Assembly: GCF_030730865.1 (NCBI RefSeq) | Contig: NZ_JAVALZ010000001.1 | Coordinates: 806,001 to 870,000, forward strand | DNA: 64,000 nucleotides | Reading direction: 5' to 3' | DNA from: Uliginosibacterium sp. 31-16 | Lineage (GTDB): Bacteria; Pseudomonadota; Gammaproteobacteria; Burkholderiales; Rhodocyclaceae | Shown here: one piece after another, positions 1 through 64,000 of the stretch | Numbering within the stretch: the first letter of the stretch is position 1 | Layout of the letters: every line of letters starts with the position of its first letter | Translations under genes and position numbers: made by a program | The notes under the pieces: generated by a model | The model's database searches: none | The model's input: only the letters and a program-made list of their open reading frames with translations | What the model was told of the DNA's origin: nothing

Positions 1-327
1 CATTTGCCGAACCAGTTCATTGAAAATCACGACGGTCTGAGTCCGATTGCCTTGCAATGACTCAATCACTTGCTTCCGCGCCAACAAGGACTGTGTCTGC
101 TCTTTAAGACGCGCAATTTCAGCGATTTCCTTGTCAAGCGCCGAAATTTCTCTTTTCATGAATTCATTTGATGAAACTTGCGCATCGATCCTTTGGCCGA
201 TCAATACACTTCCTACAAACCACACCGCCGCACCCGCCAGAACAACCAACACAGACAAGGAAATAAACTGCTGCCTGCGATCCTTGCGCGCCTGTTCACG
301 GTGTGGCAAAAGGTTGATGCGAATCAT
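1..327 (-). CDS. pilN: Type IV pilus inner-membrane assembly protein PilN (3' part missing)
   Basis: PilN is a bitopic inner-membrane protein that links cytoplasmic PilM to PilO in the type IV pilus alignment complex. The visible 109 codons start with the family signature MIRINLLPHRE, which binds PilM. A membrane segment follows (about residues 21-42, FISLSVLVVLAGAAVWFVG), then a periplasmic coiled-coil stretch rich in E, K and Q. The ATG at 325-327 overlaps the pilM stop codon (ATGA), so the two are translationally coupled. The gene runs off the left edge of the window; pilO, pilP and pilQ would be expected beyond it. Confidence 0.93.
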   Translation of the reverse strand, partial: MIRINLLPHREQARKDRRQQFISLSVLVVLAGAAVWFVGSVLIGQRIDAQVSSNEFMKREISALDKEIAEIARLKEQTQSLLARKQVIESLQGNRTQTVVIFNELVRQM

Positions 328-1400
328 GCGTCAAACCTCCGCAAAGCCAAACCACATGCCACCAGTAATGCCGGAGCGTCTGCCGCCAGATTTTTCGGAC
401 GAATCCGTTGAGACAACCCCATGCCAACAAAGGGGTTCGCCACTTCGGTAGTAACCTGAGTACGTCCAGCCACTATCTGATCAATCCCGGGAATCACGGC
501 ACACCCTCCTGAGAGGACGATGTGATCAACTTGGTTAAATTGAGTAGAAGTAAAGAAAAACTGCAAAGCACGCGAAATTTCCAGCGCAACACTTTCGGAG
601 AAAGGCCTTAGCAAATCGTGCTCGTAATTTTCGGGCAGACTGCTGGAACGTTTTGCGGCCTCAGCCTCTTCCGTGCTCATCCCGTAATTACGGGAGATAT
701 CCTGCGTCAGTTGATTTCCACCAAAAGCCTGCTCACGCGAATACAGCACGCTGTCGTCGCGCAGAACAGTCACTTTCATCATCTGGGCACCAACATCAAC
801 AAGCGCCACTACCTTGCCCCGGCCGGCTTCGGGCAATCGGCGTTTGATCAAATCAAACGCTGACTGAGACGCAAAGGACTCAACATCCATAACAATTGCA
901 CGCAGACCAGCAGCTTCGGCCGCCGCCACACGATCTTCAACTTTTTCTTTACGTGACGCAGCTATCAACACCTCAACCTCGTCCGCGCCAGACCCCGCCG
1001 GACCTAGAACCTGATAGTCAAGATTCACTTCTTCGATAGCGAACGGGATGTATTGATTGGCTTCAGACTCAACCTGAATTTCCATCTCCAACTCACGCAA
1101 GCCCGCAGGAAGGGTGATTTTTTTCGTAATCACCGCAGCGGCCGGCAACGCCAAAGCCACTTGCTTGGTTGAAGAGCCCAAGCGTCGCCATGCACGCCGA
1201 ATTGAATCGGCAACTGCTTCCAAGCTGGCTATATTGCCATCCGTCACAGCATCTCGCGGCAAAGGTTCAATAGCGTAGCGCTCAAGGCGGAACTGATTCG
1301 ACCCCGCCTCTACAAGCTCTACAAGTTTGACCGCAGAGGAGGATATATCCAGCCCTATCAAGGCTTTGGATTTCCCTCCCAGCAAAGATTGAATGTCCAT
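324..1400 (-). CDS. pilM: Type IV pilus assembly protein PilM (actin-like ATPase)
   Basis: PilM is a cytoplasmic actin/FtsA-like protein that binds ATP and the N-terminal tail of PilN. The 358 residues have the usual family length. Visible actin-fold phosphate loops are LIGLDISSSAVKLVEL near residue 15, VDVGAQMMKVTV near 200 and IVLSGGCAVIPGI near 297. It is the first gene of the pil operon on this strand and overlaps pilN by 4 nt. It is divergent from the PBP1A gene across a 217-bp AT-rich spacer (1401-1617), an arrangement conserved in many beta- and gammaproteobacteria. Confidence 0.95.
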   Translation of the reverse strand: MDIQSLLGGKSKALIGLDISSSAVKLVELVEAGSNQFRLERYAIEPLPRDAVTDGNIASLEAVADSIRRAWRRLGSSTKQVALALPAAAVITKKITLPAGLRELEMEIQVESEANQYIPFAIEEVNLDYQVLGPAGSGADEVEVLIAASRKEKVEDRVAAAEAAGLRAIVMDVESFASQSAFDLIKRRLPEAGRGKVVALVDVGAQMMKVTVLRDDSVLYSREQAFGGNQLTQDISRNYGMSTEEAEAAKRSSSLPENYEHDLLRPFSESVALEISRALQFFFTSTQFNQVDHIVLSGGCAVIPGIDQIVAGRTQVTTEVANPFVGMGLSQRIRPKNLAADAPALLVACGLALRRFDA

Positions 1401-1588
1401 CTCGTCAGGCCACTCTCTAAATGTTGTTTAAATTCAGAAACTTAGGCGCACTTACAATAAATTACTTTAAATCCTAACAGTAAGTTGCAATACAAGTAAA
1501 GCATAACGGCGCCGAACGGTAGAGGCTCCTGCCCGAAGGAGGTTGCCTGCCGCCTGTCATACCCACCTATCCCCCTCTCCGAGACGCA

Positions 1589-1612
1589 TATAATTGCGGC
1601 TTGATTGAAGGA
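1589..1612 (+). promoter_or_regulatory. Likely -10 box and ribosome binding site of the PBP1A gene
   Basis: A perfect TATAAT lies at 1589-1594 and a GAAGGAG ribosome binding site at 1606-1612, six bases before the ATG at 1618. I see no good -35 hexamer at the right distance, so the promoter may depend on an activator or the box may be fortuitous. The rest of the 1401-1617 spacer is AT-rich and must also hold the pilM promoter on the other strand; I could not place it. Confidence 0.4.
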
Positions 1613-1617
1613 GTCTC

Positions 1618-3906
1618 ATGCGTAATCGCCTGCTTGTCCTGTGTTTGTCTGCCGTAGTCGGAATTCCCCTGTTGGGAGTGGCGGCTATCGCCGTGGCCGC
1701 GTCTTTTGCATGGCCCAAACTGCCCTCTCTTGAAGCGCTCTCCGACTACAAGCCGCGCATTCCACTGCGCATATATACCGCCGATGGAGCATTGATAGGT
1801 GAATTTGGCGAGGAACGTCGCACCTTTGTCGCCATACGGGATGTTCCTGACAACCTGAAGTACGCAATTCTGTCTGCCGAAGATGACCGTTTTTTTGAAC
1901 ACGGCGGCGTTGATGTATCCGGGCTGATCCGTGCCACTCTGCTGAATCTAGTGGGCGCAAGCAAGCAAGGAGGGAGCACCATTACTATGCAGGTGGCTCG
2001 TAACTTCTATCTGAGCCGAGAAAAAACTATCAGCCGCAAGTTGTATGAAATTCTGCTGTCACTGAAAATCGAACGCAGTCTTAGCAAAGAACAGATCCTG
2101 GAGGTTTACATCAACCAGATCTATCTCGGGCAACGATCTTACGGCTTCGCTTCAGCCGCGCAAGCTTACTATGGGAAAAATCTCGGAAAGCTGAGCCTGG
2201 CAGAAACGGCCATGCTTGCTGGCTTACCCAAAGCCCCCTCCAAATATAATCCCGTCGTCAATCCCGAGCGTGCAACGGCGCGCCAGCACTATGTACTGCG
2301 TCGCATGCACGAACTCGGACGCATAGATGATCAATCTTTGGAGGCAGCACTTAAGGAACCTCTGCAATTGGCCATCGGGAAAAATGCCACGCAGCCTTCC
2401 GCCCCCCAATTGCACGCCGAATTTGTCGCTGAAATGGCTCGACAACTGGCTTACGAACAATTCAAGGACGAGGCTTATACCAATGGCATTCGCGTAATCA
2501 CCACCATCACAAAAACGGATCAGCAAGCCGCTTATCAAGCCCTGCGTCGCGGCCTGATTGATTACGAGCGGCGCCACGGCTACCGCGGAGCAGAAGCCCA
2601 TGTCGATCTGGCTGCATTGAAAGACAACCCGGAAGACACGCTGGAAGATCTGATAGAGCCCTTCCCCGACCTGGATGAAATGCGCGCGGCTATCGTAACG
2701 GAGGCCTCTCGTCAGAAGATTCGTGCGTATCTGCGTGGTGGCGAAACGATAGACATAGCGGGAGACTCTCTCAAATACGTCGCAGCCATGCTTGCTGACA
2801 ATGCTCCGCAGCAAAAACGCATCACGCCTGGGGCAATAATCCGCATTGTAAAAGCCAGCAAGGGTTGGCAAATCGTGCAGCCCCCTGAAGTTGAAAGCGC
2901 TTTCATTTCCCTTGACCCACACGATGGAGCCATTCGCTCCTTGGTCGGAGGGTTTGACTTTAATCGCAACAAATTCAACCATGCCACGCTGGCTTGGCGT
3001 CAGCCCGGCTCAAGCTTCAAACCCTTCATTTTTTCGGCGGCAGTCGATAAGGGTTTCACTCCGGGAAGCGTATTTGACGATGCACCGCTCAGCTTTTCGG
3101 CAGAAGCAACCGGTAGCCAAGCCTGGAATCCGGGCAACTATGATGGCAGATATGATGGGCCAATGAGTCTGCGCACGGGGCTCGCCAAATCTAAAAACAT
3201 GGTCGCCATCCGCGTCCTGCAGGAAATAACCCCGGCTTATGCTCAGGATTATGTCACCAGCCGCTTTGGCTTCGATCCAGCCAAGAATCCGCCTTACCTG
3301 ACCCTGGCGCTTGGGTCAGGATCGGTCACTCCTTGGCAGATGGCCGCAGCCTATGCCAGTTTCGCCAATGGCGGTTACCGTATCCGGCCTTACATCGTCA
3401 AGGAAATGCTGGATAACAGCGGCAACGTTCTTGCCAGAGTCGATCCCCCGGTTGCGGGCAGCGACGAAGCCGAACGTGTGCTTGACCCACGTAATGTTTA
3501 CCTGATGGACATGATGATGAAAGATGTCGTACGTCGTGGCACGGCGGGTAAAGCCATGGCCCTCGGGCGCGGTGATCTGGCCGGAAAAACGGGGACAACC
3601 AACGAATATGTCGACGCCTGGTTTTGTGGTTATCAGCCGACGCTTGTGGGCATCGCTTGGGTAGGGTTCGATCAGCCTAAAAAGCTGGGGTCGGGTGAGA
3701 CCGGTGGCCTGCTGGCGCTACCGATGTGGGTCGATTACATGCGTCAGGCACTGAAGAACAAGCCCGAACAATATATGGTCCCGCCTCCCGGTCTGGTGGA
3801 GGTCAAGCCCGCTTTTGACAAAGAAGGGCCTGACTACATCTATGAAGAACATCTACCGCGTGAAACACCTGTCGAAGCACAAAGTCAGGCAGCCGCTACA
3901 CCGTGA
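1618..3906 (+). CDS. mrcA: Penicillin-binding protein 1A (bifunctional glycosyltransferase/transpeptidase)
   Basis: Class A PBP that polymerises and crosslinks peptidoglycan at the inner membrane; 762 aa, normal for the family. It has an N-terminal membrane anchor (residues 5-28). The GT51 domain carries catalytic Glu88 in AEDDRFFEHGG and the EQILEVYINQIYLG motif. An OB/ODD-like insertion spans about residues 310-410. The transpeptidase domain has SSFK (nucleophile Ser465, Lys468), SKN near 525 and KTGT at 657-660. The gene is divergent from pilM, and its stop codon abuts the cyaY stop codon. All catalytic motifs are intact, in contrast with the PBP1C-like gene at 38.8 kb. Confidence 0.96.
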   Translation: MRNRLLVLCLSAVVGIPLLGVAAIAVAASFAWPKLPSLEALSDYKPRIPLRIYTADGALIGEFGEERRTFVAIRDVPDNLKYAILSAEDDRFFEHGGVDVSGLIRATLLNLVGASKQGGSTITMQVARNFYLSREKTISRKLYEILLSLKIERSLSKEQILEVYINQIYLGQRSYGFASAAQAYYGKNLGKLSLAETAMLAGLPKAPSKYNPVVNPERATARQHYVLRRMHELGRIDDQSLEAALKEPLQLAIGKNATQPSAPQLHAEFVAEMARQLAYEQFKDEAYTNGIRVITTITKTDQQAAYQALRRGLIDYERRHGYRGAEAHVDLAALKDNPEDTLEDLIEPFPDLDEMRAAIVTEASRQKIRAYLRGGETIDIAGDSLKYVAAMLADNAPQQKRITPGAIIRIVKASKGWQIVQPPEVESAFISLDPHDGAIRSLVGGFDFNRNKFNHATLAWRQPGSSFKPFIFSAAVDKGFTPGSVFDDAPLSFSAEATGSQAWNPGNYDGRYDGPMSLRTGLAKSKNMVAIRVLQEITPAYAQDYVTSRFGFDPAKNPPYLTLALGSGSVTPWQMAAAYASFANGGYRIRPYIVKEMLDNSGNVLARVDPPVAGSDEAERVLDPRNVYLMDMMMKDVVRRGTAGKAMALGRGDLAGKTGTTNEYVDAWFCGYQPTLVGIAWVGFDQPKKLGSGETGGLLALPMWVDYMRQALKNKPEQYMVPPPGLVEVKPAFDKEGPDYIYEEHLPRETPVEAQSQAAATP

Positions 3907-4248
3907 TCAATCCCTGCGGGCCAGCACAACCGGCACACCAGCCTGCAGGGAAAGCTGCTTTGACAGAGAGGTCCACAACTCAAGCCCATCACGCGTGCCT
4001 ACCCAGACCTTACCTTCTGGCCGGAAATGGAAACCTCCCAATCGTGCGGCTACCCATATCTCACGCGCAGCGGCATGGCGATTAATGATGATCTGCGAAC
4101 CATCCTCAAACTCCAATTGCAGAATTCCACCAGGCTGAACCTCGATATCAATATCGATTTCAGCCGCAGCGGCGGCAGCCTCAATTGCGTCCTCCAGTTG
4201 CAGCAATAGCGTTTCTGCCGCCGCCAGAAAATCCTCTTCGCCCATCAT
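3907..4248 (-). CDS. cyaY: Iron-sulfur cluster assembly regulator CyaY (frataxin)
   Basis: Frataxin family, an iron-binding regulator of IscS/IscU in Fe-S cluster assembly. About 113 aa, as expected. The N-terminal helix carries the acidic ridge (GEEDFLAAAETLLLQLEDAI). The beta-sheet core follows with GGILQLEFEDGSQIIINRH, EIWVAARLGGFHF and a final helix ending in AGVPVVL. A strong AGGAAGG site lies 5 nt before the ATG at 4248; a GTG two codons upstream and an ATG one codon downstream are alternatives. It is convergent with the PBP1A gene without any spacer and divergent from the small lipoprotein gene. Confidence 0.93.
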   Translation of the reverse strand: MMGEEDFLAAAETLLLQLEDAIEAAAAAAEIDIDIEVQPGGILQLEFEDGSQIIINRHAAAREIWVAARLGGFHFRPEGKVWVGTRDGLELWTSLSKQLSLQAGVPVVLARRD

Positions 4249-4304
4249 GCACACCTTCCTTTGTTAAGATTGGTCCTTACTTCTACAGCCTCGGTAACCC
4301 GCCC

Positions 4305-4430
4305 ATGCGCATCCTGCCCCTGATCACTCTCTGCCTTGTCCTGACCGCCTGCGGCATCAAGGGGGCATTGGAGCTCCCCCAGCCTGTCAAACCCGGCACG
4401 ACGCAATCACCCCCTGCAGGCAGGCCTTGA
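4305..4430 (+). CDS. lptM: Small LptM/YifL-like lipoprotein
   Basis: 41-residue lipoprotein: a short signal peptide, lipobox LTAC with Cys at about residue 17, then GIKGALELP and a Pro-rich tail. The G-x-K-G-x-L-x-x-P pattern is the LptM/YifL family signature; in E. coli LptM assists maturation of the LptD translocon. In many proteobacteria this gene sits between cyaY and lysA. Here cyaY is present on the other side, but no lysA follows. The ATG at 4305 is chosen because it places the signal peptide at the N-terminus. Confidence 0.8.
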   Translation: MRILPLITLCLVLTACGIKGALELPQPVKPGTTQSPPAGRP

Positions 4431-4673
4431 TTCTCCTTTGCATTTTAGCCGTATCCGCATGACCTCCTGCCCGCATGGGCAAGTGCATTCCGTTACGTCC
4501 TCTGGCCGCGCCGTTGGCTGCCTGCTGATGGTAGAAAGACTGTTGAGACACACAGGCTCCTGTTCAAGGAACAGGGCTATCGGCCGATAAAGTCGCTGTT
4601 GACCTGCTGCCCTGCGCCTTTCGGCGCTGCATCTGTCACTTGCAACACGACACCGGGTCACGGGAGACGTTAC

Positions 4674-6944
4674 ATGGTAACCAAGACAGCTGATGACGAG
4701 TTGCTGTTCGCCGGAGATCCGGCCGAGCGCCCTGTCGGCAAACAATCGGGCCATCCGCCCCCATGGCGAGTCTTGATTGTTGACGACGATCCCGACGTTC
4801 ACACCACGACCACCTTCGCCTTGCGGGGAACGGAGATCCTGGGCCGTGCGATTACCTTTCTGCACGCAGACTCCGCCGCTCAAGCGCGTGACATCCTCAC
4901 GAATGATCGCGACATAGCCGTCATTCTTCTCGACGTCGTGATGGAAGAAGAGGACTCCGGCCTCAAACTGGTCCGCATCATCCGCGAAGACTTCGGCATG
5001 GGCGAAACCCGTATCATCCTGCGCACGGGGCAACCAGGCTATGCCCCGGAAATGGACGCCATTCGCGACTATGACATCAACGACTACAAGACCAAGTCGG
5101 AGCTCACCCGCAACAAGCTATTCACGGCGCTGACCTCGGCCGTTCGCTCCTATCGGCAGATCCGAACCATCAATGAAAATCGACGTGGTCTGGATCTGAT
5201 TGTCCGCGCCAGCGGCGAATTGCTCGCGTTATCAGGCATCCGCAACTTCGCTGCGGGGATCATCACTCAAATGTCAGCCTTGCTTGGAGTGATGCCAGAA
5301 GGTCTGATCTGTGTCCAGAGGCCGCCAGAGATAGAGCTTGCTGAAGATGGCACGCTGGTTATTGCCGCAGCCGGCAGGTATGCCTCACTGATCAATCTGC
5401 CGATAGATGAGATCGGTAATGAACGCGTCTTCAACAGCCTCAATCGCTGCCTGGATGAAGAACACCACATTTTCGAAGCTGATAGCACGACCTTGTTTTT
5501 CGGCAGCCGGACACACCGCAACATGGCTGCCTATCTGGATGCTCCGATCGACATTGATGACAGCAGCCGACAGCTGCTTGAAGTCTTCTGCACCAACATT
5601 TCAATTGGGCTGGAGAACACGCTCCTGTTCTCGCAGCTTCACGATTACGCATATTTCGACTCGCTGACAGGCCTGCCCAACCGTCGCAGTCTGATCAACA
5701 AGCTCGACGAGCGCCTGCTTGGCGGCGAGCGGGGCCGCTACAGTCTTGCACTCATAGATCTGGACGGCTTTGCCGAAACCAATGACGCACTGGGACATCA
5801 ATACGGAGATGAACTGCTGAAGGCCGTCGCTGAACGTATCCGCAGCATTCTCGGACCGCAATGCACCCTGGCTCGTCTGTCGGCCGACACGTTTGCTGTG
5901 CTGGGGCAGATTGAGCTGCTGCTTCCCGCCAACCTTCAGGCGTTGTTCCGCGATGCATTTGTAATTCAGGAACAAGAGCTCATGATCGCCTCCACGATGG
6001 GCATCGCTCATCTTGTGGATGTTGACGGCAATGGCGCCGAAGCGCTCAAGGATGCCTACCTTGCCTTGCGCCGGGCAAAAACTCACGCCCGTGGAGAATA
6101 CATGTTCTTCACACGTGATATGGCCACCGAAATTCGCGAACGCTCAAAGCTGATGCAAGCCCTGCGCGTAGCCATTGAAAGACAGCGCCTGTTTTTGTGC
6201 TACCAACCACAGATTTCTCTCGTAACAGGTCAGGTCATAGGGCTCGAGGCCTTGCTGCGCTGGAGAGCTGAAGATGGCCGCCTGATCGAACCAAGTCGCT
6301 TCATTCCGATCGCGGAACACTCTGGCATGATCGTGAGTATCGGAGACTGGGTTCTGCGCATGTCCTGTTTCCAGCAGGCCGAACTGTCCCGGCATGGCTT
6401 CAAGAATCTCTCCATGGCGATCAACGTCTCGGTCGGGCAATTCCGCCATCCACGCTTCCTGGCTGCGCTGCAGGGAGCCTTGGCGGATAGCGGCGTTGAT
6501 CCGCGCCTGATCGAACTGGAAATCACGGAGTCCATGGCGATGGAAGAAGCCGACCTGCTGGCCAAGACGCTGGACAGCATCAAAGGACTGGGCGTGCGGA
6601 TCGCCATTGATGACTTTGGTACCGGTTTTTCATCTCTGTCCTACCTGCAGCGCCTGCAGGTCGATCGTTTGAAAATCGACAGAGCTTTCGTCGCGGAAAT
6701 CACCCATAGCGAACGTGCACGTCGCATTCCCGAACTCGTCATCCAGCTGGGGCACAAGCTGGGCTTGACTGTACTGGCCGAAGGCGTTGAAGAGCAAGAG
6801 CAGGCCGATATCCTGCTTCAACTTGGCTGCGAGGATGCGCAAGGCTTCTATTACGCCCGCCCGATGGAACCGCAACAACTGATTGACTGGCTGCGCGCCT
6901 ACCCGGTATGTAGCCCGGACGGCGGCGCTCCAAACGACGCATAA
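4674..6944 (+). CDS. Response regulator with DUF3369, degenerate GGDEF and EAL domains
   Basis: Predicted c-di-GMP phosphodiesterase under two-component control, 756 aa. The receiver domain covers about residues 32-160 with acidic pocket DDD near 37 and phospho-acceptor Asp87 in LLDVVM. DUF3369 follows (about 165-325). The GGDEF-like domain (about 330-490) has SADTF where an active cyclase has GGDEF, so it should be catalytically dead. The EAL domain (about 500-745) looks intact: LEALLRW, ELEITESM, IDDFGTGFSSL and LAEGVEEQEQ. The ATG at 4674 is chosen because GGGAGA sits 7 nt upstream; an in-frame ATG 75 nt earlier has no such site. The 4431-4673 spacer shows no gene. The downstream kinase gene is the probable partner. 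Confidence 0.92.
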   Translation: MVTKTADDELLFAGDPAERPVGKQSGHPPPWRVLIVDDDPDVHTTTTFALRGTEILGRAITFLHADSAAQARDILTNDRDIAVILLDVVMEEEDSGLKLVRIIREDFGMGETRIILRTGQPGYAPEMDAIRDYDINDYKTKSELTRNKLFTALTSAVRSYRQIRTINENRRGLDLIVRASGELLALSGIRNFAAGIITQMSALLGVMPEGLICVQRPPEIELAEDGTLVIAAAGRYASLINLPIDEIGNERVFNSLNRCLDEEHHIFEADSTTLFFGSRTHRNMAAYLDAPIDIDDSSRQLLEVFCTNISIGLENTLLFSQLHDYAYFDSLTGLPNRRSLINKLDERLLGGERGRYSLALIDLDGFAETNDALGHQYGDELLKAVAERIRSILGPQCTLARLSADTFAVLGQIELLLPANLQALFRDAFVIQEQELMIASTMGIAHLVDVDGNGAEALKDAYLALRRAKTHARGEYMFFTRDMATEIRERSKLMQALRVAIERQRLFLCYQPQISLVTGQVIGLEALLRWRAEDGRLIEPSRFIPIAEHSGMIVSIGDWVLRMSCFQQAELSRHGFKNLSMAINVSVGQFRHPRFLAALQGALADSGVDPRLIELEITESMAMEEADLLAKTLDSIKGLGVRIAIDDFGTGFSSLSYLQRLQVDRLKIDRAFVAEITHSERARRIPELVIQLGHKLGLTVLAEGVEEQEQADILLQLGCEDAQGFYYARPMEPQQLIDWLRAYPVCSPDGGAPNDA

Positions 6945-6991
6945 ACCGTTATCCAGCAAGTCTACAAGACCCGAGCAGGAGGAGTAGCACC

Positions 6992-9900
6992 GTGCAGTTC
7001 ACCGTCCGACGTGCAGTCATCATTGCCGTATTGCTGGGCATGCTGCTGCCGGCGATTATCGCCGGGCTGGTTCTCGCGCGCTTTTTCTACAGTGACAAAC
7101 TCAATACTGAGGTCACGCGCAGCCTGGAACACAACACGGATGTGATTGCCCTCGGAGTCCGCGAAAGCCTGTGGGCGCTGGACAAGGACTCTGCCACCGC
7201 CCTGGTTGAAGCACTGATGAAAGACCCCGCGCTGGTCAGTATTGAGGTTCTTGATCCACGGCTTGGAAAATTTGTCTTCCGCGAAGCTCCAGAACGCCGC
7301 GAGGGCCAGATTCACGCCTTGGAACGGCCGGTCTTGCACCGTGGCGAAACAATTGGCCGGATTCGCCTTGAGCTGAGTGAGGCCCCCCTGAAGCAGAGCC
7401 TGCAAACCCAGCTACTTACCTCGACTGGGGTCCTCAGTCTGCAACTGATTGTCAGCGTAGCGCTGATTCTTTTCGTCCTGCAGCGCAGAGTCGGACGTCC
7501 GCTATTGCGACTGAGCGATGAGGCTGCAGCGCTGGCCCGTGGAGAACTCGACAAGCCCATACAGCCCCTGCGGGCTGACGAAATCGGCCAGGTCGAATCC
7601 CAGCTCGAAGTCACACGCCAGGCCCTGCAGGGTCTGTTCCGCACTCTGGAGCAGAAAAATCGCGCGCTGGAGGTCGATTTGCGCGAACGCATGCGTGTTG
7701 AGGCCGCCCTGCGTGATCGTGAACAACGCCTGCGCACGCTGGTTGAACAAAGTCCGCTGGCGGTTATCGAATTTGATCTGGGTTGGCATATCTTGGACTG
7801 GAACGACGCGGCCGTACGCATTTTCGGCTGGCGCCGCGAAGAGGTGCTCGGGCGCCATGCCAGCATACTCATGTCGCGCATCCAGCCTCTGCCCGAAGAC
7901 AGCCTCAACCAGCAACTGGATCGTGCCATAACCGACGCACATATCAAGCTGCGCTGCGGGCGTGCCGACCAGGCTCAAATCGTCTGTCAATGGTACAACA
8001 GCCTGATCCGGGACTCTTCTGGTGCGGGGCAGCGGATCGTGGCAATGGTCGAAGACATTACCGAACGCCAACGCTCCGACGACGAGATCCGCCGGCTGGC
8101 CACGGTGGTGCGCCTGACCACCAATCTGGTAGCGCTGACGGGTGCTGACGGTCGTATCGAATGGTTCAACCAGGCTTTTGAAGAACGTTGCGCCGGTGCG
8201 GGAGAAAGCGTACTGGGCGCCCACCTGGGTGATGTCCTGCGCGGGCAGGCCGGTCCTGAAGGGAGTGCCCGCATCCCGGAATTTGAAGCAGCAATGCTCA
8301 ACGGGCAGATGCTCAGCGGTCTGGAACTGTCGCTCTCCAGCCCCGTCGGCGAGAACCGCTGGGTTTCGCTTGAATTGCAACCCATTCGTGGCGATGGCGA
8401 ACACGTACTGCAATGGGTTGCCTTGCTCACTGACATCACCGATCGTCGCGCCATGGCCGACGCTCTGCGCAATCTGGCCCGGATTGATGCCGATGTCGAA
8501 TCAGCAGCCTTTTTTGAAGATTTGCTCTTGATTCTTGCGCGCGGCGCAGGCGCCCAGGCCGCCTACCTTGCGACCCATGACAAAGACAGCTTCACCATCC
8601 AGGCAAACTGGACATCTCCAGGCTGGTCAATCGTTCCAGGACGCCATCCACTTCGTGGCACCCTCGGTGGCCGGGTCAGCACGGACGGCCCGCTCATGCT
8701 CAAGCACCATGCCTACGAAGCCATCAGCCGCGATCCTGCCCTGTTTGGCAGCACCCGAACCGAAGCCCTGATCATCGAGCCCATCATTGATAGCTCGGAG
8801 CACACCCTGGGGCACATCCTGATGCTCTTTGAGAACCCGCTCAGTCAGGCTGCCGGTGTGCAATCACTGATCGAGCTCGGTGCCGCGCGCGCCGCCACCG
8901 AGATGCTGCGTCAGCGCACCCTGCAGGCCCTGCAGCACAGCGAACAGAAATTCTTTTCAATTTTCCAGTACGCCCCGATCCCGATTGCCCTGCTGCGCCG
9001 GTCGGACAGCATCTGCCTAGATCTGAACCCATCCTTCCTTGCCCATTTCGGTTATCAGCGCGCTGACATCATTGGCCGCACCGTCGCTGAAACCCCGATC
9101 TATGTTGACCTTGCCGAACGCCAGTGGGTGCTGGATCTGCTCGCCAGCGCAGGAGAAGTCTCCGGCGCCGAAATGCGCCTGCGCACCCATGATGGAGACA
9201 TCCGCGACTGCCAGATCTACGTCCGCCCGGTCACCATGGGGGAGGATGCCTGTCTGCTGGTCGCTACCGTTGATGTCTCCCCGCTGCTGGAAGCGCAACG
9301 GCAGGTTGAAGAGCTCAACCAGTCACTGGAACGCCGCGTTGTCGAGCGCACCCACGCGCTGGCTGACGCCAACGCCGAACTGGAAAAAACTCTTGAACGC
9401 CTCAAGCGGACCCTCGATGAACTCGTGCGTTCTGAAAAACTCGCCGCGCTGGGGTCACTGGTTGCCGGTATCGCTCACGAACTGAATACGCCAATCGGCA
9501 ATAGCCTGATGGTGGCCAGCACCCTGCGCGACTCCAACCAGACCTTCCGTGCCGAACTCGCTGCCGGTCTGCGTCGCTCCACGCTGGACACACACATCGC
9601 CGAATCGGACACCGCCGCTGACATTCTGATGCGCAATCTGGGTCGCGCAGCAGAGTTGATCTCCAGTTTCAAGCAGGTCGCGGTAGATCAGACCAGCTCA
9701 CAACGGCGCAAATTCGATCTGGCCGAAGTCGTCGGCGAAATCATCGTCACCATGCACCCGGTATTCCGCAAGACCCGCTTTTGCGTTGACTGCCAGATTC
9801 CTCCGGGCATTCAGCTTGACAGCTACCCCGGCCCCTTCGGTCAGGTCGTTGCCAATCTGCTTAACAACGCCATCCTGCATGCTTTTGAAGGGCGTACAGA

Positions 9901-10210
9901 GGGCCAGATCACTCTCAGCGTTGAAATGGAAGGTAGCGATCACATCCTCTTCCATTGCCGTGACAACGGGATCGGTATCAGCCCGGAGAACCTGCGCCGG
10001 ATCTTCGATCCATTTTTCACCACCAAGCTGGGACGCGATGGTACGGGCCTGGGGCTGAACATCGTGCACAACATCATCACCGGCATTCTGGGTGGTGAAG
10101 TCCGGGTAAGCAGCACGCTTGGGCAAGGCAGCCTCTTTACCCTGCATCTGCCATTGCGCGCCCCTGCCGCAGAGCAGCCACCAGAGCCTCTCTCAGGCTC
10201 CCTTGCCTGA
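6992..10210 (+). CDS. Membrane sensor histidine kinase with HAMP, three PAS and a GAF-like domain
   Basis: 1072-aa sensor kinase. Two membrane segments (about 7-30 and 146-164) flank a periplasmic sensor of about 115 residues. HAMP follows (about 165-215), then PAS (about 240-365), PAS (about 370-490), a GAF-like region (about 500-650), PAS (about 655-775), a coiled coil and the kinase core. The phospho-acceptor is His829 in GIAHELNTPIGN. ATP-binding boxes are NLLNNAILHAF, DNGIGI and GTGLGLNIVHNI. It starts at GTG 6992 behind a strong AGGAGGAG site. It lies 47 nt after the REC-EAL gene, so the pair is probably an operon in which this kinase phosphorylates Asp87 of that protein. Its 3' end overlaps the convergent EamA gene by 18 nt. 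Confidence 0.92.
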   Translation: MQFTVRRAVIIAVLLGMLLPAIIAGLVLARFFYSDKLNTEVTRSLEHNTDVIALGVRESLWALDKDSATALVEALMKDPALVSIEVLDPRLGKFVFREAPERREGQIHALERPVLHRGETIGRIRLELSEAPLKQSLQTQLLTSTGVLSLQLIVSVALILFVLQRRVGRPLLRLSDEAAALARGELDKPIQPLRADEIGQVESQLEVTRQALQGLFRTLEQKNRALEVDLRERMRVEAALRDREQRLRTLVEQSPLAVIEFDLGWHILDWNDAAVRIFGWRREEVLGRHASILMSRIQPLPEDSLNQQLDRAITDAHIKLRCGRADQAQIVCQWYNSLIRDSSGAGQRIVAMVEDITERQRSDDEIRRLATVVRLTTNLVALTGADGRIEWFNQAFEERCAGAGESVLGAHLGDVLRGQAGPEGSARIPEFEAAMLNGQMLSGLELSLSSPVGENRWVSLELQPIRGDGEHVLQWVALLTDITDRRAMADALRNLARIDADVESAAFFEDLLLILARGAGAQAAYLATHDKDSFTIQANWTSPGWSIVPGRHPLRGTLGGRVSTDGPLMLKHHAYEAISRDPALFGSTRTEALIIEPIIDSSEHTLGHILMLFENPLSQAAGVQSLIELGAARAATEMLRQRTLQALQHSEQKFFSIFQYAPIPIALLRRSDSICLDLNPSFLAHFGYQRADIIGRTVAETPIYVDLAERQWVLDLLASAGEVSGAEMRLRTHDGDIRDCQIYVRPVTMGEDACLLVATVDVSPLLEAQRQVEELNQSLERRVVERTHALADANAELEKTLERLKRTLDELVRSEKLAALGSLVAGIAHELNTPIGNSLMVASTLRDSNQTFRAELAAGLRRSTLDTHIAESDTAADILMRNLGRAAELISSFKQVAVDQTSSQRRKFDLAEVVGEIIVTMHPVFRKTRFCVDCQIPPGIQLDSYPGPFGQVVANLLNNAILHAFEGRTEGQITLSVEMEGSDHILFHCRDNGIGISPENLRRIFDPFFTTKLGRDGTGLGLNIVHNIITGILGGEVRVSSTLGQGSLFTLHLPLRAPAAEQPPEPLSGSLA

Positions 10211-11098
10211 AGACGCACGACTGGCGGTCATCACCCCGAGCACGACCAGCAAACCTCCGCCAATACTGGCCCACAGCACAGGTTCGCCCAGCAACAAGGC
10301 CGACAGCAGCACGCCAAACACGGGCACCAGATTGGTAAATTGCGTCGCACGTGCTGCACCGATTGCCGCCACCGCCTGGCTGTACCAGACAAACGACAAC
10401 GCGGTACCCAGCAAGCCCATGTACGCAATGGCCCCCCACGCAGCCAGCGTTGGCAACTGCCAGTGCGCGGCTTGCCATTCAAAGCCAGCTGGCACCGCCA
10501 GCAGCACGGTACCGCACAGGATGGAGCAGAAAGTCAGGGACAGTGCGTCCAGCCCCTGTGCCCGATAACGCAAGATCAAGGTGTAGACCACCCACGCCAC
10601 CACCGCACCAAAGATATACAACTCGCCAAGCCCCACCGCCCCGGCAAACAGGCTGGCGAGCTCCCCGTGCGAAACCACGATCACCGCACCGACGAACGAC
10701 AGCAGCACACCCAGTACCTGCCGTGCAGCCCAGCGCGAGCGCTGCAGCCACTGCACGGCACACAGCGTCAGCACCGGACTGGCCGCCACCATCAACGCCG
10801 CACGGCTTGCCGAGACCTGCCCGAGCCCTGCAAAAAAGCCTGCGTTATAGGCAAAGATGCCGCTGGCCCCCAGCGTCAGCATCACTCCCCATTGACCGCG
10901 CCCCGGCCACACGATGCGCCGTCCGCTGCTCCATGCATACCCCAGCAAACCCACCAATGCAAAGCAGAAGCGCAGAGTAGCCGCTACAAAGTGCGGCATG
11001 GTCTGAGCCAGAAAGCGCCCGGCAATGAAGGTCCCCCCCCAGAACAGGGTGGTCAATACCAGACGCAGAAAAATGCCGCGTGGCACATCGACAGACAT
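10193..11098 (-). CDS. EamA/DMT-family transporter
   Basis: 301-aa inner-membrane protein with about ten hydrophobic segments arranged as two EamA repeats (GGTFIAGRFLAQTMPHF near residue 20 and VGLGELYIFGAVVAWVVY near 175). This is the RhaT/DMT superfamily of metabolite exporters; the substrate cannot be read from the sequence. It is last in a minus-strand row SPOR-dsbA-SDR-EamA, 6 nt after the SDR gene. Its 3' end overlaps that of the histidine kinase by 18 nt. Confidence 0.88.
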   Translation of the reverse strand: MSVDVPRGIFLRLVLTTLFWGGTFIAGRFLAQTMPHFVAATLRFCFALVGLLGYAWSSGRRIVWPGRGQWGVMLTLGASGIFAYNAGFFAGLGQVSASRAALMVAASPVLTLCAVQWLQRSRWAARQVLGVLLSFVGAVIVVSHGELASLFAGAVGLGELYIFGAVVAWVVYTLILRYRAQGLDALSLTFCSILCGTVLLAVPAGFEWQAAHWQLPTLAAWGAIAYMGLLGTALSFVWYSQAVAAIGAARATQFTNLVPVFGVLLSALLLGEPVLWASIGGGLLVVLGVMTASRASSGKGA

Positions 11099-11104
11099 AG
11101 GCAG

Positions 11105-11878
11105 CTACAGAGTCAGGCCACGTGGCTTGCGCCCGGCCCTGGCTGCAAAGATGTCATAAAGCCAGCATGGCACATGCGCCAGCAGCCTCGCTACAACACC
11201 CATCTGCCAGGGAATCGTACTGCGCGCAGCACCGCCCTCGATCGCCCGGATGAAACGCAGCGCTGCATCGTCGGCATCAATGATGAACGGCATTGCGTAA
11301 CGATTCACCGCCGTCATCGGCGTCCGGATATAGCCCGGCCGGATCTCGCTGACCCGCACGCCACTGCCACGCAGCTCAACCCGCAGGCTTTCCAGATAAC
11401 GGCTCACCGCAGCCTTGGAAGCACTGTAGGCGCCAGCACCGGGAAGACCACGCACACCCGCCACCGAGGAGATTCCCACCAGCTGACCGGCGTGTGCACG
11501 GCGCATCGCCATGATGAAAGGCTGAAATGTCGCCACCATTCCAAGCAGGTTGGTACGCAACACGCGTTCGAACACGGCCAGATCGCCCTGCTCCTCGGTC
11601 AGCGTACCGGCCGATACTCCCGCGTTGGCAATCACCACATCCGGCAAACCGAAGCGCTCGATGAACTGACGCGCGGCAACTGCCAGCTGTTCCGGCGCAG
11701 TCACATCGGCCACGTAGATCCCGTGTTCACCGGGCAAGCCGGCCAGCAGCGCCTCCAGCGCCTCGGCACGCCGGGCCACCAGCCCAAGCGTAGCCCCGCG
11801 CGCGGCATAAGCTCGCGCCAAGGCCGCACCGATTCCACTGGAAGCGCCGGTGATGAATACGCGCTGCGGCGCGCTCAC
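11105..11878 (-). CDS. Short-chain dehydrogenase/reductase
   Basis: 257-aa classical SDR: nucleotide-binding TGASSGIG near residue 10, NAG motif (VIANAGVSAG), catalytic Ser in GISSVAG, and Tyr/Lys in YSASKAA. The C-terminal part is hydrophobic (VARLLAHVPCWLYDIF), which may attach it to membrane. It is translationally coupled to dsbA (the start overlaps the dsbA stop by 4 nt). The substrate is unknown. The dsbA-SDR pairing is, as I recall, common in this bacterial group. Confidence 0.88.
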   Translation of the reverse strand: MSAPQRVFITGASSGIGAALARAYAARGATLGLVARRAEALEALLAGLPGEHGIYVADVTAPEQLAVAARQFIERFGLPDVVIANAGVSAGTLTEEQGDLAVFERVLRTNLLGMVATFQPFIMAMRRAHAGQLVGISSVAGVRGLPGAGAYSASKAAVSRYLESLRVELRGSGVRVSEIRPGYIRTPMTAVNRYAMPFIIDADDAALRFIRAIEGGAARSTIPWQMGVVARLLAHVPCWLYDIFAARAGRKPRGLTL

Positions 11879-12546
11879 TTGCGAGCGGGTTTCTGTGCGG
11901 CCGGTGCAGGTGCGGCAGCCGGAGCTGGCGCAGCACCACGCATCTTGCCGATCAGCATGCTGGCGGTTACCAGAGATTGCGGGTCACCACCTTCGATCAT
12001 GTACTTGCCATTGATCGCCAGTGCCGGTACGGCCATGACCTTGAATTCATTCGCCTGCTGCTCGGCGCGCTTGGCCTGTGCATCAACACTGAACGAACGC
12101 CAGGTGTCATTGAACTTGCGCACATCGACACCCTGCTTGGTCAGCCACTCATTACGCGCCTTTTCATCATCCAGCTTGACCCGGCCACGATGTACCGCAT
12201 CAAACACGGCCGAATCCAGCTTGTCGGACAAACCCATGGCATTCAGCGTGATATAGATGCGCCCCAAGGCACCCCAGGCGGGGTTGCCAAAAGACACCGG
12301 CACGCGTTTGAACACCACATCCTTGGCCTGCTCGCTGCGCCACTTGGCCAGCAGAGGATCAAAGTGATCGCAATGCGAACAACCGTAAGAGAAGAACTCG
12401 ACGACCTCGATCTGTCCGTTGCTGCCCCCTGGCTGCGACGGGTTCAGGGTCTGATAGGCCGGTTGCTGCTGGGCCTGGGCACTCATGCCGCCCAAAACCA
12501 GCAAGGCAGAGATGGCGAGAAATTTGAGGGTGTGACGACGTTGCAT
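11875..12546 (-). CDS. dsbA: Periplasmic thiol:disulfide oxidoreductase DsbA
   Basis: DsbA introduces disulfide bonds into exported proteins. 223 aa, with a signal peptide ending near AQAQQ at residues 23-27. The thioredoxin active site is CSHC (Cys56-Cys59) in FFSYGCSHCDHF; the usual DsbA form is CPHC, and the Ser may shift redox potential. The cis-Pro loop is VPALAINGKY. The C-terminus carries a low-complexity Ala/Pro tail ending in basic residues. The gene lies between the SPOR-protein gene (45-nt gap) and the SDR (4-nt overlap). Confidence 0.93.
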   Translation of the reverse strand: MQRRHTLKFLAISALLVLGGMSAQAQQQPAYQTLNPSQPGGSNGQIEVVEFFSYGCSHCDHFDPLLAKWRSEQAKDVVFKRVPVSFGNPAWGALGRIYITLNAMGLSDKLDSAVFDAVHRGRVKLDDEKARNEWLTKQGVDVRKFNDTWRSFSVDAQAKRAEQQANEFKVMAVPALAINGKYMIEGGDPQSLVTASMLIGKMRGAAPAPAAAPAPAAQKPARK

Positions 12547-12591
12547 TATTGAAGTCTCCAGACTCGTTTCGATAAGACGCCCGATCGGGCG

Positions 12592-13152
12592 CTAAGGCTT
12601 GGACCGCACAATCGCAGCTTCTATCCCTTCGGTCGCCAGACGCGCCCGCATTGATTCGGCAGCATCCGCTGTAGCAAAGGTTCCCAGACGCACACGATAA
12701 AAAATTCCTTTGGCTGCCAGATCCACCCGCTGCACGCTAGCCTCGATGCCCATCAAGGCCAGCCGGGCTTTCAGATTGTCCGCATCCGACGGATTCTGAT
12801 ACGCCCCAGCCTGCAGATAGATCTTCTCCGGCACATCCTCGACAGGCTTGTCGAGCACCGGAGCCGAGGCGGCTTCGCCGCCCGGCAATATCTTGTAGAA
12901 ATCGAATTTCGGCTTTTCCACCGGCCGGTCCCCCGGCTTGCCTGGCAGAACTATCGGCGCACTCTGGCCCGCCGGCGCGCCCTGAACCGGCCGCACCGGC
13001 TGGACCTCAGGCTTGCTGACAAAAGGCGTACGCCCGAAATTGATGTACAGCGCCAGGCCGGCTGCAATCGCAACCCCGATCAGCAAGCCGATCAACAGGC
13101 CTGACAGAGTATTGCCACGCTGGCTGCGCTGAGTACCGGTATTGCAGAGCAT
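12592..13152 (-). CDS. SPOR-domain membrane protein (FtsN-like)
   Basis: 186-aa bitopic protein: short cytoplasmic tail, membrane segment LSGLLIGLLIGVAIAAGLAL (about 17-36), Pro-rich periplasmic linker (about 45-105) and C-terminal SPOR domain (about 108-185; YLQAGAYQNPSDADNLKARL and FYRVRLGTF). SPOR domains bind denuded septal glycans, so a role at the division site is likely. GGAG lies 5 nt before the ATG. argS, which I would expect upstream in this group, is absent; a carbonic anhydrase gene is there instead. Confidence 0.88.
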   Translation of the reverse strand: MLCNTGTQRSQRGNTLSGLLIGLLIGVAIAAGLALYINFGRTPFVSKPEVQPVRPVQGAPAGQSAPIVLPGKPGDRPVEKPKFDFYKILPGGEAASAPVLDKPVEDVPEKIYLQAGAYQNPSDADNLKARLALMGIEASVQRVDLAAKGIFYRVRLGTFATADAAESMRARLATEGIEAAIVRSKP

Positions 13153-13221
13153 GCCACTCCCTTCGAAAAAGTTTGCCGAGTATAACCCGCAGCTGTTGTC
13201 TTGCCGCCAGGCCCCGCCAGC

Positions 13222-13878
13222 TCAGCTGCGCCGCATGATCCGGGCCACTGCCGCCTCGTACACACCCATGGGATCATCGCTGCGTTCGACGTCGGCGCCC
13301 AACTCGCGCACCACGCCATCCGCAAGGCTGTACATCCAGCCGTGCACGGTAATCTCCTGACCCCGTTCCCAGGCATCCCGCAACACCGTGGTTTCACAGA
13401 CATTGAGCATCTGTTCCACCACATTCAGCTCGCACAAGCGCGCCGCGCGCTCGGTCACGTCGTCGACGCCGCCGAGCCAGTTCCGGTACTTGTCGCGCAC
13501 GTCCTGCACATGTCGCAGCCAGTTATCCACCAATCCCATGCGCATGCCCTGCATCGCGGCCATCACGCCACCACAGCCGTAGTGGCCGACGATCAGGATG
13601 TGCTTCACCTTCAGCACATCGACCGCGTACTGGATCGTCGACAGACAGTTCAGATCGGTATGCACCACCACGTTGGCCACATTGCGATGCACGAAGACCT
13701 CGCCTGGCGCCAGTCCGATGATCTCGTTGGCCGGCACCCGGCTATCGGCGCAGCCGATCCACATGAATTCCGGATTCTGCTGGGAAACGAGGCGTGAGAA
13801 ATACTCCGGATCGTTATCCCGCTCGTTCTGCGCCCAGGCACGGTTGCGCGCCAGCAAATCTTGCAGGGGAATGCTCAT
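13222..13878 (-). CDS. can: Beta-class carbonic anhydrase
   Basis: Reversible hydration of CO2 to bicarbonate in the cytoplasm. 218 aa, normal for the Can/CynT type. Zinc ligands and dyad are visible: Cys43, Asp45 and Arg47 in GCADSR, then His99 and Cys102 in GHYGCGG. The N-terminal MSIPLQDLLARNRAWAQ resembles E. coli Can. It stands 69 nt downstream of a Crp/Fnr-family gene on the same strand and could be co-transcribed with it. Confidence 0.95.
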   Translation of the reverse strand: MSIPLQDLLARNRAWAQNERDNDPEYFSRLVSQQNPEFMWIGCADSRVPANEIIGLAPGEVFVHRNVANVVVHTDLNCLSTIQYAVDVLKVKHILIVGHYGCGGVMAAMQGMRMGLVDNWLRHVQDVRDKYRNWLGGVDDVTERAARLCELNVVEQMLNVCETTVLRDAWERGQEITVHGWMYSLADGVVRELGADVERSDDPMGVYEAAVARIMRRS

Positions 13879-13947
13879 TCTGGTTTCTTTTTCTGTATGA
13901 CCGAAGCCGGATTCTAGCGGAAGGTGGTGATTCCCTCGCCCGGCACC

Positions 13948-14640
13948 TCAAGCCTCGAAATCGCGCAGACGGGCCACATCGTGCACCCGGATGGTCTTGC
14001 CTTCGACCTCGACCAGCCCGGCACTGCTCAGATTGTGCAGGATGCGCGAAAAGGTTTCAGGCGTTACCGACAGGCGCGAGGCCAGCACCTGCTTGCTGGT
14101 CGGCAGATCGATTTCCAGCGCGCCAGCCTTGTCCTCGGCCCCGGCCTCGCCCAGCAGGTAACCGATCAGGCGCTGGGTCGAAGAACGCAGCGCGTAGCCT
14201 TCCACGTCCTTGACCAGCGAATGCAGGCGCAGCGACAGGCCGGCAAGCATCTTGCGGGCGAACAGCTTGTCGGTATCGATCAGCTCCTGCACCGGCTCGC
14301 GCGGCACGCCCAGCACCAGCGAATCGGTCAGCGCCTCGGCCGTCACCGGGAAGGGCCGGCCAAGGAACATCACCGCCTCGCCGAAACTCATGTGCGCCGG
14401 AATCAGCTCCAGCACCTTCTCGTTGCCATTCGGTGCCGTCACCGCCAGCTTGATCTGGCCATGCGCGACCAGATAGAAGCCGGTGCAGGGCGAATTCTGG
14501 CGGAACAGCACCTCGCCGCGCGCCAGACGATGCTCGGTCACGCTCCCCGCAATGCGGTCGAGCGACTCCACATCCACCGCGGCAAACAGCGGCAAACGGC
14601 CCAGCAGGCCACGCACATCGGTTTTGAGTTGTTTTTCCAT
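13948..14640 (-). CDS. Crp/Fnr-family transcriptional regulator
   Basis: 230-aa regulator. The cyclic-nucleotide-like beta-roll covers about residues 20-130 (LARGEVLFRQNSPCTGFYLV, LELIPAHMSFGEAVMFLG). A dimer helix follows, then a winged helix-turn-helix (about 165-225; SKQVLASRLSVTPETFSRIL). It lacks the N-terminal Cys cluster of true FNR, so it is not expected to bind an Fe-S cluster; a Dnr- or heme-type sensor is possible. ATG 14640 is chosen because it gives the family N-terminus. It is divergent from earP with a 72-bp spacer. Confidence 0.88.
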   Translation of the reverse strand: MEKQLKTDVRGLLGRLPLFAAVDVESLDRIAGSVTEHRLARGEVLFRQNSPCTGFYLVAHGQIKLAVTAPNGNEKVLELIPAHMSFGEAVMFLGRPFPVTAEALTDSLVLGVPREPVQELIDTDKLFARKMLAGLSLRLHSLVKDVEGYALRSSTQRLIGYLLGEAGAEDKAGALEIDLPTSKQVLASRLSVTPETFSRILHNLSSAGLVEVEGKTIRVHDVARLRDFEA

Positions 14641-14712
14641 CGGGGCACCAGTACTGCAAAATGTCGGGGTGCCATAACGTAACACAGCCCACTCACTCCT
14701 CCGACCCCACGC

Positions 14713-15861
14713 ATGCCCGCCCTTCACTGCGACATTTTCTGCAAGGTCATCGACAACTACGGCGACATTGGCGTGTGCTGGCGACTCGCCCGCCAGCTCG
14801 CCACCGAGCATGGGCTGCACGTGCGTCTGTGGGTGGATGATCTGGCGGTGTTCGCGCTCCTTGATGCCCGTGTGGATGCCCGCTCAGCCACGCAATGCGT
14901 CGCCGGCGTGCAGATCTGCGCGTGGGACGAGGCCATCCGCGCCGAAGCCGCTGACATCGTCATCGAAGCCTTCGCCTGCGATCCGCCGGACGCCTACATC
15001 GCCGCGATGGCCGCACGGGCGCACAAACCGGCATGGATCAACCTTGAATACCTCACCGCCGAAAACTGGGCTGCCGACAGCCACGGTCTACCCTCACCGC
15101 ATCCACGCCTGCCCTTGGTAAAACACTTCTTCTTCCCCGGCTTCACGCCAGATACCGGCGGCCTGCTCTGCGAAGCAGCATTGGGCGATGATCTTCAGGC
15201 ATTCAGGCTGGACAGGCGCGCGCAGCAAGACTTCTGGAGCACGCTGCTCGAAGAGCCGCTTCCGGAGCGGGTCTTGAAGGCATCCCTGTTCGCCTACGAG
15301 AACACGGCCATTCCCGGCCTGCTCGATGCCTGGGCGCAAGGCGAGCGCGAAATCCTCTGCGCCGTCACCGCCGGGCGGCATGTGCCGCAGGTGCGGGCCT
15401 GGCTCGCCAGCCGCCCGGATCCGCAATCCATGCAACAGAGTCGCCTGCGGCTGGGCTTTCTGCCCTTCCTGCCCCAACCGGACTACGACCGCCTGCTTGC
15501 CGCCTGCGACCTGAATTTCGTGCGCGGCGAGGATTCCTTCGTGCGCGCCCAGTGGGCTGCACAACCGTTCGTCTGGCACATCTACCAGCAGGAAGAAGGC
15601 GTGCATCAGGCCAAGCTGGCGGCTTTTCTGGATCTGTACTGTGCTGATCTGGAACCGGCAGAGAGCGCCGCCCTGCGCGGCTTCTGGCAAGCCTGGGAAG
15701 ACGGGAAAGATGCCGGCACACACTGGCCGGCCCTGCTTGCCGCCCTGCCGGGCCTGCAGGCCCACGCCGAAAAATGGGCAAAAAATCTTGTTTCACAGGG
15801 CGATCTTGCATCCAAGCTGCTGATTTTTTGCAAAAACTTGCTAGAATGCCCGGCTCTGTAA
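14713..15861 (+). CDS. earP: EF-P arginine rhamnosyltransferase EarP
   Basis: EarP transfers rhamnose from dTDP-beta-L-rhamnose to Arg32 of elongation factor P, which then relieves ribosome stalling at poly-proline. 382 aa, full length. The N-terminal Rossmann signature is CDIFCKVIDNYGDIGVCWR, with Asp14 and Asp18 at the positions of the two catalytic aspartates described for the family. Glu273 in RGEDSF matches the third key residue. The target gene efp follows directly, and its Arg32 is present. The last codons of earP overlap the probable efp promoter. Confidence 0.96.
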   Translation: MPALHCDIFCKVIDNYGDIGVCWRLARQLATEHGLHVRLWVDDLAVFALLDARVDARSATQCVAGVQICAWDEAIRAEAADIVIEAFACDPPDAYIAAMAARAHKPAWINLEYLTAENWAADSHGLPSPHPRLPLVKHFFFPGFTPDTGGLLCEAALGDDLQAFRLDRRAQQDFWSTLLEEPLPERVLKASLFAYENTAIPGLLDAWAQGEREILCAVTAGRHVPQVRAWLASRPDPQSMQQSRLRLGFLPFLPQPDYDRLLAACDLNFVRGEDSFVRAQWAAQPFVWHIYQQEEGVHQAKLAAFLDLYCADLEPAESAALRGFWQAWEDGKDAGTHWPALLAALPGLQAHAEKWAKNLVSQGDLASKLLIFCKNLLECPAL

Positions 15862-15886
15862 ATCTAGTCAGGCGCTCGTGGGCGCC
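15839..15886 (+). promoter_or_regulatory. Probable efp promoter inside the earP 3' end, plus leader hairpin
   Basis: An extended -10 element, TG-C-TAGAAT, lies at 15839-15847 within the last codons of earP. It would start a transcript about 50 nt before the efp ATG. The leader can form a short hairpin, GGCGC at 15871-15875 with GCGCC at 15882-15886, followed by GTTTT and the AAGGTG ribosome binding site. An own promoter would let EF-P be made in excess over its modifying enzyme. No good -35 is seen, as is usual for extended -10 promoters. Confidence 0.5.
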
Positions 15887-15902
15887 GTTTTAAGGTGTCC
15901 TT

Positions 15903-16460
15903 ATGAAAACCGCTCAAGAACTCCGCGTCGGCAACGTCGTGATGGTTGGCGCCGATGCACTGGTCGTGCAGCGCGCCGAATACTCCAAGGGTGGCCGCAA
16001 CGCCGCTCAGGTGAAGATGAAGTTCAAGAACCTGCTGACCGAAGCCGGTTCCGAATTCGTTTACAAGGCTGACGACAAGTTCGAAGTCGTCTCGCTGGAT
16101 CGCAAGGAAGTGACCTACTCGTACTTCGCCGACCCGATGTACGTGTTCATGGACGAAGAGTACAACCAGTACGAAATCGAGCCGGACAACATGACCGACG
16201 CGCTGAAGTATCTGGAAGACGGCCTGAAGTGCGAAGTCGTGTTTTATAACGAAAAAGCCATCTCGGTCGAACTGCCGACCTCCGTGGTCCGCGTGGTCGA
16301 GTACACCGAGCCTGCTGTCAAAGGTGACACCTCCGGCAAGGTCATGAAGCCGGCACGCCTGTCCACCGGTTTTGAACTGCCGGTGCCGGCCTTTGTCGAA
16401 ATCGGTGACAAGATCGAAATCGACACCCGCACCGACGAGTACAAGAGTCGCGTGAAGTAA
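15903..16460 (+). CDS. efp: Translation elongation factor P
   Basis: EF-P binds between the P and E sites of the ribosome and rescues stalling on consecutive prolines. 185 aa with three OB-like beta domains. The loop that reaches the peptidyl-transferase centre is [10 protein letters not shown], with Arg32 as the modification site, not the Lys34 used by the EpmA system. This matches the adjacent earP gene. A strong intrinsic terminator follows. Confidence 0.97.
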
Positions 16461-16483
16461 GCACAGCCTGCATTGCATCAAGA

Positions 16484-16514
16484 AAAAGGGGCTGGCAACA
16501 GCCCCTTTTCTTTT
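16484..16514 (+). terminator. Rho-independent terminator of efp
   Basis: Perfect 11-bp stem AAAAGGGGCTG / CAGCCCCTTTT closed by a GCAA tetraloop and followed by CTTTT. It starts 24 nt after the efp stop codon. Confidence 0.9.
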
Positions 16515-16541
16515 GTGTGCAGCACTCTGGAGAACCCACCC

Positions 16542-16955
16542 ATGCAACCTCGCATCATCCTCTCAACGCTGGATTACGACCGCCTCCACGCCCTGCTCGA
16601 TTCGCCTGCGACACGCGGGGTGGCCGCGGCCGATTCGCTGCGGCTTGAACTTGATCGTGCCGACGTGCTGGAACCTGCCGTCCTGCCACCCGACGTGGTC
16701 AGCATGAACTCCACGGTGCGCTTCGTCTTCGATCCGGAGCCCGAGGAATACGAATACACCCTGTCCTGGCCGCGCGACGCCGAGCTGACAGACAAGGCAC
16801 GCATCTCGGTGTTCACCCCCATTGGTGCGGCCCTGCTGGGCCTGCGCGTGGGCGACGCCATTGACTGGATGGTGCCTAGCGGCAAGACTGTGCGCCTGCG
16901 GGTGACCGAACTGCTGCTGCAGCCCGAGCGCAGCGGCGCAGAGCTCGGTCAATAA
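16542..16955 (+). CDS. rnk: Regulator of nucleoside diphosphate kinase (Rnk), GreA/B-like
   Basis: 137-aa protein with a short N-terminal helical region (LSTLDYDRLHALLDS) and a C-terminal FKBP-like GreA/GreB fold (VVSMNSTVRFV, ISVFTPIGAALLGLRVGDAIDW). Rnk binds RNA polymerase; it was described as influencing nucleoside diphosphate kinase levels. The start at 16542 follows CTGGAGA; a longer in-frame extension would run back into the efp terminator and is rejected. It lies 29 nt before a small lipoprotein gene. Confidence 0.88.
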   Translation: MQPRIILSTLDYDRLHALLDSPATRGVAAADSLRLELDRADVLEPAVLPPDVVSMNSTVRFVFDPEPEEYEYTLSWPRDAELTDKARISVFTPIGAALLGLRVGDAIDWMVPSGKTVRLRVTELLLQPERSGAELGQ

Positions 16956-16984
16956 ACTCAAGCCGGACAGCTTCACGGAGAAAC

Positions 16985-17257
16985 ATGATGCGCAAGATCC
17001 TGATCCTCGGTGTGTGTGTTCTGCTCGCGGCCTGCTCCGGCCAGAGCGTCAAGGAAGGGGCCAAATCGGCCAGCGGTGAAGTGGCCGGTGGCGCCAAGGC
17101 GGTGGCCGGAGGTGCCGTCGAAGCGGCCAAGGTCGTCAAGGATACGGCCGTCGAGGTCTATCACGGCGCCGCCGACGTCGGCAAAACCATCGGCAAGGAT
17201 GCGGCGGACGTGGGCCGGGAAACCGGCAAGAAGGCCAAGGAAACCTTTACCAAGTAA
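16985..17257 (+). CDS. Small Ala/Lys-rich lipoprotein of unknown function
   Basis: 90 aa. Signal peptide with lipobox LLAAC (Cys at about residue 18). The mature part is a low-complexity amphipathic stretch of repeated KxxxxA/G and VGKxxGKDAADVG-like heptads, suggesting an extended helix. No recognised domain; entericidin-like or LEA-like behaviour is only a guess. ACGGAG lies just upstream of the ATG. Probably co-transcribed with rnk. Confidence 0.72.
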   Translation: MMRKILILGVCVLLAACSGQSVKEGAKSASGEVAGGAKAVAGGAVEAAKVVKDTAVEVYHGAADVGKTIGKDAADVGRETGKKAKETFTK

Positions 17258-17305
17258 GGCCCGGGGGTCTCATCGCGGCGCAGACCGGCCCCTCCAATGC
17301 CCTCT

Positions 17306-17416
17306 CTGCAAAGCCGCTTCTGGCCTGCTTCTACAGGCAGACATCCTGCAGACCGGCATCTGGCATGACTCTCAAGGCACGCCGCCCGGAGAACAGCTCC
17401 ACAAGCGGCTCTTCAG
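17306..17416. repeat. Three-unit array of 40-bp periodic dyad repeat (locus 1)
   Basis: Three units start at 17306, 17346 and 17386, exactly 40 bp apart. Each is a 7-nt left arm, 17 nt, and a 7-nt right arm: CTGCAAA/TCTACAG, CTGCAGA/TCTCAAG, CCGGAGA/TCTTCAG. The third unit matches the consensus CYGNAGA-17-TCTNCRG fully, and its right arm contains the stop codon of the LysR gene (17413-17415). The array fills the spacer between the convergent lipoprotein and LysR genes and may work as a terminator, but no T-tract is present. Confidence 0.8.
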
Positions 17417-18324
17417 CCTCCTCCTTGCACTGGCACATCTGTTACACGGATCAGCGCCTGCACGAAACCCTGGACACGCGGCGAATCTTCGCCGCTTCGG
17501 GTCGCCAAAGCCATTACCAGATCGGCGCCTTCATCCGTGAGCGGCACGAAGCTCACACCCCCCAGACGCAACATCGCCATCGGTGCCGACAGCACGGCAA
17601 CCCCCATGCCGGCAGCCACCAGCCCGATCTGTGTGAGGGCTTCGCGAGCCTCCTGCGTCACTCTGGGAACGAAGCCGGCAGCGGCGCAAAGCTGGTTCAC
17701 GTAATCCACCAGACTGGCACCGGAGCCCGCCGGATAACCGATGAAGGATTCGTCGCGGCACTCGGCAATCGACACCTCGGGCAGGCTTGCCAGACGGTGA
17801 TCTTCCGGCACGATCAGGCACAGGCGGTCACGCCGCAATTCCAGCAGACGCAGCCCCGCTGGAGCAAGCACCTCATTGAACCGCACGAAGCCGATATCGA
17901 GCTCACCACGCTGCAGGGCCGCGAACTGGGCGTGGGTATACATCTCGCGCAGGCGCAGGGTCACTCCCCGGAAATCTTCGCGATAGGCTTTCAGCACCTG
18001 GCGCATCTCGCCGATCAGCACTCCGCTGGAGGTGAATCCGATGCGCAGCTCACCGGATTCACCGCGTGCAATGCGCTGCAGTTCATCGGCGACTCCAGCG
18101 CTGGCACCCAGGATCTCGCGAGCCCGCCCCAGCAGATGCTGGCCGGCTTCAGTCAGTTGCACACTGCGTTTGGTGCGGTGGAAGAGCGTAACGCCCAGCT
18201 CGGCCTCCAGCGCCTGAATCTGCTGGGACAAGGGCGGCTGGCCGATGTGCAGGCGCGCCGCCGCGCGAGTGAAGTGCAGCTCTTCGGCAACGGCCAGAAA
18301 ATAACGCAGATGACGCAACTCCAC
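17413..18324 (-). CDS. LysR-type transcriptional regulator
   Basis: 303 aa. N-terminal winged helix-turn-helix (MELRHLRYFLAVAEELHFTR ... LHIGQPPLSQQIQALE) and a C-terminal effector-binding domain of two alpha/beta lobes (LRIGFTSSGVLIGEM, DIGFVRFNEV). It is divergent from an aroE-like gene, the usual geometry for a LysR protein that controls its neighbour. The N-terminal sequence resembles regulators of aromatic or hydroaromatic catabolism, so shikimate/quinate-like ligands are a reasonable guess. Confidence 0.92.
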   Translation of the reverse strand: MELRHLRYFLAVAEELHFTRAAARLHIGQPPLSQQIQALEAELGVTLFHRTKRSVQLTEAGQHLLGRAREILGASAGVADELQRIARGESGELRIGFTSSGVLIGEMRQVLKAYREDFRGVTLRLREMYTHAQFAALQRGELDIGFVRFNEVLAPAGLRLLELRRDRLCLIVPEDHRLASLPEVSIAECRDESFIGYPAGSGASLVDYVNQLCAAAGFVPRVTQEAREALTQIGLVAAGMGVAVLSAPMAMLRLGGVSFVPLTDEGADLVMALATRSGEDSPRVQGFVQALIRVTDVPVQGGG

Positions 18325-18344
18325 TCATATCTCCAGACGATTAA

Positions 18345-18355
18345 TTCATCCTGAA
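18345..18355. promoter_or_regulatory. Candidate LysR operator
   Basis: TTCA-TCC-TGAA is a perfect short dyad in the 102-bp LysR/aroE divergent spacer, 21 nt before the LysR start. LysR-type regulators bind T-N11-A dyads at such positions. An AT-rich run (AAATATATATTGG) adjoins it and may hold the core promoters. Confidence 0.4.
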
Positions 18356-18426
18356 ATATATATTGGACAGGGTGTTACGCCAAACCTAAGATCATCGCCA
18401 TTCCGCTTTCCTGCCCGGAGCCTTTC

Positions 18427-19251
18427 ATGACCGACCGCTACGCCATCATCGGCAACCCCATCGCCCAGGCCAAGTCGCCTGCCCTGCAGAGTGCCTTCGC
18501 CAGACAGTGCGGACAGGACATGGAGTACGGTGCGATCCTCGGCGAGCTGGATGGCTTCGCAGCGGCGGTGCGCGCATTCCAGCAAAGCGGCGGCAAGGGC
18601 ATGAACATCACCATGCCCTTCAAGCTTGAAGCCTTCGAACTGGCCGACGAGCTGACTCCGCGTGGCCGCGCGGCCGGCGCGATCAACATGTTCACGCTGC
18701 GCGCCGACGGCACGATCCTCGGCGACAACACCGACGGCTTCGGCATCATGCGCGACATCACCCACAACCTCGGCCGCTCGCTCAAGGGCGCACGCGTGCT
18801 GTTGCTGGGCGCCGGTGGCGCGGTGCGCGGCACCCTGCTGCCGCTCTTCGACGAACAGCCGGCGGAAATCTTCATCGCTAACCGTACCGCCAGCAAGGCC
18901 GTGGAGCTGGCCGCCGAATTCGGCGCACAGGCTCGCGGCATCCGGCTTGCCGGCGGCGGTTTCGCCGACATCGCCGGACGCTTCGATGTGGTCATCAACG
19001 GTTCGGCGTCTTCCATGACCAACGATGTGCCACCTTTGCCCGCCGGCGTGTGGGACCAGGATTCGCTGGCCTATGACATGGCTTACAAGAAAGAGCCAAC
19101 TGCCTTCGTGCTCGCCGCACGGGCGGCCGGTGTCGGCCAGACCGCCGACGGGCTGGGCATGGTGGTCGAACAGGGCGCCGAGTGCTTCTTCCTGTGGCGC
19201 GGCCAGCGCCCGGATACCGCTCCAGTCATCGCCGCGCTGCGTGTGGCGTGA
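18427..19251 (+). CDS. aroE: Shikimate dehydrogenase family protein (AroE-like)
   Basis: NADP-dependent reduction of 3-dehydroshikimate to shikimate, or a relative acting on quinate or a similar acid. 274 aa. The substrate-binding loop reads NPIAQAKSPAL (SKSP in typical AroE is AKSP here). Catalytic Lys66 lies in MPFKLEAF and Asp103 in GDNTDGFG. The cofactor loop is LLGAGGAVRG, and the usual NRTASKA motif follows. Its own LysR regulator and a TauE-type exporter flank it, so it may be a catabolic second copy and not the biosynthetic AroE. Specificity cannot be settled from sequence alone. Confidence 0.85.
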   Translation: MTDRYAIIGNPIAQAKSPALQSAFARQCGQDMEYGAILGELDGFAAAVRAFQQSGGKGMNITMPFKLEAFELADELTPRGRAAGAINMFTLRADGTILGDNTDGFGIMRDITHNLGRSLKGARVLLLGAGGAVRGTLLPLFDEQPAEIFIANRTASKAVELAAEFGAQARGIRLAGGGFADIAGRFDVVINGSASSMTNDVPPLPAGVWDQDSLAYDMAYKKEPTAFVLAARAAGVGQTADGLGMVVEQGAECFFLWRGQRPDTAPVIAALRVA

Positions 19252-19257
19252 TTCCTG

Positions 19258-19283
19258 TGGGAGCGACGCTCACGTCGCTCCCA
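19258..19283. terminator. Perfect hairpin after aroE (terminator or REP-like)
   Basis: TGGGAGCGACG / CGTCGCTCCCA is a perfect 11-bp stem with a CTCA tetraloop, 6 nt after the aroE stop codon. No T-run follows. The sequence resembles the GGGAGCG-type REP palindromes known from pseudomonads, but only one copy was seen here. Confidence 0.6.
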
Positions 19284-19319
19284 TAACCCTGCTCCGTTCT
19301 TCCGAGGTCCCGCCTCACT

Positions 19320-20093
19320 GTGTCTCACGAACTCCTGATCCTGCTGCCGATCTCCTTCATCACCGGAGCCATCAATGCCGCCATTGGTGGTGGTGGCCTG
19401 ATCGGCATCCCGGCCTTCTATAACGTCCTCACCACTTTTTCACCCGCCCAGATCATGGGGGTGGACAAGCTCTCATCGGTGATGGGCCACGGCATGTCGA
19501 TCCGTCAGTACGCGCGGAACATGAACCTGCCCTGGCGTCTGATGCTGCCAACGGTGATCACCGCCTTTGCCGGCTCCTACATGGGCGTGCGCATGCTCAA
19601 CCTGATGCCCACCCAGTGGATGCGTCCGGTGATCATCGTGGTACTGGCGATCATGCTGGTTTATACGTGGTTCAAACCACAACTCGGGCATGTCGACACC
19701 AGCCGCATCCCGATCCGCGCCGATCTCGCCAAGGGCGCCGCACTGGGACTGGCACTCGGTTTCTACGACGGGTTCATCGGCCCGGGAACAGGCAGTTTCC
19801 TGCTGTTCCTGTTCGTCCACTTTTTCCACTTTGATTTCCTGCGCGCCACCGCCTGCGCCAAGGTTGTGAACTTCGGCACCAACGCCGCCACGCTGGTATT
19901 CCTGATTCCGGCAGGCATGGTCGATTACGGCCTCGCCGTGCCATTGGGCATCGCGGCCATCGGCGGCTCGGTCGTCGGAGCCCGGCTGGCCATGAAAGGC
20001 GGCAACCAGTGGATCCGGCGCCTGTTCCTGATTCTGGCAGTCGGTCTGCTCTGCAAACTGCTGTGGCAGACAATCGCGCCCTGGCTGAGCTGA
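19320..20093 (+). CDS. TauE/SafE-family membrane transporter
   Basis: 257-aa inner-membrane protein with seven to eight predicted helices and the family's glycine-rich N-terminal motif (FITGAINAAIGGGGLIGIPA). The second half contains GFYDGFIGPGTGSFLLF. Members export sulfonates, sulfite or small organic anions. The start is a GTG at 19320. It lies downstream of aroE behind a strong hairpin, so co-transcription is uncertain. Confidence 0.85.
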   Translation: MSHELLILLPISFITGAINAAIGGGGLIGIPAFYNVLTTFSPAQIMGVDKLSSVMGHGMSIRQYARNMNLPWRLMLPTVITAFAGSYMGVRMLNLMPTQWMRPVIIVVLAIMLVYTWFKPQLGHVDTSRIPIRADLAKGAALGLALGFYDGFIGPGTGSFLLFLFVHFFHFDFLRATACAKVVNFGTNAATLVFLIPAGMVDYGLAVPLGIAAIGGSVVGARLAMKGGNQWIRRLFLILAVGLLCKLLWQTIAPWLS

Positions 20094-20190
20094 GCGTCCG
20101 CCCGCTGCGGTTGTACCGTGAGACGTTTCTGATCTATCGTTGTGCTAGGGCTTGCTCCCAAACGCCTGAACCCAACCCAGAGAGAAGATC

Positions 20191-20640
20191 ATGACAAACG
20201 TACGCCAGATCCTGGATGCCAAGAAGAATCAGCAGATCCACTCGGTCAGCCCCCAGGCCTCGATCTTCGAGGCGCTGGAGTTGATGGCGAAAAAAGATGT
20301 CAGCGCCGTACTGGTGCTTGAAGACGAACGTCTGGTAGGCATCTTTACCGAGCGCGACTACGCCCGCAAAGTCATTCTGAAAGGCCGCAACTCGCGAGAC
20401 ACCCGGATCAGCGAGTTGATGACCCAGAACCTCCTGACCATCTCGCCCAGCCAGACCGTGGAAGACGTGATGACGATCATGACGGAGAACCGTTTCCGCC
20501 ATCTTCCGGTTGTCGAGCGCGGCCAGCTGATCGGCATCGTGACGATTGGTGACGCGGTCAAGACCGTGATCGACCAGCAGCAGCAAACCATCAACCAGCT
20601 GGCAGGCTACATTGCCGGAGATATTGCCCCGGGGATGTGA
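20191..20640 (+). CDS. CBS-domain pair protein
   Basis: 149 aa consisting almost entirely of two CBS motifs (Bateman module): VSAVLVLEDERLVGIFTERD near residue 37 and FRHLPVVERGQLIGIVTIGD near 97. Stand-alone modules of this kind bind adenosine nucleotides, and the partner protein is unknown. AGAGAGAAG precedes the ATG. A terminator follows. Confidence 0.88.
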   Translation: MTNVRQILDAKKNQQIHSVSPQASIFEALELMAKKDVSAVLVLEDERLVGIFTERDYARKVILKGRNSRDTRISELMTQNLLTISPSQTVEDVMTIMTENRFRHLPVVERGQLIGIVTIGDAVKTVIDQQQQTINQLAGYIAGDIAPGM

Positions 20641-20660
20641 GGCGTCCGCCCCGTCCAGTC

Positions 20661-20690
20661 ATGGCCGATAGCATGATCGGCCATTGTTTT
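20661..20690 (+). terminator. Terminator after the CBS gene
   Basis: Perfect 9-bp stem ATGGCCGAT / ATCGGCCAT with a 6-nt loop, followed by TGTTTTG. Confidence 0.75.
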
Positions 20691-20774
20691 GTCTGCGAGA
20701 TGCGTATTGTTCTCAATACACCGTTGATTTGATTGGATATTTTTCGTCTGAAAGTAAAATTCAGGGCAAAAACC

Positions 20775-20804
20775 GGTGATAATCCGGCTCCTCCGGAAAT
20801 CACC
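20775..20804 (+). promoter_or_regulatory. Leader hairpin just upstream of the cation-efflux gene
   Basis: GGTGAT-AA-TCCGG pairs with CCGGA-A-ATCACC around a CTCCT loop (11 bp with a small internal loop), ending 9 nt before the ATG at 20814. The only purine-rich candidate ribosome binding site, CCGGAAA, lies inside the 3' arm, so the hairpin could limit translation. I do not recognise it as a known metal riboswitch. If translation started at the TTG at 20733, the hairpin would be inside the coding region. Confidence 0.45.
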
Positions 20805-20813
20805 CGTCATGCC

Positions 20814-21752
20814 ATGAGTCGCAAGAAGAACGTCGCCCTGCTGTCCGTCGCCTCCAACACCCTGCTGATCACCCTGAAGCTGATCGCGGGGACTTTGTCG
20901 GGCTCGGTCTCCATCATTTCCGAAGCGATCCACTCGATGATGGATCTGGTTGCCGCCGTCATCGCATTCTTCGCAGTGCGTCTGGCCGATGCACCGCCGG
21001 ACGAAGATCATCCTTATGGGCACGAAAAATTCGAGAACGTGTCAGGCGTCATCGAAGGGGTGCTGATCGTTGTCGCCGCCGTGTGGATCATTGTTGAAGC
21101 GGTGCACAAACTGTTCAACCCGGCACCGCTTGAGGCGGCCGCCTGGGGGGTTGCGGTGATGTTCGTCTCGGCGCTGGTGAATACGCTGGTTTCGCGTCTG
21201 CTCTACAAGGTTGCGCGGGAAGAACATTCCATGGCGCTGGAAGCCGATGCGCTGCATCTGAAGGCCGACGTTTACACCTCGCTGGGCGTGGGTGCCGGTC
21301 TCGCCGCCATCTGGCTGACCGGCTGGCACCAGCTTGACCCGCTGGTGGCGATTGCGGTGGCGCTGTTCATCCTGAAGGAAGCCTTTGAACTCATCGCCAG
21401 GGCGTTTGCGCCGCTGATCGACGCCAGCCTGCCAAAGGAAGAGATCGACGCCATCCACGCCGCACTGAGCCGCCACGCGCATGACTATATCGATTACCAC
21501 AACCTGCGCACCCGTCAGTCCGGCAAGATCCGCCACGTCGACCTGCACGTCACCCTGCATCGTTACAGCACACTGGAAAATGCTCATGCGCTGTGTGACC
21601 GGCTGGAGGCTGAAATCGAAAGCGTGATTGCCCACGCCAACGTACTGATCCACTCGGACCCCTGCGACGCCAGCTGCACCTGCCCGGATCAGGTTTTTGC
21701 ACGGCCGATCAGCACGACGCCGGCAATGACCAGCGCCGCACCGAACAGCTGA
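20814..21752 (+). CDS. Cation diffusion facilitator family metal efflux protein
   Basis: About 312 aa, six predicted helices plus a C-terminal cytoplasmic ferredoxin-like domain. Metal-site motifs are HSMMDL in TM2 and HLKADV in TM5, and the histidine-containing loop DEDHPYGHEKFE is typical of the FieF/ZitB family, proton-driven exporters of Zn, Fe, Mn or Cd. The C-terminus has Cys-rich DPCDASCTCP. ATG 20814 gives the usual N-terminus; a TTG at 20733 is an alternative. The 3' end overlaps the convergent EamA gene by 64 nt. Confidence 0.9.
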   Translation: MSRKKNVALLSVASNTLLITLKLIAGTLSGSVSIISEAIHSMMDLVAAVIAFFAVRLADAPPDEDHPYGHEKFENVSGVIEGVLIVVAAVWIIVEAVHKLFNPAPLEAAAWGVAVMFVSALVNTLVSRLLYKVAREEHSMALEADALHLKADVYTSLGVGAGLAAIWLTGWHQLDPLVAIAVALFILKEAFELIARAFAPLIDASLPKEEIDAIHAALSRHAHDYIDYHNLRTRQSGKIRHVDLHVTLHRYSTLENAHALCDRLEAEIESVIAHANVLIHSDPCDASCTCPDQVFARPISTTPAMTSAAPNS

Positions 21753-22585
21753 ATCGTTCCCAGCGATTCACCGAGAAAGGCCCAGCCGAACAGGATGGTC
21801 AGCACCGGACCCAGCGTGCCGATCATCGAGGTCGCGCTGGCGCCGATGCGGCGCATGGCCACGGCAATCAGCCAGATCGGCAGCACGGTCGACAGCAGCG
21901 CCATGGCCAAAGCCAGAGCATGCACCTGCCAGGGCTGGGCGAGACTGGCCAGCGGCCGCATCACGACAAACTGCAACAGGCTCAGCACGCACGCCACGCT
22001 GGTGGCGAACGCCGCCACACGCGTGGCGCCCAGCGTCTTCACTTCTTCGCCGCTGAGCATCAGATAGATTGCGTAAGAAAGAGTGCTGCCGAAAACCAGC
22101 AGGCAGCCCAGCGCCACATTGCTGCCGGCCTGGGTCAGGTCCAGATCGTGCGATACGGCCAGCGCGATGCCGATGTAACACAACAGCATGGGCAGATACA
22201 TGGCCCGCGTCACCCGCTTGCCGAGGAAAACCGCAGACAGGATGACCACCAGCGTCGGATAGATGAACAGGATCAGACGCTCCAGCGCTGCCGTCACATA
22301 ACGCAAACCGAGGAAATCCAGGTAGCTCGCCAGATAGTAGCCAGTGACGCCCAGCACCAGCAGCATCAGCAGATCACGGCGACTCAGGGTGCGTGGCTCA
22401 CGGTACGAGATGCTGAAACCCATCGCGATGAAGAAAGGCAGCGCATAACCCATGCGCAATGCCAGCAGGGTTTCCGCATCCACGCCGTAACGATAGGCCA
22501 GCTTGACGAAGATGGCCTTGAACGAAAAACACACCGCGCCCAGCACGGCAAAGGCAAAGCCGGAAACCTGACCCAGCCCCCGCAT
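21689..22585 (-). CDS. EamA/DMT-family transporter (second)
   Basis: 298-aa protein with ten hydrophobic segments in two EamA halves (FAVLGAVCFSFKAIFVKLAY at the N-terminus; MIGTLGPVLTILFGWAFLGE near residue 250). The ATG at 22585 follows the stop codon of the upstream EamA gene by 1 nt, so the two transporters are coupled and could act as a pair or on related substrates. The substrate is unknown. Confidence 0.88.
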   Translation of the reverse strand: MRGLGQVSGFAFAVLGAVCFSFKAIFVKLAYRYGVDAETLLALRMGYALPFFIAMGFSISYREPRTLSRRDLLMLLVLGVTGYYLASYLDFLGLRYVTAALERLILFIYPTLVVILSAVFLGKRVTRAMYLPMLLCYIGIALAVSHDLDLTQAGSNVALGCLLVFGSTLSYAIYLMLSGEEVKTLGATRVAAFATSVACVLSLLQFVVMRPLASLAQPWQVHALALAMALLSTVLPIWLIAVAMRRIGASATSMIGTLGPVLTILFGWAFLGESLGTIQLFGAALVIAGVVLIGRAKT

Positions 22586-22586
22586 G

Positions 22587-23486
22587 TCAGGCCACCTGCA
22601 TGCGCTGGCGATTTGCGTACACGCCATGCAGTTCGTTGAGCAGCAAGGCTGCGATCACCACCGCACCACCTTGCAAGGTTGCCAGGGTCGGCACTTCGCT
22701 CGCCCCCAGCCACGCCCACAGCGGGCCAAGCACCACTTCGAGCTCGGCCAGCAGTGAAACCTGCGGCGCAGACAGGCTGCGCGCCGCCACCACCATCAGC
22801 ATGCATGGCAGGGCCAGCTGGAAGCAGCCCAGCACACCCAGAATCTGCACGTCATGCAGGGTCGCCTGGAATGGAAAAGCAAACGGCAGCATCAGCAGCG
22901 CCGAAAAGCTCGCCCCCAGACACACTGCCGGCACCAGATCCACCGCATGCCCGGAGCGCTTGAACACGATCACGTTGATCGCTGAGGCCAGCGGCACCAC
23001 GAAGGCAATGCACATGCCCAGCACATCGCGGGCGCTGCCGGCCTGAACGCCGCCGGAAAAGATCCAGGCCATGCCCGCCACCGCCAGCACGATGGCCAGC
23101 CAGGTTGCGCCCGCAATCGGCTCGCGCAGAACCACCCAAGTCAGCAGCGCGGTGAGCAGCGGCGAGGCACAGCTCACCACCAGCGTATTGCTGGTCGAAG
23201 TCAGGGTCAGCGCAATCATGAAACTGGTAAACATTGCTCCCCACAACAGGCCGGATACGAGCAAGGACCGGCTCGGCCGGCGCAAGGCGGTCAGCGCCTC
23301 ATGACCCCGCGTCGCCAGCAAGGCGAGGATCACGAAAACGGCACAGAAGGCACTGCGCCAGAAGGTCACCTCGAAGCTGCGCGCCGCATCCAGATGCCGC
23401 GTGAGCACGCCTGCCGTGCTCCACAGCAGAGCGCAAAAAATCATCACGGCAACGGCCGCCGGACGGCTGTAACGACGGGTAAACAT
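22587..23486 (-). CDS. EamA/DMT-family transporter (third)
   Basis: 299-aa inner-membrane protein with two EamA domains (VMIFCALLWSTAGVLTRHLD; LLAELEVVLGPLWAWLGASE). It is sandwiched between the thioesterase gene (1-nt gap) and the second EamA gene (1-nt gap) in a tight three-gene unit. ATG 23486 is preferred over one five codons upstream because it sits just after the thioesterase stop codon. Confidence 0.88.
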   Translation of the reverse strand: MFTRRYSRPAAVAVMIFCALLWSTAGVLTRHLDAARSFEVTFWRSAFCAVFVILALLATRGHEALTALRRPSRSLLVSGLLWGAMFTSFMIALTLTSTSNTLVVSCASPLLTALLTWVVLREPIAGATWLAIVLAVAGMAWIFSGGVQAGSARDVLGMCIAFVVPLASAINVIVFKRSGHAVDLVPAVCLGASFSALLMLPFAFPFQATLHDVQILGVLGCFQLALPCMLMVVAARSLSAPQVSLLAELEVVLGPLWAWLGASEVPTLATLQGGAVVIAALLLNELHGVYANRQRMQVA

Positions 23487-23487
23487 T

Positions 23488-23934
23488 TCAGCTCGCCTCA
23501 AGCAGGGCCATCACCTCGGCCTCGTCTTCCACGATGGCAAAGGCGCTGCGCACCTCGGCCAGAATCGGCCGCGGCAGGCCGGCGCGGATGTCGATGAAGA
23601 CCCAGGCGGTCTCCGCACGCGCGATCACCTGACGATCACTCTCACGCCAGAAAAGGTACTTGCGCGTACTGCTGCGCTCGCCCATGTCAGCCACCCAGGT
23701 CACCAGATTGAGCGGATCGTCGAGCAGCGCCGGGCGCAGGTATTCAATGAAATGCGAGCGGATCACCCAGGAACAGCGCTTCTCGAAATAGCGCTCCATC
23801 GGCCAGCCCAGATCCGTGGTGTGGGCGATCGCCACATCCTGCATCCACTGCAGATACGCGACGTTATTGACGTGACGATGCACGTCGATGGCTTCGGCGG
23901 GAACGGCAAAACGCTGGCTGAAAATACGGGTCAT
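23488..23934 (-). CDS. Acyl-CoA thioesterase, hotdog fold (4HBT/YbgC type)
   Basis: 148-aa single hotdog-fold protein. The family signature is AIDVHRHVNNVAYLQWMQDV, with the catalytic Asp replaced by His-rich HRHVNN as in FadM/4HBT-II members, and RSHFIEYLRPALL follows. It probably hydrolyses acyl-CoA. First gene of the thioesterase-EamA-EamA unit. The ATG at 23934 is chosen because upstream in-frame sequence has no domain similarity. A dyad-repeat array begins right at its start. Confidence 0.85.
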   Translation of the reverse strand: MTRIFSQRFAVPAEAIDVHRHVNNVAYLQWMQDVAIAHTTDLGWPMERYFEKRCSWVIRSHFIEYLRPALLDDPLNLVTWVADMGERSSTRKYLFWRESDRQVIARAETAWVFIDIRAGLPRPILAEVRSAFAIVEDEAEVMALLEAS

Positions 23935-24044
23935 GGCAGATCGGCTCGGGTACTGGGCTGCAGGGCAGGCTGGCCGGAGAGGCGCACAGCGCCTCGCTGC
24001 ACACACAGGCATGCTGAAGAAGCTTGCTGCGTGCGGGTTCTGGC
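23934..24044. repeat. Dyad-repeat array upstream of the thioesterase (locus 2, partly decayed)
   Basis: Left arms TGGCAGA (23934), CCGGAGA (23974) and CTGAAGA (24014) are spaced exactly 40 bp apart. Right arms are degraded: GCTGCAG at 23957, then no clear match, then TCTGG at 24039. The array sits in the promoter region of the thioesterase-EamA-EamA unit (spacer 23935-24117). Confidence 0.5.
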
Positions 24045-24117
24045 GACTGTGTGGCATGCAACCTGAACATACCAGAACGTATTCTGCCATGCGGCAGTGC
24101 AGCGTACCCGATCCGTT

Positions 24118-25275
24118 TCAAGCGTTTTTGCGGACCGGCAGCAATTCCCGGAACACCTCCGGCAGCAGACAGGTCTGCAGGCTGCGCTGGCTGAAGAGAA
24201 AGCGTCCGTCGCAGACGAAGCCCAGTTCCTGCCAATCAACCGCGGTATTCAACAACTCGATGGCACGGTCGATATCCAGCGCCGGATCCTTCGGAAACAG
24301 TGCCAGAATCGAGCCATCGTAGTTTTCGCAGGCGTGGGTGAAAAACGGGTTGGCGCGCCGCGTCTTGCCATTCACATAAATGCGGCGGGACTCCGAAATG
24401 TGATGCCGGCGGCCCCATTTCCACCAGTTCGATTCATCAAAATGCGTCACCCGCCGCTCAAGCAAGCGCGCCTTGTGGGCTTCGAGATGGGCGTTCCGCA
24501 CATCGAAATACATGCGCCGGGTCTGCCCGGTATCCACGGTCTTCGAACACACGAAATCCATATTGCCTTGCGGGTGCGTGAAGATTTCGTCTGCGCCAGA
24601 GACTGCGCCGACGCGCACGTCGAACACTTCGGCGAGCGGCATCGTGTAATCGTTGCGCAGGAACATCAGCTGGCCATCGACCAGCGTGAATACATGCCGG
24701 CCATCACGCATGCGCCGGTCCATGCGACCTTTTTCGAAGCGGAAGATGGCGCAGTTCGGCACGAATTTCCCGAAGATGCTGCTGTCGCCGGTTTCGATGA
24801 AATCGGTGATCGTGCCCTGCTCGAACAACCAGGCATTCAGCTTGCGCGCAGCGGTCAGCTTGATGAAATCACGCGGCACGATGAAGATCAGCTCACCGCC
24901 GGGATTCAGATGGCGCACGCATTTCTCGATGAAAAACAGAAACAGGTTGCTGCGCGAATCGAACAGCGTCATGTCCAGCCGGGCACGGGTTTCCGGCAGC
25001 ACATCCTGAAAGCGCACGTAAGGCGGATTGCCGATGATGCTGTCAAATTTCTCGGTCTCGGGGTAGGCAAAAAAATCCATCCGCAGGGCCTGCGCCGGCG
25101 CCACGCGCTCATCCAGCTCGATCGCCACGCAGCCCGGCAGTTCGCGCGCGAATGCTCCGTCGCCGCAGGACGGCTCCAGCACCCGGCCCTGCTTGCGCCG
25201 CAAGGCGAGCATCTGCTGCACCACCATGGGCGGAGTGAAAACCTGACCGAAATGTTCAACAGGGTGAAAAGGCAC
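24118..25275 (-). CDS. Solitary N6-adenine DNA methyltransferase-like protein
   Basis: 385 aa. SAM-binding motif I reads LEPSCGDGAFAREL near residue 35, and motif IV is the N6-adenine signature NPPY (IIGNPPYVRF) near 87. The C-terminal part is a TaqI-like target recognition region (VDTGQTRRMYFDVRN, INPxx-free). The order I-IV-TRD fits the gamma class. No restriction endonuclease gene is adjacent; the neighbours are a thioesterase and a rhomboid. It could methylate DNA for regulation, or be a remnant or relative acting on another substrate. Confidence 0.8.
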   Translation of the reverse strand: MPFHPVEHFGQVFTPPMVVQQMLALRRKQGRVLEPSCGDGAFARELPGCVAIELDERVAPAQALRMDFFAYPETEKFDSIIGNPPYVRFQDVLPETRARLDMTLFDSRSNLFLFFIEKCVRHLNPGGELIFIVPRDFIKLTAARKLNAWLFEQGTITDFIETGDSSIFGKFVPNCAIFRFEKGRMDRRMRDGRHVFTLVDGQLMFLRNDYTMPLAEVFDVRVGAVSGADEIFTHPQGNMDFVCSKTVDTGQTRRMYFDVRNAHLEAHKARLLERRVTHFDESNWWKWGRRHHISESRRIYVNGKTRRANPFFTHACENYDGSILALFPKDPALDIDRAIELLNTAVDWQELGFVCDGRFLFSQRSLQTCLLPEVFRELLPVRKNA

Positions 25276-25358
25276 GAGAGGTACGCCAGGCAGAACAAAG
25301 CGGCATTCTACCGGCTGGCTGCACCGCCTGCGGCGAAGCCCGTTAGAATGCCGACACC

Positions 25359-26789
25359 ATGTTCATGATGCCCTACGTTACCCGTCTCACCCGTGGCAGC
25401 TTTCCGCTGGGGGTGATCCTTGTCGTGCTCACCTGCGCGATCGTGTTCTTCGGTTTCCAGTCCGGTGACGAGAAACGTTACGCACTGATGGGCGACTACT
25501 ACGCCAGCAGCGTGTTGCCAGCGGTCGAACTGCCGGCTTACGAGGCCTACCTGCGCAAGCAGGGTGAGGCCAGACAGCTCAAGCAGTTCGAGGCGCTCAA
25601 GCAAAGCCGCGCCCTGTTTCCGACCTTGCGCCTGATGCAGGCTGACGAAGTTTTCATGGGTCGCCTGCGCGCCGGCAGCATCATCACCGATGCGCACCCG
25701 CAGTTCGACGACTGGCAACGCGCCCGCCGCCAGTTCGATGCGATGGAAAAGCGCCTGTTCACCGAACGCTTCCACTTCGACACCGAACACCCCACCTGGC
25801 TCACGGCCATCAGCCACCAGTTCATGCACGGCGGCACCGGGCACATCGTCGGCAACATGATCGTGCTGATTCTGGTCGGCCCAGCGGTCGAGGCTCTGAT
25901 CGGCACCCTGCCCTTCCTCCTGCTCTTCGTCCTCGGCGGCATCGGCGCGGCGGCAGGCCACTGGCTGGCCACCCAGGGCGCGCCGGGCGGGCTGGTCGGT
26001 GCCTCTGGCGCGATTGCTGCTGTCATGGGCGCCTTTGCCGTGCTGCTGGGGCGCCGACGGATTCCTTTCTTCTACTTCGTCTTCGTCTTCTTCGACGTGA
26101 TTCGCGCACCGGCCCTGCTCGCTCTGCCGATCTGGCTGATCAACGAGGCACTGCAATTCTTCTGGCTGGGTAATGCGCAGGTGGCTTACGGTGCGCACTT
26201 CGGCGGGCTGCTTGTCGGCGCCCTGCTGGTGCTGCCGCTGCGCCGCCGGGCGCTGGAGCGCCTGCTGCCGGAAGGCGCCGAGGATACCGCCGAAGCGGCG
26301 GCCAAGCCAACTGCCGAACTGGCCATCCACGAAGCCCGCCGCCTGATGAGCAGCCAGCGTTTCGACGAGGCCCGGCGCGCATACGCGCGGGCCGCCAGTC
26401 AGGCCCGCGGCAACGCCGGCGTGCTGCGTGAATGCCTGAACGTGGCCAGACTGGCCCCGGCCAGCGCGGAATACCATGCCATCGTGGCCTGCGTACTGGC
26501 CCTGCGCGGGCAGGATGCGGCAAGCCAGGCGTTGGTGCTGGAGAGTTTTCGCGACTATCTGCAGAAGGCCAGGCCGCTGCCACAGATTGCCCCCGAGACG
26601 GCAGTCGCCCTGATCGAGCGTTTCAGCCAGACGCGCTGCCTGCCGGAGCTGGACCGCTGTGCGCGCCTGCTGCATGCCAGCGCGCCTGCCCACCCGGGGC
26701 TGGATCAGATTCTGGCGCTGGCCGTGCATGCGCTGCGCACGGCAGGCGATCCGCTACGCGCGACAGAACTGTCGAAACTGAAGGTTTAG
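25359..26789 (+). CDS. Rhomboid-family intramembrane serine protease with TPR-like tail
   Basis: 476 aa. An N-terminal membrane helix (about 14-34) precedes a roughly 110-residue periplasmic region. The rhomboid core follows, with HQFMHGGTGHIVGNM, the nucleophile Ser216 in GASG and the dyad base His280 in AHFGG. The last 170 residues are soluble helical pairs (ARRLMSSQRFDEARRAYARA) that look like tetratricopeptide repeats and probably recruit substrates. The catalytic dyad is intact, so it should be active. The start could be 25359, 25365 or 25368. Confidence 0.88.
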   Translation: MFMMPYVTRLTRGSFPLGVILVVLTCAIVFFGFQSGDEKRYALMGDYYASSVLPAVELPAYEAYLRKQGEARQLKQFEALKQSRALFPTLRLMQADEVFMGRLRAGSIITDAHPQFDDWQRARRQFDAMEKRLFTERFHFDTEHPTWLTAISHQFMHGGTGHIVGNMIVLILVGPAVEALIGTLPFLLLFVLGGIGAAAGHWLATQGAPGGLVGASGAIAAVMGAFAVLLGRRRIPFFYFVFVFFDVIRAPALLALPIWLINEALQFFWLGNAQVAYGAHFGGLLVGALLVLPLRRRALERLLPEGAEDTAEAAAKPTAELAIHEARRLMSSQRFDEARRAYARAASQARGNAGVLRECLNVARLAPASAEYHAIVACVLALRGQDAASQALVLESFRDYLQKARPLPQIAPETAVALIERFSQTRCLPELDRCARLLHASAPAHPGLDQILALAVHALRTAGDPLRATELSKLKV

Positions 26790-26806
26790 GGGTCGCACAC
26801 AGCCCC

Positions 26807-26889
26807 TCGCAGAGCCGCATGCAGCGGGCTTCTCCGGCATGCACGCCGGAAAGGTAAGCGGGGCGCGGCTCTTCAGCACACGCCCCGCC
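26807..26889. repeat. Two dyad-repeat units and terminator-like hairpin (locus 3)
   Basis: Units start at 26807 (TCGCAGA-17-TCTCCGG) and 26846 (CCGGAAA-17-TCTTCAG), 39 bp apart. The second unit merges with a stem GCGGGGCG / CGCCCCGC at 26858-26888. The first unit shares 39 of 44 aligned bases with the copy at 44429-44472, and the hairpin is nearly identical to the one at 32758-32788. It lies between the convergent rhomboid and phaC genes and may terminate both. Confidence 0.75.
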
Positions 26890-26913
26890 GGTTCCGGATG
26901 GCCTCGTCCCGCG

Positions 26914-28731
26914 CTATCGGGAGTTCTTGTCCAGCCGTGCTTTCACGTAGGAGCCGGGGGCATCTTCCAGCACCTTGAGCTTGCCCTTGAGCGGGTCCCG
27001 CGCGGCCACTTCACTGGAATCCTGCGCCTTGACCCAGGCCTGCCAGTCGGTCCACCAGGAGCCGGGCTGCTGGGTGCAGCCGGCCAGCCAGTCTTCGCTA
27101 TCTGCCGGGCGCTTGTCATCGTCGCGCACCCAGAAGCCGTACTTGTTGGCGACCGGCGGATTGACGATACCGGCAATGTGGCCGGAGCCGCCCAGCACGA
27201 AGCGCACGTTGCCGATGCGCTGGGCTCCGGCGTAGGTGCTCTTCCAGGGCGCGATGTGATCTTCAATGGTGGAGATGAAGTAGCACGGCACCTTGATCTT
27301 GCCGAGATCGATCTTGACCCCGCAGATCTCGATGCCGCCCGGCTCGCGCAGGGCATTTTCCATGTACATCTTGCGCAGATAGAAGCTGTGCATCTTGGCC
27401 GGCATGCGCGTGGAATCGGAATTCCAGTACAGCAGGTCGAAGGGGAAAGGGTCCTTGCCAAGCAGGTAGTTGTTCACCACGAAGGACCAGATCAGATCGT
27501 TGGCGCGCAGCATGTTGAAGGTGCCGGCCATCTCGGAACCTTCCAGATAGCCGCGCTCGGCCATCTTCTTCTCCAGCGCCTGCACCTGTTTCTCGTCGAT
27601 GAACACGCCCAGCTCGCCGGGCTGCGAGAAATCCAGCAGTGAGGTGAAGAAGGTCCCCGAAGCAATGCGCTTGTCTTTCTTTGCCGCCATCCAGGCCAGC
27701 GCAGTGCCGAGCAAGGTGCCGCCCAGGCAATAACCGGCAGCATTGATTTCCTTGACACCGGTCTGCTCAATCACCGCATCCACTGCGGCCAGCACGCCTT
27801 CGCTGAGGTATTCATCGAAGCCCTTGTTGGCAAGCCAGGCATCCGGATTGACCCAGCTGATCACGAACACGCTGTGCCCCTGGTCGACGGCCCACTTGAT
27901 GTAGGAATTCTTCTCGCGCAGATCCAGAACGTAGTACTTGTTGATCCATGGCGGCACGATCAGCAGCGGTCGCGTCGACACCTTGGCGGTGCTCGGCGTG
28001 TATTGCAGCAGCTGCATCAGTTCGTTCTGGAACACGACCTTGCCGGGTGTGGTGGCGACATTCTTGCCGAGTTCGAACGCCGAGGTGTCGGTCATGCGGA
28101 TGCGCAGCTTGCCGTCCCCCTCCTCCACATCGCGCAGCAGATTGTTGAAGCCCTTGATCAGGTTCTGACCATGGCTGCGCATGGTCTCCTGGAAGACCTC
28201 GGGATTGGTCAGGGCAAAATTCGAGGGGGCAATCGCGTCGATGTACTGGCGCGTGTAGAAATTGACCTTTTTCCGGGTTTCCTCGTCAAGGCCATCAACG
28301 CCGGAAACCGTGTCGTGGATATGCCGTGCGGCAATCAGGTAGCTCTGCTTGACGAAGTCGAAGAGGAAATGTTCCTGCCAGTCTTCGTGCTTGAAGCGCT
28401 TGTCGGATTTTTCAGGTGCGGCGATCGGCTCGGGCGACATGCCCCACATGCGCTGCATGGAGTGTTGCCACAGCGAAAAGTAGTCCCACACCAGATTCAT
28501 CTGGTTCTGCGCCAGCCGGTAAGGATTGGCCAGCAGCTTGTTCATCATGTCCAGAAAGGCCTGCGCCACCCCGAGTTCATCACTGGGCGGCTGGACGCCT
28601 TTTTTCACCTCCCGCTGCATGTGCTCGGTGAGCAGCTTGGAGGCGCGCTGCGCCACTTCGGCATAGGTTTTCGCCACTTCCTGCGGATCGGGCAATTCGG
28701 CCTTGGGTGCGTCAGTCGGTGCAGTTGCCAT
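26914..28731 (-). CDS. phaC: Class I poly(3-hydroxyalkanoate) synthase
   Basis: Polymerises 3-hydroxyacyl-CoA into PHA granules. 605 aa, typical class I length. N-terminal PhaC_N region, then an alpha/beta hydrolase core with the lipase-like box GYCLGG (nucleophile Cys335), catalytic Asp in TIEDHIAPW and His in GGSGHIAGIV. The C-terminal end reads PGSYVKARL, typical for class I. No phaA, phaB or phaP lies next to it. A beta-lactamase-fold gene is 34 nt upstream on the same strand. Confidence 0.96.
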   Translation of the reverse strand: MATAPTDAPKAELPDPQEVAKTYAEVAQRASKLLTEHMQREVKKGVQPPSDELGVAQAFLDMMNKLLANPYRLAQNQMNLVWDYFSLWQHSMQRMWGMSPEPIAAPEKSDKRFKHEDWQEHFLFDFVKQSYLIAARHIHDTVSGVDGLDEETRKKVNFYTRQYIDAIAPSNFALTNPEVFQETMRSHGQNLIKGFNNLLRDVEEGDGKLRIRMTDTSAFELGKNVATTPGKVVFQNELMQLLQYTPSTAKVSTRPLLIVPPWINKYYVLDLREKNSYIKWAVDQGHSVFVISWVNPDAWLANKGFDEYLSEGVLAAVDAVIEQTGVKEINAAGYCLGGTLLGTALAWMAAKKDKRIASGTFFTSLLDFSQPGELGVFIDEKQVQALEKKMAERGYLEGSEMAGTFNMLRANDLIWSFVVNNYLLGKDPFPFDLLYWNSDSTRMPAKMHSFYLRKMYMENALREPGGIEICGVKIDLGKIKVPCYFISTIEDHIAPWKSTYAGAQRIGNVRFVLGGSGHIAGIVNPPVANKYGFWVRDDDKRPADSEDWLAGCTQQPGSWWTDWQAWVKAQDSSEVAARDPLKGKLKVLEDAPGSYVKARLDKNSR

Positions 28732-28765
28732 GGAACAGACTCCTGAAAGAGCAGTTGGGGGAAAT

Positions 28766-29791
28766 TCACTTCGCTATCTGATAACGGACCGGCTCTCCGG
28801 CTTCTTCAATCCGGCGCAGCGGCCCTCTGTGCCAGAGGTGATTCAGGTGCGCAATGGTCTCGCTCATGGCGAACATCAGCTGGTGCGCGTCCAGCTCCCG
28901 CAGGAACAGGGTCTGAAGAAGATCTGCAGCACTTTGCGGGTTCCTCAGCGCCTCAAGGATTGTTGCATCCCTTTCAGCATGATGCGCGAAGAGCTGGCCT
29001 ATTCGGGCATGCAGCCCGCGGAAGGGCAGACCATGCGCCGGCAGCACCAGCGTATCGGCAGGCAGCGGCTCGAAACGGCGCAAGGAGGCAAGGAAGCGCC
29101 CGACCGAATCCTCATCCGGCATGGCCGCCGGGACGTTGATGTTGGTGGTGATGCGTGGCAGCAGCATGTCGCCGGAGATCAGCGCCCCCGCTTGCGCGCA
29201 ATACAGCGAGATGTGCTCGGGCGAATGGCCATGGCCGGCGATCGCCTGCCAGTGGCGTCCGCCAATCACCAGCACGTCACCATCAAGCAGGCGCTGGTAA
29301 TGCACTGGCAGGGTCGGCACGCCGCGGGCGTAGACATTGCCGCGTGCCGCCATCTTCACCAGGCGCTCGTCGTCCAGCCCGTGCCGGCGGAAATGCGCCA
29401 GCATTGCTGAGGATTCAAATCCGCTGGTCTGGGCGTGCAGTGCATGCGCCAGCAGGTATTCCCCCATCGCCAGCCAGACCGGCGCCCCCGTGGCGCCCGC
29501 CAGCCACTCCGCATTGCCGAGATGGTCCGGATGATAGTGCGTCACGATGATGCGCCGGATCGGACGCTCCAGCGCCTCGATCAGGGCTGTCCACGTGCCA
29601 CGCGAGGCCGGGTCGCCCAGCCCGGTATCGACGACCGCATAGCCCTCGTCATCCTCCAGCAGCCACAGGTTGATGTGGTTCAGGCTCCACGGCAGGGCGA
29701 AGCGCAGCCAGAAAACGCCCGGCACGACTTCGATGCGGGCAATGCCAACCGGCGCTTCGGTAAAAGGATGGGTGAGTGCGTGAGCAGACAT
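28766..29791 (-). CDS. Metallo-beta-lactamase-fold hydrolase
   Basis: 341 aa. Binuclear metal motif THYHPDHLGN near residue 96, further ligands in GHGHSPEHISL and ISGDMLLPRI, and a helical C-terminal tail (about 270-335). The layout matches MBL-fold hydrolases often found near PHA or acyl-CoA genes, and a thioester substrate is possible. ATG 29791 is chosen because the longer reading frame adds no recognisable sequence. Directly upstream of phaC and probably co-transcribed. Confidence 0.83.
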   Translation of the reverse strand: MSAHALTHPFTEAPVGIARIEVVPGVFWLRFALPWSLNHINLWLLEDDEGYAVVDTGLGDPASRGTWTALIEALERPIRRIIVTHYHPDHLGNAEWLAGATGAPVWLAMGEYLLAHALHAQTSGFESSAMLAHFRRHGLDDERLVKMAARGNVYARGVPTLPVHYQRLLDGDVLVIGGRHWQAIAGHGHSPEHISLYCAQAGALISGDMLLPRITTNINVPAAMPDEDSVGRFLASLRRFEPLPADTLVLPAHGLPFRGLHARIGQLFAHHAERDATILEALRNPQSAADLLQTLFLRELDAHQLMFAMSETIAHLNHLWHRGPLRRIEEAGEPVRYQIAK

Positions 29792-29943
29792 GCGGACAAC
29801 CGTGACAGTGGCTTGATGCTGATGATGCATCGCAGCATCCGGGCTTGCAACCATTGATCCTGCAACCCTACCCTTCCGGCCAGCAAGGGCACATAATCCT
29901 TCTACCGCAGTGTCATGCCACCCCGCGTTCAGAGACCACAACA

Positions 29944-30621
29944 ATGAGTAAAACCGTACTTGTGGCCGGTGCCAGTCGCGGCATCGGTCTGGAATTCGCC
30001 GTGCAATACGCCGCCGAGGGCTGGCATGTCGTGGCCGGCTGCCGCGCGCCCGAGCAAGCCAGGCGCTGGACGCCTGCCGGTGTCGATCTGCAGACCCTGG
30101 ACGTGACCAACGCCAATTCCATCGCCGCGTTGGGCTGGCATCTTGATGATGCGCCGCTGGATCTGCTGATCGTCAACGCGGGCGTCTCCGGCCCGGATAC
30201 CGGCAGCTTTGCCGCTCCTGGCGACGACGCCTTCGATACCGTCATGCACACCAACGTGCTAGGGCCGATGCGCCTGATCCAGGCCTTCGGCACGAATGTC
30301 GCGCGGGCGGGCGGAGTCATTGCGGTGATGTCGTCAAAGATGGGCTCGATCTACGAAACCACCGGTGCCGATGCGCTGGCCTATCGCGCCTCCAAGGCCG
30401 CGGCCAACATGGTGATGAAAGCCGCCGCCAACGAGTTCGGGCCACAGGGCGCCACCATCGTCAGCCTGCATCCGGGCTGGGTGCGTACCGACATGGGCGG
30501 GCCCAATGCGCAAGTCGGGGTCAGCGAATCGGTCGAAGGCCTGCGCAAGGTGATCGCCGAACTGTCCGCCGACGACAATGGCTGCTTCCTTGACTACACC
30601 GGCCGCAATCTCTCCTGGTAA
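29944..30621 (+). CDS. Short-chain dehydrogenase (C-factor-like)
   Basis: 225-aa SDR: AGASRGIGLEF at the N-terminus, NAG in IVNAGVSGPD, catalytic Ser in AVMSSKMGS and YRASKAA. The pattern (short, substrate loop LHPGWVRTDMGG) resembles the CsgA/C-factor subgroup. ATG 29944 is preferred over an upstream start that would overlap the divergent gene's promoter. It is followed after 2 nt by a DUF1289 gene. Confidence 0.87.
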   Translation: MSKTVLVAGASRGIGLEFAVQYAAEGWHVVAGCRAPEQARRWTPAGVDLQTLDVTNANSIAALGWHLDDAPLDLLIVNAGVSGPDTGSFAAPGDDAFDTVMHTNVLGPMRLIQAFGTNVARAGGVIAVMSSKMGSIYETTGADALAYRASKAAANMVMKAAANEFGPQGATIVSLHPGWVRTDMGGPNAQVGVSESVEGLRKVIAELSADDNGCFLDYTGRNLSW

Positions 30622-30623
30622 GC

Positions 30624-30827
30624 ATGGCTGCCGAACTGCCCGCCTCGCCCTGCGTGCGTGATTGCTGTCTGGATGACCGCACGGACACCTGCGTCGGCTG
30701 CTTCCGCACCCTGACTGAAATCACCGGCTGGCACACCGCTGACGCGGCAGAGCGCGAGGCCATCCTGGCCCGTTGCGAGCAGCGTCGCTGCGCTCACGAA
30801 GCACAGCAAAGAGCCCTGCGGCGCTGA
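30624..30827 (+). CDS. DUF1289 small cysteine-rich protein
   Basis: 67 aa with the family motif SPCVRDCCLDDRTDTCVGCF, followed by LTEITGWHTADAAERE. The conserved Cys residues may bind metal or an Fe-S cluster; function unknown. Separated from the SDR by 2 nt, so co-transcribed. Confidence 0.88.
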   Translation: MAAELPASPCVRDCCLDDRTDTCVGCFRTLTEITGWHTADAAEREAILARCEQRRCAHEAQQRALRR

Positions 30828-30885
30828 TTTTCGCTATCCTTCGCACTGAAGCCGGTTCTCTCGCCCGGCGGCAAAGCACCCCAGC

Positions 30886-31746
30886 ATGCAACTCACCCTG
30901 ATCAGCGGCCTCTCCGGCTCCGGCAAGAGCATCGCCCTCAAACTGCTCGAAGACACCGGTTACTACTGCGTCGACAACCTGCCGGCAACCCTGCTGCCAC
31001 AGCTCGTAGCCCAGCTCCAGGCCGAAGGCTACAAGCGTGTCGGCGTGGCCATGGATGTGCGTTCCGGTGCCAGCATCGAAGCGCTGCCGGAAATCATCGC
31101 GCAGGTGCGCGAACAGGTGCGTGACCTGCGTTTCATCTTCCTCGATGCGCGCGACGAGGCCCTGATTGCACGCTATTCCGAGTCCCGCCGCCGCCATCCA
31201 TTGGCCGAAGAACACACCACCTTGCAGGAAGCCATCAGCCGCGAACGCCACCTGCTCACCCGGATCGCCGAGATCGGCCAGCGCATCGACACCAGCGCCC
31301 TGCATCCGAATGTGCTGCGTGCCTGGATCCGCGAACTGATCGAATCCGCCCCGAGCGCCGGACCAACCCTGCTGTTCCAGTCCTTCGGTTTCAAGCACGG
31401 TCTGCCGGTGGATGCAGATTTCGTGTTCGACGTGCGCTGCCTGCCCAACCCCTTCTACGACCCGGCCCTGCGCAGCCTGACCGGGCTGGATCAACCGGTC
31501 ATCGAGTTCATGCAGGCCTCCGACGACGCCCTGCGCATGGCACAGGACATCCGCAAATTCATTGCCGACTGGCTGCCCGCCTTCTGCCACGACGGGCGCA
31601 GCTACTTCACCGTTGCCATTGGTTGCACTGGCGGCCAGCACCGCTCGGTGTATCTGGCCGAATGGCTGGCGCGCGAATTCGCCGGGCAAGCCAAGGTGAT
31701 GGTGCGCCATCGCTCGCTCGACGCCGGGCTGAAGAAGTCCGCCTGA
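30886..31746 (+). CDS. rapZ: RNase adapter / nucleotide-binding protein RapZ
   Basis: 286 aa. Walker A GLSGSGKS at residues 6-13, and a C-terminal domain with LFQSFGFKHGLPVDADFVFD and IGCTGGQHRSVYLAEWLA, which in E. coli binds small RNAs and GlcN6P and steers RNase E. In many betaproteobacteria rapZ follows hprK; here DUF1289 precedes it and no PTS gene is visible. The last codons and the stop codon lie inside a dyad-repeat unit. Confidence 0.93.
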   Translation: MQLTLISGLSGSGKSIALKLLEDTGYYCVDNLPATLLPQLVAQLQAEGYKRVGVAMDVRSGASIEALPEIIAQVREQVRDLRFIFLDARDEALIARYSESRRRHPLAEEHTTLQEAISRERHLLTRIAEIGQRIDTSALHPNVLRAWIRELIESAPSAGPTLLFQSFGFKHGLPVDADFVFDVRCLPNPFYDPALRSLTGLDQPVIEFMQASDDALRMAQDIRKFIADWLPAFCHDGRSYFTVAIGCTGGQHRSVYLAEWLAREFAGQAKVMVRHRSLDAGLKKSA

Positions 31747-31759
31747 CGCGACTCTCCGG
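31729..31759. repeat. Dyad-repeat unit spanning the rapZ stop codon (locus 4)
   Basis: CTGAAGA at 31729-31735, 17 nt, TCTCCGG at 31753-31759: a full match to the arm consensus. It is followed by GCATGC, as in other copies. The left arm encodes Leu-Lys-Lys near the RapZ C-terminus. Loop comparison suggests reverse orientation. The GCATGC also contains the start codon of the next gene. Confidence 0.65.
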
Positions 31760-31761
31760 GC

Positions 31762-32145
31762 ATGCATTTGCGTCAATGGCTCCTGCTTCTGCGCCCCGGC
31801 GACTACGCTGTCGTGCTGGCCGCCATTGCCGCCACCCTCGCCGCCGGGCTGAGCCTGTGGGGGCCGGACCTGCCGACCACCGCCGTGATCCGCGCGGCAG
31901 GCCAGACGGTGGCCAGCCTGCCACTGGATCGCCCGGGCGTGTTCGATGTCAAAGGTCCGCTCGGCACCACCCATATCGAGGTGCAACCGGGCCGCGCCCG
32001 TGTCGCGTCGGACCCCGGTCCGCGCCAGTATTGCGTAAAGCAGGGCTGGCTGACGCGCAGCGGCGCCGCCGCGATCTGCGCGCCGAACGAAGTCAGCCTG
32101 CAGTTGCAGGGCCGGCGTGAAGCCTACGATTCAATGAGTTACTGA
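31762..32145 (+). CDS. NusG domain II-containing protein
   Basis: 127 aa: one N-terminal membrane segment (DYAVVLAAIAATLAAGLSLW), then a NusG-II-like beta domain (FDVKGPLGTTHIEVQPGRAR, CVKQGWL, AICAPNEVSLQL). Such proteins pair with Gx transporters and are often near ApbE or Rnf genes, which are not seen here. The stop codon overlaps the next start (TGATG). Confidence 0.85.
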   Translation: MHLRQWLLLLRPGDYAVVLAAIAATLAAGLSLWGPDLPTTAVIRAAGQTVASLPLDRPGVFDVKGPLGTTHIEVQPGRARVASDPGPRQYCVKQGWLTRSGAAAICAPNEVSLQLQGRREAYDSMSY

Positions 32146-32660
32146 TGACCGAGCCGGTGCTGATCCGTGCCGATGCTTCCGACCACCGCGTGGCCCGCTA
32201 CGCCGCGGCGGCCATCGTCCTGTCGATCGCCGAGGCGGCGATCCCCACCCCGCTGCCGGGGGTCAAGCCGGGGCTGGCAAACATCATCGTGCTGCTGGTG
32301 CTGCTGCGCCACGGCTGGTCCGAAGCTGCCTGGGTCGCCCTGCTGCGCGTATTCGCCGCCAGCCTGCTGCTCGGCCAGCTGTTTGCGCCAGGTTTCTTCC
32401 TGAGTCTGACCGGCACACTGACAACCCTGGCGTTGCTGGCTGCCGCCGTGCATCTGCCGCGCCGCTGGTTCGGCCCGGTCAGTCTGTCGGTGCTCGCGGC
32501 CTTTGCCCACATCGGCGGGCAGATGCTGCTGGCGCGCGTCTGGCTGGTGCCGCATGAAGGACTGTGGGGACTGTGGCCGGTGTTTTCCGCCACGGCCACG
32601 TTGTTTGGCACGATCAACGGCCTGATCACGGCCAAACTGCTGCAGGACCAGCGCCAGTAG
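32145..32660 (+). CDS. Gx transporter family membrane protein
   Basis: 171 aa with five or six hydrophobic segments and the family pattern IPTPLPGVKPGLANIIVLLV near residue 27. Historically annotated as heptaprenyl diphosphate synthase component I; the present view is an ECF-like or redox-linked membrane subunit of unknown substrate. It is coupled to the NusG-II gene. A dyad-repeat array starts 4 nt after its stop codon. Confidence 0.85.
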   Translation: MTEPVLIRADASDHRVARYAAAAIVLSIAEAAIPTPLPGVKPGLANIIVLLVLLRHGWSEAAWVALLRVFAASLLLGQLFAPGFFLSLTGTLTTLALLAAAVHLPRRWFGPVSLSVLAAFAHIGGQMLLARVWLVPHEGLWGLWPVFSATATLFGTINGLITAKLLQDQRQ

Positions 32661-32664
32661 GTCT

Positions 32665-32788
32665 TCGCAAACCCGCATCTGGCGGACATCTCGCGGCATG
32701 TCTCGTGAAAACCCGCGAAAACATTACGTCTTCACGCACCCCGTCCGTCAACGCAAACGGGGCGTGGCTCTTCAGCACGCGCCCCGTC
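32665..32788. repeat. Three-unit dyad-repeat array with terminator-like hairpin (locus 5)
   Basis: Units start at 32665, 32705 and 32745, exactly 40 bp apart: TCGCAAA/TCTCGCG, GTGAAAA/TCTTCAC, CCGTCAA/TCTTCAG. The first unit resembles those at 26807 and 44436, including the GCATG that follows. The last unit merges into a GC hairpin, ACGGGGCG / CGCCCCGT (32757-32787), which probably terminates both convergent genes. Confidence 0.7.
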
Positions 32789-32804
32789 AGGTATTTCTCC
32801 AGAA

Positions 32805-34427
32805 TCAGCCGTCGATGCCCTGGCTGGCCAGATATTCCTCATAGGTGCCACGGTAGTCGATGATCTGCCCGTCTTCCTTGATTTCAAGAATGCGGGTCGC
32901 CAGCGAATCGACAAACTCGCGGTCATGCGAGACGAAGATCAGCGTGCCGCCGAAATCCATCACGCCGGAATTCAGCGACTCGATCGACTCCATGTCCAGG
33001 TGATTCGTCGGTTCATCCAGCAGCACCACGTTCTTGCGCTGGAGCATCAGGCGACCAAAGAGCATGCGGCCCTGTTCGCCCCCGGAAATCACCTTGACGG
33101 ATTTCTTCACGTCGTCGCCCTTGAACAGCAGGCGGCCGAGCGTGCCACGGATCAGGGTTTCGGCGTCGTCGCCTTCGTAACCGCCTTCACGCACGTAGCC
33201 GGAGATCCAGTCGGTGAGGCTTTCGTCGACCTCGAAATCCTTGGCGTGATCCTGCGCGTAGTAGCCGAGCTTGGCCTTTTCGGCCCACTTGATCGTGCCC
33301 GAAGTCGGGGTGAGCTCGCCCACCAGCAGTTTCATCAGCGTGGTCTTGCCGACGCCGTTCTCGCCGATGATCGCCACGCGATCGCCGGCATCGAAGGTCA
33401 CGGTGAGCTTGTTGATGATCTTGCGGCCCGACTCATAGGCAAAGGACAGGTTCTCGATCTCCACGGCCTGACGGTGCAGTTTTTCCTTCTCGTCGAAGTC
33501 AAAGCGGATCCACGGATACTGGCGTGATGAGGGCTTGAAGTCCTCGATCTTGATCTTCTCGATCTGCTTGGCACGGCTGGTGGCCTGACGCGCCTTGGAC
33601 TTGTTGGCCGAGAAACGGCGCACGAATTCCTGCAACTCGGCGACCTTTTCCTTGGCACGCGCATTGTCGCGCGACTGCTGTTCGCGGGCCTGCTGGGCGG
33701 CTTCCGTGTAGTCATCCCAGTTGCCGGGATAAGTCTGGATGCGGCCGTAGTCCAGATCGGCCATGTGCGTGCATACCTGATTCAGGAAGTGGCGGTCGTG
33801 GCTGATGATGATCATCGTGCTGTTGCGGTTGTTCAGTACGTGTTCCAGCCAGCGGATGGTGTTGATGTCGAGGTTGTTCGTCGGTTCATCCAGCAGCAGG
33901 ATGTCCGGGTTCGAGAACAGCGCCTGACACAGCAGCACGCGCAGCTTCCAGCCCGGCGCCACTTCGCGCATCGGGCCATTGTGCTGGCTGGTCGGAATGC
34001 CCACGCCCAGCAGCAGCTCACCCGCACGCGCTTCGGCGGTGTAACCGTCGTACTCGGCGAAGTGGTGCTCCAGTTCGGCCGCGTGCATGTAGTCGTCTTC
34101 GGTCGCCTCGGGATTGGCGTAGATCGCATCCTTCTCCTGCATGCAGGCCCACATCTGCTCGTGGCCCATCATCACCACGTCGAGCACGCGCACGTCTTCA
34201 TACGCGAACTGATCCTGGCGCAGGAAAGCCATGCGCTCACCCGAATCCAGCGCCACGTTGCCACCTGAAGGCTCCAGCACGCCGGCCAGAATCTTCATGA
34301 AGGTCGACTTGCCGGCACCGTTGGCACCGATCAGGCCATAGCGATTGCCGTCGCCGAACTTGATGGAAACGTTTTCAAACAGGGGCTTGGCCCCGAACTG
34401 CATGGTGATGTTGTTGGCGATGAGCAC
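32805..34427 (-). CDS. ABC-F family ATPase (YbiT/Uup type)
   Basis: 540 aa with two ABC cassettes and no membrane domain: Walker A GANGAGKS and GENGVGKT, signature [11 protein letters not shown] in the second cassette and a divergent [12 protein letters not shown] in the first, Walker [12 protein letters not shown] and [11 protein letters not shown]. The interdomain linker is the charged helix that reaches the ribosomal P site in ABC-F proteins. The sequence is close to E. coli YbiT throughout. Start chosen at GTG 34427, preceded by AGGGA; the longer frame adds a Cys-rich leader without similarity. Confidence 0.92.
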
Positions 34428-34760
34428 TGCGGAATCCCTGAATACCGGCGCGCGACAAATGCCGCAGCGCAAAAGCCCGTAATTCTAACGCAGTGCAAAA
34501 ATCGCCGATAGCTCAATGGCTTGGGCAGAAACCGTGAGCTATTTGGCACCGATAACAAAAAGTTGTGTTCCCGGTGCCAAAACCCTTCCGTTACCGGAAA
34601 CATTGGATTAGGATTTTCCCTGACAGGATAAGCAGAACTTTTCCGCTCATAAGCTCCTGTTTGAAAGCCGGCCAATGCCCCGCTTTTCCAAAATACGTAT
34701 CCACGTTCAGCCGGCAAGTCCATGCGGCAAGTCCAATGAAGAAGCAAGAAGGAGATAGGG
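34428..34760. promoter_or_regulatory. 333-bp divergent spacer with a perfect 10-bp inverted repeat
   Basis: No gene is seen here. TTTGGCACCG at 34542-34551 and CGGTGCCAAA at 34572-34581 are exact reverse complements, 20 nt apart. That places the half-sites three helical turns apart, centre to centre, so a protein dimer could bind them from one side. A second small dyad, TTCCG..CGGAA, lies at 34586-34599. The region is more AT-rich than its surroundings and must contain the promoters of the ABC-F gene and of the poly-Ser lipoprotein gene. A GAAGGAGA ribosome binding site lies at 34748-34755. Confidence 0.5.
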
Positions 34761-35822
<1,062 letters not shown>

Positions 35823-35876
35823 TTTAGTGCGCATTCCGGAGGAATCCTCTGTGGAGCCCTCCGGCCCGTCCAAATC

Positions 35877-35908
35877 AAAAGGCCTTGTTTCCAGACAAGG
35901 CCTTTTTT
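35877..35908 (+). terminator. Rho-independent terminator of the poly-Ser lipoprotein gene
   Basis: Perfect 12-bp stem AAAAGGCCTTGT / ACAAGGCCTTTT with a 6-nt loop and a T-tract, 54 nt after the stop codon. With the A-run on its 5' side it could act in both directions, also for ubiX. Confidence 0.9.
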
Positions 35909-35963
35909 GCTGCCTCCCTGGATGTCATCCCCACATTACATCCAAGGGGCGGCGTTTTACCTC

Positions 35964-36018
35964 GCCATGCCTGTAAGGCATGGCAATCTGAAGAAGCCCA
36001 CCCGATGCGCCTCTGCAG
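35964..36018. repeat. Small palindrome and single dyad-repeat unit (locus 6)
   Basis: GCCATGCC / GGCATGGC (35964-35984) is a perfect 8-bp hairpin. Next to it, CTGAAGA-17-TCTGCAG at 35988-36018 is a full match to the dyad-repeat consensus; its loop fits better in reverse orientation. It lies just before the ubiX stop codon between convergent genes. Confidence 0.65.
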
Positions 36019-36024
36019 ACAGGT

Positions 36025-36630
36025 TTATTTACTTTCGCCCCAGCGCTGTATGAGCTGATGGGCGACACCGATCTGGTCAAGAATCCGCGCAACAACGAAA
36101 TCCACCAGATCCTGCACGCTCTGCGGGTGGTGGTAGAAGCCGGGGTTGGGCGGCAGGATGACCACGCCCATGCGCGAGAGGCGCAGCATGTTTTCCAGAT
36201 GCAGGGTGGAGAACGGTGCTTCGCGCGGCACGATCACCAGCTTGCGGCCTTCCTTGATGCACACATCGGCGGCGCGCTCGATCAGGTTGCTGGACAAGCC
36301 GGCCGCCACCGCGGCCAGGGTGCCCATGGTGCATGGGCAGATCACCATCGCGTCCGGCGGGTTGGTGCCGCTGGCAATCGGCGCAAACCATTCCTCGCGG
36401 CCGTAGACCACCAGCTGATCGGCGCTGGCGCCAAAACGCGCACCCAGCATCGCCGCGGTTTCGGCGGTGTTGCTGCTCAGCACCAGATCCATTTCCTGCC
36501 GGGCGACGATCTGTGCAGCCTGGGTGTAGACAAGCTGCACGCGGCATCCGGCGGCCAGCAGGCTTTCGATCAGGCGCAGGCCGTAGGGCATGCCGGACGC
36601 GCCAGTGAGGGCAAGGGCGATGGTTTTCAT
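36025..36630 (-). CDS. ubiX: Flavin prenyltransferase UbiX
   Basis: Makes prenylated FMN for UbiD-type decarboxylases in ubiquinone synthesis. 201 aa. N-terminal FMN-binding LALTGASGMPYGLRLIE, the conserved CPCTMGTLAAVAAGLSSNL loop and REAPFSTLHLENML, all typical of the UbiX/Pad1 family. It is the last gene of a minus-strand row aldose epimerase, S4 protein, ubiX. No ubiD is adjacent. Confidence 0.95.
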   Translation of the reverse strand: MKTIALALTGASGMPYGLRLIESLLAAGCRVQLVYTQAAQIVARQEMDLVLSSNTAETAAMLGARFGASADQLVVYGREEWFAPIASGTNPPDAMVICPCTMGTLAAVAAGLSSNLIERAADVCIKEGRKLVIVPREAPFSTLHLENMLRLSRMGVVILPPNPGFYHHPQSVQDLVDFVVARILDQIGVAHQLIQRWGESK

Positions 36631-36645
36631 GGCATGCCCATCGCT

Positions 36646-36867
36646 TTACGGTGCCGCGCTGACGCGGATTTCTTCGTCCTGCACGCGAACCACATCGCCC
36701 GCGCGGATCTTGCGCGTCTTGCGCAGTTCGATTTCGCCATTCACCTCGACCTCGCCTGCCGCCACCATCATCTTGGCAATGCCGCCGGACGGCGCAATGG
36801 TGAGCAGCTTGAGCAGGCTGTCCAGGGTGATGAATTCGCGGGTGAGTTCAAAGTCGTGCAGGTTCAT
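36646..36867 (-). CDS. Small S4-domain RNA-binding protein (YbcJ-like)
   Basis: 73 aa that consist of one S4 RNA-binding fold: FITLDSLLKLLTIAPSGGIA, VAAGEVEVNGEIELRKTRKI and RAGDVVRVQDEEIRV. The family is small and conserved, probably linked to ribosome or RNA metabolism. The ATG at 36867 overlaps the aldose epimerase stop codon (ATGA). Confidence 0.88.
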   Translation of the reverse strand: MNLHDFELTREFITLDSLLKLLTIAPSGGIAKMMVAAGEVEVNGEIELRKTRKIRAGDVVRVQDEEIRVSAAP

Positions 36868-37757
36868 GGTGTGATTCTGGACAGGGTTTGACGGACTTCC
36901 AGCGCCATGCTCTGCCCTTGTTCGAGCAAACGCAAGCCGGGCATGCCGGGGCGGGCGTGGGCACCGGTGATGTGGGTCACTGGTTCGTAGCAGAACCATT
37001 GCCCGTGAGCCGGGCGGTACAGGATGGCCGTATCCAGCCCCTGCGGTTCGGTGGTCTGCCAGTCCAGGCGCAGATCGATATCCGGCCGCTCCATGCGCAT
37101 GTGGCCATCACAGCCGTGGAAATTATGGTCGATTTCGCCGTCGCCGATGTCGCGCAGCACGTTGAAATCCCATTCCGGCGGCAGCGGCGCACTGTCCGGC
37201 ACGGGCACGCCCTTCTCGCCCGGCCAGTGCCCCTGGGCACCGAAACGCAATTGCAGCCCTGCGGCACGCAGGATGTAGGGGTGAAAGCCCAGCCCGTAGG
37301 GACGGCGCTGCGGTCCCAGGTGCGTCAGTTCGAGGCGCATGTGCATCACCTCGTCTTCCAGCCGGTAATGCTGGCGCGCCGAGAAGTGGAACGGGTAGCC
37401 ACACGGCTCGTGCGCCTCGACCACCATTTCGACATGCGTCGCACTGTGGGCGGCGACTTCCCAGGCGTGCATCCAGCCGGTGCCGTGCATGGGCACGGGC
37501 GAGTCGACACGGTTGCTGACCATCGGATAGAACTCGCCATCAACATGGATGCCCCCGCCGAACAGCCGGTTGGACCAGGGCAGCAAGGGAAAATTGGCCA
37601 CCGTCCGGCGCTCCGGATTGGGTGCATAAGGCCGCCAGATCGGGCACCAGCGCTCGTCACGGCGCACTTCCCAGAACGCCGCACTGCCGCCCAGGGTGGG
37701 CAACAGGCCAAGACGCTGATGGGCATTTTCAAGGGTAATCAGGGGATCGGCAGGCAT
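36864..37757 (-). CDS. Aldose 1-epimerase family protein
   Basis: 297 aa with a galactose mutarotase-like beta-sandwich: NFPLLPWSNRLFGG, PMHGTGWMHAWEV with the conserved His, LGFHPYILRAAG with the second His, and a C-terminal acidic YEPVTHITGAH. Interconverts sugar anomers; the exact sugar is unknown. Start chosen at ATG 37757; the upstream in-frame extension runs through a repeat array. Confidence 0.88.
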   Translation of the reverse strand: MPADPLITLENAHQRLGLLPTLGGSAAFWEVRRDERWCPIWRPYAPNPERRTVANFPLLPWSNRLFGGGIHVDGEFYPMVSNRVDSPVPMHGTGWMHAWEVAAHSATHVEMVVEAHEPCGYPFHFSARQHYRLEDEVMHMRLELTHLGPQRRPYGLGFHPYILRAAGLQLRFGAQGHWPGEKGVPVPDSAPLPPEWDFNVLRDIGDGEIDHNFHGCDGHMRMERPDIDLRLDWQTTEPQGLDTAILYRPAHGQWFCYEPVTHITGAHARPGMPGLRLLEQGQSMALEVRQTLSRITP

Positions 37758-37847
37758 GAGGCAGAATTCAGCAACAAGTTGTCTGACATTTTCGCTGAAA
37801 AGCCGGCAACAGGGAACTGCTGCAGGGCAGCGCCGCACGCAGGGTGG

Positions 37848-37958
37848 CTGGAGAGCCGCTTGTGGCAAGGCTCTTCGCAATGCCTTCCGGAAAACCCTCG
37901 CCGATCAAGCCTCTTCAGCACCACCACCCGAAGAAGCCCGCCAGGGGCAGCTAGCTTT
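37848..37958. repeat. Three-unit dyad-repeat array (locus 7)
   Basis: Left arms at 37848 (CTGGAGA), 37888 (CGGAAAA) and 37928 (CCGAAGA), exactly 40 bp apart. Right arms TCTTCGC at 37872 and TCTTCAG at 37912; the third right arm is lost. It fills the 222-bp spacer between the aldose epimerase and hydrolase genes (both minus strand). Confidence 0.7.
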
Positions 37959-37979
37959 TCAGGCAGCCCTTTCCATGCT

Positions 37980-38783
37980 CTAAAACCCTTGCTGTTTCAG
38001 CCAGTCGGCAATCCGCTGGGCGGCAGGCTGCCAGTCCGGCTCCAGCATCAGGGCGTGGCCGGCGTTCGGGATGATCTCCACCGGCAGATGCAGGGCCTTG
38101 CCCGTCTGCTCCACCTGCTGCGGCGGAATCAGTGCATCGTGCTCGGCGCCCAGCAGAAGCATGGGCGGGCGGCGCATGCGCGCCGGGCGCGGCAGGTCAA
38201 AGCCGCTCATGTCCCAGATGGCGCGCATCGATTCGGCCTGCATGTGCATGAAGCATTCGTGCAGCAGCGCACGGCTGACCGGCTGGTGAAACAGCGCCTC
38301 GCGCACCGAATCGAGCTGCGGCTCGCCACCGCCGATGATGCGGTTCAGATCGAAGAGCACGTTCGGCCGGCCGAACATCAGGCTCAGCGTCGAGCCCAGC
38401 AGGCCTTGCGGCGGCACCGAACACAGCAGCACTGCGCCGGGCAGTTCGGCATCTTCCAGATATTTCTGCAGCACCACGCCGCCCATGGAATGCGCGATCA
38501 CCACCGGAGCACGCGGCATGGCTGCAACCACCTCGGCAAGATCATTCACATAATCCTGCAGGCTCAGGCTGTTGAGAACATCGCCGCCACGGCTCCCGCC
38601 GTGCCCCGAAAAGGAGAACGCGCTGGCCTGCCAGCCCTGTTCGGCGAAATACGGCAGGTAGTGCTTGTCCCACAGCCAGGCACCGGCGTAAGCCCCATGC
38701 ACAAAGAGCAGCGGCGTCGGCCGAGCCTTGCCGGCGGGCTCGCGGTGGATGATTTCAAGGGTGGTATTGGCGGCAAATTTCAT
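37980..38783 (-). CDS. Alpha/beta hydrolase
   Basis: About 267 aa. Oxyanion and nucleophile region: PLLFVHGAYAGAWLW, then AHSMGGVVLQ with the catalytic Ser, the acid in LLGAEHDALIPP and the final His in NAGHALMLEPDW. It could be a lysophospholipase or esterase; the substrate is unknown. ATG 38783 is taken as start, but a GTG at 38795 that overlaps the PBP1C-like stop codon (GTGA) is possible. Coupled to the PBP1C-like gene. Confidence 0.85.
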   Translation of the reverse strand: MKFAANTTLEIIHREPAGKARPTPLLFVHGAYAGAWLWDKHYLPYFAEQGWQASAFSFSGHGGSRGGDVLNSLSLQDYVNDLAEVVAAMPRAPVVIAHSMGGVVLQKYLEDAELPGAVLLCSVPPQGLLGSTLSLMFGRPNVLFDLNRIIGGGEPQLDSVREALFHQPVSRALLHECFMHMQAESMRAIWDMSGFDLPRPARMRRPPMLLLGAEHDALIPPQQVEQTGKALHLPVEIIPNAGHALMLEPDWQPAAQRIADWLKQQGF

Positions 38784-38791
38784 GGGCGGAC

Positions 38792-40762
38792 TCACGGTTG
38801 TGCTTCCGCAGCATGCACGTCGAATTCCACACTGTCGAGCGTCTGATCGGTCGGGTCGCTGATGCTCAGGCGATGCCGCCCCGGCTGCGGCAGCCAGACC
38901 TGCCGGCTGCCCTCGCCCAGCGGCTTGCCATCGAGCTGCCAGCGCAGAGCCACGCTGGTCTCGGCCGACAGGGACCAGCGATCCCGTGCCGCCGGTTCGC
39001 CAGCGACGATGTAGTTTTCGTCACGTACCGGGAAACTGATCCGCGCCCGCCGCCCTTCGGGCAGCACCGTCACCAGATCCAGTTCGGTGCCGCGCAGGAA
39101 CCATTCGCGCCGGGGCGCCTCGCCCGGAGGTTCGAAGCGGACCAGGCTGCTGAGCACACCTTCCGGTGCCAGCGGCGCTTTCGACTCCGGAGCCAGCGCC
39201 GCCAGCGCACTGCGCCAGGCAACTTGCGGCACCAGCGCATGGGTCACCAGCGCCAGCGTGAAGCGCTCGGAATTGCCCACCACCACTGCGCTGCCATCCT
39301 CGGCAGCAAAACTTGTCCAGCTCGCCGCCCAGCCGCCCGGGCCTTGGCTGGCATGCAGATCCTGCATGACAAAAGCCGTCTCCGCGCGCCACACCCGGCG
39401 AGGGGCGACGACCGGCTCGGCCATCAGCAGGCGGGCGGGCTGATAGCTGCCGCCCGTGGCAAATGCCCGCCAGGCAGCGGCCAGACGCGGCAGATCGGGA
39501 TCTGGCGGAATATCCGCCTGCCCCGCCAGACCGGCCGACTCGAAACCCAGTGCGCGCACCCGCTCCAGCCAGACATCCCGGTTGCCAGCATGTTGCAGGT
39601 ACAGCAAGGCGCCGATCTGGTGCCCCTGCAGTGCCGGGCGCAGACTCAGCCAGGCCGGGGTGGCGGCCCGCGCATCGCGCGGATCGAAGATGGCCCAGCC
39701 CAGCGGCAGCGGACTGGCGGCGGTGAACTGGCGCGATTCGATGGCCTGTGCGGCCAGCGCCGGCCAGTGCCAGTCCGGCAGATGACGGCGCAGGCTCACC
39801 CCGTCAGGCGCCTGGGGCGATACACCACCCACCCAGGCCAGCACGTCGCCACTGGCGTTATCCAGCAGCACAGCGGCGGCCTGTGGATCGTCCTGCAGCT
39901 TCAGCGCTTCCAGCAGGCGCCGCTGCAGATTGGCGTCCAGCACGGTTTGCAGACGCTGGCCGGGCTGCTGCAGACGCGCGCGCGCCAGTTGCAAGGCCAG
40001 CGTCCAGCGCGGCGCGGCGCGTGGGGCATCCAGCCGGGCGTTGGCCAGCTGGGTGATCTCGCCGCACAGGCGGGTCTGCCCGAGCGTGGCCGCCAGCTTG
40101 CAGGCGCGCTGCGCCACCCGCGCCGGGCGGGCATTCGGCCCGCGCAGCAGCGCTGCCAGCAGGCTCGCCTCGCGCGGCTTCAGCTGGCTGGCGGGAAGAC
40201 CGAACAGCAGTTCGCTGGCGGCCCCCACGCCCTGCAGATCGCCGCGAAAAGGCGCCAGGTTGAGATAGGCCTCCAGAATCTGCGGCTTGCTCCAGTGCGC
40301 CTCCAGCTCGATCGCGGCGCGGCTCTGATCCCACTTCTGCGTATAGCTGCGCCGCTCGCCACGCTTGGGCGGCATGCGCAGGGCCGGGTCGAGCAGGCCG
40401 GCAAGCTGCATGGTCAGGGTCGACGCACCGCGCTTGCCCTCGCCCCACAGGTTCTGCCAGGCCGCGCCGGCAAAGGCCAGCCAGTCGACGCCGTTATGCT
40501 GAAAGAAGCGCCGGTCCTCGGCGCGCAGCAACGCATCGCGCATCGCGGGCGACAATTGCGCCAGCGGCACCCAGTCGAGGCGTCGCACATCCGGGGTCAA
40601 ACGCACGTCGGCCAGCGGCTGGCCGTTGCGGTCCAGCAGGACGGCGTCCGAACTGAAGTGCGTGGCACGTACCTGCTCGAAGCTGGGCAGCACGAAACCT
40701 TCAGCCAGAGTGGCCAGCGGGCACAGCAGAAAAACGAGGAGGGAGGCGCGGATCAGCTTCAT
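38792..40762 (-). CDS. pbpC: PBP1C-like peptidoglycan glycosyltransferase with degenerate transpeptidase domain
   Basis: 656 aa, exported, membrane-anchored or secreted (MKLIRASLLVFLLCPLATLA). The GT51 domain is intact: catalytic Glu in RAEDRRFFQHNGVDW, GASTLTMQLAGLL and PQILEAYLNLAPF. The penicillin-binding region (about 290-520) aligns by context, but the expected active-site motifs are not there. Where PBP1C has STLK I read LPDWHWPALAAQA, and no KTG triad is seen near SWTSFAAEDGSAVVVG. The C-terminal BiPBP_C-like domain (about 560-655) is present. Thus it is probably glycosyltransferase-only. The usual alpha-2-macroglobulin partner gene is absent. Confidence 0.82.
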   Translation of the reverse strand: MKLIRASLLVFLLCPLATLAEGFVLPSFEQVRATHFSSDAVLLDRNGQPLADVRLTPDVRRLDWVPLAQLSPAMRDALLRAEDRRFFQHNGVDWLAFAGAAWQNLWGEGKRGASTLTMQLAGLLDPALRMPPKRGERRSYTQKWDQSRAAIELEAHWSKPQILEAYLNLAPFRGDLQGVGAASELLFGLPASQLKPREASLLAALLRGPNARPARVAQRACKLAATLGQTRLCGEITQLANARLDAPRAAPRWTLALQLARARLQQPGQRLQTVLDANLQRRLLEALKLQDDPQAAAVLLDNASGDVLAWVGGVSPQAPDGVSLRRHLPDWHWPALAAQAIESRQFTAASPLPLGWAIFDPRDARAATPAWLSLRPALQGHQIGALLYLQHAGNRDVWLERVRALGFESAGLAGQADIPPDPDLPRLAAAWRAFATGGSYQPARLLMAEPVVAPRRVWRAETAFVMQDLHASQGPGGWAASWTSFAAEDGSAVVVGNSERFTLALVTHALVPQVAWRSALAALAPESKAPLAPEGVLSSLVRFEPPGEAPRREWFLRGTELDLVTVLPEGRRARISFPVRDENYIVAGEPAARDRWSLSAETSVALRWQLDGKPLGEGSRQVWLPQPGRHRLSISDPTDQTLDSVEFDVHAAEAQP

Positions 40763-40849
40763 GGGCAGAACGAAAAACGAGGCGCTATTGTGCGCCAGAC
40801 ACAGCCTGGGCGGTGAGCCGCCCGCCGCCTGCCTTGCGGCCGGGGCTAT

Positions 40850-40920
40850 CTGGCGAAGCGCAGGTGACGGCACGGTACCGGCAGACGGGCTGGAGAAGCA
40901 GGCGCGGAGCGGGTCTGCAG
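40850..40920. repeat. Dyad-repeat units before the CCA-transferase 3' end (locus 8)
   Basis: CTGGAGA-17-TCTGCAG at 40890-40920 is a full consensus match. CTGGCGA at 40850 is a degenerate left arm exactly 40 bp upstream, and GCGGTGA at 40810 may be a third. The loop fits reverse orientation. It lies in the spacer between the PBP1C-like and cca genes. Confidence 0.6.
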
Positions 40921-40927
40921 GCAGGCC

Positions 40928-42172
40928 CTAATCCAGCGGGCGCAGGGTTTCGAGCACCGCGCCCACGGCGGCCACCCGTGCTTCGTGCAGGCGTTGCGGG
41001 ATCTGGCGCTTGTCGCTCAACGCAGCGGCTATCGACCCCGCATCCACACTCAGGAAGGCCGCCAGCAGCGCGCGCCACAGCGGCGTGGCGCGGTCTTCAC
41101 GCTCGGCGTAACCGGGGCGACCATGGAAATCACAGGCCGCCGCAGCGAGCAGCCCCTCAAACCGCTCCGGCCGGCGCAGCGCATCGCAGCGCTCGAAAAT
41201 TTTCGTGATGGTGTCGGCCCGCATCTCACCGATCTTGTGGATGTTGCCGTGCTCGCGCGCAGTCAGCAGCGCCAGTTCGCGGCACTCCACCGGCACCTTG
41301 AGGCGGGCACACGCAGCTTCGACCAGCGGCCCGCCGAGACCCTCGTGGCCATAGTGGTGCGGCCAGTTCTCGCGCGGCGTTACCCCCTTGCCCAGATCGT
41401 GCAGCAGCGCCGCCCAGCGCACCGGCAGAGGCGCGTTGCGCAAGGCGGCCTGATCAATCACCAGCAACTGGTGGATGCCGGCATCGATTTCCGGATGGTA
41501 TTTCTCGGGCTGCGGCACGCCGAAGAGCGCGTCCAGCTCGGGCAGGATGCGCGCGAGCGCACCACATTCGCGCAGCACTTCGATCATGCGCGAGGGGCGT
41601 GCGTACATCAGGCCGCGCGCCAGCTCCTGCCACACCCGCTCGGGCACCAGATGATCCACCTCGCCCGCCGCAACCATGCCGCGCATCAGCTCCAGCGTCT
41701 CCGGAGCCAGCGTGAAATCGGCAAAACGCGCGGCAAAACGGGCTACCCGCAAGATGCGCACCGGGTCTTCGGCAAAGGCCGGGCTGACGTGGCGGAACAC
41801 GCGATCGGCCAGGTCACGTTGCCCGCCGTAAGGGTCGATCAAGGTGCCGTCTTCGGCCTGGGCAATCGCATTGATGGTCAGATCGCGCCGGACCAGATCC
41901 TCTTCCAGCGTCACGCTGGCATCGGTGTGGAACACGAAGCCCTTGTAACCCGGCGCAGTCTTGCGCTCGGTACGCGCCAGCGCACATTCCTCGTGGGTGT
42001 GCGGGTGCAGGAAAACCGGAAAATCCTTGCCGACCGGTTTGAAGCCGGCGGCGAGCAGATCGTCCGGAGTGGCGCCGACCACGACCCAGTCGCGGTCCTG
42101 CACCGGCAGGCCGAGCAGGCGATCACGCACGGCGCCGCCGACGATCCAGGTTTGCCATTTGGGGTGAGTCAT
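40928..42172 (-). CDS. cca: Multifunctional CCA-adding enzyme / tRNA nucleotidyltransferase with HD domain
   Basis: Adds and repairs the 3'-CCA of tRNA; the HD domain adds phosphatase/phosphodiesterase activity. 414 aa. Class II nucleotidyltransferase motifs: GGAVRDRLLGLPVQDRDWVV with the DxD acids, RRDLTINAIAQ and EDPVRILRVARFAARF. The HD signature is ALLHDLGKG with HYGHEGLGG after it. Complete, normal length, coupled 3 nt downstream of the AsmA-like gene. Confidence 0.95.
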   Translation of the reverse strand: MTHPKWQTWIVGGAVRDRLLGLPVQDRDWVVVGATPDDLLAAGFKPVGKDFPVFLHPHTHEECALARTERKTAPGYKGFVFHTDASVTLEEDLVRRDLTINAIAQAEDGTLIDPYGGQRDLADRVFRHVSPAFAEDPVRILRVARFAARFADFTLAPETLELMRGMVAAGEVDHLVPERVWQELARGLMYARPSRMIEVLRECGALARILPELDALFGVPQPEKYHPEIDAGIHQLLVIDQAALRNAPLPVRWAALLHDLGKGVTPRENWPHHYGHEGLGGPLVEAACARLKVPVECRELALLTAREHGNIHKIGEMRADTITKIFERCDALRRPERFEGLLAAAACDFHGRPGYAEREDRATPLWRALLAAFLSVDAGSIAAALSDKRQIPQRLHEARVAAVGAVLETLRPLD

Positions 42173-42175
42173 GGC

Positions 42176-44329
42176 TTATTTCTTTGCCTGGTTAAGGGGT
42201 TTCAGCGGCGCCGCACCGGGCTCGTAGCGCACGTCGGGACGCAACAGCGGGCCTTTCAGGCGCAAGGGCAAGGGTTTGCTGCGCAGGTCGGCCAGATCCC
42301 GTGCCGCCATTGCGGTAACTCCTGGCAGCAGGCTGGCCTGCAGGCTGAAATCCAGCTCGTCGCGCAGCAGGTCGGCACTGCCCGCCCCACTCAGCGCCAG
42401 CCAGCTGTTGCGGCTCTGAATGGTGTCAGCTTGCAGCTTGCCGCCCGCCAGCAGGAAACGGCTGCTGGCCACCCCGATTTCGGTGGTTTCAGCATCAACC
42501 GGGCTGCGCGCGGACTGCTTGCCTGCTGCAATGGCCGGGCGGAATTCACGCAGGCTGCGCACCAGATCCACGCCACGGATTGCGCTGTTGGTCAGCGTCC
42601 AGCGCACCGCCCCGTTCAGTTCGGCGAGCGGTTGCTTGTCCGCCCTGAGCAGGGTGGCCAGCTTGTAGGAACCGGAGAGGCGGCCACTCAGCGGAATCGG
42701 CAGGCCGCCTTCAAGCGCAAGCAGTTCAAGCCCCAGATCATTGAAATCGCCCTGCACGCCCAGACGCCCGCTGCCACCCTCGGCGCTCAGCTCGCCGCCG
42801 ATCTGCCCCCCGTACAGACTGGCCGTGAAGCCGCTGGCCGTGAGAACTCCCTTGTCCACACTGAGCGGGCTCTGCAGACTGTTCAGGTTCAGACCCGCCA
42901 CGCGCAGATTTCCCAGCTTGAGCTTGCCGTTCAGACTGAGCTGCTCGAAGCCGGGCAGCTGCAGCGGCGGCAGCCGGGTGCCGGGGCGTGCTTCGGCAAC
43001 GAGACGGTCCAGATCAAGCCGGCTGGCACTGAGCTCGAAGCGCCCGCTCAGCGGCCAGAGCTGTGACAACTGCGCCTGCAGGCGCAGCTTGTCTTCTCCC
43101 AGCGCGCCGTCCAGTGTCATGTCGCTGCCACCACTGGCGCGCCACTGCGCCTGCCCGGTCACGCTGATGCGCGCCGTCGGGGTGTGCAGGCGCGGATGCT
43201 GGAGCGAGGCCTCGGCCTTGATGTCGCGCAGGCGGTAAGCATTGCCCTGCACGTCGGCGCTCAGGTTCGCATTCAGCTTGCCCTGGCTGCCGTGCTCGCT
43301 GCCGGCCTTGTACTGCCAGGCAAAGTCCAGCCCGTCAGTACTGAAGCCTTGCCCGCTTTCCTGCAAGTGCGGCAGTGCAAGCTGAAAATCCGTCTGCGCA
43401 TCCACCGTGCGCAGGGTCAGGCTCGCCGCCAGTTTCTCGCCCTGCAGCCGGAAGGATTGCCAGCCGAAAGCGGGAGCCGCGGCGCTGAAGCTGACCGCCT
43501 GAGCCCCAGCCGCGCCTTGCAGTTTGAAACTTGCCTTGCTGAGATAGCCTTGCGCCGCCTGGCTGCCCCAGCCCAGACGCTCGCTGGTGAAGCGCGCCTC
43601 GGCACCCTGCAGACCATACCCGTTACCGGAAATCCGCACGCTCAGCTCATCCAGCGTGCCGGCACTCAGGCCCTTGAGCAGGGTATAACGCGCCTGCCCC
43701 TTGAATTCCAGATCCCCGGCGCCAGCCTTGTCCAGCCACTGCCCCTGCCAGCTCAATTGACCCGGTACACCCTTGTTCACACTCTGCGCATCGGCATCCA
43801 GATTCTGGATTTCGACCTGCATGCCCGTCCCGGCATCGTCAACCTGCAGCGCCGCGCCGCGCAGACTGATTTCGCTGATGTGCAACTGCCAGGGCGGCGG
43901 CGCGACGCTGGCAGTCGAAGCAGCCAGCAGATTGGCAAGATTCCACTCACCATTGCGCGCGCGAACACAATGCGCCTGCAGCCCGCTCAGGCTGACGCGC
44001 AGGATTTCGTGACGCCGGGCAAGCAGGGCCAGCGGGGCCAGATCCAGACGTACGCTGGCGGCGCTGGCGAACACCTCGCTGCGCCCGGGCTCGGACAGGG
44101 AAGCCTGCCGCAGGACCAGCGCCGGGCGGGGCCAGACCCGCAGCTGCGGTTCCTTGCCCAGCACCAGCGTACGCTGATAGTGATCCTTGAAATGCTGGGT
44201 GAGCGCGCCCGCGGTGCGTTCAGCGTCAAAGCTGACCCACACCAGAAACGCCAGTGCTGCCACCACGGCGACGAGACCACCGAGGAAAAAGCCCAGCACG
44301 CGCAACACCATTGCCAATCGAATTTTCAA
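42176..44329 (-). CDS. AsmA-family outer-membrane biogenesis protein
   Basis: About 717 aa. One N-terminal membrane helix ([20 protein letters not shown]), then a long periplasmic beta-rich region with the AsmA chorein-like start ([20 protein letters not shown]) and the C-terminal AsmA_2 part ([37 protein letters not shown]). AsmA-like proteins bridge the envelope and help move phospholipids. TTG 44329 preceded by CGGAG is my preferred start; ATG 44362 or ATG 44311 are alternatives. Confidence 0.83.
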
Positions 44330-44435
44330 ACCGGCTACTCCGGATGAAGGATCGGCGATCATACCCCAGCTTGAATTTCAGGCTTCTGACGCAGGTCGGC
44401 TGGCTCCGCCGGGTCCAGATTCGCCCGGCAGCCCC

Positions 44436-44506
44436 TCGCACAGCCGCATCCGGCGGGCCTCTCCGGGCATGCCATCGGCACAGGCCCGCCAGCCGCCGCT
44501 CTGCAG
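44436..44506. repeat. Two dyad-repeat units in the AsmA/mscL divergent spacer (locus 9)
   Basis: TCGCACA-17-TCTCCGG at 44436-44466 and CGGCACA-17-TCTGCAG at 44476-44506, exactly 40 bp apart. A further CCGGAGA at 44518 may begin a third, misphased unit. The first unit is the sister of that at 26807. Apart from this array, the 311-bp spacer 44330-44640 holds no gene that I can support. It is divergent, so the repeat cannot be a terminator here. Confidence 0.7.
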
Positions 44507-44640
44507 CCACCCCCGGTCCGGAGAGTCTGCGGCGATGCATGACAACGGTTGCCCATCGCCCCGCTTTTGCGGGACACTGCCGCTCATCCCGGCAGCCAGT
44601 CGGGCCTCATAAACCGGTTTTTGAAAACAGGGGGTCATTC

Positions 44641-45069
44641 ATGAGTTTCGTCAGCGAATTCAAGGAGTTTGCACTCAAGGGCAATGTCGTTGATCTGGCT
44701 GTTGGCGTAATCATCGGCGGCGCCTTTGGCAAGATCGTCGAATCCATGGTCAACGACATCATCATGCCCGTGGTCGGCGCAGTCGTTGGCAAGATCGATT
44801 TCACCAACCTCTTCATCGTGCTCAGCAATGACCCGAAATACAGCGGTCTGGCCCTGGATGCCCTGAAAAAAGCCGGCGCCCCGGTCTTCGCTTACGGCAG
44901 CTTCATCACCATCGCGATCAACTTCGCCATCCTCGCCTTCGTGATTTTCATCATGATCAAGCAGATCAACCGCCTCAAGCGCGAGGCCCCCGCCGCTCCG
45001 GCCGCCGAGCCGGTGACGCCGGAAGACGTGGTGCTGCTGCGCGAGATCCGCGATGCGCTGAAGAAATAA
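44641..45069 (+). CDS. mscL: Large-conductance mechanosensitive channel MscL
   Basis: 142 aa. Begins [20 protein letters not shown], the amphipathic N-terminal helix and TM1 start of MscL. The pore helix contains [20 protein letters not shown], and TM2 ([20 protein letters not shown]) is followed by a cytoplasmic helix bundle. Opens under membrane tension to release solutes. A terminator follows 18 nt later. Confidence 0.96.
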
Positions 45070-45087
45070 GCCGTTCCCGGCTCCCGC

Positions 45088-45118
45088 AAAAAGGCCGCAT
45101 GAAAATGCGGCCTTTTTT
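45088..45118 (+). terminator. Rho-independent terminator of mscL
   Basis: Perfect 13-bp stem AAAAAGGCCGCAT / ATGCGGCCTTTTT with a GAAA tetraloop. Its symmetric A and T runs let it also serve the convergent response-regulator gene. Confidence 0.92.
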
Positions 45119-45144
45119 GTTGCTCCCGCCTTGCGTCTGCCGCG

Positions 45145-45864
45145 CTAGGCTACATGCGACGCTGGCGCCTCGGCTTCGGACGCATCGACCCGTTCCAGCC
45201 GGTAGCCGAAATTGTAGGTGGGCACCAGACGGAAGCCGTGCTCGGGCTTCAACTGCAGCTTGCTGCGCACGCGCGAAATGTGGGTATCCACGGTGCGGGT
45301 CGCCAGATCCGGGTTGCGCCCCCACACGGCTTCGAGCAGATGACCCCGCGAGAGCAGACGCCCGAGATTGCGGAACATGAAGGCCGCGAGATCGAACTCC
45401 TTTTCGGTCAGATCCAGCGACTGACCATTGAGCAGGATGCGTTTCTGGGCGTGATCAATCAGGTAAGGCGGCAGATCCATGCTGGCTTCAGCCTCGCGTG
45501 GCTTGCTCCGGCGCAGCACCGCCTCGATGCGCGACATCAGCACGCGCTGGCTGACCGGCTTGATGATGAAATCGTCGGCGCCGGCGGACAGCCCGGCCAC
45601 GATGTCATCCTCGGTGTCGCGCGAGGTGATGAAAATGGCCGGCGTGTTGTCGCGGCGCTCGCCACGCAGCCAGCGCAGGAACTCTTCGCCCGAGATGTCC
45701 GGCATCATCCAGTCGAGCAGGTAGAGGTCGATGCTCTCACGGGTACAGAAACGCTGCAGGTCACGCGTCAGCGCAAAGCTGTGCGCGTCGTGCCCGGCAT
45801 TGCGCAGCCAGGCGCTGACCAGGGTTGACTGGGTCAGGTTGTCTTCGAGCAGGACAATGCGCAT
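45145..45864 (-). CDS. OmpR-family response regulator
   Basis: 239 aa: receiver domain (LLEDN at the N-terminus, phospho-acceptor Asp in LLDWMMPDISG near residue 51, Lys in FIIKPVS) and a C-terminal winged helix (LTEKEFDLAAFMFRNLGRLL, TRTVDTHISRVRSKL). No histidine kinase gene is next to it, so it is an orphan. The target is unknown. The 165-bp upstream spacer shows no clear promoter. Confidence 0.9.
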   Translation of the reverse strand: MRIVLLEDNLTQSTLVSAWLRNAGHDAHSFALTRDLQRFCTRESIDLYLLDWMMPDISGEEFLRWLRGERRDNTPAIFITSRDTEDDIVAGLSAGADDFIIKPVSQRVLMSRIEAVLRRSKPREAEASMDLPPYLIDHAQKRILLNGQSLDLTEKEFDLAAFMFRNLGRLLSRGHLLEAVWGRNPDLATRTVDTHISRVRSKLQLKPEHGFRLVPTYNFGYRLERVDASEAEAPASHVA

Positions 45865-46029
45865 GCTGCCCTCCAGAGGGGAATTGTTATTTTCTGATTC
45901 TTCACCCCAGCTATCACGGCATCGGGATCACCAGACTTTAGGGACACATGGCATTCACGCCCCGATGGTCGGCAGGATCAGGCCCGAACGGCCGGATTGC
46001 CTGTGCGGAGTCGCTTGCCCGCACCGTTT

Positions 46030-46677
46030 TCAGGCCGGGAAATCGGCAACGAAAGGATTGCTGTCACGCTCCTCGCCAAACGTGGACATCGGTCCGTGGC
46101 CGGCGATGAACGCCACCTCCCGCCCCAACGGCCACAGCTTGAGCCGGATCGAGTCGAGCAGATGCTGATGATTGCCGCGCGGGAAATCGGTGCGGCCAAT
46201 CGAGCCGGCAAACAGCACATCGCCCACCAGCGCCAGATTGGCACTGCGGCTGTAAAACACGATATGCCCAGGCGTGTGGCCGGGTGTATACAGCACCTCC
46301 AGCACTTCCTGGCCGACGCTGACCGTCTCACCCTCCTCCAGCCATTGATCCGGCTGGAATACCGGCACCTGCGGGAAGCCGAACATGCGGCACTGCTCGG
46401 GCAGGGCATCGATCCAGAACGCATCTTCGCGCTGTGGGCCGATGATCTGCACGCCCGCAGCGCGGGCCAGTTCGGCACTGCCGCCAACGTGATCGAGATG
46501 GCCGTGGGTGAGCAGGATCTTCGTCAGCTTCACCCCGGTCGCCGCGATTACGCTCTGGATGCGCGCCACATCGCCACCGGGGTCGACGACGGCGGCTTCC
46601 ATGCTCTGGTCACACCAGATCAGGCTGCAGTTCTGCTGGAACGGAGTGACGGAAATGATCTTGTATTGCAGGGCCAT
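46030..46677 (-). CDS. Metallo-beta-lactamase-fold hydrolase (GloB-like)
   Basis: 215 aa with the glyoxalase II/YcbL pattern: NCSLIWCDQSMEAAVVDPGG, metal motif THGHLDHVGG, YTPGHTPGHIVFY and GDVLFAGSIGRTDFPRG. Such short proteins hydrolyse hydroxyacyl-glutathione or similar thioesters. ATG 46677 is chosen because the family N-terminus begins there. It lies after the nested palindrome at 46.7-46.8 kb. Confidence 0.88.
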   Translation of the reverse strand: MALQYKIISVTPFQQNCSLIWCDQSMEAAVVDPGGDVARIQSVIAATGVKLTKILLTHGHLDHVGGSAELARAAGVQIIGPQREDAFWIDALPEQCRMFGFPQVPVFQPDQWLEEGETVSVGQEVLEVLYTPGHTPGHIVFYSRSANLALVGDVLFAGSIGRTDFPRGNHQHLLDSIRLKLWPLGREVAFIAGHGPMSTFGEERDSNPFVADFPA

Positions 46678-46700
46678 GAGACAGCTTTCATGAGGAGTCA

Positions 46701-46824
46701 GCGTTTGTGAAAAAAATCGTCGCGAGCGGCGCAAGGTCGAAACGAGGAACGGAAGCGTATGTGCAATACGCTGAGTACCGGAGTTTCGAGATTACGTCGC
46801 ACAGCAGATTTTTTCACAAACGCG
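46701..46824. repeat. Nested palindromic element, about 125 bp (ERIC-like or MITE-like)
   Basis: Outer arms GCGTTTGTGA-A6-TC at 46701-46718 and its reverse complement near 46808-46824. Inside them are GTCGAAAC / GTTTCGA, then an AGCGTAT / ATACGCT hairpin at the centre with loop GTGCA. The whole region can fold into one long interrupted hairpin. The right outer arm includes the last codons and stop codon of the pteridine reductase-like gene. No transposase is near. Long A and T runs mean it may also terminate transcription. Confidence 0.72.
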
Positions 46825-47551
46825 CGCTGCGCCCGCCATCCACGGCCAGGATCTGGCCGGTGACATAGCTGGCGTCGAGCAGCAGAAAGCGCACGGCAGC
46901 GGCCACTTCATCCGCTCGGCCGGTACGCTGCAACAAGGTGTGACGCACGATGGTCTCGCGCTGCTCGGGCGAGATCTGGCCATCCTCGGGCCATTCGATC
47001 GGCCCGGGGGCAACCCCGTTGACCCGCACGCGCGGCGCCAGCTCGATGGCCAGCGAACGCGTCAGCCCCTGCAAGCCAGCCTTGGCCGCCGAGTACACCG
47101 GATAACCTTCGAGCGGACGCTCGGCGTGGATGTCCACGATGTTGACCACCGCCCCGCCGCTCGCCGCCAGATGCGGTGCAGCGGCCTGGGTGAGGAACAG
47201 CGGCGCCTTGAGATTGGAACCGATCAGGTCCAGCCAGGCCGCCTCGTCAATGCTGCCCAGCGCGGTCGGGAAGAAGCTGGAGGCGTTGTTCACCAGCCCG
47301 TCGAGCCGGCCGAAGCGCGCCACGGTGTCCGCCACCAGACGCGGCAGGGCCGCTGTGTCGAGCAACTCAGCCTGCAGCACGCAGGTGGAATCCGCGCGTT
47401 GCGCTTCCAGCTCGGCGGCCAGCGCCTGTGCTGCCGTCAGCGAGGCGTGGCAGTGAATCGCGATGCGGCAGCCGGCCGCATGCAGGCCACGCACGATGGC
47501 CGCGCCAACGCGGCGGGCGCCGCCGGTGACGAGAATGACCGGCGCGTCCAT
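46814..47551 (-). CDS. SDR of the pteridine reductase / FolM type
   Basis: 245 aa. The cofactor motif is VTGGARRVGAAIV; an Arg in place of the usual small residue (TGxxxRxG) marks the pteridine reductase/FolM group of NADPH-dependent SDRs. NNAS and the catalytic YSAAK (YPVYSAAKAGLQ) follow. It probably reduces dihydromonapterin- or dihydrofolate-like pterins. Its ATG shares a base with the stop of the DUF1840 gene (TGATG). Confidence 0.85.
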   Translation of the reverse strand: MDAPVILVTGGARRVGAAIVRGLHAAGCRIAIHCHASLTAAQALAAELEAQRADSTCVLQAELLDTAALPRLVADTVARFGRLDGLVNNASSFFPTALGSIDEAAWLDLIGSNLKAPLFLTQAAAPHLAASGGAVVNIVDIHAERPLEGYPVYSAAKAGLQGLTRSLAIELAPRVRVNGVAPGPIEWPEDGQISPEQRETIVRHTLLQRTGRADEVAAAVRFLLLDASYVTGQILAVDGGRSARL

Positions 47552-47907
47552 CACGACTCCCAGACCACCACCACACCGCCTCGCTGGGCATGGCGCAGCA
47601 TGTCCAGCAAGGGTGCCGCGCGGCGCGCCAGGCTGACCTCCCGTTCGCGGGCCTGGCGGCGCTCGCGCAGGGCCTGCAACTCGATGGCATCCCGCCCCCA
47701 CTCGTCTTCATCTTCGTCGGGAGGATTGTCCAGCCGGTCCTGTTCGATGGCTGCCTGCAGGGCGAGTATGGCGTCGGGCAACTGCTCCACCGTCAGGATG
47801 CCCTGCGTGTCGTCCGGGTCCTTGCCGAAGATTTCCAGCATGCGCCGGCCCACGGCGCCAAACATGATGACGTCGCCGTCAGCGTCGGATTTGAAGGTAA
47901 TGAGCAT
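47551..47907 (-). CDS. DUF1840 domain-containing protein
   Basis: 118 aa. Starts MLITFKSDADGDVIMFGAVG, the DUF1840 signature, followed by an acidic helix and a basic Arg-rich C-terminal part. The family occurs mostly in betaproteobacteria and has no assigned function. Coupled to the downstream pteridine reductase-like SDR. Confidence 0.88.
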   Translation of the reverse strand: MLITFKSDADGDVIMFGAVGRRMLEIFGKDPDDTQGILTVEQLPDAILALQAAIEQDRLDNPPDEDEDEWGRDAIELQALRERRQAREREVSLARRAAPLLDMLRHAQRGGVVVVWES

Positions 47908-47942
47908 GGCTGTCCTCGTGTGCCGCAAGCGGCAAGGATAGC

Positions 47943-48533
47943 CTAATCACACTTGCCGCTGGGCTGGTCGATCAGCACCGGCCAGATGTACTTGAACACC
48001 TCGGGGTTGCTGCAGCGGGCCGCACACTTGGAGTAGGACACCGTGAGTTGCGGGCCCTGCGTCCAGATCCGCACGGTGCAGCCATCGGCATGGCGCATCT
48101 CTATCGACGGCGTACGGGCGGTCTGGCGGAAACCGGAGCCCTCGAAACTGCAGCTACCCCCGTACAGCGGCACCTGGATGCTGGTGCTGAGCGCCTTGAC
48201 CTCGTTGTTGGCAATTTCGATGTGGGTGCTGCCGTTGTAGCCGGTTTCATTGCGGAACGAGCAGCGATGGCGAATGTTGATGGCTTTGGGCGCCTGCTGC
48301 ACCTGCGCGGAGAGCCGCGCCCGATCTACCTTGGCGAGCAGGCTGCCCGGTTTGCCGCGCGGAATCTGGGGCTGCGCGGCAGCCCCGCTGGAAGCCTTGT
48401 CAGGAGCGGCTTCCGGAGCAGGTGCCGGCCGGGCTTGAGCTGTGGGCGTGGCCGGCGCTTCCGCTGGCGGCGAACTGCCACAGCCGCCGAGGAGAATCAG
48501 ATTCACACCCAACAGCCATGACAGTTTGCGCAT
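47943..48533 (-). CDS. Cysteine-rich lipoprotein of unknown function
   Basis: 196 aa. Signal peptide with lipobox LLGGC (Cys at about 18), an Ala/Pro-rich linker (about 22-60), then a compact domain with six cysteines (in HRCSF, GSCSF, GCTVR, KCAARCS, GKCD) that could form three disulfides in the periplasm. I do not recognise the domain. The start is placed at ATG 48533; the LysE-type gene lies 1 nt upstream. Confidence 0.75.
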   Translation of the reverse strand: MRKLSWLLGVNLILLGGCGSSPPAEAPATPTAQARPAPAPEAAPDKASSGAAAQPQIPRGKPGSLLAKVDRARLSAQVQQAPKAINIRHRCSFRNETGYNGSTHIEIANNEVKALSTSIQVPLYGGSCSFEGSGFRQTARTPSIEMRHADGCTVRIWTQGPQLTVSYSKCAARCSNPEVFKYIWPVLIDQPSGKCD

Positions 48534-48534
48534 C

Positions 48535-49155
48535 TCAGCTCCTTCTGAAGCCAGCCAGCAGCAGCCCGGCGCCGATGAACAGGCTGCCGAAACCGCGATT
48601 GAGCCAGCGGATATGCCGCGGGTCGTGCAGGGCACGCAGCACCCGGGCGGCGAGCAAGGTGTAGCCGTTCATCACCACCACATCGGTAAACAGCAGGGTC
48701 AGCGCGCAGATGCCGTACTGCGGCCATTGCGGCGCATGCGGGTCGATGAACTGCGGCAGCACCGCCAGCATGAAGATGATGCCCTTGGGGTTGCTGGCGT
48801 TGATCAGGAAGGCCCGCAGCACCATGCCCCAGCGGTCGTGCGGCTCATCGGCGCCCAACTCCATCGGGGTTGCCGGCGCGCGCCATTGCTGCACGCCCAG
48901 CCACAGCAGATACGCCACGCCGAACCATTTGATGCCCACGAACAGGGTCTGCGAGGCAGCCAGCACGGCGCCCAGCCCGGCGGCACAGATGCCCACCAGC
49001 AGCAACACGCCCAGCTGCAGACCGAAAATGTTCCACAGCGCACGGCGATAGCCATGCCGCTGCCCGGCCGCCATGCACGACACGGCACCGGGCCCCGGCG
49101 AGAGGCTGATGATCCAGGCGGCAGCAAAGAAAGCCAGCCATGTGTGCAGAGTCAT
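48535..49155 (-). CDS. LysE/RhtB-family exporter
   Basis: 206 aa with six hydrophobic segments and the family signature near the N-terminus (SLSPGPGAVSCMAAGQRHG). LFVGIKWFGVAYLLWLGVQQ and FLINASNPKGIIFMLAVLPQ follow. Exports amino acids or homoserine lactone-like compounds. The start overlaps the methyltransferase stop codon (ATGA). Confidence 0.9.
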   Translation of the reverse strand: MTLHTWLAFFAAAWIISLSPGPGAVSCMAAGQRHGYRRALWNIFGLQLGVLLLVGICAAGLGAVLAASQTLFVGIKWFGVAYLLWLGVQQWRAPATPMELGADEPHDRWGMVLRAFLINASNPKGIIFMLAVLPQFIDPHAPQWPQYGICALTLLFTDVVVMNGYTLLAARVLRALHDPRHIRWLNRGFGSLFIGAGLLLAGFRRS

Positions 49156-50030
49156 GTGTGCAAGGCAGGAATGGTCAGTTGCTTGATTTTGAAACAACGC
49201 CGCAATTCTTCAAACTCATCCTGCTGCAAGGCCGGCAGCGACCGCCACAGGGCCTTCAATCCGGCATGAGCGGCGCTGGGCAATGCACGCTGCGCCGGCG
49301 AACGGATGATCACCATGAAGGCTGCCAGCGGCGAATGGTAAAGGCGCAGACCCGGCCCCAGCGCCGGCAGGGCCGCCTGCAGTTCGGCCACACTGAAGGC
49401 CGCGCGCAACGAATTGTGATAATCGGTGGTGAACATCTCGCCCTGCTCTACCGCATGACGGTACGCCATGAAATGCATGGTGGCCGGGCGCTTGAGGCGG
49501 CCGAAGTCGGACAGATACACCCGCCCGCCGGGTTTGAGGATGCGCCGGATCTCGGCAAAACAGCGCCCCAACGCCGCCACATCCGGCAGGTGGTGCAGCG
49601 AGAAGGTGGACATCACCACATCGGCCGAAGCATCCGCCAGCCCGCTCAGCTGCGTGATGTCGCCCAGCGCGAAACGTACATTGCCCAGCCCCTGCTGCGC
49701 GATATGCGCCGCGGCATCGGCAAGCATCGTCGGCGCCAGATCGATGCCCAGAAATTCCGCCTGCGGATTCAGGCGCGCCACCTGCGCCAGCTGGGTCGCC
49801 GGGCCACAGGCCAGATCCACCACCTTGTCCCCCGGGCGGATCAGCTCGCACAGCTGCGCCGTATTGAGCAGATAGACCTGACCGATCACCCCGTCCTCGC
49901 GCCCGGCCCGCGCAAACGCCGCCACCTGCGCCGGATCATCCATCAGCATCGCCGGCTCCGGCTCGCGCGGCGGTGGCGTGCGCGAAAAGGCTTCACAGAC
50001 GAGATATTTGAAGAAGGTCAGGCTGGGCAT
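49152..50030 (-). CDS. Class I SAM-dependent methyltransferase
   Basis: 292 aa. An N-terminal helical extension (about 1-55) precedes a UbiE/MenG-like core: KVVDLACGPATQLAQVARL (motif I), FLGIDLAPTMLADA, SADVVMSTFSLHHLPDV and LKPGGRVYLSDFGR. The substrate is unknown; a small lipid or quinone-like molecule is a possibility. Coupled to the downstream LysE-type exporter. Confidence 0.85.
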   Translation of the reverse strand: MPSLTFFKYLVCEAFSRTPPPREPEPAMLMDDPAQVAAFARAGREDGVIGQVYLLNTAQLCELIRPGDKVVDLACGPATQLAQVARLNPQAEFLGIDLAPTMLADAAAHIAQQGLGNVRFALGDITQLSGLADASADVVMSTFSLHHLPDVAALGRCFAEIRRILKPGGRVYLSDFGRLKRPATMHFMAYRHAVEQGEMFTTDYHNSLRAAFSVAELQAALPALGPGLRLYHSPLAAFMVIIRSPAQRALPSAAHAGLKALWRSLPALQQDEFEELRRCFKIKQLTIPALHT

Positions 50031-50117
50031 GGCTGCGCGTGAAGAGTGGAGGCCGGGGAAGATTATCCCCGTTTTGCCCTGCGAGCCAGCACCGACGGCC
50101 CGACGCAAGCCCCCTCA

Positions 50118-50188
50118 CCGAAGACCGGCGCCCCGCGCGGCTCCCGGAGCAGCATGCCCGGAGAAGGCCACCAGGTGCGTGTCTTCGG
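50118..50188. repeat. Two dyad-repeat units (locus 10)
   Basis: CCGAAGA at 50118 with a worn right arm (TCCCGG), and CCGGAGA-17-TCTTCGG at 50158-50188, exactly 40 bp apart. The second unit matches the consensus fully. The region is between the methyltransferase and a hypothetical gene, both on the minus strand. Confidence 0.65.
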
Positions 50189-50245
50189 GCGACACTTCAA
50201 AACAGGTAGAGTGGGTTTGATGCACAGTGACAACCCGTCATCGCG

Positions 50246-50812
50246 TCAGGCCTGCCCCTTCAGTATCTGCCTCCTCAACGAGGAGACCTCTTCCCGCAAT
50301 TTAACGGCACGCAAACGGGTTTTCCCGGCAAGCGAAATTACTTCTGGATCAAGCGCCGTTGTGTCGTACTGCAACTCAATTTTGAGCTTCTCATCGAGAA
50401 TTTTGCACTTTTCCAACAAGTCGATTGCTTGGTCAACAAAAACGATTAGTTGGGCCCGAGGCAAATCGGAAACGCCAAATTGCCGCAAAGCAGCGACGAT
50501 TTCGTCAGCGCGCCCCCCTGACCACACCTTCAGTACCTCTCGAAAGACGTCGCTCGCCAAGTCGGCAGCAGGCAACCGCTCCGCCAAGGAGCACGCTCGT
50601 TCAATGAATAATGCAGGCTTGTCGAAAGCGCGTAGCGTCTCATCCCGCGCGAGAAGCTTCGCGCTGCGCAGGTCAAACCAGTGTTGCACAAGCACAATGA
50701 CCAAGGAAAAGAGTATTGCAGCTACGCTCGCCAATGCCTGTACCCAGCCGGTGCACTCCCCACCGGAGTCCGCTCCGATGAAGCGACAAACACTTTGCAG
50801 ATATGACCCCAT
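50246..50812 (-). CDS. Hypothetical bitopic membrane protein
   Basis: 188 aa, no recognised family. One membrane helix (ALASVAAILFSLVIVLVQHW, about residues 26-47), a cytoplasmic helical domain with charged heptads, and a C-terminal coiled-coil (LRAVKLREEVSSLRRQI). Its base composition is visibly more AT-rich than its neighbours, and it stands alone between two repeat-bearing spacers, so recent acquisition is possible. ATG 50812 is the first start that places the helix near the N-terminus. Confidence 0.65.
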   Translation of the reverse strand: MGSYLQSVCRFIGADSGGECTGWVQALASVAAILFSLVIVLVQHWFDLRSAKLLARDETLRAFDKPALFIERACSLAERLPAADLASDVFREVLKVWSGGRADEIVAALRQFGVSDLPRAQLIVFVDQAIDLLEKCKILDEKLKIELQYDTTALDPEVISLAGKTRLRAVKLREEVSSLRRQILKGQA

Positions 50813-50861
50813 AAAGCCTCCCTGACACCCAAATTCACGGCCGTGACGCGCTTCTGCCCCC

Positions 50862-51956
50862 TCACGGCATCCGCAAACCCTTGGAAATGAAGTTGTGGCC
50901 CTTGGTCTTGGCCAGATAGTCGATGGCCATGCGCGCCATGTCGCCATCCGTCAGCCCCCAGAAGGAGGGCTCGGTGGAGACTTCGAGGCTGTGCAGGAAA
51001 TCTTCGAGCCGATCGATCGGCTCGGCTTCTTCCGGCCCGAAGATCTGGGCGAGCACGCGGTCGCGGTCGGGGTCGTTGCCAGTGGCCTGACGCCAGACCC
51101 AGGGCAGCGACCAGGAACAAGCCAGGCCGTGCGGAATGCCCTTGCTCAGGGTGATCGGGTAGGACATCGCATGGGCCAGCGCGGTGCGCGTCTGCGACAG
51201 ACACATGCCGGCCTGCCAGGCGGCGCGGGCCAGCTCGACACGCGCCTTGACGTTGCCTTGGAAGCGCCAGGCGATCGGCAGCTTGGCCAGCACCGTGCGC
51301 GCGGCGTCGACGGCGAGCATGTCGCTCATCGGGCTGGCATTCACGTTCCAGATGGCTTCGAGCGCATGCGACAGGGTGTCCAGTGCGGAATTGCGCATCA
51401 CCACCTTGGGCAGGCTCATGGCCAGCTCTGGATCGATCAGCGCGGCCTCGGGCCACAGCCGCGAGTTGTTCAGGGTGTATTTGGCCTGATTCTGGTCGCG
51501 CGTGTCCCACAGCACCGAAAAGGGAGTGGCCTCGCTGCCGGTGCCGGCCGTGGTCGGCACGGCGATCACTCGCAGGCGCCGTACGACCGGGGTGGCATGC
51601 GTCAGCAGATCAAGGAAATGGCCGGATTCGGGCTGGCAGCACAGGGCTTTGGCGAAATCGATGACGCTGCCGCCGCCCACGGCGACGATGACTTCGGCCT
51701 TGCGCTCTTCCCAGATGCGCATGTGCACCGGCACGATGTCGGCAAGCTCGGGGCGACTTGCCACGGTGTCGATCACCTCGACGATGCGCTCACCAAGCAG
51801 GCTCTTGATCCGTGCCAGCAAACCGGAGGCATGGGCACTCTGGAAAGTCACCAGCAGCACGCGACGCCGCCCGACCAGCTCGGGAAGCCTGTCCAGTGCA
51901 CCGATCCCGAAGACCGTGCGCACCGGGTTGTGCCACTGGAATTGCCCCATGCTCAT
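50862..51956 (-). CDS. Iron-containing alcohol dehydrogenase
   Basis: 364 aa. Group III Fe-ADH: GGGSVIDFAKAL cofactor loop, TTAGTGSEATPF, metal ligands in NSALDTLSHALEA and in ALAHAMSYPITLSKGIPHG (the two histidines 14 residues apart). The sequence resembles phosphonoacetaldehyde reductase-like members, but no phosphonate genes are near; the substrate is uncertain. It occupies the place where gatB would be expected, downstream of gatA. Confidence 0.87.
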   Translation of the reverse strand: MSMGQFQWHNPVRTVFGIGALDRLPELVGRRRVLLVTFQSAHASGLLARIKSLLGERIVEVIDTVASRPELADIVPVHMRIWEERKAEVIVAVGGGSVIDFAKALCCQPESGHFLDLLTHATPVVRRLRVIAVPTTAGTGSEATPFSVLWDTRDQNQAKYTLNNSRLWPEAALIDPELAMSLPKVVMRNSALDTLSHALEAIWNVNASPMSDMLAVDAARTVLAKLPIAWRFQGNVKARVELARAAWQAGMCLSQTRTALAHAMSYPITLSKGIPHGLACSWSLPWVWRQATGNDPDRDRVLAQIFGPEEAEPIDRLEDFLHSLEVSTEPSFWGLTDGDMARMAIDYLAKTKGHNFISKGLRMP

Positions 51957-51992
51957 CCCTTTCGGTGTTGCAGGGCCGGGTTCGGCCGGCCA

Positions 51993-52023
51993 TCCACGTT
52001 AGGCATGCGCCAGGCCTCTCCGG
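51993..52023. repeat. Degenerate dyad-repeat unit (locus 11)
   Basis: Right arm TCTCCGG at 52017-52023 preceded by GGCC as in other copies; the left arm (TCCACGT) is not recognisable. A stray CGGAAGA lies at 52046. Located between the alcohol dehydrogenase gene and the gatA 3' end. Confidence 0.35.
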
Positions 52024-52061
52024 GCCCGTCGAAGGGCCACAACGGCGGAAGAGCCGGGCGT

Positions 52062-53537
52062 TTACCGGTCCGGCCGGCGCAGATGCCAGTCGGTGGCTTG
52101 CTGCAACTGGTGAGCGACATTCAGCAAGCGTGCTTCGCCGAAGTAATTGCCGATCAGCTGCAAACCAACCGGCATATTGTCACCTGAAAAGCCGGCCGGG
52201 GTCGACAGGGCCGGCAAGCCGGCGAGATTCACGGCAATCGTGTAGATGTCGGCCAGGTACATCTGCACCGGATCATCGGCCATCTGGCCGATGCCCCAGG
52301 CAGCGGTCGGGGCAACCGGTCCGGCAATGACATCGCACTGTGTCAGTGCCTGCTTGAAGTCTTCGGCGATCAGGCGGCGCAGTTGCTGGGCCTTGATGTA
52401 GTAGGCGTCGTAGTAGCCATGCGAGAGCACGTAGGTGCCGACGAGGATGCGGCGCTTCACTTCGGCGCCGAAGCCTTCGGCGCGGCTGCGCAGGTACATC
52501 GCGTCCAGTGCAGGTGTCTTGGCGTCGATCAGCTCGCGGTACTCGGCGGCACGGTGGCCGTAACGCACGCCATCGAAACGGGAGAGGTTGGAGCTGGCTT
52601 CAGCCGGTGCGATCACGTAATAGGCCGGGATGGCCAGATGTGTGTTCGGCAGGCTGACTTCGACGGTGCTGGCACCGAGCTTGCGTAGCTCGGCCAGTGC
52701 GTTCTCGATGGCTGCGCGCACGTCTGCCGCCAGACCGTCGCCGAAGTACTCTTTCGGCAAGCCAATGCGCAGGCCGCTCAGCGGCTGGTTCAGCTGGGCG
52801 CTGTAATCGTCCCTGGCGCGTTCGAGGCTGGTCGAATCGCGGCTGTCGAAACCGGCCATGTGGTTCAGCAGGAGTGCGCAGTCTTCTGCCGTGTGGGCCA
52901 TCGGCCCGCCCTGATCCAACGAGCTGGCATAGGCCACCATGCCGTAGCGCGAGACGGTGCCGTAGGTCGGCTTGATGCCGGTGACGCCACACAGGCCGGC
53001 GGGCTGACGGATCGAGCCGCCGGTGTCGGTGCCGGTGGCGGCGGGGATCATGCCGGCCGCCACGGCAGCCGCCGAGCCGCCGGAAGAGCCGCCGGGCACG
53101 CGACTCAGATTCCACGGGTTCTTCACCGCGCCGTAAGCCGAGTTCTCGTTGGTCGAGCCCATGGCGAACTCGTCGCAGTTGGTCTTGCCCAGGCTGACCG
53201 CACCGGCGGCCTTGAGCTGGCTGACCACGTGCGCGTCATAGGGGCTGACGAAGTTGGCAAGCATCTTCGAACCGCAGGTGGTGAGCACACCTTCGGTGCA
53301 AAAGATGTCCTTGTGGGCGATCGGCAGGCCGGTCAGCGGGCCCGCCGAACCGGCAGCAATGGCCTTGTCGGCAGCGTCGGCTGCAGCCAGCGCGCCATCC
53401 CGGTCGACGGTGATGAAGGCGTTGATCGCAGCGTTCTGCGCTTCGATGCGGCCAAGGTAGTCGGTCACCAGCTCGCGGCTGGAGGTCTTCTTTTGCGCCA
53501 GCGCATCGGCCAGCGATTTCAAGGTCTGGATGCTCAT
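52062..53537 (-). CDS. gatA: Asp-tRNA(Asn)/Glu-tRNA(Gln) amidotransferase subunit A
   Basis: Amidase subunit that releases ammonia from glutamine for tRNA-dependent amidation. 491 aa. The Ser-cisSer-Lys triad is visible: [10 protein letters not shown] (Lys), [14 protein letters not shown] (cis-Ser) and [13 protein letters not shown] (nucleophile Ser). It is coupled by ATGA overlap to gmhA upstream. gatB does not follow; the next gene is an alcohol dehydrogenase. Confidence 0.95.
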
Positions 53538-54121
53538 TTTGCGTCGACGTAGCCGAGCCCGATTTCGACGTGGTCGATCAGGGAGTGGATGAACTTGATG
53601 TGGATTTCCTGGATGCGGTCGGCGTAGCCGAAGTACGGCACGATGATTTCGGCGTCGGCAATGCCTTTCATTTTTCCGCCGTCCTTGCCCATCAGCAGGA
53701 TGACCTGCATGCCGCGTTCCTTGGCGGCCTTGGCGGCGGCAAGGATGTTGGCGGAGTTGCCGGAGGTCGAGATGCCGAAGAACACGTCACCGGCACGGCC
53801 CAGCGCCTCGACCTGACGGCTGAAGATGAACTCGAAACCGTAATCGTTGCCCACGCAGGTGATGTGCGAGGGGTCGGAAATCGCCAGCGCACCGAGCGCC
53901 GGGCGGTTGTCGCGGTAGCGGCCGGAGAGTTCTTCGGCGAAGTGCATGGCGTCGCAATGCGAGCCGCCGTTGCCGGCTGAGAGGATCTTGCCACCGGCCT
54001 TGAGGCAATTGACGAGGATGTCGCCAGCCTTGTCGACCTCGGCGAGCAGGGCTTTGTCGGCCAGAACGCGAGTCAGCAGGTCATGGCCTTCCTGCAGGTG
54101 CTGTAGAAGTCGGCTCATCAT
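53534..54121 (-). CDS. gmhA: Sedoheptulose 7-phosphate isomerase GmhA
   Basis: First step of ADP-heptose synthesis for lipopolysaccharide. 195 aa. SIS fold with [38 protein letters not shown] and the metal-site end [18 protein letters not shown], which separate GmhA from DiaA. It is inserted between gatC and gatA with ATGA overlaps on both sides, so it is translated as part of the Gat operon. Confidence 0.92.
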
Positions 54122-54405
54122 TCAATCACTTTCGGCACGAGATAGAGGCCGGCTTCGGCCTCGGGCGCCACGGCCTGATAGGCTGCGCGGCGGTCGGATT
54201 CGATGACGGCATCGGCGCGCAGACGCTGCACCACGTCCTGCGGGTGCGACATCGGCGCCACGCCGGTGGTGTCCACGGCCTGCATCGCTTCGATGAGGCC
54301 GAAAATCCCGTTGAGCTTGGCCTGGGTGGCCTCGGCGTCAGCGGGGGTGAGTTCGATGCGGGCGAGCCGGGCGATGCGGTCGACCTGTTCCAGCGAGAGA
54401 GACAT
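54118..54405 (-). CDS. gatC: Asp/Glu-tRNA amidotransferase subunit C
   Basis: 95 aa, belt-like subunit that wraps GatA and Gat[21 protein letters not shown] is the standard start; the C-terminal end reads [11 protein letters not shown]. First gene of the minus-strand unit gatC-gmhA-gatA, divergent from mreB over 148 bp. Such a gatC/mreB divergence is conserved in related bacteria. Confidence 0.94.
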
Positions 54406-54429
54406 GATTGCGGGCCTCGGCGAGACAAA

Positions 54430-54447
54430 ACCCACCGTCAGGTGGGT
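54430..54447. promoter_or_regulatory. Perfect hairpin in the gatC/mreB divergent spacer
   Basis: ACCCACC / GGTGGGT, 7 bp with a GTCA loop, 25 nt upstream of the gatC start. It could be in the gatC mRNA leader or be an operator; no function is known to me. Confidence 0.4.
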
Positions 54448-54478
54448 GCATAGGAAACAACGGGATAGGGTAACATAG

Positions 54479-55597
<1,119 letters not shown>

Positions 55598-55631
55598 GCG
55601 GTGTCGCGCTCAGGTTTCTTGTATGCAACCA

Positions 55632-55655
55632 GCAATGCGCCGCAAGGCGCATTGC
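55632..55655 (+). promoter_or_regulatory. Perfect hairpin between mreB and mreC
   Basis: GCAATGCGCC / GGCGCATTGC, 10 bp with a GCAA tetraloop, without a T-tract. It is followed by the palindrome TCACATGTGA at 55676-55685. Such a structure could protect or process the mRNA so that MreB is made in excess over MreC. The 102-bp spacer otherwise holds nothing. Confidence 0.5.
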
Positions 55656-55699
55656 CGTATTTCACGTATCACGTTTCACATGTGACGCAGCACTGACGC

Positions 55700-56716
55700 A
55701 TGGCCTCCCACGATCACCAGACTCCCCCATTCTTCAAGCGCGGCCTGCCTCCGGCAGCACGCCTGACGATCTATCTGGCCCTGTCGTTCTCCCTGCTGGT
55801 GGCTGATCTGCGCCTGCATTACCTCGAAACCCTGCGTCAGGCCCTGTCGGTTCTGACCTACCCGTTGCAGATTGCTGCGGCTACACCGGCAGATTTCGTC
55901 TCCAATGCCTCGGACTATTTCAGCGGTCTGATCAGCGTGCAGCGCGAAAACAAGAGGCTGAAGACCCAGCAGCTCAATATGGCCAGCCAGGTCTTGTTTA
56001 CCGAGCAGCTGCAGCGCGAGAACATCGAGCTGCGCGGCCTGCTGGCCATGCAGGCATCGCTCAAGGTGCGCAGCACGGCAGCAGAAATCATCTTCACCGC
56101 ACGCGACCCCTTCTCGCGCAAGGTCATCCTGAACAAGGGCGGCCAGCAGGACATCGAACCGGGCTCGCCAGTGGTTGATCCGCTCGGCGTGATCGGTCAG
56201 GTCACCCGCGTGTTTCCGCTGCATGCCGAAGTGACCCTGCTCTCCGACAAGGAACAGGCGATCCCGGTCATCGTTGAACGCAGCGGGCTACGTGCGGTGA
56301 TGTTCGGCACCGGCAATGGCCTGATGGAACTGAAATTCCTCGCCGCCAACGCCGAGGTGAAGCCGGGCGACCGCATCCTGACCTCGGGGCTGGATGGAGT
56401 CTTCGCTCCGGGTCTGCCAGTGGCGACGGTGCTCAAGGTGACCCGCGACAGTGCCGAATCTTTCGCCCGGATCCTGTGCAGACCGACCGGCAGCGTGGAG
56501 CGCAACGGCCCGGTGCTGGTGCTGTCGCGCACCGGACCACGTCCGCAGCGTCCGGCCGACGACGACAGCATTGATCCGCGCCGCGCCTCGGGTGGCCGCA
56601 TCCGCCAGAACAAGGCCGAGGCGCCTGCCTCTGCACCGACACCGGCCAGTGCCCCTGCGCCGGCCCAGAGCGTCGCCCCGCCCGCGGCAGCCAGCCCGGC
56701 ACGCAAGGAGCCCTGA
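55700..56716 (+). CDS. mreC: Rod shape-determining protein MreC
   Basis: 338 aa. One membrane helix (LTIYLALSFSLLVADLRL), a coiled coil (VQRENKRLKTQQLNMASQVL) and the periplasmic beta-barrel pair (FSRKVILNKGGQQDIEPGSP, VKPGDRILTSGLDGVF). The C-terminal tail is long, Pro/Ala-rich. It activates PBP2/RodA. The stop overlaps the mreD start (TGATG). Confidence 0.95.
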   Translation: MASHDHQTPPFFKRGLPPAARLTIYLALSFSLLVADLRLHYLETLRQALSVLTYPLQIAAATPADFVSNASDYFSGLISVQRENKRLKTQQLNMASQVLFTEQLQRENIELRGLLAMQASLKVRSTAAEIIFTARDPFSRKVILNKGGQQDIEPGSPVVDPLGVIGQVTRVFPLHAEVTLLSDKEQAIPVIVERSGLRAVMFGTGNGLMELKFLAANAEVKPGDRILTSGLDGVFAPGLPVATVLKVTRDSAESFARILCRPTGSVERNGPVLVLSRTGPRPQRPADDDSIDPRRASGGRIRQNKAEAPASAPTPASAPAPAQSVAPPAAASPARKEP

Positions 56717-57237
56717 TGCAAGCGACCCATCGTTCTTCGCGCCTGCTCCTGCCAGTCCGCATCAGCTTTGTAGCCCTCAGCCTGATCGTGGCACTGGGTC
56801 TGAATTTCGTGCCGGTTGGCCGCTTCTACGCCGTGCCGGATTTCGTCGCACTGGTGCTGGCCTTCTGGTGTGTACGCGAGCCGCACCGTGTCGGCATGGG
56901 CACCGCCTTCATCGTCGGCACCCTGGTGGATGTGGTGCATGGTGCGGTCATGGGCCAGCATGCTGCGGCCTATGTGCTGCTGGCCTGGGCCTCCATCGTC
57001 AATTCACGCCGCCTGCTGTGGTTCTCGCCAGGGGCCCAGGCCCTGCACATGGTGCCGCTGTTCCTGATGGTGCAGGTCGTCATGCTGATCCTGCGCCTGC
57101 TGGCAGGCCATCGCTTCCCCGGCTGGGAATATTTCTTCACCTGCTTCACGACGGCCGCACTGTGGTTGCCCACGTACTACCTGCTGTTGCTGCCCCAGAT
57201 GCGTCCGATTGACCGTGACGAGAACCGACCACTTTAG
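56716..57237 (+). CDS. mreD: Rod shape-determining protein MreD
   Basis: 173 aa inner-membrane protein with five or six helices, starting after a basic tail (ISFVALSLIVALGLNFVPVG); VADFVALVLAFWCVREP-like and GTLVDVVHGAVMGQHAAAYV segments are typical. Partner of MreC and RodA in the elongasome. Overlaps mreC by 1 nt. Confidence 0.93.
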   Translation: MQATHRSSRLLLPVRISFVALSLIVALGLNFVPVGRFYAVPDFVALVLAFWCVREPHRVGMGTAFIVGTLVDVVHGAVMGQHAAAYVLLAWASIVNSRRLLWFSPGAQALHMVPLFLMVQVVMLILRLLAGHRFPGWEYFFTCFTTAALWLPTYYLLLLPQMRPIDRDENRPL

Positions 57238-57259
57238 GTAGTGGATTCGCTCCCCAGGC

Positions 57260-59164
57260 ATGGAACTCAAAGCCCCTGAACAGGAACTCTCGCGTTTCCG
57301 CGCCCGTGTGGCAGCGGCGGCGGTGTTCGTGCTCGTCGGTTTCAGCCTGATCGTGGCGCGTTTCGTGTATCTGCAGATCGTGCGCTACGACTACTACGCC
57401 ACGCGTGCGGAAGAAAACCGTATCTCGCTCTTGCCCATCGTGCCCAACCGCGGCCTGATCATGGATCGCAACGGCGTGGTGCTGACCCGCAACTATTCGG
57501 CTTACACACTGGAAATCACGCCGTCGAAGGTGCGCAACCTGGAAGACACGATCGACGAACTGGCCGAGTTCATCGACATCCAGACCAAGGACCGCAAGCG
57601 CTTCCGCAAGCTGCTCGAAGAGAGCAAGAACTTCGAGTCGCTGCCAATCCGCACCCGCCTCACCGACGAGGAGGTCGCCAAGTTCATCGCCCGGCGTTAC
57701 AAGTTCCCCGGCGTGGACATCAAGGCGCGCCTGTTCCGCCAGTATCCCTTCGGCGAATTTGCCTCGCATGCCATCGGCTACATCGGCCGGATCAACCAGA
57801 AGGAAATGGCCCGGATCGAGGATGACGAAGATCTGGCGGCCAATTACCGGGGCACCGAACACATCGGCAAGACCGGGCTGGAGCAGAGCTACGAGAAGGA
57901 GTTGCACGGCATTACCGGTTTCGAGCAGGTCGAGGTGGACGCTTCCGGCCGCGCCGTACGTTCGCTGGCGCGCACGCCGCCGATACCGGGCAACAACCTG
58001 CAGCTCACGATGGATGCCGAGTTGCAGCGCATCGCCGAACAGGCTTTCGGCAACCGCCGTGGTGCCCTGGTTGCCATCGAGCCGGGCACCGGCGGGGTGC
58101 TTGCGCTGGTATCCACCCCGCGCTTCGATCCGAACCTGTTCGTCGACGGCATCACCCCGGACAACTGGGATGTGCTCAACACCTCGCTCGACAAACCGAT
58201 GATCAACCGGGCGCTGAACGGCGCCTATCCGCCCGGCTCGACCTTCAAGCCCTTCATGGCGCTGGGTGCGCTGGTCACCGGCAAACGGGCCGCCAACGTG
58301 GCGATTGCCGACCCGGGCTATTTCGTCTTCGGCAACAATACCTTCCGCGACGACAAGGTCGGCGGCCACGGCATGGTGGATATGGTCAAGTCCATCGTGG
58401 TCAGCTGCGACACCTACTACTACACCCTGGCCAACGAGATGGGCATCGACCTGATCTCGGACTTCATGGGCAAACTGGGTTTCGGCTCGCGCACCGGCAT
58501 CGACATCGAGGGCGAATCTACCGGTGTGCTGCCCTCGCAGGCCTGGAAGAAAAAACGCTTCAAGAAACCCGAACAGCAGAAGTGGTACGCCGGCGAAACG
58601 ATCTCCATCGGCATCGGCCAGGGTTACAACGCCTACACCCCGCTGCAGCTGGCACATGCCACGGCCACCCTTGCGGCGGGCGGCATCATGTTCAAGCCGC
58701 ACATCGTCAAGTACGTGGTGGACGCCCAGACCGGCCAGCGTCGCGTGGTTGAGCCGACGCCGGTGGCGGATCTGGGCTTCAAGCCCGAGCATCTCGACGT
58801 GATCCGCCGCGGCATGGTCGGCGTGATGACGGGTGGCACCGGCGCGCGCGCCTTTGCCGGGGCCAAGTACGAAGCCGCCGGCAAGACCGGCACCGCCCAG
58901 GTGTTCTCGCTCAAGGGCGGCAAGTACAAGGAAAGCGAGACCCACGAGCGCCTGCGCGATCACGCCCTGTTCATCGCCTACGCTCCGGCGAAAGACCCGA
59001 AGATCGCGCTGGCCGTGCTGGTCGAAAACGGCGGTTTCGGTGCCGCCGCCGCCGCGCCGATTGCGCGTCAGGTGCTGGACTATTATCTGCTCGGCGTAAA
59101 ACCCGCCGGAGCGGCACCGGAAGATGCCGACGCTGACCCGGAAGACGCCCACACCCATGATTAA
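57260..59164 (+). CDS. mrdA: Penicillin-binding protein 2 (class B transpeptidase)
   Basis: 634 aa. Elongation-specific crosslinking enzyme. One membrane helix (about 15-37), the non-catalytic pedestal domain (IVPNRGLIMDRNGVVLTRNY), and the transpeptidase with GSTFK (nucleophile Ser327, Lys330), SCD near 382 and KTG at 542-544. Ends with an acidic tail. Its last 8 nt overlap the rodA start. Confidence 0.96.
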   Translation: MELKAPEQELSRFRARVAAAAVFVLVGFSLIVARFVYLQIVRYDYYATRAEENRISLLPIVPNRGLIMDRNGVVLTRNYSAYTLEITPSKVRNLEDTIDELAEFIDIQTKDRKRFRKLLEESKNFESLPIRTRLTDEEVAKFIARRYKFPGVDIKARLFRQYPFGEFASHAIGYIGRINQKEMARIEDDEDLAANYRGTEHIGKTGLEQSYEKELHGITGFEQVEVDASGRAVRSLARTPPIPGNNLQLTMDAELQRIAEQAFGNRRGALVAIEPGTGGVLALVSTPRFDPNLFVDGITPDNWDVLNTSLDKPMINRALNGAYPPGSTFKPFMALGALVTGKRAANVAIADPGYFVFGNNTFRDDKVGGHGMVDMVKSIVVSCDTYYYTLANEMGIDLISDFMGKLGFGSRTGIDIEGESTGVLPSQAWKKKRFKKPEQQKWYAGETISIGIGQGYNAYTPLQLAHATATLAAGGIMFKPHIVKYVVDAQTGQRRVVEPTPVADLGFKPEHLDVIRRGMVGVMTGGTGARAFAGAKYEAAGKTGTAQVFSLKGGKYKESETHERLRDHALFIAYAPAKDPKIALAVLVENGGFGAAAAAPIARQVLDYYLLGVKPAGAAPEDADADPEDAHTHD

Positions 59165-60290
59165 CCTGACCGATCTGCGCCTGTTCCTGTTGCGTCTGGT
59201 GCGCCCGATCGACCCCTTCCTGCTGGGGGTCACCCTGTGCATCATGGCCTGCGCCTACCTGATGATGCTCAGCGCCTCGCCCGAGCGCATGAACGCGCAC
59301 ATCCTCAATATCATCGTGGCCCTGGGCGTCATGTGGATCATCGCTAGCCAGCCGCCACCACGCCTGCACAGCTTCGCCCTGCCGCTGTATGTGCTCGGCG
59401 TGCTGTTGCTGATCGGTGTGGCCCTGTTTGGCGACATTTCCAAGGGCGCGCGACGCTGGCTGAATCTGGGCGTGATGCGCATCCAGCCCTCGGAACTGAT
59501 GAAGATCGCCATGCCGCTGATGCTGGCCTGGTATTTCCAGAAACGCGAAGGCGCCCTCAAGGTGCGCGACTTCCTGATCGCCACCCTGCTGCTCGCCATG
59601 CCGGTCGGCCTGATCGCGGCGCAGCCCGATCTGGGCACAGCCATCTTGGTGCTGGGCGCTGGGGTTTTCGTAATCTTCTTTGCCGGGCTGTCGTGGAAAC
59701 TGATCATCCCGGTGGGCGTGCTGGGCATTGCCGCGGTCGTCGCGGTCATCATCTTCCAGACCGACATCTGCGCACCGGAGGTGAACTGGCCAGGCCTGCA
59801 CGACTATCAGAAACATCGCGTGTGCACCCTGCTCGATCCCTCGTCCGACCCGCGCGGCAAAGGCTTCCACACCATCCAGTCAACGATTGCAGTGGGCTCC
59901 GGCGGCTTCCTCGGCAAGGGCTGGCGCCAGGGCACCCAGACCCATCTGGACTTCCTGCCCGAACGCCACACCGACTTCATCCTCGCCGTGATCTCGGAGG
60001 AGTTCGGCCTGGCCGGCGTGCTCATCATCGCCATCCTGTACTGCCTGCTGATCGCCCGCGGGCTGATGATCGCGAGCAACGCCGCGACCCTGTTCGCACG
60101 CCTGCTGGCCGGTTCGGTCACAATGATCTTCTTCACCTATGCCTTCGTGAACATGGGCATGGTCAGCGGCATCCTGCCCGTGGTCGGCGTGCCGCTGCCG
60201 ATGGTGAGCTACGGCGGCACCGCACTGGTGACCCTGTGTCTGGGCATCGGCATCCTGATGAGCGTTCAGCAGCACCGCCGCCGACGCTGA
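59157..60290 (+). CDS. rodA: Peptidoglycan glycosyltransferase RodA
   Basis: 377 aa SEDS-family polymerase with ten hydrophobic segments. ARRWLNLGVMRIQPSELMKI, the catalytic Asp region FLPERHTDFILAVISEEFG and the C-terminal VGVPLPMVSYGGTALVT are diagnostic. Works with PBP2, encoded directly upstream with an 8-nt overlap. Confidence 0.96.
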   Translation: MINLTDLRLFLLRLVRPIDPFLLGVTLCIMACAYLMMLSASPERMNAHILNIIVALGVMWIIASQPPPRLHSFALPLYVLGVLLLIGVALFGDISKGARRWLNLGVMRIQPSELMKIAMPLMLAWYFQKREGALKVRDFLIATLLLAMPVGLIAAQPDLGTAILVLGAGVFVIFFAGLSWKLIIPVGVLGIAAVVAVIIFQTDICAPEVNWPGLHDYQKHRVCTLLDPSSDPRGKGFHTIQSTIAVGSGGFLGKGWRQGTQTHLDFLPERHTDFILAVISEEFGLAGVLIIAILYCLLIARGLMIASNAATLFARLLAGSVTMIFFTYAFVNMGMVSGILPVVGVPLPMVSYGGTALVTLCLGIGILMSVQQHRRRR

Positions 60291-60314
60291 TGCCGGATTC
60301 GGGAAAGGGATGAC

Positions 60315-61331
60315 ATGAGAGCCACCCAACGCCTGCGTTTCATCGCCTGCCTGTGCAGCGGCGCCCTGCTTGCCGCTTGCAGCACCGTGCCCTACGAGCG
60401 GCCCGCAGAGCCACGCTCCAGCCAGCCAGCCTCGAAACCCGCGCCAGCAGGCGCTGCGCAGGCACCCGGCGTGCTGAATCCGCCCGTCACCACCCAGAAA
60501 GGTGGCGGCTTCTACAAGGATGACGGCCCCGGCGAGAACATCCCGCCAAATCTTGCCGACATCCCCGATGCAGTACCGCGCGTCGAACCGATCCGTGCCG
60601 CCAACACGCGCCCCTACGCCGCACTGGGCCAGACCTTCACACCGCTGAAGGAACTTCAGCCCTTCAGCCAGACCGGCATCGGCAGCTGGTACGGCAAGAA
60701 ATTCCATGGCGCCAAGACCTCCAGCGGCGAGCGCTACGACATGTACGGCATGACCGCCGCGCACCCGACCTTGCCGATCCCGAGCTACGCCCGCGTCACC
60801 AATCTGGCCAACAACCGCAGCGTGGTGGTGCGCGTCAATGACCGCGGCCCCTTCCTGCACAGCCGGATCATCGACCTCTCGTATGCCGCGGCCTGGAAGC
60901 TCGGTTACGTGAATCAGGGCAGTGCGCGCCTGCAGGTCGATCTGATCGTGCCGGATGAGCTGGACAGCCTGATCGCCGCCGCCCCTGCCACGCCTGAAAC
61001 CGAGCCGGCTCCGCCAAGCGCCAGCGCATCGGCCCCGGCCGCAGTTGCCGTCGCCCCTTCACCTGCCGCACCCACAGTGGACAGCCCGGCGAATGTCGAC
61101 AGCGGCATTTTCCTGCAGCTTGGCGCCTTCGCCTCCAGTGCAAACGCCGACAGCTTCCGCGACTACGTACAGGGCGAACTCAAATGGCTGCAACACGCCG
61201 TCCAGACCCGCCTGATCGGCGACAAGTACCGTCTGCACGTCGGCCCGTTTGCCAGCGCCAGCGAGGCCCGTGGCGTGGGCGAGCGGATCGCCGCGGCGAT
61301 CCGGGTTCAGCCTTTCGTGGTGACCCGCTGA
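60315..61331 (+). CDS. rlpA: Septal/lytic transglycosylase lipoprotein RlpA
   Basis: 338 aa. Lipobox LAAC (Cys at about 20), Pro/Ala-rich linker, double-psi beta-barrel domain (GIGSWYGKKFHGAKTSSGER ... VVVRVNDRGPFLHSRIIDLS with the catalytic Asp) and a C-terminal SPOR domain (IFLQLGAFASSANADSFRDY). Cleaves denuded glycans at the septum. The stop codon lies inside the first unit of a repeat array. dacC, which often follows, is missing. Confidence 0.94.
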   Translation: MRATQRLRFIACLCSGALLAACSTVPYERPAEPRSSQPASKPAPAGAAQAPGVLNPPVTTQKGGGFYKDDGPGENIPPNLADIPDAVPRVEPIRAANTRPYAALGQTFTPLKELQPFSQTGIGSWYGKKFHGAKTSSGERYDMYGMTAAHPTLPIPSYARVTNLANNRSVVVRVNDRGPFLHSRIIDLSYAAAWKLGYVNQGSARLQVDLIVPDELDSLIAAAPATPETEPAPPSASASAPAAVAVAPSPAAPTVDSPANVDSGIFLQLGAFASSANADSFRDYVQGELKWLQHAVQTRLIGDKYRLHVGPFASASEARGVGERIAAAIRVQPFVVTR

Positions 61332-61438
61332 AGAGCCGCACCGGACGAGCCTCTTCAGCGCATCACGCTGCAGAATGAGGCTGGATGCACCTCTCCAGAC
61401 ACCTGACCTGCAGATGCCCGCCGCACGCGGATCTTCGG
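61328..61438. repeat. Canonical three-unit array of the 40-bp periodic dyad repeat (locus 12)
   Basis: Units start at 61328, 61368 and 61408, exactly 40 bp apart; all three match the consensus in every specified arm position: CTGAAGA/TCTTCAG, CTGCAGA/TCTCCAG, CTGCAGA/TCTTCGG. The first can extend to a 10-bp stem CGCTGAAGAG / CTCTTCAGCG, and its left arm contains the rlpA stop codon. The loop of the second unit fits in reverse orientation. The rest of the spacer to 61576 holds no gene. Confidence 0.88.
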
Positions 61439-61576
61439 GACTGTGCATTTCCAGCAGGCTTCCCCGCCGATTTGCCGGATAATCCCGGCTGAGCGACGCA
61501 ACTCTTGAAGTCTGAGGGCGCGCCTCAATATGCCAAGAAATCAGCCGGCCTCCACGGCTGGCACCGGACCCGATTC

Positions 61577-61846
61577 ATGTCTCAAGAACGCACCAGCCTG
61601 CTCGAATTCCCCTGCGATTTTCCGCTCAAGATCATGGGTGCGCGCCACGACGCCTTTGCCCAGACCATCGTCGCCGTCGTCCTCGTGCACGCCCCGGATT
61701 TCGACCCGGCCACCCTGGAAATGCGCCCCTCCAAGGCCGGCAACTACCTGTCGCTGACCTGCACCATCCGCGCCACTTCGCAGCTCCAGCTCGACACCCT
61801 GTACCGCGAACTCTCCTCGCACCCGATGGTGAAGGTTGTCTTGTGA
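61577..61846 (+). CDS. ybeD: YbeD/DUF493 family protein
   Basis: 89 aa, ferredoxin-like fold (LLEFPCDFPLKIMGARHDAF ... LSLTCTIRATSQLQLDTLY ... HPMVKVVL). Conserved just upstream of lipB; may modulate lipoate metabolism. ATG 61577 chosen by family length. Overlaps lipB by 4 nt (GTGA). Confidence 0.92.
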   Translation: MSQERTSLLEFPCDFPLKIMGARHDAFAQTIVAVVLVHAPDFDPATLEMRPSKAGNYLSLTCTIRATSQLQLDTLYRELSSHPMVKVVL

Positions 61847-62469
61847 GCCTTGTGCACCGGCCGCTGGGTAGCGTCGATTACGTCACGACCTTCGAGGCCC
61901 AGAAACGCTTCACCGCCGAACGTGGCCCCGACACGCCGGACGAGCTGTGGCTGCTGCAACATCAGCCGGTCTACACCCTGGGCCTGGCGGGGAAGCCGGA
62001 GCATCTGCTGATCCCCAGCGAAGTGCCGGTCGTGAAGATCGATCGGGGCGGCCAGATCACCTATCACGGCCCCGGTCAGGCGGTGGTTTATCTGCTGATC
62101 GACCTGGCCCGCCGCAATCTCAAGGTACGCGAACAGGTCACGTTGATGGAGCAGGCCATGCTCGACGTGCTGGCCAGCCACGGCATCACCGCCGAACGCC
62201 ACGAAGGCGCTCCCGGCGTATATGTGCGCGACGCCAAGATTGGCGCGCTGGGCCTGAAAATCGCCCGCGGCTGCAGCTATCACGGCCTGTCACTCAACGT
62301 CGATCTCGACCTCGCCCCCTTCCTGCGCATCAACCCCTGCGGCTACGAAGGCTTGCGCAGCACCAGCCTGAAAGAAGAAGGGGCGACTGTCACGACCGAC
62401 GCCGTGCTGGCACAATTGGCGACTCGCCTGACCGAACTCCTCGAACGCGACTACCCCCTCGCGCGATAA
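61843..62469 (+). CDS. lipB: Octanoyl-ACP:protein octanoyltransferase LipB
   Basis: Transfers octanoate from ACP to lipoyl domains. 208 aa, GTG start overlapping ybeD. Motifs: [45 protein letters not shown] with the catalytic Lys, and [10 protein letters not shown] with the catalytic Cys. Followed by lipA after 16 nt. Confidence 0.96.
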
Positions 62470-62485
62470 AACAGAAAGTCCCCCG

Positions 62486-63433
62486 ATGAGCACCGACAAC
62501 CCCAAGAAACTCCGTGGCGCCGACAAAACCGCGCGCATCCCGATCAAGATCGTGCCGGCCGAAAAGCTCAAGAAGCCCGAGTGGATCCGCATCAAGCTCG
62601 GCACGGCCGAAGAAACCGCGCGCTTCAACGAGATCAAGGACACCCTGCGCGACCACAAGCTGCACACCGTGTGCGAGGAAGCCTCCTGCCCCAACATCCA
62701 CGAATGTTTCGGCAAGGGCACGGCCACCTTCATGATCATGGGCGACATCTGTACGCGCCGCTGCCCCTTCTGCGACGTCGGCCACGGCCGCCCCGAACCG
62801 CTCAATGCGGATGAGCCGAAAGAACTGGCACAAACCATCGCCGCCATGCGCCTCAAGTACGTGGTGATCACCTCGGTGGACCGCGACGACCTGCGCGACG
62901 GCGGGGCTGCACACTTCGTTGAATGCATCCAGGCAACCCGCGCCGCCAGCCCGCGCACCCAGATCGAAGTACTGGTGCCGGATTTCCGCGGCCGCATGGA
63001 AGTCGCACTGGAAATCTTCAACCAGGCACCGCCGGACGTGATGAACCACAACATGGAAACCGTGCAGCGTCTCTACAAGGCGGCGCGCCCCGGCGCGGAC
63101 TACGCCTATTCGCTGAAGCTGCTGAAAGAGTTCAAGGCCATGCATCCGCAGGTGCCGACCAAGAGCGGCCTGATGGTCGGGCTGGGCGAGACCGACGAGG
63201 AAATTCTGGAAGTGATGCGCGACCTGCGCGCCCACGACGTGGAAATGCTCACCATCGGCCAATACCTGCAGCCCTCCGGCGGCCACCTGCCAGTGCTGCG
63301 TTACGTCACGCCCGAGACCTTCAAGATGTTCGAGACCGAAGCGCTGAAGATGGGCTTCAAGAACGCCGCCTGTGGTCCGATGGTCCGCTCCAGTTACTGG
63401 GCAGATCAGCAGGCGCAGGGCGCAGGCGTTTAA
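62486..63433 (+). CDS. lipA: Lipoyl synthase LipA
   Basis: Radical-SAM enzyme that inserts two sulfurs into octanoyl groups. 315 aa. Auxiliary cluster motif [13 protein letters not shown] and radical-SAM motif [10 protein letters not shown] are both intact, and the C-terminal RSSY sequence ([11 protein letters not shown]) is present. Works directly after LipB. Confidence 0.97.
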
Positions 63434-63451
63434 CAGGAAAACAACAGCTTC

Positions 63452-63522
63452 CTGCGAAGCCGCACCCCGCCTTGCTCCCCGGCAAGGCATGCTGGAGAGC
63501 CTCATCCCGCGCGGCTCTCCAG
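63452..63522. repeat. Two dyad-repeat units after lipA (locus 13)
   Basis: CTGCGAA-17-TCCCCGG at 63452-63482 (worn) and CTGGAGA-17-TCTCCAG at 63492-63522 (perfect), exactly 40 bp apart. The second can form a 10-bp stem CTGGAGAGCC / GGCTCTCCAG with an 11-nt loop. It may terminate lipA, but lacks a T-tract. Confidence 0.8.
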
Positions 63523-63665
63523 CCAGTTCAGGCTTGCCAATAGAGCGTGATGAATTTCACGCTTGTCAGACAAAGACTTACTTGGGTCAGGGTAAACCTT
63601 GTCAGTCTGCACACTTCCCAGTTTGATGCCGCCTTGGCTGAACAAATCAAACTGACGAGGCAAAA

Positions 63666-64000
63666 ATGACGGGATTGCATGCGCGCGGGTGGGTACTGGC
63701 ACTGAGTCTGAGCACACTCGCCGCTTGCGGCGGGGGTGGCGGTGGGAGTGGCAGCGATGGCGGCACAGGCACGAGCTCCGGCAGTTCGTCGTCGAGTTCC
63801 AGCAGCTCCTCATCCTCTTCAAGCAGCTCCTCAAGTTCCAGCAGTTCGTCTTCTTCCTCCAGCAGCTCCTCGTCTTCCAGTTCGAGCAGCTCATCCTCAA
63901 GCTCGTCGTCCAGCAGCTCCTCGTCTTCGGGCGGCGGCAGCGCTCTGTCCTACCGGGGAGTCAGTCTTGCCGTAGCCGAGTTCGGCGCGGGCGTATGGGG
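63666..64000 (+). CDS. Poly-serine-linker lipoprotein, probable glycoside hydrolase (3' part missing)
   Basis: Open to the window edge, 111 codons visible. Signal peptide with lipobox LAAC (Cys21), Gly/Ser-rich segment, then 49 consecutive serines (residues 40-88; 63783-63929), GGGSA, and the start of a domain reading LSYRGVSLAVAEFGAGVW. The YRGV-xL-x-x-AEFG pattern is how many GH5 endoglucanase domains begin (substrate-barrel strand 1), so a GH5-like cellulase/mannanase is likely but cannot be confirmed here. Same architecture as the lipoprotein at 34.8 kb. The serine codons mix TCN and AGY. Confidence 0.7.
   Translation, partial: MTGLHARGWVLALSLSTLAACGGGGGGSGSDGGTGTSSGSSSSSSSSSSSSSSSSSSSSSSSSSSSSSSSSSSSSSSSSSSSSSSSSSGGGSALSYRGVSLAVAEFGAGVW

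Follow-up and report, generated by a model that had tools for sequence, protein, structure and literature searches.

The dispersed repeat analysed here is real. Its complete element, present in Uliginosibacterium sp. 31-16 both within a window of 64,000 nucleotides (the whole stretch of DNA examined) and elsewhere in the genome, measures 111 bp and is composed of three 31-nt dyads at a 40-bp period. On the best reading, it is closest in kind to BIME/REP-like compound repeats. On balance, it is probably a dispersed extragenic repeat of the BIME/REPIN sort, which would have been spread by a mobiliser and would now be kept as a two-way gene-end element.

Each unit consists of an arm CYGNAGA, a 17-nt core and an arm TCTNCRG, and 9-nt spacers separate the units. 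In the consensus the outer units are inverted, unit 3 having the reverse-complement sequence of unit 1, in line with the original prediction of units in both orientations. The degenerate unit is the middle one. The outer half-sites, CYGNAGAGCCGC, stand in inverted positions and form terminal inverted repeats of the MITE type, and the 31-nt units fit the imperfect palindromes of REP size (about 20-40 nt). The half-sites are symmetric, yet they vary independently. The arm pair 1/29 occurs as TA, TG, CA and CG in 24, 17, 14 and 8 cases (n=64), and in the middle units of this genome (n=129) CCGC is found in the left half 17 times, in the right half 28 times and in neither 84 times. These middle units never carry CCGC in both halves (3.7 expected), the outer units being uninformative in this respect (2 versus 2.2 expected in unit 1, 0 versus 0.0 in unit 3). 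In a genome of another genus, G064, both halves carry it in 0, 1 and 0 cases for units 1, 2 and 3, compared with 3.6, 6.2 and 2.6 expected.

As predicted, 28 units lie at 13 places in the window, and a mismatch recount gave nine perfect ones, the others carrying one (five units), two (four), three (four), four (four), five (one) or six (one) mismatches. With up to two mismatches, CYGNAGA-N17-TCTNCRG has 35 matches in the window, whereas shuffles lead to an expectation of 9.06 and the largest shuffle gave 17. With up to three mismatches, 361 unit pairs are found at the fixed 40-bp distance in the genome, versus nine for the reversed pattern. In 855 kb, units with at most one mismatch are spaced by 80 bp 35 times and by 40 bp 18 times, a clear excess over one Markov-shuffled copy, which gave none. 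The proposed 40-bp period of the arrays holds, but the complete element is larger, with three units, and the supposed unit at 23934, with six mismatches, is hardly a unit.

The copies in the window range from perfect to strongly decayed. The best-matching complete element is 61328..61438 (mismatches 0, 0, 0; profile E 2.9e-19), and that at 17306..17416 (1, 1, 0; E 8.5e-23) lies between the convergent predicted genes 16988-17257 (+) and 17413-18324 (-). The element at 37848..37958 (E 9.2e-20) has a disturbed third unit. Three-unit arrays are also found at 32665..32775 (mismatches 4, 3, 2; E 2.7e-6), between convergent genes and behind an ABC-F ATPase gene (32805-34472, -), and, in a decayed state, at 23934..24044 (6, 3, 4; E 1.9e-8 over 23964-24038), the first unit of which is barely recognisable. 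Two units occur at 26807..26876 (1, 1; E 1.9e-9), 39 bp apart, between convergent genes and behind a PHA synthase gene (26914-28731, -), at 40850..40920 (4, 0; E 2.5e-6), at 50118..50188 and at 63452..63522 (3, 0; E 4.7e-10), the last behind the gene 62486-63433 (+). Single units lie at 31729..31759 (no mismatch; E 5.9e-4), overlapping the end of the predicted gene 30886-31746 (+), at 35988..36018 (perfect; profile match 35964-36026) and at 51993..52023, a decayed unit with four mismatches that is absent from the profile matches at E<=1e-3. The 13 places originally listed stand, but the list missed the array 15168..15278 (units 15168, 15208, very decayed, and 15248; mismatches 2, 5, 3; E 2.4e-12) and, between divergent genes, the third unit of 44436..44548, which at 44518 deviates by 2 bp from the period.

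A profile search over 1.255 of the 3.90 Mb of the genome retrieved 202 elements, against one in reversed and none in Markov sequence, which bears out the expected excess over shuffled sequence and extrapolates to about 600 elements per genome. The copy number typical of REP/BIME (>100 per genome) is reached. The highest identity among 87 elements (22% of the genome) is 0.86, and no near-identical recent copies were seen among them. With genes called by a home-made hexamer caller, 143 elements were distributed as 47 between convergent genes, 57 between tandem genes, 11 between divergent genes, 23 inside predicted ORFs and five at stretch edges. The anticipated intergenic enrichment is evident, since 81% of random points fall within predicted ORFs. 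An element occupies 48 of 96 gaps between convergent genes, 56 of 489 between tandem genes and 11 of 82 between divergent ones. In tandem gaps they stand at a median of 14 bp past the upstream stop and 125 bp ahead of the next start. Placement is thus mostly extragenic and behind stop codons, as for REP/BIME, in this genome and in G064. REP-like placement could also result if insertion were tolerated only there, a caveat on the explanation favoured here. Of 47 convergent gaps with an element, 21 contain a T-run hairpin, versus 15 of 20 without one, figures compared without a significance test.

The three-unit architecture and the placement recur in G064 with different arms: with genes again called by the hexamer caller, of 40 elements 15 are convergent, 17 tandem (median 20 bp), none divergent, seven inside genes and one at an edge. 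Seven of the eight elements compared between G064 and its sister species G119 occupy the same site. Between these species, substitutions affect 86 of 651 unit positions, 39 of 126 spacer positions and 155 of 491 ungapped flank positions, so that the units accumulate changes at a rate about 2.4-fold lower than that of spacers and flanks (13% versus 31% and 32%). In the seven shared elements, 40 of 357 core positions are substituted and the spacers are gap-free, their sequence being free. In-place selection in the Uliginosibacterium genome rests on one shared site and on six close copy pairs, which differ by 0.144 at arm and CCGC columns versus 0.321 elsewhere. The syntenic genome G005 shows no element at six of the seven window sites compared. 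The orthologous gap of 37848..37958 measures 73 bp in G005 instead of 223 bp and is devoid of the element, and those of 44436..44548 and 61328..61438 likewise yielded none. At the orthologous site of 50118..50188, which has its element in both genomes, the outer arms are kept and the interior has diverged. Another candidate shared site (L117 in G005, L046 here) was rejected, being two different sites beside related genes.

Distribution is patchy. At E<=1e-3, the eight genomes of the genus give at least 150 matches in Uliginosibacterium sp. 31-16, 24, 6 and 2 in three sisters and none in four, and in the family the element occurs in 21 of 150 genomes, eight of them with a single match. Across 84,980 genomes, from which own or near records were possibly excluded, the exact 111-bp outer pattern was found in ten contigs, at one site each, in organisms unrelated by title. 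The exact pair pattern had no occurrence in viral contigs and one G064 element had no match in plasmids, while one element of this genome matched 15 plasmid records, the best 10 of the 15 aligning with query positions 5-58, which lie ahead of the element or just where it begins and do not extend over it. Judged by titles and the beginnings of abstracts, none of the papers matching six 12-base consensus strings concerned repeats.

The original prediction also considered a structured RNA with pairing arms. Relative to shuffles, the 60 best elements have more stable folds (mean z -2.83, versus -0.48 for 60 other intergenic pieces), but the arm pairs hardly covary. In this genome, 77.0% of cells are paired versus 75.2% after partner shuffling, a value reached by 10 of 500 shuffles; in a larger set of 129 elements, units 2 and 3 show a weak excess (Stouffer 2.92 and 2.96) and unit 1 none (-0.15). 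The corresponding values in G064 are -0.77, -0.77 and -0.39, and its unit halves pair less than under independence (-3.86, -4.82, -2.63). Where substitutions hit paired sites in the seven orthologous pairs, pairing survives in 46 of 132 cases, no more often than at random (47 of 142). Covariation between paired arms is weak or nil, and maintenance of palindromy by complementary changes in the REP style was not observed in these comparisons. Hairpins are less favoured as the working part because clear arm covariation would then be expected. Two other pairings were rejected. A stem joining 15-22 with 53-60, which reached a Stouffer value of 4.44 in an all-column scan (six null maxima of 3.5-3.9), was dropped because it failed in 42 independent elements (-1.36). 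A three-way junction (unit 1 left with unit 3 right, unit 1 right with unit 2 left, unit 2 right with unit 3 left), suggested by single loci, is unsupported across copies (-1.57, 0.61, -0.69 here; -0.31, -0.81, 2.49 in G064). Hairpins with an arm as the loop are in slight excess, 12 of 217 ends having at least seven pairs (null mean 5.8, null maximum 10).

Symmetric half-sites that vary independently would fit an array of putative sites bound by a dimeric protein, as the original prediction also proposed, each half-site being read singly by a nucleoid organiser or a transcription roadblock. The fixed spacings of 17 and 9, with spacers gap-free but free in sequence, point the same way. However, the cores are kept in place even though their sequence varies from locus to locus, something that one protein motif fails to explain, the lack of matches in four of the eight genus genomes would be odd for a nucleoid protein, and no candidate protein emerged. 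This account is possible but rather improbable. Comparably doubtful is the view that the copies are inert, selfish MITE-like debris surviving only where insertion is harmless, behind genes. The lineage-specific abundance and the patchy family distribution are consistent with it, but the slower evolution of units in place, the conserved columns of the close copy pairs, the filling of half of the convergent gaps and the lack of near-identical recent copies argue against it.

A strict REP/BIME identity, with a RAYT (Y1 transposase) as mobiliser, would account for the REP-size imperfect palindromes, their alternating orientation, their high copy number and a near-gene-end position matching that reported for REPs in PMC3733652. 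The genome has two Y1_Tnp genes, and the first has a family element a few hundred bases off, on one side only (L049:10378 and 10418). Y1_Tnp matches are also found in the element-bearing genomes G050 (three), G047 (two), G019 (two) and G119 (one). This origin is nevertheless unlikely. The GTAG/CGTC tag is absent as a family feature from the ends of 129 elements (four windows each): in the 516 flank and spacer windows, GTAG or CTAC occurs 14 times (~18 expected) and CGTC or GACG 16 times (~48 expected). No unit with up to two mismatches lies in the 11-kb stretch around the other RAYT gene (L034), and neither Y1_Tnp locus shows a RAYT flanked by two inverted copies. By eye, the first gene is additionally flanked by a different, GTAG-type repeat. 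Y1_Tnp has no match in the element-bearing genomes G064 and G042, and it is found in 75 of the 150 family genomes regardless of element carriage. Finally, ordinary intrinsic terminators or structured RNAs sharing sequence by chance are very improbable as a general account: folding energy is low and, by eye, the element forms part of a stem at a few loci (those following the genes 26914-28731 and 32805-34472; L150:14835), in some ahead of a short T stretch, but the consensus flanks have no T-run, the window has no Rfam match at gathering score, and covariation of arm pairs and long-range pairs is weak or absent.

The REP/MITE-like assignment originally put forward is sustained by the number of copies, their extragenic position 3' of genes and their inverted compound build, but not by the REP-defining tag and RAYT arrangement. 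Like REP/BIME, the family comprises hundreds of ~30-nt imperfect palindromes in alternating orientation and short regular arrays, near stop codons between convergent or tandem genes; unlike them, it has neither a tag nor, at the two Y1_Tnp loci of this genome, a copy-flanked RAYT, occurs in genomes without a Y1_Tnp match, follows a strict three-unit 40-bp layout and hardly keeps its palindromy by compensating changes. It shares compound structure with inverted ends with REPINs and the R0-type doublets (inverted REP pairs) of P. fluorescens, but has three units instead of two, a variable middle unit and no tag. MITEs are similarly short, numerous and devoid of internal genes, with inverted ends, whereas here target duplication is not clear and every unit forms a dyad of its own. 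Three dyads, in about 115 bp, are also found in resolvase res sites, but the present elements stand behind genes in hundreds of copies and have a regular 40-bp period.

A dispersed repeat of the BIME/REPIN sort, now serving gene ends, is retained as the more probable explanation. Spread by a mobiliser is suggested by the ~600 diverged copies, the orthologous gaps without an element and the patchy occurrence among genera. Against this, no mobiliser was found, and among 2800 boundary and length tests for target duplication on 86 old elements, the best gave seven 3-base matches versus 1.4 expected, with an inconsistent border. The copies would now be static and held by selection at gene 3' ends, a state demonstrated in one other genus and presumed here. 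Because the element reads nearly identically on both strands and typically lies within ~20 bp of stop codons, its likeliest mode of action would be that of a two-way gene-end device, either a tandem hairpin or a protein-bound array. Such a device might pause or stop RNA polymerase, perhaps with Rho, whose involvement has been reported for REPs (PMC2817692), and might shield mRNA 3' ends, above all between convergent genes. More speculatively, the element could belong to a gene-end system outside RAYT/REP, made of six half-sites, spread and then fixed, which would replace the T-run terminator at many convergent pairs. Each half-site would then combine a nearly fixed arm with one of a few core words, CCGC usually occupying no more than one half of a unit, and the system would have spread species by species.

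If true, this would mean that several genera of one family have come to use a mobile repeat as a frequent 3'-end element, although it lacks the REP-defining tag and transposase arrangement. The function of extragenic palindromes for their host would be directly testable by comparing orthologues that carry the element with those that lack it, since genomes range from ~600 copies to none detected and one genus has compared copies that are mostly fixed and constrained.

The original prediction placed dyads across the window and counted nine perfect units among the 28 it listed; the dyads are present where it put them (35 matches with at most two mismatches versus 9.06 expected) and the count of nine is confirmed. 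The 40-bp spacing is likewise in excess over the whole genome (3.90 Mb, 8 contigs), a two-unit pattern matching 361 times versus 9 for the reversed control. The sequence read comprises 1.255 Mb, or 32% of the genome (the window and 60 stretches). Among units with no more than one mismatch in its first 855 kb, the spacing is 80 bp in 35 cases and 40 bp in 18, and neither spacing occurs in one Markov-shuffled copy. The element therefore consists of three units in 111 bp, the middle one being the most degenerate. Outer units 80 bp apart define 65 elements, and control distances of 60, 70, 90, 100 and 120 bp give 0, 0, 4, 3 and 1 matches. The consensus of the first unit is CYGNAGA-GCCGC-...-GGCGG-...-TCTNCRG, that of the last its reverse complement; conservation is therefore highest in the half-sites at the two ends. 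A profile derived from 64 of the 65 elements (E<=1e-3) finds 143 distinct elements in the first 855 kb and 60 in 400 kb of stretches kept out of its building. Over the 1.255 Mb it finds 202, versus 1 in reversed and 0 in Markov sequence, which extrapolates to about 600 in the genome. A further decayed three-unit array, absent from the original list, lies at 15168-15278 of the window, and two low-complexity, TTC/CTC-rich sequences of the window (34868-35086 and 63768-63938) are alike.

Together with layout and copy number, a placement at the 3' ends of genes is a matter of observation. With genes predicted by our own simple hexamer caller (coding fraction 0.81), the 143 elements fall between convergent genes (47), tandem genes (57) and divergent genes (11), at the edges of sequence stretches (5) or inside predicted ORFs (23), versus 81% of random points inside genes. 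Occupied gaps number 48 of 96 convergent, 56 of 489 tandem and 11 of 82 divergent ones, and in tandem gaps the median element stands 14 bp from the upstream stop and 125 bp from the next start. In G064, a genome of another genus, 40 elements show a similar pattern: 15 lie between convergent and 17 between tandem genes, none between divergent ones, 7 inside ORFs and 1 at an edge. T-run hairpins occur, as raw counts, in 21 of 47 convergent gaps (60-700 bp long) with an element and in 15 of 20 without. For REPs, one survey (PMC3733652) reports a like arrangement: between convergent genes most of them stand within 20 bp of 3' ends in both species for which this is shown.

For seven sites of the window, the orthologous places in G005, a syntenic genome, were inspected. 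Only the element at 50118-50188 is common to both, with outer arms kept and interior diverged; none is seen at the other six (one gap, for instance, measuring 73 bp in G005 instead of 223 bp), and one of these, behind 63433, has a lone 3-mismatch dyad. Units 40 bp apart are absent from all same-genus relatives shown at the phaC (7) and ABC-F (6) sites; one 3-mismatch dyad lies somewhere in 420 bp in 4 of 7 and 3 of 6, and by eye several relatives carry an ordinary stem and T-run there. Between G064 and its sister species G119, 7 of 8 elements occupy the same site, or six of seven leaving out L141, which came from sequence chosen for a G119 element already known. The shared element L144:16152 has most of its middle unit and spacers replaced.

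The unshared L149:683 being excluded, substitutions in the seven shared elements amount to 86/651 in units, 39/126 in spacers and 155/491 in ungapped flanks (Fisher p 7e-14 for units versus flanks, 4e-6 for units versus spacers). Gaps affect 139 of 630 flank positions, none of the seven elements has a deletion in G119, and the L149:9714 alignment has a 3-base insertion in the last arm. Constraint in place is thereby demonstrated in one genus, at eight sites. Constraint on cores equals or exceeds that on arms (40/357 versus 46/294). In the own genome, six close copy pairs show differences at 0.144 of arm and CCGC columns versus 0.321 of other columns, a contrast that detection bias may exaggerate.

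If hairpins were the kept feature, arm partners would be expected to change together. In sets of 64 and 87 elements, the frequency of arm pairing is close to that predicted for independent columns, and in alignment A1 (40 elements) 77.0% of arm cells pair versus 75.2% with partners shuffled, a value reached in 10 of 500 shuffles. Among 129 own elements, arm covariation is in weak excess in units 2 and 3 (Stouffer 2.92 and 2.96) and absent in unit 1 (-0.15); among 36 of G064 there is none. In the own genome there is no covariation of long-range or three-way-junction pairings, and one of the three junction pairings covaries weakly in G064 (2.49). Between G064 and G119, substitutions at paired sites keep pairing no more than random overall (46/132, null 47/142), although strong folds persist at two loci. 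Folding of the 60 best-scoring elements is more stable than that of dinucleotide shuffles (mean z -2.83), unlike that of 60 other intergenic pieces (-0.48).

In half-site orientation, a limited set of words (CCGC., GCCCG, GTCCG, CTTG, CAAGG, CCAAT) frequently fills positions 8-12. CCGC stands in both halves of 0 of 129 own middle units (3.7 expected) and of 0, 1 and 0 of 36 in G064 units 1-3 (3.6, 6.2 and 2.6 expected); own units 1 (2 versus 2.2) and 3 (0 versus 0.0) are uninformative. Since CCGC is almost never in both halves, units are best seen as oriented modules rather than perfect palindromes. Whole unit halves in G064 pair below independence (Stouffer -3.86, -4.82, -2.63), which is what such modules would give when present in both orientations. 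At L149:9714, one of the two loci with strong folds, both complementary halves carry a different core word from those of the G119 counterpart (CCACG/CCAAT; L222), as if CCACG had become CCAAT, or the reverse, by copying through a hairpin; repair via template switching could also explain this paired change. Two window elements (26846-26887 and 32745-32786) that follow unrelated genes have in common a terminator-like stem, GGGGCG...CGCCCC, to which flank and element core both contribute and whose loop contains the arm. Unit 1 of the element at L150:14835 (G064) is a stem in its own right and has T-runs on either strand; an apparent compensating change affects it in the sister species.

Distribution within genus and family was assessed with a sequence-only model (E<=1e-3). 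Among eight genomes of the genus, the own has at least 150 matches and the others 24, 6, 2 and, in four, none, counts that cover both strands and exceed the number of places. In the family, with up to 23 candidates of each genome scored, matches occur in at least 21 of 150 genomes and 16 of 68 genera, eight of the 21 having a single match. G064 repeats the 31-9-31-9-31 layout with different arms, and in a model-free test there, 9 spacings of 40 bp and 5 of 80 bp occur (none in the shuffle). In the order, 4 of 200 genomes match at E<=1e-4, namely the own genome and, from a single other family, G026, G204 and G324, whose weak matches suggest that this kind of repeat reaches a second family.

No Rfam family matches within the window, and the literature searched showed no description of the repeat, which is weak evidence as most subscription papers lay outside the search. 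According to PMC2817692, every RAYT gene lies between two inverted REPs, and REP palindromy is preserved. Of the two Y1_Tnp genes of the own genome, one has no unit (at most two mismatches) in the 11-kb stretch around it, and the other has an element on one side only, a few hundred bases off, a nearness that can be chance with one element per 6 kb. By eye, this second gene also stands next to GTAG-type repeats whose sequence is different. A Y1_Tnp match accompanies the element in G050, G047, G019 and G119; G064 and G042 carry the element with no such match, and 75 of 150 family genomes have one. GTAG/CGTC tags are not enriched at elements. The family is therefore not filed as REP: of the features that define REPs, neither a RAYT between two inverted copies (at the two own loci) nor preserved palindromy nor the tag was found. 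A RAYT-like Y1_Tnp gene at about 1200-2250 of L023 (G000:C2) is surrounded by copies of a different repeat that starts GTAGGGTGCGC and ends GCGCACC; this looks to be a REP family belonging to that gene.

The element nevertheless resembles REPs in its place of action and shape. Its copies would have spread by transposition, and it may act in both directions where transcripts end.
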